Assembly (NCBI GenBank): GCA_002118135.1
Contig: BDIU01000200.1
Coordinates: forward strand, 1-64,000
Reading direction: 5' to 3'
Length of the DNA stretch: 64,000 nucleotides
DNA from: Trebouxia sp. TZW2008
Taxonomy: Eukaryota > Chlorophyta > Trebouxiophyceae > Trebouxiales > Trebouxiaceae
Position numbers and translations under genes: made by a program. Shown here one piece after another: positions 1-64,000 of the stretch (its first letter is position 1; each line of letters opens with the position of its first letter). Under the pieces are notes generated by a model. That model saw only the letters and a program-made list of their open reading frames with translations, made no database searches and was not told the DNA's origin.

Positions 1-3000
1 TATTGAGAATGGATGTGACTGTGTTGGGGATGTGTTGAAAAAGAGGGGCATGACTAGCGCGAAGTCAGCCAACACCACGTGTTGAAAACAGTCCAAATTT
101 GTGCACCAGACAGCAAACTTTCAGCTAGCCACTCTGCACCTGTCATCTGCATGCATGCGTTCTCCGAACTACTTTGTTGCGTGAAGGCACAGCCCTGACA
201 GCACACAGCACCAACATGCAGTGAAGCGCCTGAGTTCCTTTAGAAGAAACACGGACAGTTAGATCTGTAGCAAACATAAGTGTGCCTTTGCAATCAGGAC
301 ATTACGCCAGATGCAGCATCAAATGTGATTCGTCCATATAGAGTACAAGTCCAGACACCTGACGTAGCGTGAGCACAGATGCATGCTGGTCATCTTGTCA
401 AGGAAACTTCAAGTCATGCAGGGTGTGCACCAGCAGACCAACATGTATGTAGGTCTCGATTCTAGCAACTGTCTGATGGAAACTTGCATTTGCATGGGAC
501 ACAAGGTCTCTTGGACAGGCACAGGCAGGAAAAGGAGGCTGTGGTCAAAAGGCGGTACTGTCCCTTTGTGCAGTCTGCCAGTCAGCAAGAGCGTCTGATT
601 TCACCTTCTGCAGCATCTGAGACACCTGCAAACAGAGAACGTCTGCTGAGTCCAAGGCAGCAATGCATCATTTCAAGCAATGGCAGCCTCACCAACATGA
701 ATAGTTTCTGAACATCAACAATCTGATGGCGACACAGTGTGCCGGAGTGACTACTGATTGGTGGGAAAGTGTGGACTTTCAGCACAAGCATAGCTTGCAT
801 GCTGAGTCCATGGACCACGCATTGCTGCTCATGGCTTCACGCTGTTTGCAGACTCAATGACAATCAGATTAGATTAAACCTAATAGTGCACCACAGACAG
901 CCAGATGTCATGCTGCTTTCCTGAAGGCAACTGAGAAAGAATACTCTACAACATGCAGAAACTCCTGTACCTGCGAGTGACCGCTAGTTTTGAGCGTGAG
1001 CAAACAATGTTGTGACACATGCCGCAGTGGAACTTTGGCATTTGCAGAATGAGAATGGCAATATGCCGCAAGCAACACATAGGAGTAGACATTGAGCTAC
1101 CTCTGTTCTCAAACTGTCCTGCTGTGACACAAGCAGCCAGCAGGCCTGCTGCAGCTCAGGGCAACTTGCTCTTAACAGCCCTATTAGCTGCTTCAGAGCT
1201 GCCTCACAGGGGTGGCAGCTCAGCTGCTCCAGAGCCTCCAATACTTTGCGCAGTGCCTCAGCTGCGGCTACGGTGGGCACAGCTGTGGCAGGCTGAAGAC
1301 TTTGCAGAGCTGTATCTGCTGCAGTGAAAATGCGAGCCACACTTTTTGCCTGCATCAGGTGGCAGATCAATTGTGGATGTTTGCAGAGTGAAACAGACAA
1401 GATTGCGGAGCTATGGTTGGGACTTCGAGGACCTGAGGAGCTTGTTTGAAAGTGCTCTGTGGACAGACTTTGGGCTTTCATAACTTCACACTTCAGGCTT
1501 CCTGCTGCAGCCTGTTGCAGATGCAGCAGAGACAATGGACTGCTTGAGTCAGAGTGCAAGCAGCATTGTCTATGTTTAGCAAAGGTGACTCGAGCCTTCA
1601 GTCATGTAAGTGCTGGCAAGAGCTTGTGCTGAGACATGAGGCATCACAGCCGTGTCTGCTATTGTGAAGGTGCGAGCCAGATTTTTGCCTGCATCAGGCT
1701 GTTGCTTGAGTGTCAATGCAAGCAGCATTAACTGTTTTGTTCAGGAAGTATTGGGCACATCTTCAGCCATGCAAGTGCTGGCTTGAGGAGTTTGGGATAA
1801 CATGATGCAGCACCAGAGCAGCTTGGCACTGGGGCCAACGTGCGTTGAACAGTTGCCAAATGCTGCATGCATTGTAACAGCAGCTGTAAGGTACATCATG
1901 CTAACAAAAGCCGCAACTGCAGCAAATAACATCTCCACAAGCTTTTTGTGAAAGCATGAACACGCGTCAGTCTGCTGTCACAGAGGGGTCTAGACTTTTT
2001 CACTGACTTGGCGGCCGAGGCAGCTGATACACTGGCTCAACACTATTTGATGGACAGTAAGATGACTCAGCAGTGCCTGCCGAAAAATGACATGTTCTGA
2101 TGGGCAGCAAACGTGTCACTTATTTGCAGGGTCTATTGATGCATGAGGGCAAAGAGCCAGACAACAACCCTTTATGGCAACCTCGCACATTAGCAAGGTC
2201 AGCCGTACCTGAGAGGCTTGCAAGGACCGCATGTAGTGCAGCTCGTGCTCCAGGGTCTGCTGCTTTGCATTTTGCATGCTTTCTTGCAGCCTGAGCCTGC
2301 CATGCATACACAAAATTTCAATACTTTCAGCAGCTGAATTCATGCCTTCAGCTTTCGCTCCAGGGTCTGCTTTGACTTTTGCATGCTTTCTAGGAGCCTC
2401 GGCTGACAGGAGATCCTGCAGAATGAGAATAATCTCAAATTAGAATGCAGGTTCTGCTGCTGAGCACCTTGAGTCCTGCCCGCAGCTCCAGTCTCTACTG
2501 CAAGCATGACCTGAAACATTATCTGAAATACTTCATTGATGACTTCAGGGTTGATACTGACCGCATGCTGGTTGCAGGCAAATTGCTGTTCCATTTTGTC
2601 AGCCTGAAGAACCCTGTATGAACAGTCTCAATGACAAGAGCAGTCGACGTGAACTTAGGGGAGCTCTAAATAAACACTCTCTCTGTCAAGAGCAGTTGAC
2701 ATGATCTAAGGGGAATGATCATGCAATTTGACGTCAGTAGATGTAGAGCCACACCAACCAGTACCATCTTGAATGCAGGTCTTGAGTTGTGTAGGTTCAG
2801 CTGGTCATGACGCAGAGTGATTAAACCGGAGCAATGGTATCATGGAAGAAGACCACTGTAATTTGTGCTTCAATTGCTCTTTGTCGATTTGGCTGCGCAT
2901 GGCTCATGCTTTACGTTGTTCAGATTTTGTGGGCTTCACTTTTGGCTTCATTGTTGGCTTCACTGTTGATGCAGATTGGGCCTGTATACCTTTGCACCAA

Positions 3001-3500
3001 ATCGCTGAGCACTTTCTGAATCAATGCTCTGTCCTTGGGCGCCGCATGAAGTGGCAGCTGCGCAAGCAGCTGCTTCACTGAAGGCACCTGACTGGCTGGC
3101 TGTGCTTGAGTCTCCTATAAAGCAAGCCATCATGAGTTCATTTTTCAATCTTGTCATGCTGGTGCTGAGTTACAGACATAGACTGTCTCATAATGTGGCT
3201 GTGATGGTATGTACAGTCAGTCATTGCGTTTTCATGTTTAGCTGATGCTGCCACCACTGTACCACTGCAGGCAACTGGCTTGTAGGCTAAGATCAAGCTC
3301 TCTGCACAACTGGCCTTTACTTCATCAGGGACCCAAAACAGGCGAGCAAAGTGCTTAATCATTATCAACATCATCAATTGCGGCATGTGTCTTGTTTTGA
3401 GCATGGACCTGCCATAGACAATGTGCCTGAGGCAACTTCACCAGTCACTGACTGGTGGTCAGCAGTGTTGGCTGCCAACTCAGTACATGCAAGCACAATC
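1..3500. other. No recognised gene; AT/GC-balanced repeat-poor DNA
   Basis: I see no conserved protein family here. One exon-like island on the minus strand (about 1108-1362) is listed separately. A short degenerate copy of that island's start lies near 1625-1700, so even this stretch shows local duplication. The rest (1-980 and 1740-3500) shows only short open frames without family resemblance. Confidence 0.4.
1108..1362 (-). CDS. Possible exon of an unrecognised minus-strand gene
   Basis: On the minus strand an open stretch rich in Leu, Ala and Glu follows a TGCAG-type acceptor near 1362 and runs to a possible GTAGCT donor near 1108. The peptide reads like amphipathic helix (ALRKVLEALEQL, then ALKQLIGLLRASCPEL). 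A broken copy of the start of this stretch occurs about 320 bp upstream in gene direction, the same edge-duplication habit seen in the certain genes of this window. No domain is recognised. It could be chance. Confidence 0.25.
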
Positions 3501-3505
3501 AGCAC

Positions 3506-3830
3506 CTGTTATGCAGCGCCAGTCCAGACTGTGCTGTGCTGCCCAGCTGCTGTGACAGCAGCTTGATGGCGCCCAGCATGAAATGCAGCAAAATCGACCA
3601 ATTTTACCTTTAAGCAACTCTGTAAGGTCTCCTCACCTGTTATGCTGCGCCAGTCCATTGTGTGCTGTGCTGTCCAGCTGCTGTGACAGCAGCCTGTCAG
3701 CGCCCAGCATTGATACTTGCTGCCAGCAAGGTTGTACATTCTCCCTACCTGTTTTGCTGTGCCTGCCCATTGGGCACTGACGTGTCCGGCTGCTGTGACG
3801 ACAGCCTGTTGGCGCTCAGTATGGGTGGCA
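3506..3830. repeat. Three-copy tandem repeat, about 110-130 bp unit
   Basis: Units begin near 3506, 3638 and 3749. Each carries a CAGCTGCTGTGACAGCAGC-like core followed by a GGCGCYCAGCAT-like segment. The copies have diverged. No coding exon is identified to which they could belong. Confidence 0.7.
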
Positions 3831-3849
3831 GCACTGCCAAACAGCACCC

Positions 3850-5150
3850 CTCTGCTGGGCAGGAGGGCCGCCAGGTGAGTCAGCTGGTGGGTGGCCTGCG
3901 CTGTGGCCTCTGCCGTCTCTGCTGTCTCGACCTGTCATCATACCAATGGTGACATGATGGGCAGTGCACGCAGAGGTTGCTCAAGGGGGCAGAATGGACA
4001 ACAGCACCAGCAATTAGCAAACATAGACGGCTGAGAGACAGCAAAGAGGCGAGCAGCCTGTGCCAATGCTGTTTCCGTCTCCGCAACTGCCAACTGCGTC
4101 GCCTCTCCTGCATTGACCACGTCGGGGTTACAATCTCTTTCAGGCATCTGAGTCCACATGAAGAAGAGCAGGAGCCTCTAGCAGGGATCTGAGTCAACAT
4201 GAAGAAGAGCAGGGAAGATGCCATGTTCCTCAAGCAGCCTGTGCTGAGAGCTAAGCCTGCAACAAGCCGTGAACAGAAGCCTCAAGGGGCCACAAGCAAG
4301 GCCTTCTGTGCAACTTTGGTCATCAAGCAAGAGTTGAGGTGACCAGACAACAACTAACAATATGCTTTATGCTGATGAGCAACGAACTTGCTTGTGGTGG
4401 GAAAGTGCTGAAGAAGAACAAAAGTAAGCACAAAGCATCTGCATGATGGATGTTGCTTCATTTCCAGCAATGCCGTTTCGTTATGCAATGCTGTTCAGGT
4501 AAGTAGTACTTTGTCATCTGCAGTGATGCTATGCTGCCATGCTGTGTAACTTGAACCAATGTCATGCTGTTGATGTGAATGCATGTCTTGAGCTGGAGCA
4601 TTTGAGCAAATCTCAGCAAACATACATGACATCTATCTGCCTACCATCATGTTCAAGAATAGCACGCACATTGTATCTGCAGCCTTGCAGCTGCTTGGCG
4701 ATTGACCAAAGACATGCAGGGAAGCACAGCAGCTTGTAGCAACTTTGTCAGGCAGCCTACAGTGAGTGTCAGATGTGCTTGAAGAGAAGCTATCACAAGC
4801 AAAGCAACTAAATCTTACCTGCAGCCTTGCTGCTGCTTGGGGATTGACCAGAGACACGCAGGGAAGCACAGCAGATCTCAACAACACTGTCAAACTGCCC
4901 AGCCTTGGCGCCAGACTTGCCAGCTGAGACTCCAATAGCTGTATTTTGGTGGGGTCAAGCGCCAACGCCCCCCGCCCCTCACAAACATCTACACACAGAC
5001 CGATTCTATCTGTCAGGCCTACTGCATACGCAGGTACATCTAGTGCACGCTGACAGCCGACTCAGTCTTGCTAGGCATGCGTTGTTGATTTTGCCCTTAC
5101 TGCTGTGAGATCAGAGCCCATACTACACATTTAGGAACACAGAATTGCAA
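3850..5150. other. No gene seen
   Basis: There are only short overlapping frames on both strands and no family resemblance. A near-repeat of CTGCAGCCTTGCWGCTGCTTGG with a following GACACGCAGGGAAGCACAGCAG-like stretch occurs near 4678-4735 and 4820-4873, a local two-copy duplication. Confidence 0.4.
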
Positions 5151-5219
5151 AAGCTCTGCTGATGGCCTGCACTGCTTGGCTCATGTGTTCCACAAACAAA
5201 TCACAGTACCCACGCTTGA

Positions 5220-6310
5220 GCTATGCAACACCCAATCAACAAGGCTTGGTATCTGACCTGCAGAGCTTAGCCCATATGACGACAGCACATCACTGCCAGA
5301 ATGTGGAGACAGGGCATGCTCCATTCAACTTCAGCTCTCGAGACAGATAACACAGCAACCAAGCAAGAGCAAGCCAGCCAGCACACAAGACTGAGCATGA
5401 ATGTAGACATACAGGAAGGCAAACTTGCATATCCTTTGGATCTGACCTGCAGTGCTTAGCCCAAGCGATTTACACAGACATCAGCTACCGGCTACACAAA
5501 TACCCACTTTTGAGATATACAACAATCACAAGCAGCAAGGCTTTGGATCTGACCTGCAGTGCTCAGTCCATGTGATGGCGCCACACCACTGCCAGGCGCA
5601 GCGAAGTAGGGCATGCTCCATACATCTTCAGCTTCACAGCCAGCAAAACCAGAGACAGGGCGTGCTGAAGGAACAGCAGCCCTAGCTTGAGCAAGACTGG
5701 CTTGCTTTTTCAATCTACATGACCACATGGCAGCACTGAACCCAAAACATTGCTTTGTTGGGATAAAAAGTGCTGCTTGCTTGGCTGGAGGGAAAGTAGG
5801 GAAGGCTCCATACGTCTTCAGTGTCACAGCCATCAATAGGGTTTGCTGGAGAAACGGCAGCTCTAGCTTGAGCAAGATTGGCTTGCTTTCTCAACCTACA
5901 TGTCCACATGGCAGGACTGAAACCAAAAATATGCTTTGTTGGGGTCAAAAGTGGTGCTTCCTTGGCATGGCAGGGTATGGGGAGTAGGGTATGCTCCATA
6001 CATTTTCAGCCTAAAAGTCAGCAAAGCCAGCAATAGGGTGTGCTGTAGATACAGCAGCCCTAGCTTGAGCAAGGCTTGCTTGCTTTTTCAAGCTGCATAA
6101 CCGCATGGCAGAGGTGAAGTCAGAGACATCCTTTGCTGGGTCGAAAATGGTGCTTCCTGTACGCGCCACGAAATGGGAAGTAGGGCATGCTCCATACATC
6201 TTCAGCCTCAAAGTCAGCAAATATTGCAACAGGGCGCGCTGAAGGAACAGCAGCTCTAGCTTGCGCAAGGCTTGCTTGCTTTATCAACCTACACAACCAC
6301 GTGGCACGGC
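5220..6310 (-). repeat. Tandem array, about 190 bp unit, open on the minus strand
   Basis: At least four units share GTAGGGCATGCTCCATACAT (starts near 5607, 5797, 5983 and 6180), with degenerate units upstream from about 5230. Read on the minus strand, each unit encodes a similar peptide containing LAQARAAV and then EAEDVWSMPYF, so the units may be copies of one exon edge. Units drift out of frame with one another. Period and orientation resemble the exon-edge arrays found in the certain genes. The parent exon is not identified. Confidence 0.75.
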
Positions 6311-6672
6311 TGACTTCAGGTGAGATGCTGTCTTGAGTGGAGAGTAATGCTAGACCCAAGTTGCTAAGCATGCTCAGGTGCAGAAGGACATTGCATCAGG
6401 GAGTTTGTGGAGCCATCAACATACCTTTCTCAGTAAGCAATTGGCAACACAAAGTGCTGCTTTGCACAACCATTCTGGCACCCTGACAATTGTGGTGTTT
6501 ACGCAACAGGCCTGCCTCTCAGGCTGATACACACTCTCAATACAATTTGGCAGCGTTCAATCTGGCAGATGCTGGACCGCCATAGACTACACATGGGCTG
6601 ACAGGAGGCGGAATAAGTCCTGCCATGTCATGTAGCAATGCCCGTGTGAGATTGGGCAGTTGCATTGCATAC

Positions 6673-6830
6673 CTGCTCAGCCTCGTAAGTGTGAGTTTGC
6701 TATAAGTCAAGATATCTGCCATGGGCTGTGGCCCCTGAGCTCCCAAAGCAGCACCTTTTGCCATGGTGATCATCTGGTGCGTCAGCTCGTCCAAGATATT
6801 TTCATACTCTGATGCCAGTTCTGATCTGCT
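6673..6830 (-). CDS. Probable exon of an unrecognised minus-strand gene
   Basis: A minus-strand open block begins after a TTTGCAG acceptor at 6831 and ends at a CAG|GTATGC donor at 6673. It encodes a helical peptide (SELASEYENILDELTHQMIT, then an LTYSKLTLTRLSR-like end) with normal coding character. Together with the islands at 7925-8142 and 1108-1362 it suggests a multi-exon coiled-coil protein transcribed leftward. The family is not recognised. A bZIP-type regulator is one possibility, but no basic region is visible. Confidence 0.35.
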
Positions 6831-7199
6831 CTGCAAAGCAGAATGGACTTTTTGACTTGACAGCAATGCGCTAGCGTGGTGCTGTGCAAAGATGGCTGCG
6901 CTGCTTGAAGAAGGCTAAAAAGATATGTGCATGTAACAATATGTAGAAACCTGCATTTTTGCATATAGTCTGCCATAAAAATTGCCAGCAAGTGCTTCAG
7001 CAGGGACACCATGGCTGCAATGCAAGCAACTGCTAGGAAGCAGCAGATCAAATGCAGCAGTCATGTACAGCATGCTGTGACAGGAACATCATAAGAACTT
7101 GTGCAGGATATTTTGCCCAACAATACAAGCAGTAAGCACCTGCAGTGCTGTCTGCTGTAACACGCATTGGCGCTCCAATTGAGCGCACTTCATCTTGAG

Positions 7200-7860
7200 C
7201 ATTTCTTCTCGGTTGAGCTGAGCTGTGACTGCTGCTGCACTGCAAACACAGCATGTGATTACTGCTGCACCATACATACATCATGGTATTGCTGCTGCAT
7301 TGCACACAAAGCATGAGTTTGCTGCTGCAACATACAGACATCGTGGGGTTGCTGATGCACTACAGACAGCATTGAGCCTCTGCTGCCCTTTGTTCATCAC
7401 AGGTTTGCTGCTGCACTGCGCACACAGCATGTGATTACTGCTGCATCACACATACATCATGGGTGGCATTACACATGGCAGTGAGTTGCTGCTGCACTAC
7501 AGACAAAGCATGTGCCGGTCGCTGCTCTAGAGACATGGCACATCATTGCGGCTGAGCTGAGCTGTGGCTGCTGCTGAACTGCACATACAGCATGTGATTA
7601 TACTGCATCATATATTCATCATGAGGTTGCATGACACACCGCATGTGCATACTGCTGCACCAAACATACATCACGGGGTTGCTGATGCACTATAACAGCA
7701 TCAAGCCGCTGCTGTCCTTTGTCCAGTACACATTTGCTGCTGCATTACACACAAAGCATGTGCTGATTGCTGCCCCAGAGATGTGGCACGTCATTGCAAT
7801 ATACACAGTGTGTTTGCGGCAGCAAATTGTGTGTACGCTGCCACACTGATGTGACATGAT
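7200..7860. repeat. Degenerate tandem repeat, about 50 bp motif
   Basis: Alternating motifs of the type GCTGCTGCACTGCACACAA, CAGCATGTGATTACTGCTGC and CATACATACATCATGG recur about ten times with substitutions. The array sits between two minus-strand exon-like islands (6673-6830 and 7925-8142), as expected for an intron of that candidate gene. Confidence 0.6.
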
Positions 7861-7924
7861 ATTAGAGCAGGTCTGATCTTGCAGATAGACTTGCACTGAA
7901 ATGCTGTATTGGCAGACAATACAC

Positions 7925-8142
7925 CTGAGTCTGTATTAGCAGCATCAGCTGGAGGTCTTGCTGAGTTGCTCTGTCTCTTGCTTGAAGGCAATTTTGAAGC
8001 TGCATCCCTGTTGCTCATGCTGTGCTGATCTGGCGCCTGACTGGGCGAAACTCCAACAATTTCTAGCAGGTGGCGTAAGTGCTGCACTTCATCCTGGAGA
8101 GCTGCATTCTGGGCTGCCAAAAGAGCATCAGGTTCAGCTTTG
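7925..8142 (-). CDS. Probable coiled-coil exon, minus strand
   Basis: The block starts after a CCTTGCAG acceptor and ends at a TCAG|GTGTAT donor. It encodes LLAAQNAALQDEVQHLRHLL, a heptad-like stretch as in leucine zippers, followed by a polar Ser/Pro/Arg-rich linker. Another coiled-coil-like open block lies upstream in gene direction near 8520-8634. I infer the 5' part of the same leftward gene as 6673-6830. No start codon or basic DNA-binding region was found, so the bZIP idea is only a suggestion. Confidence 0.35.
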
Positions 8143-8659
8143 CTGCAAGGCACGGCAGCTTTGGTGTGTGCGGTCTGCCAATGCTGGAGACAACAATTTT
8201 CACGCCAGGTAATTCACAGCTGGAGCTTGAGGTCTGCCAATGCTCTAGGCAACATTGTGCACGCCAAATACCTCACAGCTGGCAATAACACAGATGCCGC
8301 AAATCTCCATGCAGATGGCTCAGCAGCTGAACTGTTGACAAGATGCAGCCATGTTTGAAATGTCAAGCTACTGTATCAGCAGACATAAGTGCTGGATGCA
8401 CATAACAGCTCCACAATGTGCATCGTGAGTCTGTCAAAAACAGCATCATGCATCTGAGGAGCACACCTATGTCTTCCTGCTTTCTGCATGTGCTCTATGG
8501 TCATGCACTTGCCAGCAGGTGTTGGCACCTCAACATGCCAGTCAGCACTTGCTGGCGCAATTGCGCCAGCATGGCCATTTGTGCTTTGTGGTGTTGCACG
8601 TCTGCTGTTTCTGTGATTTGCAGCGCCTGGCATGATCGCTGACAAGCAGAAGGTTCTTT

Positions 8660-9652
8660 GCTTGAGATGAAGCAGAACCAAGGATATCTATTTGCTACAT
8701 GTTTTTGTTGTCCATATGCAATAGTTGTTGGGGCTTTACTTGTTGCAGCTGCATGCTTGTCTAGGACCAGAGCAGGACCAATAGTGACAGAAAATCATGG
8801 TCAGTAATGATTGCCAGCTTTCACGGCTGCCGTTTTACAAGAGCTAAGGCACTCTGATCAAGGATGCTTGATCACCCGCGCAGGTGATCGGTGGTGCAAA
8901 CGGTCCTGCCGCAGCTCTGCATACGGTTCAAGCACGTAGACACGGCCGCCACGTGCAATTCAGCAACGACGTGAGATACAGTACGAGCAAGAATCCAATC
9001 GAAGCTTCGCTCCCGGCTTCATCGGTTCAGCAGCGTGCAGAGGCAAAGGTCTTGCCCCACGTGCGTCACGCTGTATTGGTCACGCTTGTATCGTAAGTGC
9101 CGCGTGTAACCAGCCGCAGCGATGAAGGGCTCACAATTGTGAAGAAGAAGATGTTCAGCTAAAATGCAAATTATAGTTTTGACTGGATATACTGCTCTTA
9201 AGTACTAAACCCCATCCGAAATTGCCAAAGGAAATTCTGGGCAGGGAGTGAGGTTCCGAGGCGCGAGACTGTTTGGCCCTCTCGACTTGGCTATCCTTGC
9301 CTACAGTCGCACAAGTACACGCGTGCTTGTTTTTTGGCTGCTGTTCCAGCGCCGGACCGCCTACCTGCTACTACGGGTTTGCGGGAGTACCTCCAAGCTC
9401 AAGTTCGCTTTCAGGTGATGTCACGCAGCCTCTACTGCTATCCTCGAAAATATTCCCCGCCCATTTGCCGCTATTACGTGTACACAGCCACCTCGCAATA
9501 CTCTTGTGTTGCTGCTCGATACAACGACTAGCAAATTGGCTGCTTTGCCGCAAATTTGATCCCAACCGTTCCGGCTGTCTTGCCCAGTAAGCAGCCTTAG
9601 CCAAAGCACTGACACGGTCTGTGTTCCTGTAGACACATTTATTCATAAGACA
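8660..9652. other. Intergenic/5' region of eEF3; possible leader exon
   Basis: This separates the leftward coiled-coil candidate from eEF3. A plus-strand open block from about 8882 (after CCCGCGCAG) to 9091 (before TC|GTAAGT) has splice-like borders and could be a 5' leader exon. Its peptide resembles nothing known to me. No TATA-like element stands out. Confidence 0.3.
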
Positions 9653-12600
9653 ATGACTTCAGTAGCATCACACGCTACTGCCGCACCTCAGCAAGTCAAG
9701 GGCGGCCTTCACAACGTTCAGTCTCAGCAGAGCATACTGGACGTCGCCAAGATCGAGGAGGGTGTGCAAGACATCGACCTGCAGGCTAAGGCACCAGGTC
9801 AGATACACGTTCAAAGCCTCTCAGGCAGCTGCGCTGTTGTTGGCTGCTGGACTTAAAGCTCTGCTGCAGGTCCTGCTGCAGCATATCTTGTACTTACTGG
9901 TGCTTGTGTCTGCAGCTTTCCAAGCCCTGTTTGAGAAGCTGACCAGCGGCGCCTCCACTGCTGACCGCAAGGCAGCTGCTCAGGATGTTGTTGAGCAGAT
10001 GAAGGCCGGAGGAGCTGCATCTTTTGCGGTAAGTCTGTTGTCTGCTATTGTTGCTGGTCCTAGTACTGTACAGGCTTTGCACCTTCAGCTATTTTCTGAC
10101 GTAACCTGACCTGACCGCGACCAATTTTGCTTTGTCTTGTTACAGGCTGGCGGCATTGTTGACAAGGTCAAGGTCGCTGCAGAGGACAAGAGTGCTGAGG
10201 GTGGCCTATTTGCTGTCAAGGCTCTGGCTGAGACAAAGGATGCCACTGCTGAGGCATATGTGGTTGCTATGCTGCCCATTGTCCTGGACAAGTACGCTGA
10301 CAAGGTATGCACATTGTCTTCATCACAATGACTATGCAGAGCGTTCAGAGGCATTGGCTTTCACAAGCACTTCACTCCCTTGTCTAAGCTGCGCTTAGCT
10401 TGTTAAGTCCACGTCCTTTTTATTGTGAAGTGCCTTGTCTAGGTCAGTTATGCACTTTATCTGTCCAGTTCCTAGTTGCCAAAAATTTTGCTTGAAGCTT
10501 TTTGCAGCATCAGCTTCAAGTGTTGACCTTGTTGTTTTCAACCGCATTACATCATAAGCTTATTACACCATCAACTGACATCATATGTCACAGTCTGGTA
10601 TTTGCTGACATTGTCATACTTCATTTTGCAGTCTAAGGCTGTGGCCACAGCTGCTGCTGAGGCAGCCACTGCCATCCTTGCCAACATGAACGGCAACGGT
10701 GTGCGCTTGGTGTTGCCAATGCTGTTTGAGGCCATGGGCCAGAAGCAGAAGTGGCAGACCAAGGTGGGCGCCCTGCAGCAGTTGGGTGCTCTGACCAAGA
10801 CTGCCCCTGCTCAGATGAAGCTGGCTCTTCCAGACATTGTCCCCGCTGTTGCTGGCTGCTTCGCTGATGCCAAGCCTCAAGTCAAGGTAAGCTGAATACA
10901 CTAGTCTGTATCTGTGCCCTGCACATTATGCATTGCTCTCATCATACATTACCTGCTGAAGCCGCTCCTTCCAGACGTTGTGCCTGCTCTTGCTGGCTGC
11001 TTTGCTGATGCTCAGCCTCAGGTCAAGGTGAGCTGCTATTGCAGTCTGATACTGTGCCACACACACCATGCACTGCTTTCATCATAAAACGCTGTCCAAG
11101 CCGCTTCTTTCAGACATTGTTCTGGTGGGACGGGATGCTTTGTTCATGCCAAACCCCTCAAGTCATGGCCAGCTTCCTGCAAACCTCACATGCATGTGTT
11201 GTTTGTCACTGTTTTTCAAAGTGCACTGTTTTCAGGGCAGTATATGCTCAGTTGCACTTGAGCTGTGCCTGAGGCTGTGCTGCTCTGAGTTCAGTGAATT
11301 TCGGACAATGGTGAGAAACAAGACATACACGCCATGACACTCGTCCACGCTGTGCCTAATGATTTTTTCAGCGCAAGGGGCTAAAGAGCTGTGGGATGTT
11401 ATTGGCCCTTGTCTGATTAAACCTGCACTTATTAGCTACGCTGCGTTGTTGATCTCTGCTTATCATTCACCTGTGGTACTCTGTAGCTGTGATGTTTCTT
11501 CCCTTTTCATGTCGCAAAAGTCTGACTGTTTTTTCCCTTGCAATTGCGCTTGATAGCTGTGACATACTGTCTCAAAGCTAATGCTCTTGTTTCTGTCCTG
11601 TGCAGACTGCTGCCATCAAGACCATGAACCAGGCCTGTGCAGCTGTGGGCAACCGCGACATTGAGAAGTTTGTGCCAGCCCTCATCACCGCCATGGCTAA
11701 CCCCACGGAGGTGCCAGAGACAGTGCACAAGTTGTCAGCCACCACCTTTGTGCAAGCTGTGGAGGCTCCCGCTCTGTCTATCATGGTGCCTCTGCTTGTC
11801 AGGGGCCTGCGTGAGAGGCAGACTGCCATCAAGCGCAAGTCTGCTGTCATCATTGACAACATGTCCAAGCTGGTGGACAACCCAGCTGATGCTGCTGTCT
11901 TCCTGCCCAGGTTGGGGCCTGCAATGCTTTCTTGTGTGCAGTCAGTTTGCTCCTTGATGTTGTCATGACACTGAATGTTGCAGAGTCAGTGTGCGTGACA
12001 ACCTATTCAGTGTCTGCTTCATGTGCTGTTCAGAGTGGCATTTGTCAGGGTCATTCTTGAGTCCAATGCTGCTGCTTGGTCGTTCATGGCCTTCACCACT
12101 TGTTGTTGTCAAAGCAATGTAGCAGTCTTGCCGCTGTTTGGCCTTGGGCTGCTGCATCTCTGGACTTAGCCAATGTTGTTATTTCAGATGCTTTCCTTTG
12201 CTGATGTTTGTTGAGCAATTATGCTTGCAATGGGCGCTGACGCTTGTGTGCAGGCTGCTGTCCAGTGATGAGGATGGTGCCAACAATTTGGCGTTTTAAG
12301 AGTGCTGCCTGGCAGCAGGCAAAGCTTCACAACATCAAGGGGCCTAACTGCTTGCTTCCATATGCTTGTTTTGCAAAGTGATGCCAAGAACATTGCTGAC
12401 CCGGAGTGATGTGCAGTAGCAGCCAAGGCTCCTTGAAACAAGGCAACCTTAACAACATCAAGGCAACCTCAATGTCTAATACCAAACTGCTTGTTATGCA
12501 GGCTGTTGCCAGGTGTTGAGGACGTTGCCAAGAATGTGGCTGACCCAGAGTGCCGTTCAGTAGCAGCCAAGGCTCATGCCACACTGCTCAAGGTTGGTGC

Positions 12601-15600
12601 TGATGGCAAGGTCACCGGCATTGTCGCCAACGAGGCTGAGGTGCTAGCAGTCCTGGGCTCTGCCATTGCTAAGGCTAATGGCCAGGTTGGCGAGGTGGTC
12701 GTGAAGTACATTGCCAGCATGATGTGCGGCCTCATCAATGCCAGCCAGTACAAGGATGACCAGTGGATCCAGGTGAGAAGCTATGGTGCCTCTTGCGTTG
12801 AGATCGTCCTGCTGCAGTTCTTTCAGAGGCCTAGCGCTGGGGTGCATCAACAGCTTTTGTTGTGAGCACCGGTATCATGTTTGTACACTGTGCCATCAAC
12901 AACCACTGATTTGCATTGCCACTCATTTGCATTGCAGTTGCACATGCAGTTGCAGACTTTGCTGTTATATTGACAGTCACAGTTGCTTGTGAGAAGGCTG
13001 TTGGCACACTTTTTCAGCTACATTCGTTGCATTCCTAGTTGTTTGTGCTTGATGTTCACTTACTTCCCTACATTCTTTTTTCACATGTGATGTTGTTGTT
13101 CTGGCTGTCGCTCAAGTGCTCCTGTTGCTGTGCAGCTGGTGGTGCCATACTTGTCAGCCACTGTGTCCAAGCAGAAGGCTGAGGTGGTTGCCTTGGATGT
13201 GCTAGCACACTTCTTCAAGGAGATGCAGGAGAAGACCCGTGTGGTTGAGGAGGAAGAGGAGGGCGAGGACCTGTGTGACTGCGAGTTCAGCCTGGCATAC
13301 GGTACAGACCTTGCTCATCACTGGTCATGGCTACTTGTTTGTTGCCAATTCGCTTGTTGTGTTACTTGCCCTTTGGCTTGACATGATCATTCAGTGTCTT
13401 GTCTTCTGCTTGTTGTGCTGCTTGCCCACTGGCTTGAGCAACCAGTGTCTGATGTTCAGTGGTTGGCTGTCACAAAAGCAGCCATCTGTGTAGTTGGCCT
13501 TGCAATCACAATGCCTTATCGTGGACGCTGATTGCCACCACAAGACTTGACAGTTGCAGGACAGTTGCTCTGTCCTTTGCTGCTGCTCTTGGCTTTTATA
13601 CTCAAGTAGTTTCACCTTGTGCAGGTGGCAAGATCCTGCTCAACAACGCTCGCCTGCACCTCAAGCGTGGCAAGCGTTACGGTCTGTGCGGCCCCAACGG
13701 CGCAGGCAAGTCGACTCTCATGAGGTCCATCGCCAACGGCCAGCTGGAGGGCTTCCCACCCAAGGATCAGCTGCGTACAGTGTACGTCGAGCACGACATC
13801 GATGCCTCCGAGAGCAACGTGCCCGTCGTGGAGTACGTCTACTCTGACCCCATCCTGCAGGACGCAGCCCACCCTGCTCACAACCAGGTGGAGGAGGTTC
13901 TTAGCAGCGTGGGTTTCACTGAGACCATGCAGCAGGCTCCTGTCAGCTCCCTGTCTGGTGGCTGGAAGATGAAGTTGGCTCTAGGTAATTTGTTGACTTC
14001 TGACTGCAGTGCAACTTCATCTGCACTCATCATGTCATGACTTCCATTGGTGACTGTGCCAGCAACAGTCATTCTGCAATTGCATTTCTGTGCATTGCAT
14101 TGCCAATTCACAGTGATGTTTCAAAATGCCATTGCCATACCCACATGTGTTGATCAGCATTTACAGAGAGACTTCTGAGCAATCAGGGCCACTTATGTCA
14201 GAAGGTGTCTGACAATTGTCAAGACAAAGTTGAGCATCAGACACAGCTTAACACTCAACATTGTTTGTGCTTGCTGCAGCCAATGCCATGTTGATGAAGC
14301 CTGACATCATGTTGCTGGATCAGCTTATTGATCACTTGGCTTTCATTGATGGAGCACATCCTGCTAAGTTCCCCTAGTTGCGCTAATTCCAGTTTGTGTT
14401 TCTTGCAGCCCGTGCCATGTTGATGAAGGCTGACATCATGTTGCTGGACGAGCCCACCAACCATTTGGACGTCAAGAATGTTGCGTGGCTGGAGGAGTAC
14501 CTCACTCACTTGCCAGATGTGACCAGCATGGTGGTGTCCCATGACAGTGGCTTCCTGGACAATGTGTGCACTGGCATCATCCACTACGAGAACCGCAAGC
14601 TCAAGCACTACAAGGTACCCATGTCTTGTAATCAGTTTTGTGGTCTCTGGCTATTGTGTGCTTAGGCATCTTACATGATGAGAAGAGTCAAGCTTCTGCA
14701 CTGCTCAGTGTGGCATGCTGAACTGCCCATGTGTTGTCAGTGAGCTATGTTTGTGTGCCTGTGAGAGCTCCTTTGCAATCAATCTCTTTCTTATTTTATA
14801 GACATCATGCCAGTGTCTTCCTTGCACTGTTGACATTCAGCACTGGACATATTGTCCACTGGACTTTATTGTGCTGTCACTATGCCGCTGAATCCTCATC
14901 AAGCTTTGCTTGCAATGTAGGGCAACCTGTCAGAGTTTGTGAAGCGGGTGCCAGAGGCCCAAGCCTACTACAACTTGGAAGCTGCCTCCACCAAGTTTGC
15001 TTTCCCTGAGCCTGGCTTCCTGGAGGGCATCAAGACCAAGGACAAGGCTATCCTCAAGATGGCTAGAGTTGGCTTCACGTGAGTTTTGCCTTGGCACTCT
15101 ATGCCCGTTTCAAATGTCAAGCTACATCTATGTTGCCTGCACGCCTTGTCTTGATTTGCATGCATATGCCAAGAATGCTCAGGTTGATTTCATGCCTGGT
15201 CTTGTTATGGCCCTGGTTTGTGCGGTGAATGATGCTGTATCATGCTGCGTCATCACAGTCATGTGTAGGCAGCTGGCATTGATGTAGACCTTGGATGGGG
15301 TTGATGGTGCATCAGCTTGACTCAGCTGCAGTATCCATCCCTGCTGCAGTTGAAGGTGTTTGCACCTGCCTATATACAGCTGTCTCGCCTCTGCCTCATC
15401 TATGTCTGCTGTTGTAACCAGTTTACTTAAGATGTTCATGTAGCTGATCTCATGCAGCAACAGCTTCTGCAATGTTCTGGCTTTCAGCATACCATCTGTA
15501 TGTTGCAAGTCTGCAGCTACTGATACCCTGTATTGCCACTTGCAGCTACCCCAACACAACCCGCAAGATCATTGAGAACGTCAGCATTGCTGTAACCCTC

Positions 15601-17587
15601 AACTCTCGCGTGGCTGTCATTGGAGCAAATGGAGCTGGCAAGTCCACAATGATTAAGCTGCTCACTGGAGAGCTGGAAACCAATGAAGGCACAGTGTGGA
15701 AGCACCCCAACTTGAGAGTGGCCTACGTGGCTCAGCATGCATTCCACCACATTGAGCAGCACCTAGACAAGACCCCCAACGACTACATTGCGTGGAGATA
15801 CGCCTCTGGTGAAGACAGGGAGGCACAGGAGAAGGCTTCTGCCCAGGTGTGTGTTTATCTTGTTCTCAACCAGAACAGAGAGCTGCTTCATGACTTTGAC
15901 CTTCACCTGGTCATGTATGCACTGCGCTTTCAGAGGCTTTGGCACGTCAGCCTATGCACCAATCATATGCAGAGGCCTCCATTTGTACTGCAGCGCCAAG
16001 GCTTCCTGTATACAACTGCTCCTGCAGTCGACCTGCAATGACACATATGTAGAGCTGTGCCACTGTTGACTTGCTTGATTTTGCGTTTCAGCAGAGGCTC
16101 CATGTCTAGAACTTCAACAAGTTGGCGTGTCTCAGCATCACTGCTGACCTGCCCGATTTTGCTGCAGATCTCTGCTGAGGAGCAGAAGAAGATGGACGAG
16201 AAGATTGTGGTTGATGGAGTCAAGCGGGTGGTGTCCAAGCTGTTGGCCAGGCGCAAGCTGAAGAGGAGTTACGAGTACGAGGTGCAGTGGGAGGGCCAGC
16301 CTTCCTCATCTGACTACACTGCCTGGTTGAGCAGGGACAGGTCAGTCCTACTTTCACAGTCAACAGCTTCATCAAGCAAGCATTGCAGTCTGCAAGCTTT
16401 GCATCAGAGATGCTTCTGATGCTTCTGACTGATGCTAGTCTTGGGCATCATAAGCATGTCTGATTGTCAATTTGTATGTGGCTGTTTCAGTGCTGCTCAT
16501 TGTTGCTGCAAGCGTACTGTTGCAACTTGTTATGACTCTGTTCATTTGCATCCTCTCAAGTGCTTGAACATTGCTACAAGCTGGTGAATAAAGCCAAAGC
16601 TTCAGTTCTGCATCGTCATTGCAGCCTCAACAGTACTCTGAGCACCTGGGTATGCGCTGCCATAGCTGTGCTGTTCTCAATTTAGTCAGCTCAGCAACGC
16701 TGCCTTGTTTGCCTTCTGCTGAGCTTGTTTGTGCAACTGCAGGCTTGAGGAGATGGGTTTCACCAAGTTGGTCAATGAGATTGATGCCAAGGAGGCTGCC
16801 CGCCTGGGCATGCAGACCCGCCCCCTGACCACAGCTGTCATCCAGAAGCACCTGGAAGACGTTGGCATTGAGCCTGAGTTTGGCACACACTCACGCATGC
16901 GTGGCCTGTCTGGTGGCCAGAAGGTCAAGGTGGTGCTGGCGGCTGCTATGTGGAACAACCCACACATCTTGGTCTTGGATGAGCCTACCAACTACCTGGA
17001 CAGGGAGTCTCTGGGCGCGCTTGCTGGCGCTATCCGCAACTACGGTGGTGGATGCCTCATGATTAGCCACAACAGGGGTAAGCATCTGACTCATGATCTC
17101 TGTGGTGCATAAGTCTAGCTTGCACATAGGCAGTCACAACAGGACTTTGACTTTGCCTTTGCACATTTCCAATACAATTTGCATCCAAGGCGCCAACGAC
17201 TTCTTGCACCACATGCCAGCTGTTTGTGAAAGCAGAGTCTCACACAAGCATACATAGAAGGAGATCAGTCTGTGGTCGTCAATAACAGTTGTGCTGACAA
17301 TCACTGCTTGCTGACTTGCAGAGTTCACAGATGCCCTGTGCCCAACTCAGTGGGTGGTGGCTGATGGCAAGCTCACACTCAAGGGAGAGATTGAGGCAGC
17401 CAGCAAGGCAGAGAAGTTGGAGTGGAAGCCACAGGAAGAGCAGATTGATGCCTTTGGCAATGTAGTCAAGATCAAGGCACCGAAGAAGAAGTTGAGCAAC
17501 AAGGAGAAGAAGCAGAGGGCGAAGGTCAGGAAGGCCCAAAGGGAACGTGGTGAAGATGTTTCAGACACTGATGAGGACGAGTTGTGA
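9653..17587 (+). CDS. Translation elongation factor 3 (eEF3), ABC-F-like ATPase, 14 exons
   Basis: This is a ribosome-bound ABC ATPase known in fungi and several algae, where it helps release deacylated tRNA from the E site. Exons: 9653-9797, 9916-10028, 10146-10304, 10632-10886, 11606-11910, 12502-12772, 13136-13301, 13625-13984, 14409-14614, 14921-15078, 15546-15846, 16168-16340, 16743-17077, 17322-17587. All junctions are GT-AG and in frame, giving 1,070 aa (the family is about 1,050). Residues up to about 420 form a HEAT-like helical region. ABC1 has GPNGAGKST near 494, [11 protein letters not shown] near 580 and [10 protein letters not shown] near 602. ABC2 has GANGAGKST near 741, a chromodomain-like insert (YEYEVQWEG) near 847, LSGGQ near 925 and LDEPTNYLD near 948. 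The C-terminus is Lys-rich ([17 protein letters not shown]). The start is the first ATG giving an open exon. Introns 4, 5 and 8 carry broken copies of neighbouring exon edges. Confidence 0.95.
10950..11170 (+). repeat. Two broken copies of the eEF3 exon 4 end with 5' splice site
   Basis: The first copy (about 10956-11029) reproduces the exon 4 end ([20 protein letters not shown]) followed by AAG|GTGAGC. The second (about 11099-11165) is degenerate and has lost frame. Both lie inside intron 4, downstream of the true donor at 10887. Confidence 0.85.
12250..12445 (+). repeat. Broken copies of the eEF3 exon 6 start
   Basis: Fragments resembling the exon 6 start lie upstream of the real acceptor: CAGGCTGCTGTCCAGTGATG near 12251 and GCCAAGAACATTGCTGACCC near 12381. 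The second contains an in-frame TGA where the exon encodes a Cys-Arg stretch. They are non-coding remnants in intron 5. Confidence 0.8.
14270..14340 (+). repeat. Decoy copy of the eEF3 exon 9 start
   Basis: CTTGCTGCAG followed by CCAATGCCATGTTGATGAAG repeats the true acceptor and exon start at 14400-14430. The Walker B sequence is damaged: the copy reads LLDQLIDHL instead of [10 protein letters not shown]. Using this acceptor would destroy ABC1 ATPase function. Confidence 0.85.
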
Positions 17588-17900
17588 AGCCCTTCACCGT
17601 TTTGGTATCAGCAGCCTTTGTGCCACCCCCTGTGAGCTGTGGAGTGCTACTCCTCGCAGGAATTTGGGTTCACTCAGCTGCTGATCAGTTCCTTTTTGTG
17701 GTTCTGGCCAGTCTTTGCTATGTCAACTCCTTGCGTGTTCAATTTTTTGGTGGTTGTGATGGTGGTAGAGTGGACTGCTTGTCAAGTGTGCTTTGCTCGA
17801 GGTGTTCATTGGATTGGCTAGTCATTCTTTTGCTGTAATTGAGATGTGGTCGAGGCACCACTTTCAGCATTTGCCTACCTGCTATAGCCTTTCAGTATGC
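17588..17900 (+). terminator. eEF3 3' untranslated region with TGTAA signal
   Basis: TGTAA at 17834-17838, about 250 bp after the stop, matches the polyadenylation signal typical of green algae. No AATAAA lies near it; an AATAAA occurs farther on near 17938. Confidence 0.5.
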
Positions 17901-19161
17901 TGTAGATGATCCAAGATTTGTAAAGAGCTTTCAAGCAATAAATTGCGAGATATCAATTACTCTGCATCATCAGTGCATATGCATGGACTGGCAGCTCTTA
18001 CACACTTGCCTTTTCATGCAAGTATATTCCAGATGGCCCCTTCATAATGATTGTGCTTAATAAATAGACGTCCTGGCCTTTGTGTATGCGCTGCTGCACA
18101 GCATGGCTGTGCTACACCTAAGCCCAGCGTAGGTATGCAGGGGGCGCCATGTGCAAATTAACAAACTGCAAGATGGGAATGCGCAGTGGTTGCGCACAAC
18201 GTCTGCTAATGCATATGCCTGATCGGATGCAGCGTCTTGTCCAGCTCTCAGACTGGCTGATATCGGTGTATAGACTACACTAAGTGTAGATTAAAGCAAG
18301 GCTTCAATGGTTTACAACCCTTGTCAGTTGCGTTAGAATTGTTGGACTAGCGATTTGTCTACAAGCATGAAATATTTGAGCTGTCAAAGACGGTTGTGCT
18401 CACTAGGATGTCACCATTGTACTTTGCACCAAGGTTTGTGTCAATCTGTAACATATTCTGGAGGTGTGATAGATGTTGACTTTGACTTGCTGCTTTGGTT
18501 GTTACAAAATTGCTTCACGCTGTGAGCGACACTCTATCTCACCTTCCAGTCACAGTTGCTTTTTGCATCACAATTCTGTGCATGATTACAATTTTTGCAT
18601 CGCAGTTTTGTGCGTGAGTACAAGTCCTCCTAAACCAGGATTGCCTGATCCTAGCAACAGACTTGCCTGGTGCAAGCCTGCTTAGGCGAATCTATTAATG
18701 CAGCTTTTTTCAGGATACACAACAGAACAGGAGGAGAGTCACACGACCAACACATCGTCCATGATTTTGGTCAAAGAAAACGTTTGTTGTGAGGCATATC
18801 AAAATCAAAGCGTGCTTAAGCAGGCCTGCGTTTTCCCTGAGCAGTATCATGATAGTAACCTCAGCACTGCTGACCCAGTCACTGCAGGTGAACACAAATA
18901 CTCATATCACGCAACCTTTTCATTCTGTTTACCCCACTTTTAGCCAGTTGTTGCTGCACAGAAGTAGCTCTGTCTAAATTGTTAATCAGCACCCAATTCT
19001 GGCAGCCAGTCCATGAACATTGCTAGCTAGCTGCAGCAAAATCAAATGCCAATCTGCAGATTGCTCTTGTTCTGCAATGCTACATGACTGACCAAATAAA
19101 TGAAATTGGACTAAGCTGCTCTGACTTTAGTACCCAATTTGCTTGACAAGTACAGGTTTTG
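17900..19161. other. Intergenic region between convergent genes
   Basis: It lies between eEF3 (+) and the dehydrogenase (-), so it should hold both 3' ends. I see no gene, RNA gene or obvious repeat. A short near-palindromic TAGACTACACTAAGTGTAG-like stretch occurs at about 18270-18291. Confidence 0.5.
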
Positions 19162-20681
19162 TCAGTAATCCATCTTGTTACCTTCCCAGTCAAGGTACTG
19201 TCCGTTTTGGTCCTTAGTCAACCCAAAGATGACCTTGTGCTGGCTTGCAATACTGCCTGGGGGCTTGAGGGGTGGGGAACCCCCTAGATGTGGCCCAGCA
19301 AGTTTTCCCATATCTGTCTCAACCCATCCAGGATGCAGTGCAATGAAAGTGAAACCCTCGTCCTTCAAATCATTTGCCAAGACCGCCGTCTCTGCAGTGC
19401 ATATCAGATTTGTTGGGTGCATGATAACATCATGGGCTGCTACTGAAGCAAAATGGTGACATTTTGCTACACTGTGTAGTACAGGAGCAGTTGTTGTACA
19501 GCAAACTAACGGCCCTTGCGAAGGAAGGGTTGCATGCGCTGTGCAGTACTGCAGTGCATTTGACAAAGCTTATGCATGCTGGTGGCACAGCTTTGCTGCT
19601 GTGGTTTATGAGCACAGCGTCCTCGAGAGAGCATGTATTGAGCATTACTAGAGGGGATTTTGCAAGTGCTGAGTACACTCACACGCGCTGATGGCAGCCT
19701 TGCTGCTAGCTGGGTCAGCACAACGTCCTTGAGAAGAAAGTGTTGCATGCGTTGTGTAGCAAGCATTGTATAGCACTGCAGTGGATTTTGAAAAAGCTGA
19801 CGCATGTTGATGGCAGCCTTGCTGCTACTAAGGTCAACACAAGCTCCTCGAGAACCAAGTGTTGCATGCACTGTGTAGCATGCATACTGATATATTGCAG
19901 TGGATTTGCCAAGGTTTGAGAAAGCTTACGCATGTTGATGGCAGCCTTGCTGCTGTTGTAAGGCAGCATGAGGCCCTTGAAGCCTCCAGCAGCATTGCCA
20001 GAGATAGAGCCACAAATAGAGCTGGTGTTGACCACCACTTTCGTGGACTTTTTTTGTAGCTGAGGCAGGAAGTGCTTGGTGACCAGGAACGGGCCAACCA
20101 CATTGACATCCAGCACTTGCTTGTAGTCCTCGCCCGTACTGCAGGGTAGCAATCCAACTGGTGACTTTTGCACTCTTGCACAGACTTGCTTTGAGGACAT
20201 GCACCAAATTATCGGTAGAAGCACCGTAGCGTGCTTGTCAAGAAGCATCAAAGCCAGTAGGTCACTACTTACGCCTCGATGCCGCGCGAGATGGGCTCTT
20301 GCATGCCAGCGTTGTTGAGGATCAGATCAACCCCATCGGGGTACTGCTGTTGCACTTGCCTGGCCGCTGCCTGCACGCGTGGAGGTAAATGTACAGCAGA
20401 GCTTACGAAGCAGCCAAGCAAAGTTGCGAGACGACTTGAGCGACGCGTGCCTCGATGCTCGCTTCATCGCCGTTGTCCAGCTTTACAATCGCGAGTCTGT
20501 CGTGATACTGCTTTGCAAGATCTTGCAAGTCATCTGCCTTCTCTGGCTGACGAGCAGTGGCGATGACCTTCACCTTGCTCTTCTCTAGAAACTGCTTAAC
20601 ATGCTCTAATCCAAGGCCTCTGTTGCCACCAGTCACAATGAAGACTGAAGAGTCAGTGTTTGGGACGACGGTGGGAGCCAT
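19162..20681 (-). CDS. Short-chain dehydrogenase/reductase (SDR), 4 exons
   Basis: This is a classical SDR oxidoreductase with a Rossmann fold; the substrate is unknown. Exons in gene order: 20681-20436, 20370-20273, 20138-19930, 19391-19162, giving about 260 aa, normal for the family. The cofactor loop TGGNRGLG is at residues 17-24 and NNAG at 100-103. The catalytic set is NTSS (Ser154/155) and YNSSK (Tyr175, Lys179). LHPGWVETDMG follows as in the C-factor/sniffer-like group. Joins 2-3 and 3-4 are exact GT-AG junctions. Join 1-2 is uncertain: a good GTAAGC donor at 20406 breaks the frame, whereas the frame-keeping donor at 20435 reads GTCGTC. It is divergently placed to ISCA1, sharing about 850 bp upstream. 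Intron 3 carries copies of the exon 3 end. Confidence 0.9.
19565..19929 (-). repeat. Three copies of the SDR exon 3 end with 5' splice region
   Basis: On the minus strand the exon 3 end (AGCAAGGCTGCCATCA plus following intron bases) recurs with plus-strand positions near 19803, 19688 and 19575 after the true one at 19930, spacing about 115-125 bp. Each copy also keeps part of the following intron. GTAAGC has decayed (for example to GTCAGC). Confidence 0.85.
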
Positions 20682-21532
20682 TTTCAATGCTAACAGTCTC
20701 TACAGAGTTTGTTCCAGCAAGAAGCGACAAGAGTTTGTGGTTCTGCTTACTGGTGGACCAAGTGAATTACGCTAGAATGGCTGCACGAGTGGCTGATCAG
20801 CCACGCTGGCATCTCAAATCTGTACATCTTCTTCACCAGCTTACTGACACCTTCTTGTCCGGCAGGTCTTTTGACCAAGCAACCGTGACAATGTGCAGCG
20901 CTGAACCTCTTGCAACACTTGCTGACAATGCAGGGCACGCTCCTCTCACAATTCTACAGTCTTGCTTCCTGGCAGAGCTCTGTTGAGTGCGTGAGCAGAG
21001 CCGGTGTCAAAAATATGTTGCATGAGTGCACTTGCATGCCACTTGACTGTCATTCTCTGGCAATCTTCCAATGTTGGCATTGTACCCAGGTCATGTTAGC
21101 CTGCAGCTGTAGCAGTATGCCGCATTGCCAAGAGGGCAACTTTGTGATGGCAGTGACGTTACCCTCAAAGCTGCAATCCGATTGCATAATGATCAAGGTT
21201 GCAACACACCAAGGCTGTGGCCAGCACCGGAAGCAGATTTCTTGAATCATTATTTTCGTCCTGTATTGAAAACAGCTCAATTGCAAACTTATGTACTCTC
21301 GTGTTGTCCCCTAAATTGTGAGCAAGATGCATTGGGTCTGCAAGTTTGTGACCTGATGAGTGACGGCATACGAAAGTCGCACGGCGTGGCTTCTCGTAAA
21401 GCACCCTTCGATGCCACTCGAACAACTGGTTTTGTGCGCACACAGACTCCGCATACAGTCTTGCGAACGAAGTGATTCTCCGGCATCGTGTTGTGAAGGC
21501 AATGCAACTTGCTCAGACATTTCTGACGTGAT
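20682..21532. promoter_or_regulatory. Shared divergent upstream region of the SDR gene and ISCA1
   Basis: The two start codons are divergent, 851 bp apart. No gene is seen in between. No specific promoter element could be assigned. Its role as promoter is inferred from gene orientation only. Confidence 0.4.
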
Positions 21533-22382
21533 ATGGTCCAGGCCTCACTTGCAGTATTCGCATCCAAAGTAGCCAGTCGAGGGTCGCGTTTGAGGTTGCT
21601 CAAATCCCCAGTCACGCTCACAGAAGCAGCAACCAGCAGAATCAAAGAGCTGCTAGAGAAACGGCAGAAGGTGGGCAGTCGTGTTCTAGGCGCTGCTGCC
21701 CTGATTGTGAGCTCTGCACTGACTTAAGACACCTGCTCTACTGCAGGAATTTCTGAAGTTAGGGATCAAACGCCGTGGCTGCAACGGGCTTGCCTACACT
21801 CTCAATTACGCAGGCAAGCTTGTTGACAGGCACAATCGCAGATGTCTAGAGACATCTGTGATACACTAATCACTGCTTTTATGTGTTGCAGACGAGAAAG
21901 GCAAATTTGATGAGCTGGTGGAACAGAACGGTGTCCAGGTGTTGATTGACTCTCCAGCGCTGATGCATCTGTTTGGGACCAAGATAGACTTCATTGAGGA
22001 TCGCATCAGGTGCATAACGACACCGCTTGCACCAATCATTGTCCTTTCTCACTGAGATTGCGGCCATCAGTCCAATTCCACTGCACATGCTTGTATAGAG
22101 CTCTTCACACAGGAAAATGTAGAGTAAGCTGCTGTGCCCTATAAGACTCACTGTCACCATGTTATGTACGACAAGTGACCATTTCATATATAAAAGGAGC
22201 CAACTTTAGGCTGCTAGGTGTCACAAAGGGAGCCTCCGTTTTCAAGGCAGCTTGGGGTCTCATGTGTGCATTCCTCATTTCCTTGTTGCAACATCTTGTT
22301 GCTCCTTTGCAGGTCTGAGTTCACCTTCAGCAATCCCAACTCAAAAGGCTCATGTGGCTGTGGCGAGTCATTTACAACCTGA
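21533..22382 (+). CDS. ISCA1: Fe-S cluster assembly A-type carrier, ISCA1-like, 4 exons
   Basis: An A-type carrier passes Fe-S clusters to target proteins; the ISCA1 type acts in mitochondria on [4Fe-4S] targets. Exons: 21533-21670, 21747-21813, 21892-22009, 22313-22382, giving 130 aa, the usual size. The three cluster ligands are present: Cys58 in [14 protein letters not shown] and Cys122/Cys124 in the terminal CGCGESFTT, a C-x63-C-G-C spacing as in the family. The first about 25 residues ([20 protein letters not shown]) are basic and hydroxylated like a mitochondrial presequence. Intron 2 starts with GC (GCAG|GCAAGC) and keeps frame, so it is a GC-AG intron. The other introns are GT-AG. A broken copy of the last exon lies downstream. 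Confidence 0.93.
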
Positions 22383-22489
22383 GCTTTGCCAATGTCAGCT
22401 TCATGCACACCTCAGCAGCCAGCAAGTCAGAAACTGAAGCATTGCTACAAGTGCGCAGTTCATGGAGCTGAGACCAAGCTGGAACAGTC

Positions 22490-22555
22490 CGTCAGATTGA
22501 AGCCTCCCAACTTGAGTGGTTCATGTGCCTGTGGCGAGTCTTTCACAACCTAGGC
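22490..22555 (+). repeat. Broken copy of the ISCA1 last exon
   Basis: About 120 bp after the true stop, a segment encoding SGSCACGESFTT and a TAG stop repeats the exon 4 end, with the first CGC cysteine motif altered to CAC. It lies past the stop codon and should be untranslated unless an alternative acceptor is used. Confidence 0.8.
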
Positions 22556-22630
22556 ATTGCCAATATGCCCATGCAATAGCATCGCAAGTTGCGACTGAGC
22601 TACCGAGACCCTAATACAGCACTTTTGGGC

Positions 22631-23452
22631 TCATGCGTACTGCAGCAGCCCGCAACGCCTTGGTGTGCAGCAGCGCTGAAGGCGCTTCTCTGTAACAGCT
22701 CCTGTTAGGCAGCTCGCAAGTGCAATCACAAGCAGTGCCAGGCTGGACAGCTTCACGTATTTGTAGCTTGCTGTTACCGCATGAGATGCATGCCAGCCTT
22801 CTGTCCAGAGGGGCAGGCCGCTTCCCTGCAACGTCAACATGACATCAATACGTTGAGTCGACTTTGTGTTTGCACAGCATCATGCTCAGTGTTCTTGTGT
22901 TATTTCACACAGTAACGTTGCAAATGGCTTTTGGGTGTTGCAAGTAGGTTGACATTGTCATGAACTTGACAACTCAGAAAGTTCGTATAACGCCTGTTAT
23001 TGCCACAGCCATTCATGATGCTGTGAGAATGTGCAAGACGGGAACAGCCTTTTCAGCTTTAGCACTGCCGTTAGCTATTCGTTGTGAAGCACACCTGTGA
23101 TTGGCCTGGCTCTGAAATATTGCCTAAAGGCCGCTCATACCATATTGCATCGTTCAGATCATAACACAATCATACATTGGCATACACTTTTCAAAGGAAT
23201 TTCTTCAACGGCTAGCGCAAAGTCCTTGCATGATCAAGTCGTGATTGTCAGAGAATGCATGGGTTTCAGCAGGCCGAAGTACGGAGACCCTCGAGGCACC
23301 TTGCAAAATCTGTTGATAGTCTCAATCGCTGCCACAGCCAGCAGGTGCAATTGCAGCACCGCCCTGCAGGCTGACGAGAATGGCGTCAAAATACGCGCTG
23401 CGTGAGGACGTGTGAGGCCGGAAAGGATAGTAATATTACTGCTCTTGGACAT
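22631..23452 (-). CDS. Candidate two-exon small membrane protein
   Basis: This is a weak candidate. Exon 1 runs 23452-23300 from ATG (MSKSSNITILSGLTRPHAAR) to AAG|GTGCC. Exon 2 runs 22825-22631 from TGCAG|GGAAGC to TGA, in frame, 115 aa in total. The second exon holds one hydrophobic segment (LSSLALLVIALASCLTGAV). No family is recognised. Its 3' end faces the 3' end of ISCA1. It could be non-coding; splice borders and even codon character are the only support. Confidence 0.3.
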
Positions 23453-23823
23453 GCGAGAAGGAAGTGATCCGAAACTTTGGCGACCTGCGTCCCGGAAGCA
23501 GTGGCCTGGCGTAGTCCTGCTGCAGAGCGCACTGAGCTGAGTTGCACGCAACCAAACGCAGGCAGGGAAGCCGAGTTCGCTAGTGCAACACGCAAACTCG
23601 CTTAAGGACCTGGGTTAGTCAGCCTTGCGCTCGAGCACTGCTGCGCAGAAACATCCGGACGCTCAGCCAGCCGGCACAACAAGACACACCTGACGTTCAG
23701 CGCAGATCGTAGCGGCTTGCGCTGTTCCACCTTACGAAAGGCGCTAGGCAGGAAGCTGCTATATCTGCAGACAAGCTGTCACTTAACCGGAGTTTGGCGA
23801 AGTAATAGCAATCGCGGTGGCGC

Positions 23824-26800
23824 ATGGCAAGCGAAGAATATCGGCGATACTCGCGGTTCATATTCTGCATTCAGCTTTGGGTTCTGATTGTCGGCAGTGC
23901 CCCACACGAGGTACATGTCGTCTGGATCACGGAGCATATACGACAAGCTTGGAGATGTGCGCTTCACCACTGCCAATGCAACTGCTTGCATATTGTAGCT
24001 CTGAGCTGCTCAAGTGTAAGTGAGCATTATTACAGCGCGCAAGTCGCCTTTCGGATGCCTGCAGAGCTGCACTCGGCCACAGATCGACGAGGCCAAGCTC
24101 CAGCGCCACGCTTGCACCCTCTTCAACAAAGTTTGCATCGATCAGGTATGCTTCCATCACCCTCACGTTGACCGCTTTGCCCACATCCCCAGCCAAACTG
24201 AAGAATGCATATGTTGGTGACAGCAACAAGCTCTTCTTCTTCAGATATAGTCCAGCAGCCGCATCTTGAGCCAAATCTTTAGCAATTCAATGCATTTGCA
24301 CTGCCTACAGGGCCGCTTCACCATGTTCTCAGATGACCAGAGACCTGGCAAAACCTTTTGGCGGGATGATGTCTTCAACATTGCAGAAAGACCTGATGGC
24401 CCATTCTACAATGAGCCAGGAGACATTTCACTGCCAGCTGATGGCCCCTTCTATAATTTGCCTGGCTACTTAGACAACTTCAAGGTACACAGTGCTCACT
24501 TAAACAAATAAGAAAGTACACGCCATCAGGCAGCATAACAAGAGCCTCTTTGCATGCATATGCATACACTCTGGATTTTGGTGCTGCACATGACATTCTT
24601 TACGCAGATATCAACACTGCTCTGCAAGCCCATTAAGCTACTTATTTGTCAAAAACAAATGCCAATGTAAGCAGCACACCGTGGGCCGTAAGCTGCCTGT
24701 TGCACAGTTGGCAGCTGCAACACTGTTCAAGGCAAAGTGCATGCATGCACAATGTAAACCACGCATGCATTATCGCTCGTGACCAACAACGGCAGCGCAA
24801 CAGACAGCACAGACAGCTTCACTACAATCTCAGCTGCAGCGCCCTCAGATCCACTCAACTCACAAGCTGAGGCGTATATTCGCTTGCGATTTACGTCACA
24901 GGGCACAAACAAACCACGCATGCACATAGTTCATGACCAAATCTCCTTGCATGCCTAGTGCAGAAATGCGCCATGCAAGCTTGGCCTGGGAGCACAGCTT
25001 GTTTGCCGTGCAGCGGCTTGAGCCCATCATCTGGATTGAACGTCTTGCTCAGTTGTGATGCGTTTGCGCAACCATGTTTGCGCTGGCCACATTGATGTCA
25101 TTGTGACTGCTTACACTGGGCACAAACACAGCTTACAGGCGGCCACTGTTCAGCAGCAATGCCACTGTAGATTTGCATGATGTCTCTCCCCGCAGCCTAG
25201 AGACAGTTCAGAAGTTTTGAGGCTTTACTGACTGCCAAATAATATATGATGATGATGTCTTTGTGATTAATGCAGGGCACCAAGAAAGTTGACAGGCGGT
25301 CATTGTTCAGAGGCAATTCTACAGCAGATCCAGATGATTTTGTCTCCCTGTTTTGTTGACTGCTCAGTGCCCTTGGTGTGGTGGCCTTGAATTTCACCTA
25401 TGCTGTAAAGGTCATCTCAAGCCATCTGAAGATGCTGCCAAAAATTGTATATTGTGCATACAGGGCACAAAAAAAGCTTACAGGCGGCCACTGTTTAGAG
25501 GCAATTCTACAGCTGATCCGGATGATTTTCTCTCCCCACATTTTGATGACTGCTCAGTGCCCCTGGTGTGGTGGCCCTGGTGGCCAGACAATCCGGCAGA
25601 CTTCTTCCTCACTTCTTTGGCGCCATTTCATGCGATGCTGACTGAGGGCGTCATTGACAAGAACATCAGATACAGCCCTGTCATGGAGGGGCTTAGTCAA
25701 CCTGCCTACTTCCAGTGGTACTTTGACCCCATTACTCATTTCCCAGTAAGCTTTTGGCTTCATCGCTCCCCCCTACCTCTGTTTCCCCCCTTCCCCCATC
25801 AATTCCACACCCTGCCCTCTCCGAATCCGACTCAAAATATCACATGGCACACTTGTGTCAATGATTCTGCACCTTCTTCTGTGTTGATTGTCCCACTTGC
25901 CTTGACTCCCTGGTGTCCATTTGAAAACGTGCTGTGAGCCCAGCACCATCTTTCTGGCAATTTTTGCTACAAGATGGTTTGGTACTGACTGCTTGAAACT
26001 CCTAATTCAGAGTGTACAGTCGGACTGCAATATAGAGCTTGGAGGATACGTCAGACAGAACAAACACTCTGAGCCTGAGCGAGACACATGGAGCACATGC
26101 CAGGCACACATTTGTTGCAGCATCTTGAATGTTTCACTAGTTTTCAAGCAACTCAACACTGACTGCAGATTCAGAGCTTGAAAGACATGTCAGACATGAC
26201 ATCATGCACACATGCTTTGCAGCAACTTGAAGACCTCAAGACATCTCATGAATTACCCTTCATAGTGTTTGGACTGACTGCAGATACACAGCTTGTAAAA
26301 ATTGTCAGACAGGATGCATTTCGGGCATTGCAGCAATGTGTAGCTTTCAACTGAAATGCTGCAGACCACGCTGCTGTTTGAAACGCTCTGCTGGCTTGGG
26401 ATGGTGTCAAGTTTCAGTGCAGATCCAGGGCTTGGAAGAATTGTCAGACAGGATGCATGTTGGGCATGCATCCATTGCTAAGTTTAGATGCTTCATTGCT
26501 ATGTAACATCGTCAAGTTTGACTGCAAATTCAAAGTTTGCAACAGCTGTCAGACAGGATGCATGTCGGACATTAGTTCATGGCAGCAATTCAAATGCTTC
26601 ACTGCTGTATAACAACGTCAGACTGCAGATACAGAGCTTGAAACAGATGTCAGACATGACGCATGCAGGGCTTGCACATGTTGCAGCAGCTTGACTGCTT
26701 CACTGATGTGTAACAATCTGCTTGTTTGTCTGCAGTTTCAGTGCTTTGGAGAGGATGTCAGACAGCATGCAGGGCAAGCAGAACTTTGCATAAACAAGGA

Positions 26801-29691
26801 TTGCAGGAACCCACGTGGTCAAACAACAGGAATGTGTACATTGACTGCAGATCCAGGGCAAGGAAGAACTGTCAGACAGGAAGCATGTAGGACACCAGTG
26901 TTGGGAGCAAATCTTGAAAAATTGCCTGAATTCTCACTCAGTCTGACACATTGTCAACTTTGACTGCAGATCCAGAGTTTGGAGGAACTGTCAGACAGGA
27001 CACATGCAGGGCACCGCTGCTGGGAGCGAATCGTGCTGTGCAAGCCCTTTTCTATTTGGTTCCTGCGCCCTGACAGACCCTGGCATGACGGCCTGATGTA
27101 TGGCTCCTTGGGACAGGAGGTGTTTGTCTTCTTCTCCTCCTTCTGCTTCTTTGTCTTCTGTGTCATTCTCTTCTTCTTCCTCTCAATTGAGAAGGCGCAA
27201 CTGTGTTCAAGTTGGAGTGCAATGCATGGTACAATCAGCAGCAGCGACCCAAAAACCTATTTATGCTGCACAATTTTGGTCTGGTTTGTATGCATGTGCT
27301 GGAAGCATGCATAGTCACAGTTACTGTCTGACATAACTTGGGCTTATTTATTGCAGCTTGCTCGGTATCACATGTCAAGAGGCAAAATGACGATTGTTGA
27401 CAAGCCAGCCGTCGTGCTCCGTATCGCAATCATTGAGCGCAAGCACAAGCGACTGATCACAACTTTCCAGAACAATGATGCTCTCACAGCCGAAACATTC
27501 TGCTTTTGATGGTTGCAGCTTGTAGACTATCACATGTCTAGAGGCAAAATGAAGATTGTTGACAAGCCGGCCAATGTGTTCCGTATTGCAATCATTGAGC
27601 GCAAGCACAAGAGGCTCATCACAAATTTTGAGGAAGTTCTCAAGAAGTGCAAGCAGTGGCAGTTACCCAAAGGGACCAAGTATGACCAAGTGGAGTGTTG
27701 GGCAATCAACCTGGATGATTCCAAGAAATTTCTTGATAATCTCAGCCAGCTACGCTCCATTGACGCCTTGGTAAGCATTGCTTGATGCATGAGTGAGTAC
27801 TGCTTGATGCGTTAGTAAGCACTGCTTGACGTATGAGTGAGTAAGGCATCACTAAGCACTGCCAAGTTGACTGCTGGCCAACCAATTTGGATGCTTTCCA
27901 AAAGATACTCAGAAACCTCGGCTGGCTGCGCTCAGTTGGTGCATTAGTATGCTTTGCTGTGTGCGTAGCATATACGCTCAAACACTGTTTGAAAAGTGAC
28001 TTGGCTAGGTGCGACTAAGTACTGCTTGATGCATAGTAACTGTTGCAGACTTTCCTGGGGTGAGTCTCAAGGCTGGGAACAACATCAGTGCACGAATTAG
28101 CTACATTGCGTACAGGCTCTCAGTTTTTTATTCCTGTTTCATCTTGTGAACCTCTTCATTTTAAAATTGGTTTTGTATCATTTCCCAAATTTCTGCAATT
28201 GATTTCAGGTTGGCATGCACGGCGCCGGCTTGGTGAACCACAATTTCATGAAGCCAAACAGCAGCTTTGTGGAAATCATGCCCTGCAAATTTGGCGGGAC
28301 CTGGCCCAGCCAGTATTTCAAAGCTCCCGCCGAAAAGCAGCATATCACTTTCTACTGGCGGCTTCAAGCACACAAGAAAAAGTTCTGCCACCCCTCACCT
28401 CTCAACAGCCACAGCTATAAGTCAGGTGAGTGTGCAATAAGTAATGCCCTCTTTTGTGCTTTTTATCTTTCTTGCATTCTTTTAATGCCATCCCTTACCT
28501 CTCAGCAGCCACAACTGCAAACCAGATGGGCTTGCAACAACAACGTGCTTTTGCTTTGTCACGTCACTGTTGCAGTGTTGCATCTTCCAAAACTGCCACC
28601 CCTCACCTCTCAACAGTCACAACTACAAATCAGGTGGGTGTGCAGCACATATTCTCCATTTTGTGCTTCATGTCTTTTTTGCAGTCTTACACTGCCGTCC
28701 CTCAGCTCTCAACAGACACAGCAGTACGTCAAGTGAATGTGCAACAATGCGGTGCTTCGGCATGTTGCTGTTGCAATGTTGCATGCAGTCTCAAGTGCTA
28801 CCAAAAGCATGCCTCTAGAAGCCATGTATATAATTCAAGTGGGTATGCAACATTTCTGCTATCATTCATGCCTATCACTACCTTTGACTGCTTTGGTTAA
28901 TACACTAGGACCCAGCCAATTTGCAGACTAGTACAGTACTGTACATTAGCCGGTCTGATCAAGCCTTTTTGTCAGGCCTTTCAGAGTGTTGAGCTTCGAT
29001 GTATTGCTCTTGCATCATGATTGTCTGTGCAAGTTTGAATGCTGCCCAGCAACTCTATACAATGAGCTTGTTAGCTTGCATTCGCCCAAGAGCTTAAGTT
29101 TACTTCCCCTTCACAATCTGCAAAAATTTACAAAGGATACAGACCTACAAGTCGCAATCAATTCTGCAATCCTGTACAACACACAGCGAGTGTGAGAAGC
29201 CTGTCATGAGTACTGGCGTAGGGACCCAACATGTTGTCAAGCACAAACAGTACATCAGCATGAGTATTGATTCAACATTGACAAGGCTTTCGGGTTTTTA
29301 GGGTTTAGCTAACCCTGAACCCTAAAAACCCTGCATGTCTTGTAGACATGTCCATTGAAGCGTGGGTGGCAGGCTTCTTGATGCATGACCAAGACTTGAG
29401 TGTTGATGTCTCCAAGTTGTTCATCATTCTAGACCGCATTGCAAGCAGGGCACTGTTCTTCAAGGACTGTGTCCATACCTTGTAGACATGTCTACTCAAA
29501 AGTGTGTTTTGCTTGTAGACATGTCTACTGAAGAGTGGGTGGCAGGCTCCTTGGTGCGTGACCAGGACTTGACTGTTGATGTGTCCAAGTTGTTCATCAT
29601 TCTAGGCCGCATTGCAAGCATGGGTGGGGACCGCAAGCAGTATGTAGACAAAGCTCGGAACAATCCTGGCTACCTAAGTGTATCTCAATAG
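23824..29691 (+). CDS. Glycosyltransferase family 61 (EOGT/plant xylosyltransferase type), 8 exons
   Basis: GT61 enzymes transfer GlcNAc, xylose or arabinose in the ER/Golgi; donor and acceptor here are unknown. Exons: 23824-24015, 24065-24145, 24311-24484, 25464-25745, 26970-27119, 27519-27770, 28209-28425, 29519-29691, giving 506 aa. The first six junctions are phase 0, the last phase 1. A likely signal anchor (RFIFCIQLWVLIV, then a short hydrophobic run) lies at residues 10-35. The Cys-bearing SCTRPQIDEAKLQRHAC and CIDQGRFTMF follow. The family signature GMHGAGLVNHNFM is near residue 379, followed by SSFVEIMPCKFGG. Exon 1 is less certain than the rest. Introns before exons 4, 5, 6 and 8 hold arrays of exon-start copies, and the intron after exon 7 holds exon-end copies. 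Confidence 0.88.
24890..25365 (+). repeat. Copies of the GT61 exon 4 start
   Basis: Copies begin near 24897, 25113 and 25276, and the true exon begins at 25464. All start with a GGGCACMAA-type motif; the better ones continue to AGGCGG..CTGTTC. The copy at 25276 follows a usable AG acceptor and is open for 27 codons before a TGA. Confidence 0.8.
26015..26968 (+). repeat. Eight decoy copies of the GT61 exon 5 acceptor and exon start
   Basis: GACTGCAGATCCAGAGCTTG-like sequence plus TGTCAGACAGGA recurs near 26019, 26160, 26276, 26415, 26520, 26622, 26731 and 26841, ahead of the true exon at 26970. Spacing is 103-145 bp. Most copies keep a TGCAG acceptor. None continues into the second half of the exon. 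Confidence 0.92.
27357..27510 (+). repeat. Truncated copy of GT61 exon 6
   Basis: After TTGCAG, 38 codons closely match the exon 6 start (HMSRGKMTIVDKPA, RIAIIERKHKRLIT). The match then ends and a stop follows at about 27510. The copy has a good acceptor but no matching donor. Confidence 0.9.
28470..28860 (+). repeat. Copies of the GT61 exon 7 end and donor
   Basis: CACCCCTCACCTCTCAACAG-like ends with a following TCAGGTGGGTGTGC-type donor recur near 28483, 28591 and 28688, with a weaker one near 28830, after the true exon 7 end at 28425. Spacing is about 100-140 bp. Confidence 0.88.
29292..29332. repeat. Interstitial telomere-like repeats (TTTAGGG type)
   Basis: GGGTTTTTAGGGTTTAG is followed by CCCTGAACCCTAAAAACCC, two short head-to-head telomere-like tracts directly before the exon 8 copy array of GT61. 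Confidence 0.65.
29340..29505 (+). repeat. Two copies of the GT61 last-exon start, one with its own stop
   Basis: The copy at about 29345-29485 follows CTTGTAG, encodes EAWVAGFLMHDQDLSVDVSK-like sequence close to the true last exon, and ends in its own TAG. A 20 bp stub follows near 29481-29500. The longer copy could serve as an alternative terminal exon. Confidence 0.85.
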
Positions 29692-29743
29692 GATCTGCTG
29701 GTTCCTAAAAGGTGCGCAAAATAGCATCAAGCTCCATAGCATG

Positions 29744-29921
29744 TACAGTGATTTCTCTTTATACCGACTGCTTTGGCTACCAAGCAAGTTGTCCTTACAT
29801 CAAATTGTCCTTGTTCAGAGGGACCACTGCAGTCAGAATGCAGTGATTAGTTACCAATGGCATCGTCCTTACATCCAGGTTATCCTTACATTGCGTGTCC
29901 TAACAGGAAGAGATCACTGTA
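29744..29921. mobile_element. MITE copy A, 178 bp
   Basis: Ends TACAGTGA and TCACTGTA form a terminal inverted repeat. Inside are several GTCCTTACAT motifs, in the opposite orientation to the other copies' TAAGGACA. It lies just past the GT61 stop codon. Confidence 0.8.
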
Positions 29922-30269
29922 CCCTAATGTGTTGCAATGCAATCAGCTGCATCTTTGCACCTTGTTTGCTCTTTGTGTTTGCTTAGCTTGATTTGTCCTT
30001 TGGAAACTTGCATGTTGATGTCATGACGCACAGCTTTTAACAAAACTTTTCAGCATGACAGACGGACTTGAGAACTCGTTCTCATTTCTGGATTGGTGAT
30101 GGCACAATGACTGCCTGCAGGCACACTGTGGAACGCTGCCAATAAAAAGACAAGCAAGACAGATACAGAACAGGTTGTGGCATAATGATGATCTGGACCG
30201 ATGCCAATTCTCCCATTTTACTTGCTTATTGTCAGTGTTTTAAGATATCTTCTAGCATTCCTTGGCTGA

Positions 30270-30689
30270 CTATATGAAGCAACTCTTTGGGCCGCAACAG
30301 ACAAACATATCATGTGCAGGCAACAAAATTTCATGTTGAAGCCAGATTTGATGCAGTCGCGCATGCTCCATGCGCTCCCCTACGCCTATCGCTGAGGCCG
30401 TTTTTCCTGACCCGACTTGATGAAATAACAACGGTCCGCGGTTCAAGGAAGACTCCCATAGGAATTCGCGAATTGTTTTCTGATACTTGGTGTAGGTGAA
30501 GTTTGATTTGGGTTTGATGAGGAGATAAACTTCCTTTGTCCCAATCACCTTTTTTTTTGCTTTTCCATTGTCGTCCAAGCACGGCTCAGATTGGGCGTCA
30601 GGATGATCAAGGCAATCATGTGCCAACTTCTTGTTGAATTGTTGTACACAAGATTTGTCATAAATGTCAAGCGATTCGTCTTGACTCAT
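30270..30689 (-). pseudogene. NCLDV D6/D11-like helicase/ATPase, N-terminal fragment
   Basis: This is a fragment of a giant-virus SNF2/DEAD-type ATPase. It begins with ATG at 30689 and runs 139 codons. The recognisable part is FTYTKYQKTIREFL followed by LLFHQVGSGKTASAIGVGE, the Q-like region and Walker A typical of NCLDV D6R/D11L-type transcription-associated ATPases. The match fades right after motif I, and no Walker B or C-terminal domain follows. No introns are seen, unlike all neighbouring host genes. Upstream sequence (30690-30820) is AT-rich. It is best read as a truncated endogenous copy of an algal giant-virus gene. Confidence 0.7.
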
Positions 30690-31141
30690 GATAACTACGA
30701 TATACGGATAAATGTTTCAATTTTGAACACTTTTCAAATCGAAGATAAACAAATCATGGCTTGCAAGCTTTTCTTTCACGATCTGTTTGTACTTTATTAT
30801 AACAAGAATCTGTAGAATGTCGCACCCTAAGCTTGTAATCATGCCGGACTGAACCGGCTATTCCCTTATCTGGCCGCCTCTCGCCCATAAGGACTCAAGG
30901 TACCGGAGGACAGTCTTTCGCAAAGACGGATCAAGAGAGCAACAACAGAGTCATGTCATACATCATCACTAAACGCTTCAAGTGTTCTTTAGAAAACACA
31001 ATGCAAGACCCTTCGGTGGGAGTATGTAGGGGAAGCAAACTACATCTAGAGGCTATCGGCGTTGTCATCAGAATGCTTGCTTTTAAAGTGTGTTGAACGT
31101 CAACACACTCTGAGCTCCTCATCCGTCTCGTGCTTGTCTCC

Positions 31142-32005
31142 TCAAGAAGGTGTTGCCTGTTGAAGGTAGTAAACGCCCAAGTCTCTTAGACTTTTGGTCA
31201 AAATATTGCTTTTACGCTTACAGTCAGGACTGCAGTTTGTGATACTCCAAACCCAGATGTGCTGTGGTCCTCTTGTGTCTTTCTGTTTTGCAAAACGCAT
31301 ATTGTTTTTGTTGGCCCATGTGCGCCATGCAGCAAGCACATCCTTATCGATGTTTGTGATGCGAGGTGCGTTACAGTGATCAGCTTGCAAGTATGTATGC
31401 ATCCAAAGGTACATCTAGCGTGAAGTATGTGGTCATCTCTGCCGGAATTCTGTAGTAAAACTTGATACGCTTTAGGTTTTTAAATGTCTCTGAAATGGTG
31501 AAGTTGACTCGGTAATCCTCAGGAGCAATTGAGTTTTGTTTGAGCGGATGCAGGGCTCGTTGCTCACAGTAGGATTTGGATGTTGATATCCATCGTGACC
31601 TTTGCCGATCAGTGTCAGTGTCCCACCACACGACTTTTACGTGACTTTCCTTGACTCTCTGAAGCTGAGGGGTTCGATAGCTCATGGCAAGCGCTAAGCT
31701 TATTTCATCATTGCGGTGATGTATGGCAGTTTGACCATCATGTCCTGTGATCAAGTGATATGACTACTTTGTGTACCTTTAGAGTCAGAAACGGTCGCCT
31801 TTGCGCAGGGCATACAAAAAGGGCCGAAGTCAACGCAATAGTCCACACGTCTGCTCCCCTCCGACCCGCACTGGCACGTATACTTAACCACGGCCATCGA
31901 GGTGAATTTGCCCGGGACTTCGATCAGAACAGCGTCATCTCGCGACAGAGCCTCCTGCAGCAGTTCGAGCGTGAACTTGCGTCGAGGTTTCGGCATCACA
32001 CACAA
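31142..32005 (-). pseudogene. Broken giant-virus-like Cys-cluster ORFs
   Basis: Three overlapping minus-strand frames (32005-31751, 31754-31380, 31414-31142) look like one or two genes split by frameshifts. The first begins MPKPRRKFTLELLQEAL and carries a CQCG and CMPC cysteine pair with a GPFC context. This arrangement is common in NCLDV proteins near putative endonucleases. The later frames (for example YRVNFTISETFKNLKRIKFY) are not recognised. The absence of introns and the closeness to the helicase fragment support a common viral origin. Family assignment is tentative. Confidence 0.45.
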
Positions 32006-32215
32006 AATATTCTAGACGAAAACTCTTATATTCCTCAATGTCTCGAATAACAGTAAACTCGTGCGAATAATGCAATAAAAACGATGAGCCCACTGGTAAG
32101 CTGTGGTCATCGACGATGCAGGTCATCGACCTTCGGCAGCTGTGCACAGGTAGACACCTGGTATCGCGTCACAAAACCCCTTGTAAATGTTCGCTGGCGG
32201 ACAGCTGGGCATTGA

Positions 32216-32806
32216 CCGAGGTCTGTGTGTGTGGTCAACGTGCAGTTGCCTGCGTCGCTGGAGCAAGCCCTCTCTGCTCGACGTATCAACAAACCACAGC
32301 TTCGTGCCTGGTGTGAGCTTCAACAACAAGAAGCTGAGAATGGGCTTTTGAGGGCTAAGATAGGGCTGATGCGGAAGGACAGCAAGCTGACAGACAGGAC
32401 CTCTAAACTCTCGTTAGCCAGAGGTTTGCTGACTGTCACAGGTGTGCTGGAATGTTTAGAGGAGGAGTATGGACCAAAATAGGGCTTAAAGTTGAACCAG
32501 AAAACAGAGATATGCAAAGCGATTCTGTCAGACCCCGTAAACAATGATCTGGTAGCGTGTTGGGACACAGCAACAAGCAAGAGGAAAAAGGGCACAGAGT
32601 TGCACTTGGCCATACGAGAAACATACGATCATGCAAGCAATTGTGTGCACGGCAAGAAAAGCCCAGACGATCACACAAGAATATCGACAGTCGTCGATAT
32701 AGTGGAGGGGCCTTTGCTGCCAGCACAAGCTCAGATCATGGTGTGCATATGCAAACATTTTACATTTCCGTATGAGTTGCACCAGATTCAGGAAAAATTG
32801 ACTTGA
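32216..32806 (+). pseudogene. Unrecognised intronless ORF interrupted by one TAG
   Basis: A single frame is open from 32216 to 32806 except for one TAG at 32480-32482. The peptide is charged and helical (LQQQEAENGLLRAKIGLMRK, later NDLVACWDTATSKRKKGTEL). It lies beside the virus-like ORFs on the opposite strand. Function and family are unknown. It may be a decayed viral gene. Confidence 0.4.
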
Positions 32807-32809
32807 TGC

Positions 32810-34700
32810 TTTCATCAAAAAGCGACCTGTTTTATGTTTCCAACTGATGTTGGTATTAACGCATGTGGTGATAAGAATGGGTTGAAGCATGCAGTCCTTG
32901 GACACTCGTGTGCTCTATTCAAAGCGGGCTTCATCAATCATGTCAACCGCTCATAGCTCATGCTGACTGCTGATGACTGATGCTACATGTGCAGCCTATG
33001 ACAGCTATTGCTGACACATTAGCTGCACTCCAAGATGACAGCAAGAAGTCATAGTGAGATTTGTCTCCATGCTGGTTGCGACTGCTTGCGAAGCAATATT
33101 CAGCAAAATTGCCTTCCATCTATTGAGCTGCTTGGAATTGCATGCAATCAATGAAAGCTTTCTTGAAGCTACCGGGGCCTGTGCTGCTTGCAAATGCACC
33201 ACAAACCATAGCATGATTACATCTCTTTTTACCGTGCTGCTTGCAAGTGCTTGCAAGGCGTTGAGCATTGCAGCCATCCTTGTCGTGATAAACCTCGGGA
33301 TCTGTGCTGATTGCAGATGCTTAGTTGGTGATCCAAAAGTATTTTCCCATCGTTGCACTGGCGAGCAAGCCTTGGGAATCACCGAGGTTGCAAATGCTTG
33401 CAAAACACAACTGCGCCAGCGCATCTGTGTGTGAGAGCTCTCAACATGATGCTGTGAGTGTTGAGACAATGTGAATGTGTATGAGGCTTGCATCAGCAGC
33501 TGCATCTGATTTGCTCTGTGTTTTGTACAGCTTTGACGCTGCATTGACGTACATGATGGGAATGCAGGATTTCAGCAAAACTCAGGTCACCTGAGGTCAG
33601 CTTATGCAATTGTTGCATAAGCTGCAGCCCGCAAAGACAAACAGCTAGTGTATGCACAGCTGGTGTTCTTTCCTGTTGAGCAGAAGGCTATCATGACGGC
33701 CAGATCATGCAACAGACCCTATGGCTTTGAAGAGCTATGTCTTGTTCCTTGTAGCCATTGTAGCTCATGATTGTTTCAGCATGTATGTTGTGACTAACGT
33801 AGGTATGCAATACTTGAGCCGGTCAAAATGTCTGACACGTGTCATGTAGGTGCAACCATGCTTTTGTACGGTGTGGTGTTCAATGAATTGAGCATTAGGT
33901 TTCGATGCTTTGACAGTTTGTGGCTTTGTTTCATCCACTGAGCTTTGTGATCTTGACATTTGAACCTCTTTAGCTTGCAATATTGAATAAGTACATCAAC
34001 GCTTCTGACAACAGCCTGCCAGGGGCATGGCGCTGTGATATCACTATCTCCTGTGTGCTACTGGTACATGGCAACCAGTTTGCCAAAACAATGCAAACAC
34101 AGGCGAAGATGACATTGTAGAGGGTGATAGAAGTTTGCATTCTGATCTGAATTGAAACCTGCTGAAGGGGTAACGCTGCTGAGACTGAGCTCCTACTGTA
34201 AAGTTAAGTCTTGACGTCATCAATATGGTATCACGAGCCATGGGTCTCATGCACAAATCGCTGATGAGCTTCAGCTCAACTTGATCTGCTGTGTATTTCA
34301 AACGACAATGCACATGTAACTAATGCAAGGTCTGGATAAAATCAAACCAGCTTGTGAAGGCTATTGTAATCATTTCCAAGCAGGCCAGGACAGGCGGCAG
34401 TTGCAAGCAATGATGTTTGCGTTGATGATCAGTATGCTGACAGTGATGCAGCAGCCCTATGACCATCACTTTCTGCTTTCATGCAGTGTATTTTTGGGAA
34501 GTCCACCTACACATCAGCTAGGCATAAATGATTACAGGGAGAGCAGGAAAGCCTTGGAAAGCATTGGAAACGCCATCAAGGGAAAATCCTCAGGAAAGCC
34601 TTGGAAAGCATTGGAAAGGCCATCGTAACAAGTTTTCAGGCCGTCGTCGATAGGCCAGCAAGTTGTAAATCAACACTTGCGCTTTCTAGCTGCTCTTGAC
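32810..34700. other. No gene seen; weak local repeats
   Basis: About five imperfect GCTGCTTGCAAATGCTTGCA-like motifs are spread over 33070-33410. A 25 bp direct repeat starting GGAAAGCCTTGGAAAGCATT lies at about 34547 and 34593. No protein family is recognised on either strand. Confidence 0.45.
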
Positions 34701-34709
34701 TGCTGACCT

Positions 34710-37700
34710 ATGAATGCTGCAGCGCGATACAAGCGGCCCACCTCTTTTCAAGAGACTGTGGGCACAGGAGCAGCTTGTGATCGGATCGAGAAGTAAGCAC
34801 TTCTGCTCACTTCTGTTGCTGCAAGAATCACGGAGGGGCTGACATTTGGGACGCTGCAATGCAGATGGACCGACACTAAAGTCAACATGGACGTTGCCGT
34901 CAAGATGGTGCCTCAGCGACTGGATCACCTTGCACTGCAAGAGATTAAGGCACTGCAGGAGGTTGAACGTGCCGGGGTGAGCAGAGTGGCAGACCTGCTG
35001 GACCACTTCAAGGGCCCTGATGGCAGCACCTACCTGGTCCTAGAGTACGTTCACGACTGTCTCAGCTTTTGCTGCTATATACTCACAAGACGCTACAACC
35101 TTGACTTCTGCTGCAGGCTTGTTGATGGCTTCAATCTGTACCAGTACTCAGTCTGGAGAAATAACAACGGGCATGACTTGGATGTTGAAAGCAAGACGAA
35201 GACGGTTGCAGTGCAGTTGCTTGTGGTATGGAGCCTGAGTTGCTAGCTGGTGTCTATGGCACTTACCGTGTTTGAGTAACTCATTCGCAGTCAACTGCCT
35301 AAGCTTTTTACCCTGTGTTGCTGGCTGGTGCTATGGCACTTACTGTCCTGCTACATTACCTATTCGCAGTCGCAACTGCCTGTTTTTGTTGGCCCGTATT
35401 GCTGGATGGTGCTGTGACCCTTCTTTTCCTGTCGTAGATGACAGTTACAGTCAGTTGCGTAAATCGCTTGGCCTCAGTTGCTGATATGTGCTGTGACCCT
35501 TGATGGCCTCTTGGCGTCACGCACTCAATATCATTCTGCAGCATTTACCCTTCAGAATCATGAACCAGCTGTGAACTTACAGGCAAATGAACAATGTTTC
35601 TTGCTCACTGCAAACGCTGTCAGAGCTTCATGCAGCACACATAGCCCATCTGGATGTTACTGTCATCAATGCATTGACAGTCTGAGATGCAGCCTGCATG
35701 GGACTTGTCAGATCTGAAGTCAGGTGACTGAATTCTTGAGCTGATTGCAGACACTGTCAGAGCTTCACACAGCACACATAGCCCACTTGGATGTCAAGGG
35801 TGACAATGCATCAACAACATTTACAGTTCACATGATGGATACTTGCCAACTTTACGTTCAAATGTCTACATTTTTGGTGTGCTGACTGCAGACACTGTTA
35901 GAGCTTCACACAGCACACATTGCCCATCTCGATGTGAAGGGTGACAATGTCATGCTGACCCAAAACACTGATTGTCCGTGGGATACTCTGCGCTTGATTG
36001 ACTTTGCGATGGCAGCCAAGTGCAGTCCAGGTATGCCGGTTTGCTCTGTATTTTCAGAAAACTCATGGGCTAGTTCTGCATCTGATGCCTGCTTGTTATT
36101 GACTGACTGCAGACATCGACTCTCCGACCCCACAATTGGGCCCTTTGGACAGTCAAAATGCATTGATTGGCTGATGAGTTGACTGTTTGTCACAACTTAA
36201 TCTCACCCAACTTGGCAGCTGCATCTCACATTCGTTGGCTACTTACACTGCCCAGGCATTCTTTTGTTGCCATTTCTTGCGGCCTCACCTTGAATGTGTG
36301 TTTGCAGACTGTGCAGTCCAAGACATTTCACCTCAAGGTCATGCTTTTGGCGCCTCAGTTCCAGAGCTCATGTTGGCCTCACAAGACATCAAAAAATGAA
36401 CTGTCAGGCCATCAGCACCAAATGAATGGCTGTGCAGCTGACATGTGGTCTGCTTGCAGATTGTGCAGTCCAAGACGCTTTGCCTCAAGGGCATGCTTTT
36501 GGTGCATCAGCCCCAGAGCTCATGTCAGCCTCAGAAAGCGTCAAACAGGGACTGTCAGGCGTTCAGTACAAGATCAACGGCTGTGCAGCTGACATGTGGT
36601 CTGCCGGGACAGTTTTGTATGAAATGCTGACTGGCCAAAGGGCGTTCAATCCAACAGTGCCTGAAATCAACATCACTCCTGCTCAAGACCGGAGTGAATG
36701 GGTTGGCACAGTATCGCAGCTGACAGATGCTCTGGTGAGTATTGGCTTATGTCTCCCATGCTGATGCCAATGCTCACACTCATGCTTCCAGAAATCAACA
36801 TCACTCCTGCTCACAATAAAAATGAATGGGTTGGCAAAGATTCGCAGCTGACAGATGCCCTGGTCGGTCTCATCTCATGCACTTCACGCTCATGCCCATG
36901 CTGTGGTCAGCTGCGTCTCATGTCTCTGATGCTCAAGTCTATGCTCAAGACCGCAGTACATGGATCAGTACAGTATCGCAGCTGACAGACGCCTTGTTCC
37001 GTCCCAACTCCTGCTCATGCCCAAGTTTTGGTCAGTCTCGTCTCACGTCTCTCAGGCTCAAGCCTATGCTCAAGACTGGAGTTAACAAGTTAGCACAGCA
37101 TTGCAGCTGACAGACGCCCTGGTCAGTGTCATCTTGTTCTTTCCATACTGAAGCTGATGTTGAGGCTTGTGCTTACACATATGCTCATTGTCATGGTTAT
37201 GCTTATGCTCATGGTCTTGATGCTCATGCGTAAGATGTCAAGTATTGAGCATGCTTGCTTTTGCAAGCTGACTGTCCTTGCAACAGACAGCGCTTGCCAT
37301 TGCTTCACGTGTAAGCCTCATCAACTTTGTGCTGCTTGCTGTGCTTTGTAGCTTGACTGTTATTGCAGTTGAATTTGTATTGCACTACATTGAGTTTTGA
37401 CAACACAAGTCTTGTGCTTTGCATTCATAGTTGGCTTGCTGCGCTTGACTGCATTGCATCAAAGGGGTGTGAGGACCTCTGTTTGCGTCAATTCGGTGGC
37501 ATTAACAAATTTGTGCTGCTTGCTGTGTAATAATTATGCTGCATTAACAAGAACTTTGCGTATCCTTTTGCAAGAGAAAATTCTACATACAATGTGTGCT
37601 TTGCTGCCACTGCAATGCTGTCTCAAAGACTTCTTCACGTGTGTTGAGTGTTGAAAGCACAGTCATGCTTGCCTGCTGTGACTGCAGCGTGCTCACATCT

Positions 37701-38383
37701 TACCTGCCAGCAGCTATTCACGCCTGGTTCAGCATCCCATGCTCAATGCTTCAAGCATTAGCATCACAGAATTTGTGCTGTTTGCTGTGCGTTTGCTATG
37801 CTGCATCAAGAACAAAGTACAATGTGTCCTTTGCTGCAAATTACAATGTGTCCTTTGTTGCAAATGCAGCGCTGCCACATCTCAACCTTTTGTGCATTGC
37901 TTTGAGTATTGGCAAAACAATTCATGCTGTCCACTGTTTTCTCACTGCATTCCGTTCCTGAATCGCTCTGTGCTATGACTGCAGCGTGATCACATCTCTC
38001 ATGCCCAGAGTCACATAGACTTATTGCAGCACCCCATGTTCAAGACCATTGCAGACTGCAGCGCTTCTCCTGAGCTTGCAGTCCACTTCTTTAAAGGTTT
38101 GTTTCAAATCTCACCCACAGAGCGCATGACTGCGGCTGAGGCTCTGCAACACCCCTACTTGCAAGACTGCTTCCAAGAAATGCAGCAGGCACGTCAAGGC
38201 ACCCCTAGATTCCAGCATCCAACACAGCTGCCTAAGCAGCGCAAGGGCGGGTTTAGCAAGCTGAAGAAAATCTTCAGGAAAGCAGGCAGCAGTAACAGGC
38301 AGCCAGATTGGCGCCAGCAGACACAACCTCCAGCTGACTTAGACTGGTTCTTCCCTCCTTATGAGATGCCACGCAGCACATAG
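34710..38383 (+). CDS. Atypical protein kinase, 6 exons
   Basis: Exons: 34710-34792, 34865-35044, 35117-35225, 35892-36030, 36460-36734, 37985-38383, giving 394 aa with frame kept at every join. The Gly-loop region ETVGTGAA is at residues 15-22 and the VAVK lysine at 41. The hinge reads YLVLELVDGFNLYQYS. The catalytic loop is HLDVKGDN (136-143), so HRD lacks Arg. The metal-binding DFG is changed to DFA (161-163). APE is at 188-190, followed by DMWSAGTVLYEMLTGQRAF (Asp215) and the late-lobe motif ERMTAAEALQHPYL. The C-terminal tail is basic (KGGFSKLKKIFRKAG). Substrate and pathway are unknown. The start codon was chosen as the ATG opening the Gly-loop exon, the least certain part. Introns 3, 4 and 5 hold exon-edge copies. 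Confidence 0.85.
35600..35825 (+). repeat. Two copies of the kinase exon 3 start
   Basis: CTGTCAGAGCTTCAYRCAGC and then CACATAGCCCA (encoding LSELH.AHIAHLD) occur near 35617 and 35754 before the true exon at 35892. Spacing is about 138 bp. The second copy extends to a GTCAAGGGTGACAATGC segment that loses frame. Confidence 0.88.
36300..36455 (+). repeat. Copy of the kinase exon 4 start plus a piece of its middle
   Basis: A copy starting at about 36308 after TTTGCAG encodes DCAVQD, then QGHAFGASVPELM, and ends in a stop near 36398. A separate fragment at 36420-36452 repeats the NGCAADMWS coding part directly before the true acceptor. Confidence 0.88.
36780..37130 (+). repeat. Three copies of the kinase exon 4 end and donor
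   Basis: Copies near 36790-36863, 36930-36998 and 37055-37125 all end in TCGCAGCTGACAGAYGC plus a donor-like sequence. The first reproduces PEINITPA and WVG..SQLTDAL of the true exon. Confidence 0.9.
37683..37725 (+). repeat. Stub copy of the kinase exon 5 start
   Basis: GTGACTGCAGCGTGCTCACA resembles the true acceptor and exon start at 37977-37997 (TGACTGCAGCGTGATCACA). Confidence 0.7.
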
Positions 38384-38409
38384 CTTGTACGACAGCAATT
38401 GGGTCTGCA

Positions 38410-38690
38410 GTCATTCCTCATGCAGCTTATGACTGCTGCTGCGGCTCTGCAACACCCCTACTTGTAAGACTGATTTCAAGCAATGCAGCGCGCACGTCAA
38501 GGCAATCCCACTTGTAAGTACCAGAAACAGCAAATCAAGCAACAAGGGCGGGTGTAGCAAGCTCAGAAGCAATTCTGGAAATGCAAGGAGCAGCAAAAGG
38601 CAGCCAGTTTGGCGTCAGCAAGCACAACCTCCACAAGAATTGAATTTCTTTCTCCCCACGTGTGAGCTGCCACGCAACAGATAGCTGGTG
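38410..38690 (+). repeat. Broken copy of the kinase last-exon end
   Basis: After the true stop, about 270 bp repeat the last exon from the ERMTAAEALQHPYL region to the stop with many substitutions, including a TAA within the HPYL codons. It cannot encode the same protein. Confidence 0.85.
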
Positions 38691-38699
38691 ACTAGCGGA

Positions 38700-39502
38700 A
38701 TCTGCAGTCTCAGTGCCTGAGGCTATCAACCACTTGCATAGCTACGTTTCGCCATTTGCGAAGCTCATGACTTAGTGAGGCTCAAATGTGGGGCTGCCAG
38801 ATCGCCCAAGCTATCGTATTGTATGCTCACAAACATTTAACACTATCTTGCAGCTCAAATGTGTCAGTAGGCACTCTTGCTGACAACAAGTAAGGCTGCT
38901 TTGATGCTTTTATGCTTTTATTTGATGCTGCCTCCAGAGAATCCAATTGCACAGCAGGCACTTGCCAGCAACATTTGCTATTGTTGAGCAGAAGGAGCAG
39001 TCACAAAACCCTGCTTCACACCTCACCAGCAGGTACTTTTGCTGTCCTGCCAAATGGTTGTCAGTCAAGGAAACTCTAGTGAACATCATTTGGAAATGCT
39101 CAAAACACTGTTCACAGCAGCCTGTTTTGTTGTATGCATGATGCAGTTGGCAGCATCTGCACTCATGCTTGTCATTGTCCGCAGCATCCTGACAAACAGC
39201 ATTTGCCAAGAGCACCTGAGCATAATTTTATGTAATGATCTTGATGACATGACTTCTCCACATGCATTCGCTCTGTTGGTCAATTAGTCATTGTGATTGC
39301 AGGTCAAAGGCAATTATGATTTCTTCCAGCATCCAAGCTCTAGCTGAGGTGTCAACAGAGCATAGCAGCAGCAGTTCTGGCTCTGGTATCTTGTATACTT
39401 GCCACATGCAAAGCATGCAGCGCATGATCTTGCATATGCTTGTGCTGGTGGACAGCAAGTTTTCTGCAGAAGATGATGAACAGAGGCAGCAGCAGCAATG
39501 GA

Positions 39503-39534
<32 letters not shown>

Positions 39535-40447
39535 TAACGGCAGCAGCAGCAGCAATGGAAGCAGCAACAAAAGCGGCAGCAGCAGCAGCATCAATGAAAG
39601 CAGCAACAAAAGCGGCAGCAGCAGCAGCATCAATGACAGCAGCAACAAGAGCAGCAGCAACAATGACAGCGATGACAACAGCAGCAGCAACAGCAGAAGC
39701 AGAACGACGCATTGCGTGCAAAGCTTAGCGGCCCCTGCACTTTGCTACGGACTGGCTCCCTAGCAGAGCACATGCCAGCTTGATTGCAGAAGAGGACAGC
39801 TATCCAGGCTGTGGACCAGCCATGACCCGAAAGTGTCTGCAAAATGTCTATTTTTTCTGTCTCTTAAGCTCTGCACTGTGATAACCTAGGGTATGGAAGT
39901 GCAGGGAGCAGTTTCGCTTGTGAGACCTGTTGCTGTGAATTAGGTTCTTATTCTGAATGATGTTACTCCAGGACATTTCCGCCTTTGCAGAATGCTTGAT
40001 GCTCATGCTGTCAGTTTGTATACTATGAACCATGATCGCTTTGAAGGTCTGATTACAGCCTGGCAGTGTCATAATGATGAATTGTATCATTGATCTTGTG
40101 TGGCTGCAGCAGCACTCAACGCGTCCAAATGACTAGCCAGCATGTCAGGCAGACATGACTTGTACAATTATTGGTTTTAGTCCTGCTCAATACGTTTGAC
40201 GTCAAGTCTGACATTGTCATCAAAATTTCCTAAGACCACTGCAGTCTGCTGCATGGCAAGCACTTTGTTGCTTGAAGGCAAGCACAGGAGTCTGCTGCTG
40301 GAAACGTGCCCACACGAATGGACTGTAGCAAAGTTGCGCCAATGAGACCGCTAGCCACCTAGATGAATCCATTTCGCCGGTTCGTCTCCTGTGATCTCGC
40401 ACGCTAGGTGTTGCTTTCAGCCCTCTACTGGTCGTCTGCAGGTCATC
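38700..40447. other. Intergenic region before SecA
   Basis: Apart from the CAG tract I see no gene. SecA transcription should start in this stretch. No clear core promoter element was identified. Confidence 0.5.
39486..39700. repeat. CAG/CAA microsatellite
   Basis: An imperfect CAG-rich tract with CAA and GGC interruptions. Open frames through it on both strands (poly-Ala, poly-Ser, poly-Leu) are consequences of the repeat, not genes. Confidence 0.95.
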
Positions 40448-41228
40448 ATGAACGCTCAACTAAGTGCACAATTGCACTGCGGCCGCGTCAACATCGGGCA
40501 TGTTCACTGCCGGGCTGCGCAGCGTGTTGTTGCGCGATCTGCACCGACACGCTATTGCAAGCTTTCGGAAAGGTCCCATACCCCTCTCTTCGGCAATGCT
40601 GCAGCACTCAAGATTGCGCCGGCATGTCAAAGGCATCCGAGACCCTCCAGGAAGGCTTCTGTACAGACAAGCGCTATGTTCAACTTCTTCCGTGGAGACG
40701 CAAGCGAGGACACTCGCAAGAAGTACAAGGCGCAAGTCGATGCAATCAACAAGCTGGAGCCAGCCATGCAGGAGCTGTCAGATCAGGAGCTATCAGCTAA
40801 GACGGTTGAATTAAAGCAGAAGGCACAACAACAGTCACTCGATGACTTACTGGTGGAAGCCTTTGCGGTTAGTCACCACATTTTCATGTTGCAGCATGCA
40901 TGCACATCCACCACATGATACCGCACAGACCCACTGCAGGTCCTGTGGCTGTTTCCTTTTGAAAAGTCATGCAACTTCACCTGCAAGCCTTCAAAGGACG
41001 AAAGATGATGCCTGCTGTGTTTGATGATGCATTGCTGATTATGCTTAGGTGGTGCTTGAGGCATCAAAGAACACCATGATGCTGCTGCTGCTGCTGCTGA
41101 TGATGAGCGCCTTGCTTGACAAAGCACTGCCGCCCGTTTTCAGGTGGTGCACGAGGCGTCAAAGCGCGTCCTTGGAATGCGCCCTTCTGATGCATCATGC
41201 AACAAAGCCTGTACAACAAGCTGCCGCG

Positions 41229-41282
<54 letters not shown>

Positions 41283-44200
41283 AGTGATTGCCTTGCTTGA
41301 CACAGCCCTGCTGCCCATGCTTGGTGGTGCGAGAGGTATCAAAGCATGCTCTTGGGCTGCGTCCTTTCAACAAGTCTTGCAACTTCCATAGGAATTTTTG
41401 AAAAAAAGACCATGGGGTGATGATGATGATGTTGATGATGATTGTTCTGTGTGACACAGCGCTGCCAACTGCGTTCAGGTGGTGCGTGAGGCGTCAAAGC
41501 GTGTCCTTGGGCTGCGTCCGTTTGATGTGCAGCTGATTGGAGGAATGGTCTTGCATAAGGGTGAGATTGCAGAGATGAGAACAGGAGAGGGCAAAACTCT
41601 TGTTGCAGTTCTGCCAGCATACCTTAATGCACTGTCTGGCAAGGGAGTGCAGGTAAGATACCATGCATCACTGCATATTGCTGTGCATTGTTGTGCACTA
41701 CTGCACACTGCTGAGATGAGAAAAGGGGAGGAGGAATTTTTGGTGGCGGATCTGCCATCTCAACAACTTAACGCACTGTCTGCAAAAGGAATACAATTAA
41801 AACTTTACGCATGACTGTGCAATGCTGGGCATTACCGCATCATACCGGATCCAAGCCTTGCAGCTTTGTGTGTATATTATAGTACACAAATGTACACTAC
41901 TGTGCGCTTGCTGTGCGATCCTCTATGCTCCTGTGCAATCATGTGCAGTACTGTAGAACACTGTGCATTATTGCGCACTGTTGTACACTGCTGAGATCAC
42001 GTAGGAAATCAGTATGTTCCACATGGGCTGTGCAGCACTGCCATGCACAGACATGGCAGCCCACTGTGAAGCCACTCTTTTCCAGTAGGTGTTTCACTGT
42101 GCATGTAACAGCCTAATAGCAATAATGGTCACACGTTCCAGCAAGAGTGCTAGGTGTGTGTGGCACAAGTCTTGTCTCGTCAGGCTGGCTTGTTCTGAGC
42201 GTCATGAAATGGACGTCAATGTTTGACTTATGAAAGTCGGAAAACAATGTTGTTCCAGATCTTTCTTAGGCCGACCTGCAGGGTTTGAGAGTTCAACTTG
42301 ACCACACAACATGACCTTGGGTGTGTGCTTGTGTCTAACATCACAAACAAAGAGGTCAGCCAGTGCATGACCATTTTGCTGTCAACAGCCTATCGCTCAA
42401 GGGCAAGGTCATGTGTTCATCGACAAAAGGTTGCAGGTGGTGACTGTGAATGTTTCCCTGACAACTTATGAATGGCATCTCATCGCTGTTCCTAAATCGA
42501 AGCTTTCAGCCACTCTCTGTTTGGTAATCAACAGCGGTAGATGAGATTGACTGTTTGTCTTTGGCAGGTGGTGACTGTGAATGACTACATGGCAAGATGT
42601 GACATCGAGTTGGCAGGGCAGGTTCATTGGTTTGTTGTTTGTGGATTCAAGCTTTCATTGAATGTGTGAGTCATTGTGGCAGGTGGTGACTGCGCATGTC
42701 TTCCTGGCGAGGTGTGGTCGCAAGTGTGTAACACCATGCTGCCGAGGTCAAAGTACACATTGCAATCAATCACAGTTTATCTTTGGCAGGTGGTGACTGT
42801 AAATGACTACCTTGCAAGGCGTGACAGTGAGTGGGTAGGGCAGGTTCATCGCTTCCTGGGGCTCCAAGTGGGGCTGGTCCAAACAGGCCTCGATGTGAGT
42901 ACATTCGTGATTCTGTCTGCTGTGCAACTTACCTTCTGACTGTTTTGTGAGCCTTGGCAATGTTGGCCTTTGTCATGCTGAATGTGCTGATACCATCAAC
43001 AGTGCTGTCTAGCATATGCAGAATACTGCTGTTAAAGCAGCAGCATGCTGTTGTGTCTGTGCTGTCCATGTATGTGTGCTGTGAAAGTTTCTGTTGTCAT
43101 CTTGTTTGCAGCACCTATGCACATAAAGCACAGCCTGTAGGGCCTAGCTGATGTGCTGTGCCCATGCTGTGCCCACGCTTTGCATGCTGTGCCCATGCCT
43201 TGCATGCTGTGCCCATGCTGTGCCCCTGCTGTGCCATGCTGTACCCATGCTTTGCATGCTTTGCCCATGTCTTGCATGCTGTGTCCATGCTAGCCCATGC
43301 TGTGCCCATGCTGTGCCCATGCTGAACCCATGCTGTGCCCTGCTGCACCCATGCTTGGCATGCTGTGCCCATGCCTTGCATGCTGTGCCCATGCTGTGTC
43401 CATGCTTTGCATGCTGTGCCCATGTCTTGCATGCTGTGCCCAGGCTGTGCCCTGCTGTGCCCATGCTGTGCCCGTGCTTTGCATGCTGTGCCCACAATTT
43501 GTCTCACTGCGACTTTGCTGCTCTCAGACAGATTCTCAATTTGGAACCATGCTTATGAGTTTCTTGATGTTGACATGTGATGCAATGGGAGGATGAAAGG
43601 CGTGCATTGCACAATGTAGACATCACCTATGCAACAAACATTGTTGTGACCTTTTGCTGCTTGTGGATTGTGTTTGTGATACAACAGGCGGATGAAAGGC
43701 GTGCAGCATACAATGCGGACATCACTTACATTACCAACAGTGAACTCGGGTTTGACTACCTGAGAGACAATCTGGCACAGGTGAGGCATGCATAAGAGAA
43801 GAAAAAGCCTCACTCACTCACTCACCCACTCACTCACTCACTCACTCACCCACTCACCCACTCACTCACTCACTCACTCACTCACTCACTCACTCACTCA
43901 CTCACTCACTCACTCACTCACTCACTCACTCACTCACTTGCAACGAGTCTCAAGTCATCTGTCGTGCTCATTGACTTGTAAAAATCATAATGATAATCAT
44001 GATCACACATTTCAGCCTATGTGCTAGGTGTGTGTGGTCCAAGCCCTATCTTGTCAGGTAGACTTGTTTTGAGTGTCTTTGTAGGAACGTCTCATCTTCA
44101 AAAATCGAAAGTCAGATCACATTGACTTGTGCACACACCATATGTCCAAAGCCTTCACATTGCAACTCTTACATGTGTGTTTGGTACTTGCAGCAGGGTA

Positions 44201-47200
44201 GCATGACTCTCAATGTTGGTCCTGTCTAGCATGTTTGGTGCTAAGTGACTTGCATGACTGCATCATGATCAGGACCTGGTGTTGAGATATTTAGAATACT
44301 GTGTGATTGAGGAAGTGGACTTGCTTTTGTTTGATGAAGTGGACTTGATTTTGTTTGACATGTTTGGTAATGGGTGCCGAGAGTGACTGCAGGGTGTTTG
44401 AGGCTTGGCGTTGAGACATTCTGTCTCCTGTGTGTCCCTTGTATCATGTCGTGTGCTGAAGGACTTGTACGACTGCATGATCGGGATTTGGTGTTGAGAG
44501 TTTTGCAATACTGTGTGGTTGACGAAGTGCATTTCATCCTCTTTCACAAGTTTCTGGTTGACAAGGCTCTTGCCAGCGTGTTTGAGGCTTGGTGTGGAGA
44601 CATTCTGTCTCGTGTGCGTCCCTTGTATCATGTCGTGTGCTGAAGGACTTGTACAACTGCAGCGTGATTGGGATTTGGTGTTGAGAGATTTGCAATACTG
44701 TGTGGTTGACAAAGTGCATTTCATCCTCTTTCACAAGTTCCTGGTGGACAAGCCTCTTGCCAGCATGTTTGATGGCCAAAGACTGGTATGACTGCAGCGT
44801 GAGCAAGACTTGGTGTTGAGAAGCTTTGATCAGGGGTGATTCATGATGTGGACTCAGTCCTAGTTGACGTGTTTGGTACTGAGTATCAAGGATGACTGCA
44901 GCGTGATCGAGGCTTGATCTTCTGAATTCCTGCGTGCTGAAGGACTTGTATGAATGCAGGGGATGGAGGTTTGGTGGTGCGAGTTTTCAACACTGTGTAC
45001 TCCTTCAGGCACAATTGCTGCCAGAAAATCAGCATCGAATCTTGTGGCATGTTTTGTGCTGAAGGACTTGTATGACTGCAGCGTGATCAGGACTTGGCGT
45101 TGAGAGATTTTCAATACTGTGTGATTGATGAAGTGGATTCAATCTTGATTGATGAGGCCAGAACGCCGCTCATCATCTCAGGATCAGCAGAGAAGCCTTC
45201 AGAAAAGTAAGCCCGTGCGTTTGACACTGCTGATGCATATACCATAAATGCATGCAGCCATAAGTGCACGCATGTATATGTCGTTCGTTCGTTTGTTCGT
45301 TCGTTCGTTCGTTCATTCATTCATTCATTCATTCATTCATTCATTCATTACGTGGGCTAGGCAGGCTCAGCAGGCCCATCTAGGTTCGTACAGAAGCAAT
45401 CAACTGTCTCCAGCCAATTTGATCATGCGCTAACCTAAACCATTTATATTTGACATGGAGGGCGGATGTATATGTGCATGCATGCAATTGTGTGTGATCG
45501 TAAGTGTGCCAGGAAGCCTGCAGCTTTTGTCAGCATACAGTGTATGGGATGCATCAGGTGCTTTGCATTGTACACTGGACTTGCATTGTGTTGAGAGAAG
45601 CCTCTCAGCAACAGCGTTATATGTCCTTGCACAGGTACTATAAGGCAGCCAAGCTTGCAGCTGCCCTTGAGAAAGGTTTCCATTACACAGTGGATGAGAA
45701 GCAGAAGAGTGTGCTGCTGACTGAGGAGGGCTACGAGGCTGCTGAAGACGTTCTGGAGGTATGGGATTGCTAGGGTCACATGCAATCATCTAGGGTCCTA
45801 ATTTGCTTGTGGAAGATTGCGGACGGAAAGAACTAAGACACCCTGAAGATATGGGACTGCTAGGGTCTAAAGCAAACGTCTGAGAGTTTGCATCTACCTG
45901 TGAAAATTTGCTGCTTATCCCGGACGGCTAAACAGGTCAAGAGAGCTTAGTACTTCTAGCACAGACATGTAAGGGTGTCTGACTGTCATTTGACATGCTT
46001 TTGCCTATCAGTGATCAGAAAAGCAGCATGTTGTCAAATGTTGGCATCGCTGCTGGTCATGCTGACTGTAGTGCGCAAGCCTAGAATCTGGAAACATCCC
46101 ATCAGCACTGTTATAGCACTGCTGCTGTCTGCAATGTGCGCTGCCGTTGTCTTCTTGTTGTGCAGATTCTGGATGTGTATCATGCTAAAGAGCAGATGGC
46201 AAGCTATCTGCTCATTGCCTTGAAGGCAAAGGACCTCCAAACCAAGATTGCCATTGCTCATTGTCTTCAATTTCTCACCCAACACTGATCCTCTTTTTTT
46301 GACTGGCCTAGTCCTCTTCTTCTGCTGCAGATGCCAGATGTGTATCATGCTAAAGAACAGTTGGCAAGCTATTTGCTCAGCGCCTTGCCGGCAAAAGACC
46401 TCCAAACCAAGAACGTCATTGACCTTCGTCTTGCTGTAATCACTCAAATCTGTTGTCCTTCTTCTGGCTGACTCACCCTTCTTCTTCTGAAACGAATTCT
46501 TCTTCTTCTGACTGACCCAGTCTTCTTCTGATGCAGGTTCAGGATCTGTATCATGTCAAGGAACAATGAGCAAGCTATGTGCTCAAAGCCTTGGAGGCAA
46601 AGGATTTCAACGCAAGAACAACACTGCGTCTTGCCTTGACTCCGTATTCCAACATTAGTCATATTCTTCTGACTGACCCAGTCTTCTTCTTGTGGCGCAG
46701 GTTTAGGGTCCGTACGATGCCAAAGAGCAATGGGCAAGCTCTGTGCTCAATGCATTGAAGGCAAAGGATCTCCAGACCCGTACTCTTTGTCCTGACTGAA
46801 TCACCCAACACTAGTCCTCTTCTTCTGGCTGACCAGCCTTCTTCTTCTGACTGGCCCAGTCTTTTTCTTCTGGCACAGGTTCAGGATCTGTATGATGCCA
46901 AAGAGCAATGGGCAAGCTATGTGCTCAATGCCTTGAAGGCAAAGGACCTACAAACCAAGGATGTCAGCTATATTGTCAGAGGGGAGGAAGCCATCATTGT
47001 TGATGAGTTCACTGGCAGAACCATGCCAGGCAGAAGGTAGTCGTACTGCCTTGTAATAGTTGGTAGCCGCATGTATCATGTCTCTAGCATAATGGTAGGC
47101 ATGTGACTGGTTTTGCCTTCTCACGCAGTAAATATTGCAAATACATCTTCAAGTTTCTGGCAAACTGCTCATTTCCATACTTTTCAAGGGGAAGAAACCA

Positions 47201-50200
47201 TCATTGTTGATGAGCTCACTGGCAGAACCATGCATGGCAGAAGGTACGCTATACTGCCTCGTAATGAGCTGTAATGACATGCATACTAGGTAATGATACA
47301 TTAATAGGTTACATGTCCCTAGCACTCATGCTAGGTATATGGCCAGGTATGCCCTCTCATGCAGTAAACATTGCAAATGCATTTCAGGGTTTCCTGCAAA
47401 TTGCTCAATTCTTTATTGCAAGAGGAGAAAAGCCATCATTGTCGATGTCGATGTCGAATCAAGGGCAGGCAGGAGGTATAGTATACCTTAACAAGACCAA
47501 TCCCGCTTGCTGTTGTTACGTTGTTCTTATATCAAATTTGTCCTCACTTCCAGGCGCCAGAATGCATCATTTGGTTCCTGCTCTCATTGTCATTAGATTG
47601 AGCACAACCCTGTGTTCAGAGTCCTTTTGAGCACAAAAGACTGTCATGGATTATAATTTGCAAACACATCTTACATTTCTATACACCATGCTAAAAGCAG
47701 AAGATCTTTGGGAGCTTTCCTCCATACTCTGGTAAACTCAAGTTTGAAAAAGCTTTGGTGGAATGCGCCTGAGATGAAAGCGTCAGAACAGGGAGCTTCA
47801 GTATCACCTGCTGTGTGCTTCACGGCATACCGTGCACTGCTGTGTCAGATCTTTGCACCAAAGCGCTACACATGTCTCCCTGCATGAAAAGTCATTCAGA
47901 TGTTGATTCCCACCGCAAATTGTACAAGAAAACCCTGAAACTATAAACCCTACAATGTAACCAATTCCTCTAGCAAAATCAGAATTGCAAGTTTTTCTTA
48001 AGGTCTTACCAACCCCAGCGCCTGACACCCCATGAGCTATAATGTCAGGGACATATATCTGCCCTTGCTAGTCCCGACATTTCAAGGTCCAGATGTCCCT
48101 GCTGGTTGTAAGCACTAGATCACAACTCAAACATCACGATAATGCAGCATCATTTTGTTGTCTCTCCCTTTTGTGTCTCTGTATGTGAGTCTGAGACTTT
48201 TTGCTGTTTCCCTAGCTTCTTACGGCAGCTGCGGCCACTGCTGGCGTGTGTCTTCCAATTTGTCATTGCTGATTGTTGCTGTTGTTACTGTTGTTACCAA
48301 ATATTGCTGTTGTTACCAAATGTTGCTGTTGTTACTGATCTTACTAATGCTGCCTGGCAGGTGGGGTGAAGGTCTGCATCAGGCTGTGGAAGCCAAGGAG
48401 CGACTGCCCGTCCAGAATGAAACTGTTAGCTTGGCTAGCATATCTTACCAGGTAAGCGGTCAAAGTTTGACTCTCATGACTCCAACTTCAGTACTCACTG
48501 TTCAGTTTGTAGAACTTTGGCCTTTGGGACAAAAACGGGTAGTAGGTATGTGTTTGTCCTGTCCCAGGTTGATCTGCAATCGCAGTACTGGCCCAATCAT
48601 CTGCACACCTTCGCGTGATAAAATAAGCCTGCTGTATGGCTCGCAGAAACAAGGGCAGGCATGTTCGTTATTTACCTCGAGCTTGCATGGGCACAGGTGT
48701 CAAATCAATCAATCAATTAACTTTCTTCATCCTTTCTCAGTCCTGGATGCCAAGCTCTCATTTGGCGCATGCTGCTTGAATGCAGTTCATTCGTTCATCT
48801 GCTCGCTCGCGCGCTCACTCGCTCACTCAATCGCTCACTCACTCACTCACTCGCTCGCTCGCTCGCTGTTGTTCTTGAGCTTTGCTCCTGCTGTGCAGAA
48901 CTTCTTCAGAAGCTACAAGAAGCTGGCAGGCATGACTGGTACAGCTGCTACCGAGTCACCTGAGTTCTCCAACATCTACAAGCTACCCGTCACAGTGGTC
49001 CCCACTAACCGGCCAGTCAAACGAATTGATGAGTCAGACGTTGTCTTCAAAACAGAGCAAGGTAAGCTGCCTCCACCCCAATTGCTGCGCCACCCCCTCC
49101 ACCTCCGCCTAAAAGCTGGGCTAGCCCCCCCTCCAACCCCCTTGCAACCCCCTTGCACCCCTCTTGCACCCCCCCTCGATTAGTACAGCCTTGCCTGAAT
49201 TTCCCTACATCTAGAGGCAACCAGTCTCAGTGGTAACATCAAGCAGCCATGTGCCCCCCTCCCCCCCTGACCCCAGGGCAGCTTGTGCCAAGCAGTCAAT
49301 CTCCCAGCTTGTTGCATTGTGGGCAGGTGATAGGATAGATCTGAAGCCTCTGCTGTGATTGCGTGCAGGCAAGTGGAAAGCTGTGGTGACAGAAATCAAG
49401 CGTCAGGTCAAAACAGGCCGGCCTGTTTTGGTGGGTACGACAAGCGTGGAGAAATCAGAGATGCTGGCTGAGATGCTGAAACAGGCTGAAATCAAAGCTC
49501 AGGTATATCCTGTCATGCAGACGCATGCATCATGCATACATTACACATGCTATTCGGTGCCAGACATCATCCAGTGCAATGTGCTGGCATGGATCAGAAG
49601 GAAAGCCCAGGTTCCTTGCGCATTGCATGTGTCCTGCAATCTTGCTGTGCATCGCACTTTTAGTCCGCCACAAGTTGCACAAAGCAATCCTTGCATTGCA
49701 TTGAGAGTGCGGGCACAAGCAGTTGCGATGGATTGCTCAAATGCACATCTGGCAGCAGAGCAACCCAGCTTGCCTGTTGGCCTTGCTGAACATCAGATGC
49801 AAATGCCACAGGACAGTTGCTTGTAAAGATGCCTCTTACAGTGTCATTCATTCTCAACAGTTGCTAGACCGGCTCAGCAGGCCCAGCCAGGTATGACCTG
49901 GAGCAATCAACTGTCTCCAAGCGATTTGGTCAGAGGCTATTGTTGCAATGCCAAGATGCAGCAAGCAGCAACCTACCCACAATCCGTGTGTGACAACCCA
50001 GCTAGGTATGCACCGGAGCAATCAACTGTCCCAAACTGGTTCAGTCATGTGCTATCATTACAATCTCAAGATGCCGCAAATAGCAACCTGCCAAAATCTT
50101 TGTGTGATGCTGTGCAGCTGCTGAATGCGAAGCCAGAGAATGTCGAGAGAGAGTCTGAGATTGTGGCGCAAAGTGGGCGAAGTCAGGCTGTTACAATTGC

Positions 50201-53200
50201 AACCAACATGGCAGGAAGAGGCACTGATATCATTTTGGGAGGCAACTCAGAATACATGGCCAGGTATGGGTACAGTTGGAACCCTAAGCCTAACCCTTGA
50301 TCTGACTAGGATTGAGGTTGTGGCTCAAAGTAGGCACAGTCAGATGGTCACAATTGTCACCAACATGGCAGGAAGAGGCACTGATATCATTTTGGGAGGG
50401 AACTCAGAGTATATGGCCAGGTGTGGGCATGTCTAAAACCCTAAGCCTGACCCTTGCCGTGAAACTTGAAGCTTTCCTGATGAGCAATTTCACCAACATG
50501 GCTAGTCCAGGCTTTTGACATGACCACGTTACTACGCAAGAAAAGCCAGCAATTTGTGCAAGGTATGGTTATGCACGTGACTGTATGCAGTGTGATCTTT
50601 TCTGTGCATCATACCCTTGCTGCATGTGTGAGCTGATGCGAAGGAAGTTGCTGACGCCAGCAGTGGTGAAGCAAGTTAACAGCAGCAGCAGCTCAAACGC
50701 CCAGATTTTGCAATGGCACCACATTCTGAATATGAACATTGTTATGTCTGATTTTAGCATGTTGAACATCAACCATCCTTATCGTGACGCTCAAAACAAG
50801 CCGGCCTGGTGGGATGCCACTTGGGCTACACACACCTAGCACATGTGCTGGACAGTGCAAACATTTATTATTGGTTTTACCATGAATAGCTGAAGAACAT
50901 GTTCCCTAGTGTGACAGAACCATGCTGTGGTAATGAAGTCCTTTTCTTGCATGTATAGGCTGAAATTAAGGGAGTTGCTGACGCCAGAGATTGTCAGTCA
51001 AGTGGAGGGCAGCAATCCAAATGTGAGGATGGTGCACAAGCTAGCTTCTTCATTGTCTAAAGGCCCAGATAAATGGCCGAAACTGTTTCTTCTATGTGTA
51101 GGCTGAAACTAAGGGAGTTGCTGATGCCGGAGGTTGTCAGTCAAGTGGAAGGCAGCAACCCGAATGTGAGGATGGCGCACAAGAACGGCGGCTACAAGAC
51201 CTGGAAAGTCAGTCCAGACCTGTTCCCATGTGATTTGTCGGAAGATGTGCAGAGACAGGCCTCAGAAGCTGTCAAGGTGAGCCTACAGAAACAAAAAAAT
51301 GGGTCACGACAGTAGCTCAATTTTTTTGCTGTTACGCATCATTTAGACCCTCTGAGGGTAGTGATACCTGCCTTACAGCTGATTAAATTTGTTGTGGGCC
51401 ATTCTTTTGTTCTTACAGTCAGGAACACGGGTGATTCGCACAAGTTCTGCTTGTGAATCTCAAGAAGGTGACTTGTGAGACTGTTCTCAGAAATTGAACA
51501 GTCAGCGCAGCGCAGTCAAGAACAACCTCCATTGCAGACCGCTGCAGATCTACTTAATTCGGCTCGACACAATTGCTGAGGCATAGATCGTTTGCGACTT
51601 ACGTCATGGCACATCGACAAACAGTCAGCGAGACCTGTTCTCATGTGATTTGTCAGAAGATGTGCAGAGGCAGGCTTTTGAAGCTGTCAAGGTGAGCACT
51701 GATCTGCTGTGCTGTTGTTAGTACAGTAAACTGTTGTTGTAAGGACACTCGATGTAAGGGAAATCTCAATGTAAGGACAGTGCTATTGGTGACCAATCAC
51801 TGCATTCTGACTGCAGTGGTCCCTCTGAGTAAGGACGACTTGACATAAGGACAAATTCTTGGTGACCAGAGCAAGTCGTTACAACAAGAGTTTACTGTAT
51901 GACATCATTTTAGGTCAGCATTTATTTGGGGTGACGCCATGTTACAGTGACTTCTCTTTGTGACAATTGCTTTGAATACCAAAAAACTTGTCCTTACATC
52001 AAATTAGTTTTTCTGCACTCTGACAGCAGCAGTAGTCCCTTTGAGTAAGGACAAGTTTCTTGGTAACAGAAGCAATGGACACAACAAGAGTAGTCATGCG
52101 TCACTGCTGTGTTTTGTACATGTTCCAAATGTCATGACTCTCACTCACATGTGACTTGCAGGCTGCTGTTGGTGCATGGGGTCAAAGGGCTTTGCTGGAG
52201 TTGGAAGCTGAAGAGCGCCTGTCTGTTGCTTGTGAGAAGTCTCCCTCAGAGGACCCTGTCATCAACCAGCTCAGACAAGTCTTCAAGGTAAAACTTCTTT
52301 CCTCTGCTGTCACTCACTTCTTTTGAGTGTCATGTACTCCACCTTATCACAAAGCTGAGGAGCGCCCGCTTGTGGCACGTGAGAAGTCACCCTCAGAGGA
52401 ACCGGTCGTCAACCAGCTCAGTCAAATCTTCAAGGTAGAACACTCTTCTTTCAGCACATTGCTTGATGATGCTTTGCTTTCTTTTGTCTGATCTTTTGTT
52501 GCCCATCCTGTCTTGATCCTGAGCTTGCCTGTTTAGGCCATGGAGAAAGAAGACAAGAGATGCACAGCCCAAGACAAGAGCAACATAGTCAGCATTCTCG
52601 GCTCAGTCTTGTTGATCACAATTGCAACCTTGCATGATCGGCTTTCTGTACATCGTATGAAGTCAGTCTTGAGCTTGAGCTTGCCTGTTTAGGCCATGGA
52701 GGAAGAGTACAAGGGATACACAGCCCAAGACAAGGAGAAGGTGGTCAGCGCCGGCGGTCTCATGGTTGTTGGTACAGAGAGGCACGAGTCACGGCGTATT
52801 GACAACCAGCTGAGAGGTCGTTCTGGCAGGTATGCAGGTCACCATCATTCTTCTTCTGCCTGTGGGGCATGAGTCACTGCATATTGACGACCAGCTGAGA
52901 GGCCGTTCTGGCAGGTATGTACGCATCGACCTGTCTTCTTCTTCCTCATCTTCTGTCGTCTGGCTTTTGTTTTGTCTTCCACACAATAGCACTGCAGCCT
53001 AAACTTCTACATAGCACTTGTGGCTGTCAAGTTATTTGTCCACAGAGAAGCACAAGTCACGGCGTATTGACAACCAGCTTAGAGGCCGTTCTGGCAGGTA
53101 TGTATGCATTGACCTGTCTTCTTCTTCCTCATCTTCTGTCGTCTGGCTTTGATGTTGTTTTCTACACAAGGGCAATGCATCAAAAGATTCTAGATGGCAA

Positions 53201-56200
53201 CTGGGGCTGTCAAGTTATTTGTTCAGAGGGACATGAGTCACGGCGTATTGACAACCAGCTTAGAGATCGTTCTGGCGGGTATGTGGGTCCCCACCATTCT
53301 TCTTCCTCTGCCTTTGGGGATCCAACAGCAGAAGTACAGTAAGGCGTGAGTCATCGCACAAGTCACGGCGCACAATCAACTCATGAGGATTTTCTGGCAA
53401 GTATTTATGCATTGACTTCTCTTCTTCTTCCTCATCTTCTGTCGTCTGGCCTTGATGTTGTCTCCTACACAAAGGCAATGCATCAAAAGATTCTAGATGG
53501 CAACTGGGGCTGTCAATTTATTTGTTCAGAGGGACATGAGTCACGGCGTATTGACAACCAGCTTATTTGTCGTTCTGGCAGGTATAGTGTCTCCTCTTTG
53601 TAAGGACACTTGATGTAAGGACATTCTTGAAGTAAGGACAATGCAATCAGGAACCATTGACTGCATTCTGACTGCAGTGGTTCCTCTGAGTAAGGACAAA
53701 TTGATGTTAGGACAATTTTTTGGTAATCAAAGCAGTCGTGATAACAAGAAGTCACTGTATGTGGGTCACTACCATTCTTTTTCCTCTGCCTGTGGGGTAC
53801 AATAGCGCCCAGCAACACAGTGCCAGAAGTTCAATAAGGCACAAGTCACAGGGTACTGACAACCAGCTCAGAGGCCGTTGTGGCAGGTATGTGGGTCCCC
53901 ACCAATTTTTCTCCTCTGGCCGTTCGGGTCGTCCTTCTACCTTTGCCTGTGAGGGTCCAATAGCACCAAGCATCATGGTACCAGAAGTGCAGTGAGGCAT
54001 GAGTCACAGCATGAGTCACAGCATGAGTCACGGCATGAGTCACGGCATGAGTCACGGCGTATTGACAACAAGCTGAGAGGGCGTTCTGGCAGGTATGTGG
54101 TCCACCACCATTCTTCTTCTCTGCCTGTGGGTCTCCAAAAGCGCCCAGCATCGTAGTACCAGAAGTGCAGCGAGGCATCAGTCATGGCATGAGTCACAGC
54201 ATGAGTCACAGCATACTGGCAAACCAACACAAAAGCCGTTCTGGCAGGTACGTATGCTCTGACTGAGTTCTCCCTTCTGTTGCCTGAGGTCAGTGCACCC
54301 TTTAGCAAGTTTTTGGCGGATGATATGGAGAAATTTGACCCTCAAGGGTTTCCGCAAGGTTTACCAGGAAAGGAAACGAATTGGACCTATAAAATGGTAA
54401 AGATTTGGATTCAAAAGATGAAAAACACAGTATATGGCTATAGAAAAAGCAATCACCCAAAGAAAAGTAAAGAACCCTCAGCAATGTTGCTGTGATTAGC
54501 TGCAGGCAAATTGATCCTGGCAGCACTCGCTATTTCTTGTCACTAGCAGATATCTCGCTCCGCGTCTTGTTGTTCTGACTCCAAATTGGTGTTGGCACAA
54601 GTATTTTTGGCTCAATATAGTTGCTTTTATTGGCTGCAGGCAAGGTGATCCCGGTAGCACTCGCTATTTCTTGTCACTAGAAGACAGCTTGTTCCGCGTC
54701 TTTGGGGGCGAGCGCATTCAGAACCTGATGACAACCCTAGGCGTGGGTGACCTACCCATTGAAAGCAAAATTCTCACGCGCTCTCTTGACGAAGCACAGC
54801 GCAAGGTAGGCGCAACAGTAGTAATGATGATGATGATGATGAGGAGAATAGAATATTCGCCCATGTCAGCGCATGTGCTAGCTGTGTGTAGCCCAAGTCC
54901 TATCTTGTCAGGCTGGCTTGTTCTGAGCATCAGGCTCAGGACGGTGCATGTTCAACTGTTCAGAAGCAGTTGGGCACCCGTGTCAGCGCATGTGCTAGGT
55001 GTGTGTAGCCCAAGCCCTAACTTGCCAGGCTGGCTTGTTTTGAGCATCCCGGTCAGGATGGTGGATGTTCAACTGTTGAAAAGCAGCTTGAGCATGCAAG
55101 CCCAAGCTCGGCTCAGAAAGCAGCAAGTGTCTGCACTGAAGCTCTTGATATTATCTTCTTTAAGGCAACTGACAGATTGAAGCGTATATACAATTGTGGT
55201 GAAGCGCTGTTTGAAATATGAGCACAAATGGATTGACTTGAACTGACTCAATGGCAAGGCAGACTGAACTTCTGAACTTAGTCATCTTAACCAAGGTGGC
55301 ATGTGCTGCAGGTGGAGTCGTACTACTTTGACCTTCGGAAGCGGCTGTTTGAGTACGATCAAGTCATGAACACCCAGCGTGACAAGGTATGCTGCCGCCC
55401 AGACTCTTCTTCTTCCTCCCATCCTTTCCTCCTCTTTCCTCTGCTTACTTCAATATATGTTGCAGAAAGTGTATTAGACGCATTCAGCCTGACTGTTCAG
55501 GTTCGATCAAGTCATGAGCACCCAGCGTGTTAAGGTATGCTGCCTTCTCATGTCTTCGCATCTGCCATACAGATGGGAGCATCTCTTTGTGCTCGCTGCT
55601 ATCTGGGCGTCTGACATTGCAGGCTATATGTGACTAAGCCACCAACACTCAGTGTGCCATTGTCCATACCTAATAATATAATTACATATTCCAGCATATA
55701 CTGCTAGGTGTGTGTGGCACAAGTCCTATCTCGCCAGGCAGGCTTGTCGTGAGCGTCGCGATATGACCGCCTGATGTTCAACTGTTGAAAGTCAGACAAA
55801 AAAATGTCATTCCAGATATCCCTTGGGCGACCTGGAGGATTTGATCCCTTGACTTGACCAAACAACATGACCCTAAGCAACCTAGTGTCTAGCATCCTGC
55901 AGACATGTCCATACCTGACCATTGTTTACTTGTGCTGGAAAACATAACACCTAGCTGCTTGTGCTGAACATCTGGCTGCCTGCCATATGATAATAGTAGC
56001 ACTCACAACAACAATAGTTGGTTACATTTTCCAGCACATGTGCTAGGTGTGTGTGGCATATGCTGCATGCACGAAGTACAGAATGCAGTTGCACGGTCTC
56101 CACTCACTGCGTCAGGATGTGATGTTGAGTCACATGGGCGCCACTCACATGTTGCGTCTGTTGTCCCACCGTCAGACGGACAGATGCCACATGCGGATCA

Positions 56201-59200
56201 GTCACATTGCTGGGGTAGTACAGGCCAAAACAGTCAGACTAGCAAAACAGAAGCGACGGCCACAGCTGTTGCGCTTGTACCCGCATTACCATGTGTGTAC
56301 AGCAAGCCTAGCAAACACAAGGAAAGCATCACTCAACACGAATAATTTTGTGCAACCTGGAATGTTCTGGCGCGCTGTCTGCATTGATGCTGCTGTCTGT
56401 CACTCTGTGAGTTTTGTATTGTTTTCTGTCAAGTGCCTTAGTAACAGCTTGCATGTAATGCTTACTCTTGAGAAATTATACTAATTTGACCGATTTGTAT
56501 ATCAAAGGTTTGGAATATAGGAAGTAGTAATGTATACCCTGTGTGTCACACAATGACAGTGCTGGTCAAGTTTGTCAAGTGTTTGACTAACTTCCGCACA
56601 TGTGAAAGCCAGCTACCTATCACATGTGTGCTGGTCAATCAATCGCTGGACAATGCATTGGCGCTGTCATAGTGCACTCAAGGCTCTTGACACTTTGCAA
56701 AGTCTTAGCTGCACATCTGATCATCGTCTTCCTAGGTTTGATAGTCCGCCCAGAGCAACAGCGTGCTCCTTGTGGTTCAGACTGTGACAGCGCTGGTTCG
56801 GTTTGTTAAGTGTTTGAATACCTTCACATGTGAAAGGCAGCTACCTATCATATGTGTGTAGGTCAATCAAACGCTGCGCAATGCATCGGCGCTGTCACAG
56901 TGCCCTCAAGGCAGCTGACTCGTCTAGAGTCTTGAATGCATAGTCTTGCCTCCATGAGTCCAGTAGTCAGCCCAGATAGAGTGCATACACCTTGTGTTTC
57001 AGACTGTGACAGCGCTGGTCAGGTTGGCGAGTGTTTGACGGGCTTGCACTCATGTGCCAGGTCTCTGGACTGTCAGCTACCTAGCATATGGGTGTAACTT
57101 CGTCAAATACTAGGCAACACAACAGCACTGTCATAGTGCTCTCAAGGTAGCTTGCATTCCCAAAGTGTTAGCTATACCCCTGACCATCTCCTTGTTAAGT
57201 TCACCAGTCAGCTTGAAGAAAGAAGATATACCCTGTGTTGCAGACTGTGACAGGAGTTGTCAGATTGACAAATTTTTGACTACCTTCCACTCATGTGCAA
57301 TGTCTCTACTCTTTCAGCTACCTAGCATATGATGTGTAAGTTTGTCAAGTACTTACAGTGTAACAGTGCTGTCGTAGTGCTCTCAAGGCAGCTTGCACTT
57401 CTGAAGTCTTAGCTGCTCACCTAACTAGTCTCGTCTTCAGTCCGACAGTCAGCTTGAAGCAAGAGCATACAACTTGTGTTGCTGATCATGACAGGACTCG
57501 TCAATCTGGCAAGTGTTTGACTTGCTGCTGCCCATCCGCAAGGTCTCAAAGCTGCCAACAACGCTGCCCAAGTGACATATGAGCGGTGGCAGATCAAACT
57601 CATGTCCTGTTCAACGCTGTAACGCTCTCAAGGCAGCTCTCACTCCTTTCATCTCATAGGCTGAATCGCAGCTGTGCCATTGTAGTATTATGCAGTCGCG
57701 CATCAAAATTCTGCTTACATGGGTTTGGTCAATTATCAAAGGGCATCAAGAGAGGCTGAGTGCATGAGCGCATGTTTGCAGGTCTATGGTGAAAGAAGAA
57801 GAGCGCTGCAAGCGTCAGATCTCTCAACCCAGATGGTGGAGTATGCCGAAAAGACTGTTGACGACATTATCGAGGTAGGTTATCATCTTTGTCATATTCC
57901 ATATGATGTGCATTCAGGTGTTAGGGTTTTTGTGTTTAGGGTTAGCACCTGCAGGCATTGATCATACCTCATAATTGTTGACGACATTATCGAGATGGGC
58001 TTTGAACATCATCACACTTCTGATGATTAGTTTGTTTGTCCAATAACAACCCAGAGAATGCGTGTCCCGACTCTCGTGACAGCATTTGTGAACCTTGCAA
58101 ATGCTCCCTTTCAAGAATGGCATATGCTGACTGCATATAATCATCATGAAGCGTGAGTGCTCCTGCTGTAGGCAGCGAGTAGAATGCCTCCATCAGGATC
58201 ATGACACACCTGTGGTTTGCATGCTTTTGTCCTGTCTGCAAACTCAACATGAGCAATGCATGAGCTAACTCATGTTTTGCAATCAAATGGCTCTGAAGTA
58301 AGTATACCAAATGAGAGGCCATTACAAGCAATGGCCAACAAGATGCAGCAGTACTGTCCAAGCCTGATGGACCTCAAACACCTCTCATGACTTATTGACA
58401 CTGTCAACAATCACTTTCTGGTGTGAATTGCTCTTGTGTTGTGCAGGCAACATTGCTCCTGAATCCCCCCTGCTGAGTGGCAACTGGAAATGCTGGCTGG
58501 AATGCAGCAATACTGTCCGATGCTCACAGACCTCAACCACCTCTCATGACTTCCTAGCGCTGTGAATCTTCAGTCATATGTCAGAAAAAAAGAATGTGGC
58601 AGCGTTTGCAGGCAAACATTGCTCCTGAAGCTTCCCCTGCTGAATGGCAACTGGGAATGCTGGCCAACAAGATGCAGCAGTACTGTCCAAGTCTTACAGA
58701 CCTCAGACACCTCTCCTGACTTCTTAACACTGTCAACAATCAGTTTCTGGTGTGAACCGCTCTCCTGTTGTGCAGGCAAACATTGCTCCCAAAGCTCCCC
58801 CTGCTGAATGGCCCTTAGAAGCGCTGGCCAACAGCATGCAGCAGTACTGTCCAATGCTAACGGACCCCAAGGCCTTTCATAACTTCTTAACACTGTTGAC
58901 AGTCAGTTTCTTGTGTGAAGCTGCTGTCCTGTTGTGCAGGCAAACATTGCTCCCAAAGCTCCCCCTGCTGAATGGCCCCTAGAAGCGCTGGCCAACATCA
59001 TGCAGCAGTATTGTGCAATGCTAACAGACCTCAAACACCTCTCATAACTTTCTTAGCACTGCTGATAATCAGATTTTTTGTATGAATTGCTCTCCTGTTG
59101 CACAGGCAAACATTGCTCCTGAAGCTCCCCCCGCTGAATGGCGACTAGAGATGCTGGCTGGCAAGATGCAGCAGTACTGTCCACGCCTGACAGACCTCAA

Positions 59201-62200
59201 TGGTGAAGTGCTGCGACAGCAGTCTGATGGTGATTTCGAACAGCTCAGGGACTACATGAGGCGTAGGGCTGTAGAAGCCTACTGGCAGAAGGTAGCCCTA
59301 CTGCCCCAGCATCATTGACTCATGTAGCAGTGTCAATGATAATGATCTTCATGAAAATCATCATGATGTCATTATTGCAGTAGTTGCAGTTCAAACAGTA
59401 CGTGAGGGGCAGGGCTGTTGAGGCCTACTGGCAGAAGGTAGCCCTACTGCCCCAGCACCATTGACTATGCTAGGGATGAATTGGTAATTTTGATAGTGCT
59501 TATGGCGATGATGACAGTCATGATGATAGTAGTGACAACGGTGACGATGCTAACAATCGTTGTTGATGTTGGTCATATTTGCAGCTCAAGGACTAGCAGA
59601 GGCGCAGGGCTGTGGATCCTACTGGCAGAAGGTAGCTCTTGCTATGCTAAAATCAGTCATGACACTTCTCGGAACAGTCATCACATGACAACTGCATATT
59701 GTTGAGCGTGAAGCTGCCGCACCCTACCTCTGGTTACCAAAAATGCCCCCCTTGGAGCTCTCATTGAATGCCTAGACCGAAGCAAGCAGCCAAGACGTCT
59801 TACCTACTTACAGTTTGATCACAGGTCAGGATGTTCTATCTCGCAGAAGGTAGCCATGGCGTATCAGTATCATTGCATGCTTTGAGAGCATGTGGGCTGC
59901 AGTGTTGAGTCGTATGAGCTGTCTATCATTGATCGGAGCACATGCCCTCAGGATTGAGACTGACAGGTGGTTAGTTCCCACCCCACCTAAAGAGTCACGC
60001 ATTTGCTGTCGTTGTGCCATGCAAGCTGTTGAGGGTGAGCAACACTTTCTGTTTGATTGCCCATTTTATAGTGTCATCAGAGGTCAACACTTTTCTTTAT
60101 TTGGTTCAGCCTTTCATCAGCGGGACATTCGCCTGTTCTGTGAGGCAGACACTGATCAGCTGCCTTTGGTTGCCAGACACATTCACCTGTGCTTTCAAGC
60201 CAGGAAGTCCGAGGAGTCACATCTGGTTCCCTACCCCGGACTGTAAGTGCTATTGATTGATTGATTGATTGATCATTGAAGTGCTGGAATAGCAGGCAGG
60301 GTATGGCTGGCTGCGGGGCACTTCAAACCAACACTGACTCCATGTGACCATATCCCTTCATTGAGTACTGAATTGCATGAGCTGTCTATCATTGATCATC
60401 AGAGTACTGAAGGAGCAGGCTGGGTATGACTAATTGCGCAGCACTTCAAACCAACGACCTTGTGAATCAGGTCATGCTGCGGTTCAAGTTAGTGATATAT
60501 GCACACAAGTGGTGGAAGCAAACACTGTGGAGGCTGGACTGATGCGCACTGACAGGCCAGTCACACAGTAGCTTAACAACATTGGTGTTGCGTGCTGACA
60601 GAAGAGGCAAAGGAGTGCTGACTTCTGTATGGTAAACATAGTATCACAAAGAGTGTGTGCACACACAGGTGGAGGGAAGTGAACATTGTGGAGGTACATT
60701 CTCAAATTGTGCGCTTACGGGCCACTCACAGCACTGGAATAACTATGCATGCTGTGATTTGGGTGCTGAAGGCATTAGCGTGGGGATTACTGATGTTGCG
60801 TGAAGCTAAACCTGAAAAAAAGCACTGATACAGCCTGTGCCCTGAATGCGGATCTTGTGTGTACAGGTGGAGGAAGTAAACAATGTGGAGGCAGGACTGA
60901 TGCAGCACGCACAGCGCTTCTTCGTGCTCACACAGACGGACAACTTGTGGAAGGAGCACCTGCAAGCCATCAAATTCTTGCAACAGGTCGGCCCAGCTGT
61001 TACATGATGTCTTGCATGAAGCCTGCATTGATGTCCTACTCTTGATCAAGGGTACATGGACCTTTTGATCAAGGGTACATGAACCTTTGAGTGAATACTG
61101 CACATCAGCATTGCACACTGACAACCTGTGGAAGGAGCACCTGCAAGCCATCAGGTTTTTGCAACAGGTCAGCCCAGCTGTTACATGATGTCTTGCATGA
61201 AGCCTGCATTGTTGTCCTACTCTTGATCAAGGGTGCACGGGGCCTTTTAGTGAATACTGCACATCAGCATTGCAGACAAACAATTTGTGAAAGGAGCACC
61301 TGCAAGCCATCAGGGCTCTTGCAACAGGTCAGCTTACATTTTACGTCATGCGTAACAGACCCTAAGACCTGAAGCCTGATGCACAGTAAAGCAAATGCAA
61401 TTGGAAGCACTTTTCCTTTGATAGTTGTGTTGAGATAACACAGTCAGTTGGTAGGAACAGTTTGATAGCCTGCGGCGTGCCGCCAGCTGAGTATGAGTAT
61501 TGAATGATGATGCATGGGTGATGGTTTACAACAGCTGCAATAGTAGCGATGAGGAAATGAATTCAGTAGTAAGACCGTGCGGCGTTACACACAGGCAGCC
61601 TGCCTGATCCAATGACTCTGCATCATGGCTGGCGTTCATGCCAGCTTTGTTCTAGCCTTACATTTTGTATCTATGATTAAGTCTGCCTGTGCAGCCTTTG
61701 AACACATTAGCATTCACCTTGAATAATCAAGTGTGTATATATGTGTGTCTGCGTGTAGGCTGTGGACTCGAGGGCTTACGCCCAAATAGAGCAAACACAT
61801 GTGATCAAGTCTATCTATACACCATTTCAACCTATCTTTCAGTTGACTCTGCATGACTGAGTCCGTATGTCTGTGTGTAGGCTGTGGGGTTGAGGGGTTA
61901 TGCCCAGAGGGACCCCCTGACAGAGTACAAGCTGGAGGGGTACAACCTCTTTCTGGAAATGATGGCCAATATACGCCGTAACACCATCTATAACATCTAC
62001 GTATTTAGCGTAGATCAGGTATGCTTTGCTGCAGCAGTGATGCTGTCTCTCATTGCGCTTGCGTACATCAATATACGCTGTAACACCATCTACAACATCT
62101 ATGTCTTTAGTGTAGATCAGGTATGCTTTGCTGCACTGATGCTGGTTGCACTTGCAAACATCAGTATACGCCGTGACACCATCTGCAACATCTATGTCTT

Positions 62201-63339
62201 TCGTGTAGATCAGGTATGCTTTGCTGCAGCAGTGATGCTGTCTCTGCTTGCGCTTGCAAATATCAATATACGCCATAACACCATCTACGTATTCTGCATA
62301 GATCAGGTTTGCTTTGCTGCAGCAGTGATGCTGTCTCTGGTCGTGCTTGCAAACATCAAAATACAACGTAACACCATACACAACGTGTACGTATTCAGCG
62401 TAGATCAGGTACACTTTGCTGCACTGATGGTGTCTCTGGTTGCGCTTGCAAACGTCAATATACGCCGTAACACTTCCTACAACATCTACGTATTCTGCAC
62501 AGATCAAATATGCTTTGCTGCAGCAGTGATGCTGTCTCTGCTTGCGCAAACATCAAAGCAGCTTGAGTCACCTGTACTGACCACGCGCATGCAGCAAGGT
62601 GACTGGGGTTGTGGATTTAGATCGCTGTTGATTACATGGCACAATTGGTGTTGTCCGCGTGGCACAATTGCTGTGATTCGCATAACACAATCGCTGTTGT
62701 TTGCATGGCACAATCGCTGTTATTTGTATAATACAATCGCTGCAGAGGCTGCGCTCAGATCCTGTAAGTTACCTTTGTATCTGTCCTGGTAGTACGCTTT
62801 GTATGTACCATTAATGTGTTGTTTTATGGAAGTGTCATGTGTGTGCTCTTGTCATGGGCTTTTTGCACAGAATGAGAATCTATCAAATCTGTCTAAGGTT
62901 TTTGCCTGGAGACTGTAGCCTCACAAAAAAATCCCCAGCAAAAAAAGAGATCAGGCAGTATTCGGCTGCCTTTTGAACACAACGATCATGATGAACATAA
63001 CATACTATGTGAAAATGAAATCCAAAAGATGGTAACGTGGTTCACTTCTGTTGAACTCGTCTGTTTGATCTGCAGGCAGCACAGTCGCGGCAGCAGCAGT
63101 ATCTTCTACAACAACAACAACGTGAGCTGCAGAAATTGTCAGGACAGCAACAGAGGACCACTGCAAAGGATGCCATCAGCGATGTTGCAGCGGCAACCCC
63201 AGAGTCATCAAAGGACGCTATGATGAATGAAGCTGCATCAGATGCATCCAATGGCAACGGCGGTCCTCTAAACAATGGTTCGTCAAAACAAGGAAGCCGC
63301 AGCAAGACATCTAAGCAGAAGGTCAAGGCGAAGCGCTGA
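40448..63339 (+). CDS. SECA1: Chloroplast SecA (SecA1-type) preprotein translocase ATPase, 21 exons
   Basis: This is the motor that drives proteins into the thylakoid through SecY/E. Exons: 40448-40867, 41479-41652, 42790-42894, 43688-43780, 45082-45206, 45635-45758, 46879-47036, 48361-48451, 48899-49061, 49369-49502, 50118-50263, 51102-51276, 52162-52287, 52693-52829, 54640-54805, 55312-55386, 57782-57874, 59106-59291, 60867-60986, 61881-62018, 63076-63339. All introns are GT-AG and in frame; the product is 1,070 aa. Residues 1-76 look like a transit peptide, ending before MFNFFRG. Motifs in order: MRTGEGKTL near 176, [20 protein letters not shown] near 280, GMTGTAATE near 442, [14 protein letters not shown] near 558, and [17 protein letters not shown] plus QGDPGS near 707-727. 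The C-terminus is Gln/Ser/Lys-rich with no CxC zinc motif. Coding is 14% of the locus. Most introns carry copies of neighbouring exon edges. Confidence 0.96.
41045..41400 (+). repeat. Three copies of the SecA exon 2 start, with CTG tracts
   Basis: Copies of GGTGGTGCGTGAGGCRTCAA occur near 41049, 41143 and 41322 before the true exon at 41479. Units also contain trinucleotide tracts, the longest (GCT)n at about 41230-41274, plus a GAT tract near 41416-41441. Confidence 0.9.
41705..41800 (+). repeat. Copy of the SecA exon 2 end
   Basis: GAGATGAGAAAAGGGGAGGA onward mirrors the exon 2 stretch coding for [20 protein letters not shown]. The Walker A lysine codon context is lost. Confidence 0.85.
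42149..42310 (-). mobile_element. Non-LTR retrotransposon 3' fragment
   Basis: It shares GCTAGGTGTGTGTGGCACAA and the following about 150 bp with the better preserved fragment at 55704-55922, whose minus strand encodes the end of a reverse-transcriptase ORF. No intact frame remains. Confidence 0.65.
42430..42770 (+). repeat. Three copies of the SecA exon 3 start
   Basis: CAGGTGGTGACTGTGAATG plus variable lengths of the following exon occur near 42434, 42566 and 42681 before the true exon at 42790. Spacing is 109-132 bp. All keep an AG acceptor. Confidence 0.92.
43150..43495. repeat. Minisatellite, CCCATGCTGTG-type unit
   Basis: About 30 imperfect units of TGTGCCCATGC / TTTGCATGC lie inside SecA intron 3. 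Long Cys/Met-rich frames across it are repeat artefacts. Confidence 0.95.
43575..43650 (+). repeat. Copy of the SecA exon 4 start
   Basis: GGATGAAAGGCGTGCATTGC and following bases match the exon 4 start at 43690 ([14 protein letters not shown]). The copy is about 110 bp upstream. Confidence 0.88.
43810..43937. repeat. CACT tetranucleotide microsatellite
   Basis: Near-perfect CACT repeats with a few CCACT variants, in SecA intron 4. Confidence 0.97.
44020..44140 (-). mobile_element. Non-LTR retrotransposon 3' fragment
   Basis: It shares GTGCTAGGTGTGTGTGG plus AAGYCCTATCTTGTCAGG with the fragments at 42149, 54861 and 55704. Confidence 0.6.
44250..45070 (+). repeat. Six decoy copies of the SecA exon 5 acceptor and exon start
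   Basis: Copies of GACTGCAGCGTGATCAGGAC-like sequence lie near 44255, 44470, 44654, 44790, 44894 and 44953 before the true exon at 45082. Three extend far enough to encode [14 protein letters not shown] versions of the DEVD motif. The intervening parts (GTGTGCTGAAGGACTTGTA) are shared too. Confidence 0.92.
45282..45349. repeat. TTCG/TTCA microsatellite
   Basis: A run of GTTCGTTCG followed by ATTCATTCA in SecA intron 5. Confidence 0.95.
45355..45432. repeat. Dispersed repeat, copy 1
   Basis: GGCTCAGCAGGCCCATCTAG and AGCAATCAACTGTCTCCAG are shared with two copies at about 49863-49945 and 49990-50055. All three lie in SecA introns. The nature of the element is unknown. Confidence 0.7.
46160..46790 (+). 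repeat. Four copies of the SecA exon 7 start, with pyrimidine tract
   Basis: Copies near 46164, 46330, 46536 and 46699 precede the true exon at 46879. Each keeps the CTTCTTCTTCTG tract, an AG acceptor and about 90 bp of exon ([20 protein letters not shown]). One carries an in-frame TGA in the Trp codon position. Confidence 0.93.
47180..47485 (+). repeat. Two copies of the SecA exon 7 end and donor
   Basis: Copies at about 47190-47245 and 47420-47480 repeat GAAGCCATCATTGTTGATGA and end in CAGAAGGTAC or CAGGAGGTAT after the true donor at 47037. Exon 7 is thus flanked by arrays on both sides. Confidence 0.88.
48790..48870. repeat. CTCG/CTCA microsatellite
   Basis: Imperfect CTCG and CTCA tetranucleotides in SecA intron 8, close to the exon 9 acceptor. 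Confidence 0.9.
49863..50060. repeat. Dispersed repeat, copies 2 and 3 in tandem
   Basis: Two units (from about 49863 and 49990) share GAGCAATCAACTGTC and a following GTC..GCTAT segment with 45355-45432. Confidence 0.7.
50325..50430 (+). repeat. Well-preserved copy of the SecA exon 11 end and donor
   Basis: About 90 bp repeat the exon stretch coding for [20 protein letters not shown] with two early substitutions and an intact AG|GTGTGG donor, 159 bp after the true donor. A shorter fragment lies near 50490. ACCCTAAGCCTAACCCTT-like telomeric bits sit between copies. Confidence 0.92.
50610..50700 (+). repeat. Copy of the SecA exon 12 start
   Basis: GAGCTGATGCGAAGGAAGTTGC repeats the LKLRELL coding start of exon 12. 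A better copy is at 50958-51040. Confidence 0.75.
50700..50845 (+). mobile_element. Non-LTR retrotransposon 3' end, plus orientation
   Basis: The plus strand encodes an RT-ORF tail ([20 protein letters not shown], then WW..TWATHT and stop) matching the minus-strand tail at 55704-55922. It is inserted between exon 12 copies. Confidence 0.7.
50950..51050 (+). repeat. Second copy of the SecA exon 12 start
   Basis: After TGTATAG, the sequence encodes [20 protein letters not shown], nearly the true exon start at 51102, then diverges. Confidence 0.92.
51610..51695 (+). repeat. Copy of the SecA exon 12 end and donor
   Basis: It encodes [16 protein letters not shown] followed by GTGAGC, like the true end at 51276. 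Confidence 0.92.
51722..51899. mobile_element. MITE copy B, 178 bp, near-perfect ends
   Basis: TACAGTAAACT at the left end and AGTTTACTGTA at the right are exact inverted repeats. Inside are TAAGGACA motifs shared with copies C and D and, in the opposite orientation, with copy A. Same length as copy A. Confidence 0.88.
51943..52095. mobile_element. MITE copy C, right end decayed
   Basis: It starts TACAGTGACTTCTCTTTG and ends near ACAACAAGAGTAGTCA. Internal TTGTCCTTACATCAAATT is shared with copy A. Confidence 0.75.
52350..52440 (+). repeat. Copy of the SecA exon 13 end and donor
   Basis: It encodes an [22 protein letters not shown] end followed by GTAGAA, 150 bp after the true end at 52287. 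Confidence 0.9.
52530..52585 (+). repeat. Copy of the SecA exon 14 start
   Basis: CTGTTTAG followed by GCCATGGAGAAAGAAGACAA repeats the true start at 52685-52710. The shared upstream part (TTGAGCTTGCCTGTTTAGG) is copied too. Confidence 0.9.
53583..53759. mobile_element. MITE copy D, inserted inside an exon 14 repeat unit
   Basis: It starts TATAGTGTCTCC and ends GTCACTGTA. The flanks GGCAGGTA and TATGTGGGTC match the uninterrupted GGTATGTGGGTC of the neighbouring repeat unit at about 53277, which shows insertion at TA with TA duplication. Confidence 0.88.
53997..54060. repeat. 14 bp tandem expansion inside an exon 14 copy
   Basis: GCATGAGTCACAGC/GG repeats five to six times. It is a local amplification of the codons for HES within the copied RHESRR segment. 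A shorter run occurs at about 54180-54215. Confidence 0.9.
54505..54570 (+). repeat. Copy of the SecA exon 15 start
   Basis: GCTGCAGGCAAATTGATCCTGG plus the CACTCGCTATTTCTTGTCAC stretch is nearly identical to the true exon at 54632-54680, about 132 bp downstream. Confidence 0.93.
54861..55080 (-). mobile_element. Two tandem non-LTR retrotransposon 3' fragments
   Basis: CAGCGCATGTGCTAGSTGTG plus AAGYCCTADCTTGYCAGGCT and GATGTTCAACTGTT recur at about 54865 and 54983. They match the fragment at 55704-55922. Confidence 0.7.
55495..55536 (+). repeat. Copy of the SecA exon 16 end and donor
   Basis: TTCGATCAAGTCATGAGCAC and then CAGCGTGTTAAG|GTATGC repeats the true exon 16 end at 55386. Confidence 0.92.
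55704..55922 (-). mobile_element. Non-LTR retrotransposon ORF end (reverse-transcriptase protein C-terminus)
   Basis: The minus strand encodes a 72-residue open end with [19 protein letters not shown] and [10 protein letters not shown], followed by a stop. This is the typical C-terminal pattern of LINE-type ORF2 proteins. It is truncated upstream and is the best copy of the family in this window. Confidence 0.8.
56560..57520. repeat. Tandem array, about 220-240 bp unit, in SecA intron 16
   Basis: Units start near 56560, 56785, 57003, 57246 and 57487 with CAGACTGTGACAGCGCTGGT-like sequence, then CAGCTACCTAKCATATG and CTCTCAAGGCAGCTT. The copies are diverged. No coding exon edge is recognised inside the unit. 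Confidence 0.85.
57921..57945. repeat. Interstitial telomere-like tract
   Basis: TTAGGGTTTTTGTGTTTAGG contains two TTTAGGG-like units in SecA intron 17. Confidence 0.5.
57968..57997 (+). repeat. Copy of the SecA exon 17 end
   Basis: TTGTTGACGACATTATCGAG repeats the exon end coding for TVDDIIE, but the donor GT is changed to AT. Confidence 0.9.
58310..59100 (+). repeat. Five decoy copies of the SecA exon 18 start, about 165 bp spacing
   Basis: Copies begin near 58285 (partial), 58448, 58612, 58778 and 58939 before the true exon at 59106. Spacing of the last five starts is 158-167 bp. Each shows GGCAAACATTGCTCC and CAGCAGTACTGTCCA, and most retain a GTGCAGG acceptor. Intervals include a CTCATGACTTCTTAACACTG stretch. 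Confidence 0.94.
59385..59645 (+). repeat. Copies of the SecA exon 18 end and donor
   Basis: Copies near 59399-59440 and 59583-59632 repeat AGGGCTGTTGAGGCCTACTG and CAGAAG|GTAG after the true end at 59291. A further stub (CAGAAGGTAGCC) lies near 59845. Confidence 0.9.
59881..60281 (+). mobile_element. Non-LTR retrotransposon 3' end with ATTG tail
   Basis: The plus strand encodes a 118-residue end with a zinc-finger-like [20 protein letters not shown] and CPFYSVIR, typical of the C-terminus of algal/plant LINE-type ORF2 proteins, then a stop at 60244-60246. It is followed by an (ATTG)n tail at about 60252-60275. Inserted in SecA intron 18. Confidence 0.82.
60505..60690 (+). repeat. Two copies of the SecA exon 19 start
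   Basis: Copies near 60509 and 60667 of GGTGGAGGAAGTAAACAATG-like sequence precede the true exon at 60867. The first also keeps GGCTGGACTGATGC. Confidence 0.85.
61115..61335 (+). repeat. Two copies of the SecA exon 19 end and donor
   Basis: GGAGCACCTGCAAGCCATCA with TTGCAACAGGTCAG recurs near 61131 and 61294, 160 and 340 bp after the true end at 60986. Confidence 0.93.
61755..61800 (+). repeat. Copy of the SecA exon 20 start
   Basis: CTGCGTGTAGGCTGTGG and the following GAGGGCTTACGCCCA repeat the true acceptor and start at 61871-61905. Confidence 0.9.
62019..62530 (+). repeat. Five in-frame copies of the SecA exon 20 end, open through the intron
   Basis: Copies of the exon end (codons for [17 protein letters not shown]) finish at 62120, 62213, 62306, 62408 and 62507 after the true end at 62018. 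Unit lengths are 102, 93, 93, 102 and 99, all multiples of three. The exon 20 frame stays open to a stop at 62790-62792. Between copies lies a hydrophobic peptide such as [17 protein letters not shown]. Donors degrade from GTATGC through GTTTGC and GTACAC to ATATGC. Confidence 0.95.
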
Positions 63340-64000
63340 TTGTGTACTTTTGGCTGCTGTTTCTGTTGATGGACTTTGGTTGATTTGGGTGTTGTTGTGA
63401 ATCGTGCTATGGTGTTTGTGATGGTGTGACAACTTTGTCGTGGACATTCCAACAGACGCAAGCAGAGAGTGGGATTGCTGTGGCCTTTTGAGGGTTTTGT
63501 CCATTGCAGACAGGCCTTGCACATGGAGGCATCTCACAGCATTTTCAGGCTGAACCGCTCTGCCAGGCCAGTCTTCTGTCGAAGCTAGCTGCTTATGATG
63601 ATCTGAGCATCATGATGAGCATTGCACTGCGGCAGTTGTGGTCAGGCGTGCAAGACATTGTCAGCTTGCCAGCACTGATTGTCAAGTAGGCAAGGCACAA
63701 CATTGATGACATCATTCTTAGTTTTTGTGACTGCAGATGTATGTCACTTGTCAGCAGTCTCGTCGACCTCTCACAAAGTACTGAACAGACAGCTGAAAGC
63801 TCAACAGCGTCAGCGCTCCAAAGCTTAAAGTTTCAACGGTGTCAGGCTCAAAAGCTGTCCAATGTCTGCACATATGTCTGCATCGCTGAAACATGGCGTG
63901 AACTACTGAAGGTTGCAGACACATGGCTCTACAAGATAGATAATTGAGCGTCATCATATCCTTCGCGGGGCGGGAGGGAATGCAGAGCGAGGCAAAAGCT
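63340..64000. other. Downstream of SecA; no gene seen
   Basis: This should contain the SecA 3' untranslated region. No TGTAA was noticed in the first 400 bp and no further gene is recognised. Confidence 0.4.

Follow-up and report, generated by a model that had tools for sequence, protein, structure and literature searches.

Nucleosome-sized tandem duplications are over-represented at exon borders and lengthen introns in a Trebouxia genome

Introns of the green alga Trebouxia sp. TZW2008 often carry tandem copies of their own exon edges. Each copy comprises the end of an exon, the adjoining splice site and some intron sequence, and the copies belong to a distinct, nucleosome-sized class of tandem repeats that straddles exon borders more often than random placement predicts, also when selection is allowed for. 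The copies decay at a near-neutral rate and add length to the introns that hold them. The reading we favor, at a probability of about one half, is that a tandem-duplication process acting at nucleosome scale, a selection filter and a hot spot at exon edges together explain these border arrays. Each copy has a conserved exon source to set it against, so that its neutral decay, age and direction become readable, and the arrays thus provide a datable record of intron growth within a single genome. Owing to their narrow size class and edge preference, one can test whether gene structure is tied to chromatin and break repair. With pairs of near-identical sites ~150 nt apart, the arrays also form a natural experiment on splice-site choice by the spliceosome.

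Border copies in the window and in other genes

The window, i.e., the whole stretch of DNA analyzed here, spans 64,000 nucleotides of contig BDIU01000200.1 and stems from an assembly of 68.5 Mb in 527 contigs with a G+C content of ~48%. Sections of two publications report Trebouxia assemblies of 63–74 Mb with 49.6–51.1% G+C (PMC12712428, PMC11523091). Full gene models within the window were built for eEF3 and SecA with a purpose-written spliced protein-to-DNA aligner, using proteins P0137 and P0121, respectively, as guides. The introns of both models are GT..AG. Over the exon searched, the eEF3 of the window is 90% identical to a full-length protein of 1070 residues from a 3.7-kb contig and 82% identical to its counterpart in Myrmecia bisecta; SecA shares 76% identity with P0121 in the searched part of exon 1.

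9653..17584, + strand: eEF3 gene model with 14 exons, spliced alignment to P0137 (1070/1070 residues)
40448..63336, + strand: plastid-type SecA gene model with 22 exons, 86% intron, spliced alignment to P0121 (residues 2–985 of 986); the start of exon 1 upstream of 40661 was set from the open frame

Two open frames on the minus strand, 30270–30716, which contains a GSGKT loop, and 31380–31763, lie apart from these models. Neither has a Pfam match, and no relative of 30270–30716 was found in the PDB or among viral contigs; the frames at 30–32 kb are possibly a decayed helicase-like gene.

Comparison of the window with itself placed 20 of 42 SecA exon borders (10 3' and 10 5' splice sites) and 2 of 26 eEF3 exon borders within local direct repeats whose other copies lie in the adjoining intron. 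The bit scores of these border repeats range from ~43 to 508, far above chance. An earlier note on this DNA, made from the sequence alone, had described border-spanning copies upstream of 3' splice sites (3'ss) and downstream of 5' splice sites (5'ss), and the self-comparison recovers this arrangement; the direction itself follows from geometry and so adds no extra evidence. A further array that the note had placed in an SDR gene was confirmed by eye. The arrays are listed below.

10816..11174, + strand: eEF3 exon 4 5'ss (exon end 10886), downstream copies, spacing 141
14263..14448, + strand: eEF3 exon 9 3'ss (14409), upstream copy, spacing 129
19689..19954, − strand: SDR exon tail and 5'ss, downstream copies, spacing ~119, read by eye
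41066..41527, + strand: SecA exon 2 3'ss, upstream copies
41568..41833, + strand: SecA exon 2 5'ss, downstream copy
42550..42849, + strand: SecA exon 3 3'ss, upstream copy, spacing 222
43576..43728, + strand: SecA exon 4 3'ss, upstream copy, spacing 99; outside the stricter count given below
44229..45155, + strand: SecA exon 5 3'ss, upstream copy array
46149..46966, + strand: SecA exon 7 3'ss, upstream copy array, unit 165
46980..47447, + strand: SecA exon 7 5'ss, downstream copy, unit 207
50156..50456, + strand: SecA exon 11 5'ss, downstream copy, unit 157
50943..51183, + strand: SecA exon 12 3'ss, upstream copy, unit 143
51207..51697, + strand: SecA exon 12 5'ss, sharp-ended downstream block, spacing 416; outside the stricter count
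52205..52452, + strand: SecA exon 13 5'ss, downstream copy, spacing 147; outside the stricter count
52510..52734, + strand: SecA exon 14 3'ss, upstream copy, spacing 156
52765..54257, + strand: SecA exon 14 5'ss, long downstream array, units 85 and 183
54486..54702, + strand: SecA exon 15 3'ss, upstream copy, spacing 134
55345..55544, + strand: SecA exon 16 5'ss, downstream copy, spacing 148; outside the stricter count
58317..59200, + strand: SecA exon 18 3'ss, upstream copy array, unit ~160
59241..59639, + strand: SecA exon 18 5'ss, two downstream copies
60933..61333, + strand: SecA exon 19 5'ss, downstream copies, unit 181
61743..61906, + strand: SecA exon 20 3'ss, upstream copy, spacing 122
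61967..62557, + strand: SecA exon 20 5'ss, downstream copy array, unit ~93–102
49882..50107, + strand: purely intronic tandem pair, unit 115, ending ~10 nt before a 3'ss
54860..55094, + strand: purely intronic tandem pair, unit 117, which illustrates the background class and also shows similarity to a dispersed repeat

The dispersed repeat just mentioned, ~90–185 bp long, occurs in both orientations in SecA introns (42136–42316, 43993–44116, 50736–50852 in reverse, 54860–55094 and 55689–55872). A second one of ~165–180 bp, with copies ~80% identical, is found in SecA introns at 51737–51901 and 53598–53761 and, in reverse, near 29.8 kb at 29744–29922.

An independent set of 21 gene regions (~240 kb) with HSP70, class I tRNA synthetase, CPSase, ClpB and FtsH genes was modelled using guide proteins of E. 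coli K-12. An intron was kept if its two flanking exons aligned well and followed one another without a gap in the protein, which yielded 205 introns (34 in the window, 171 elsewhere); 19 of these were shorter than 150 bp and were dropped, leaving 186 (31 in the window and 155 in 20 other genes). The sample leaves out all EF-Tu-family genes, the CPSase genes except one, the FtsH relatives except four genes, the HSP70 matches on contigs C69 and C429 and the synthetase matches on C312 and C252. Confident exons have a median length of ~155 bp (n = 266).

Under a stricter criterion, by which each of the two copies must include 15 nt of intron or more, a border copy is present in 14 of the 31 window introns (12/20 in SecA, 2/11 in eEF3) and in 35 of the 155 introns elsewhere. 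At least one was found in 14 of the 20 other genes and none in the remaining 6. The claim that nearly every intron holds such copies is thus too strong, while the proposed frequency of border duplication in unrelated genes is borne out beyond the window. These counts are lower bounds, since the stricter rule overlooks four SecA borders as well as matches whose real part falls wholly within an exon, of which there are 17 more, 8 of them ending no more than 5 nt from a border. In all, 51 families of local repeats of any kind lie in the window. Across the 186 introns we count 71 families: 51 straddle one border (28 at a 3'ss, 23 at a 5'ss) and hence represent local tandem duplications overlapping exon sequence, 2 straddle both borders and 18 are purely intronic. 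Given these 18, a restriction of the duplications to borders is not supported.

Protein matches alone reveal further cases. The HSP70 exon starting at residue 131 is present three times in succession on C150, as is the ClpB exon starting near residue 292 on C143, and an HSP70 exon tail is present twice on C165. Unlike HSP70, ClpB and FtsH, the Cpn60 family yielded only 2 doubtful overlapping pairs among 63 exon-level matches, and the DEAD family gave no clear copy among 40 exon-level matches (32 of 123 candidates scored).

Size class and structure of the duplicated units

Local direct repeats in the 304 kb of combined sequence, filtered for low complexity, form 166 families with a single peak of spacing. 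The spacing is 100–180 bp in 115 families, with a mode of 140–150 bp, and exceeds 300 bp in only 8. Local inverted repeats are almost absent from the same filtered sequence, with 2 matches within 3 kb. In simulations, self-BLAST recovered 59–60 of 60 planted duplications with units of 200–800 bp, 45 at 80 bp, 36 at 60 bp, 3 at 50 bp and none at 20, 30 or 40 bp. Since this method is blind to units below ~50 bp, short units were counted with TRF. Among 131 TRF arrays, 60 have units of 10–30 bp, 21 of 30–100 bp and 35 of 100–200 bp, so that tandem repeats in the 304 kb fall into two size classes, 10–30 and 100–200 bp, with a valley between them. It follows that the border arrays form part of a separate, nucleosome-sized class. 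The same size class extends beyond the modelled genes, where ~116 kb contain 37 families with a median of 146 bp.

The median ratio of repeat block to spacing is 0.65 at 3'ss, 0.93 at 5'ss and 0.45 for purely intronic families. Many copies are thus shorter than their spacing, i.e., the units are eroded or imperfectly tandem. In complete two-copy units, spacers are near 0 and no long microhomology was seen at the junctions by eye, though many other blocks are eroded. The absence of long junction homology in these pairs would fit an origin from staggered breaks, without proving it. Breakpoints within exons are roughly spread (Kolmogorov–Smirnov p = 0.07 for 51 families); a preference for exon centers is suggestive only (p = 0.07 over all families, 0.011 over the 26 complete units). 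Among confident exons longer than 70 bp, no whole-exon copy was found. Such copies occur solely at modelled exons of 30–70 bp in three genes (C52, C242 and C47b), which are perhaps model errors.

Edge preference and decay of the copies

Because a duplication inside an exon should be purged and one that spans a single border should be tolerated, a fair null places duplications at random over all tolerated starts. The 2 both-border families, low-complexity matches and matches below 42 bits were left out of the resulting rate ratios. Outside the window (155 introns), 33 of 45 families lie at a border and 12 are intronic, while the null predicts a border fraction of 0.447. The border-to-intronic rate ratio per admissible start is 3.40 (1.76–6.59, p = 9e-5). 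It amounts to 4.74 for the window alone, 3.67 for all data and 4.99 when introns of 500 bp or longer are taken, and the observed border fraction is 0.73–0.75 in the window and outside sets alike. With all data, the ratio ranges from 2.8 to 7.0 across score cut-offs and filters and from 3.4 to 4.0 when one gene at a time is left out. Some genes carried copies that were visible beforehand, and removing them biases the ratio low. Without the FtsH genes C328 and C193b, which were fetched after copies had been seen in protein matches, the outside ratio is 2.84 (1.40–5.75); without C150, C165, C143 and C193a in addition, it is 2.63 (1.14–6.10, p = 0.016), and after dropping C47b as well, 3.03 (1.17–7.81, p = 0.014).

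Simulations revealed no detection bias toward border pairs: the ratio of border to intronic detection was ~0.95, and 0.94 and 0.79 with heavier indels, for simulated blocks that are more complete than real ones (intronic block/spacing 0.67–0.92 versus 0.45 observed). The rate of unit centers is 1.4–1.75 per kb within 40 nt of a border, 0.15 per kb 80–160 nt inside and 0.42 per kb on average farther inside the intron, where single bins range from 0 to 0.99. A cruder control on introns of at least 700 bp gives a weaker contrast, in which a family of any kind spans 28 of 80 real borders versus 17–27 of 80 points placed 50–300 nt inside; those inner points are mostly spanned by border-array copies, and purely intronic families span 1–6 of 80. 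The purely intronic families also lean toward borders, with 10 of 18 lying within 100 nt where 6 are expected (p = 0.025). A comparison of border overlap with random placement had been proposed in the earlier note, and its outcome supports an over-representation of exon edges under a null that already allows for selection.

Decay was measured on 90 copies of 50 borders aligned with their sources, a sample that consists of copies alignable across the splice site and in which copies of one array are not independent. Mismatches between copy and source amount to 259/2032 (12.7%), 204/2039 (10.0%) and 450/2018 (22.3%) at codon positions 1, 2 and 3, respectively. Such a third-position excess would arise when copies drift at every site but their sources can change at third positions only. 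Of 41 copies, 31 retain the decoy GT (neutral prediction ~32), and of 49, 41 retain the decoy AG (~38). Splice cores mismatch at 49/363 (5'ss) and 16/189 (3'ss) cells, rates that do not differ from the 463/4071 for the first two codon positions (p = 0.21 and 0.25). Within the 3' core, AG alone mismatches in 5 of 95 cells versus 11.4% expected (p = 0.07), which hints at slight retention. In these 90 copies, neither codons nor splice cores show evident purifying selection, and there is no clear sign of active removal. Since the copies decay as neutral sequence does, they appear to be inert by-products which make introns longer, not functional decoys. Dozens of decoy splice sites had been anticipated; the sites do exist, and their near-neutral decay gives no hint that they are used.

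Arrays, with purely intronic ones and spacers included, occupy 16,944 of 104,381 intron bases (16%) and 6917 of 19,679 (35%) in SecA, in line with the earlier proposal that border duplication makes introns grow. The accompanying figure of 86% intron for SecA holds as well (3141 exonic bases in 22,889 bp). Nearest copies are typically ~15–20% divergent, and only 8 of 71 nearest duplicate pairs (186 introns, 22 genes) are at least 90% identical. This scarcity of young pairs could stem from an earlier burst, from identical copies being lost quickly or from assembly collapse.

Proposed mechanism and comparison with known systems

Under the favored reading, a tandem-duplication process with units mostly of 100–180 bp would be active throughout the algal genome. 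Exon-internal duplications would be eliminated by selection, whereas a duplication of a single edge would be harmless to the mRNA while the outer, original splice site stays in use, and would hence persist. The extra copy would then have become intron and decayed neutrally, sometimes after expanding to an array, leaving a longer intron. Beyond this filter, segments that straddle a border would arise or fix at ~2.6–3.7 times the rate of purely intronic segments. We infer that units may be born from staggered breaks or paired nicks followed by fill-in and end joining, or from an equivalent error at the scale of Okazaki fragments. The edge preference may stem from chromatin, possibly from nucleosomes placed on exons of ~155 bp. 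Splice-site choice bears on the persistence of such copies. Part of a study on a human reporter library describes that, of two consensus donors, mostly the first is used, while acceptors show no order preference (PMC6783452). As 3'ss families (28) are nonetheless about as frequent here as 5'ss families (23), the alga would need another acceptor selector; exon-proximal acceptor choice, for instance by exon definition, might serve.

A mutational process aimed at splice junctions is a tentative possibility: recurrent breaks or replication errors at exon edges would copy ~150 bp centered on the junction, at nucleosome scale, with chromatin or co-transcriptional splicing steering the duplication and introns growing inward from their edges. 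Random tandem duplication combined with purifying selection, without any edge preference and with exon-internal and whole-exon events purged, is unlikely. It accounts for the rough spread of exon-internal breakpoints and for the lack of whole-exon copies of confident exons above 70 bp, and its null already gives a border fraction of ~0.44; the observed 0.73–0.75 lies well above this value (p = 9e-5 outside the window), the excess persists in the strictest subsets (p = 0.016 and 0.014), and no detection bias emerged in simulations. Hardly more probable, and in our view doubtful, is that introns were short (~200–250 bp) when the duplications arose and later grew by other insertions, border events being the commonest tolerated class. 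Shorter introns raise the null border fraction, which reaches 0.568 for introns below 500 bp, and few duplicates are young. Yet array-bearing introns are the longer ones even after array growth is removed (median 488 versus 377.5), the rate ratio is 4.99 among introns of 500 bp or more, and purely intronic families are about as dense (18 in 58.8 kb of admissible starts) as families outside modelled genes (37 in 115.7 kb of bases), a rough comparison given that the denominators differ and the outside sequence includes unmodelled genes.

The remaining explanations are far less probable. Selection maintaining the copies as functional decoys or alternative exons is very improbable: many of them retain GT/AG and consensus, and the shortfall of AG mismatches (p = 0.07) hints the same way, but splice cores do not differ from codon positions 1 and 2, and the mismatch excess sits at third positions. 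An Introner-type or other transposable element is equally improbable. The same introns do contain dispersed repeats, and the intronic pair at 54860–55094 belongs to one, whereas every border array copies its own exon edge, and among the listed self-matches of the window no sequence is shared between different border arrays. An assembly artefact, finally, is scarcely credible. The assembly comprises 527 contigs, but an artefact should produce near-identical copies rather than ones ~15–20% apart, and border copies turn up on many contigs, in 14 of the 20 other genes.

Satellite monomers of nucleosome size have a repeat unit near 150–180 bp. The algal arrays resemble them in unit size and differ in that each array is short and private to one exon edge. 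In the literature searched, whose coverage does not extend to the nearest works (Gao and Lynch 2009, Hellsten 2011 and the rice study named below), we found no description of the border-copy pattern. The arrays share with Introners, as portrayed in part of PMC9860276, a repeated growth of introns over many genes; unlike with Introners, no shared mobile sequence was found among the border arrays of the window in the listed self-matches. Intron gain by tandem genomic duplication, in which a duplicated exonic AGGT creates a new intron, is described in a portion of PMC3443670. Both that system and the present one involve local, intragenic tandem duplication that doubles splice-like sites, but here an existing border is copied and an old intron lengthens: no new intron from a duplicated AGGT was seen, and the copies sit inside existing introns beside the real border. 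Comparable in proposed chemistry are small tandem duplications in human cells, which excerpts of PMC8355091 attribute to staggered breaks or opposing nicks with fill-in and end joining and rank as the commonest short (<100 bp) human insertions; a similar break-repair origin was proposed for rice insertions by Vaughn and Bennetzen (PMC7407515, in part). Like these, the algal duplications are small, tandem and proposed to arise by local break repair, and unlike the human duplications of <100 bp, they form a separate class of 100–200 bp with a preference for exon edges.
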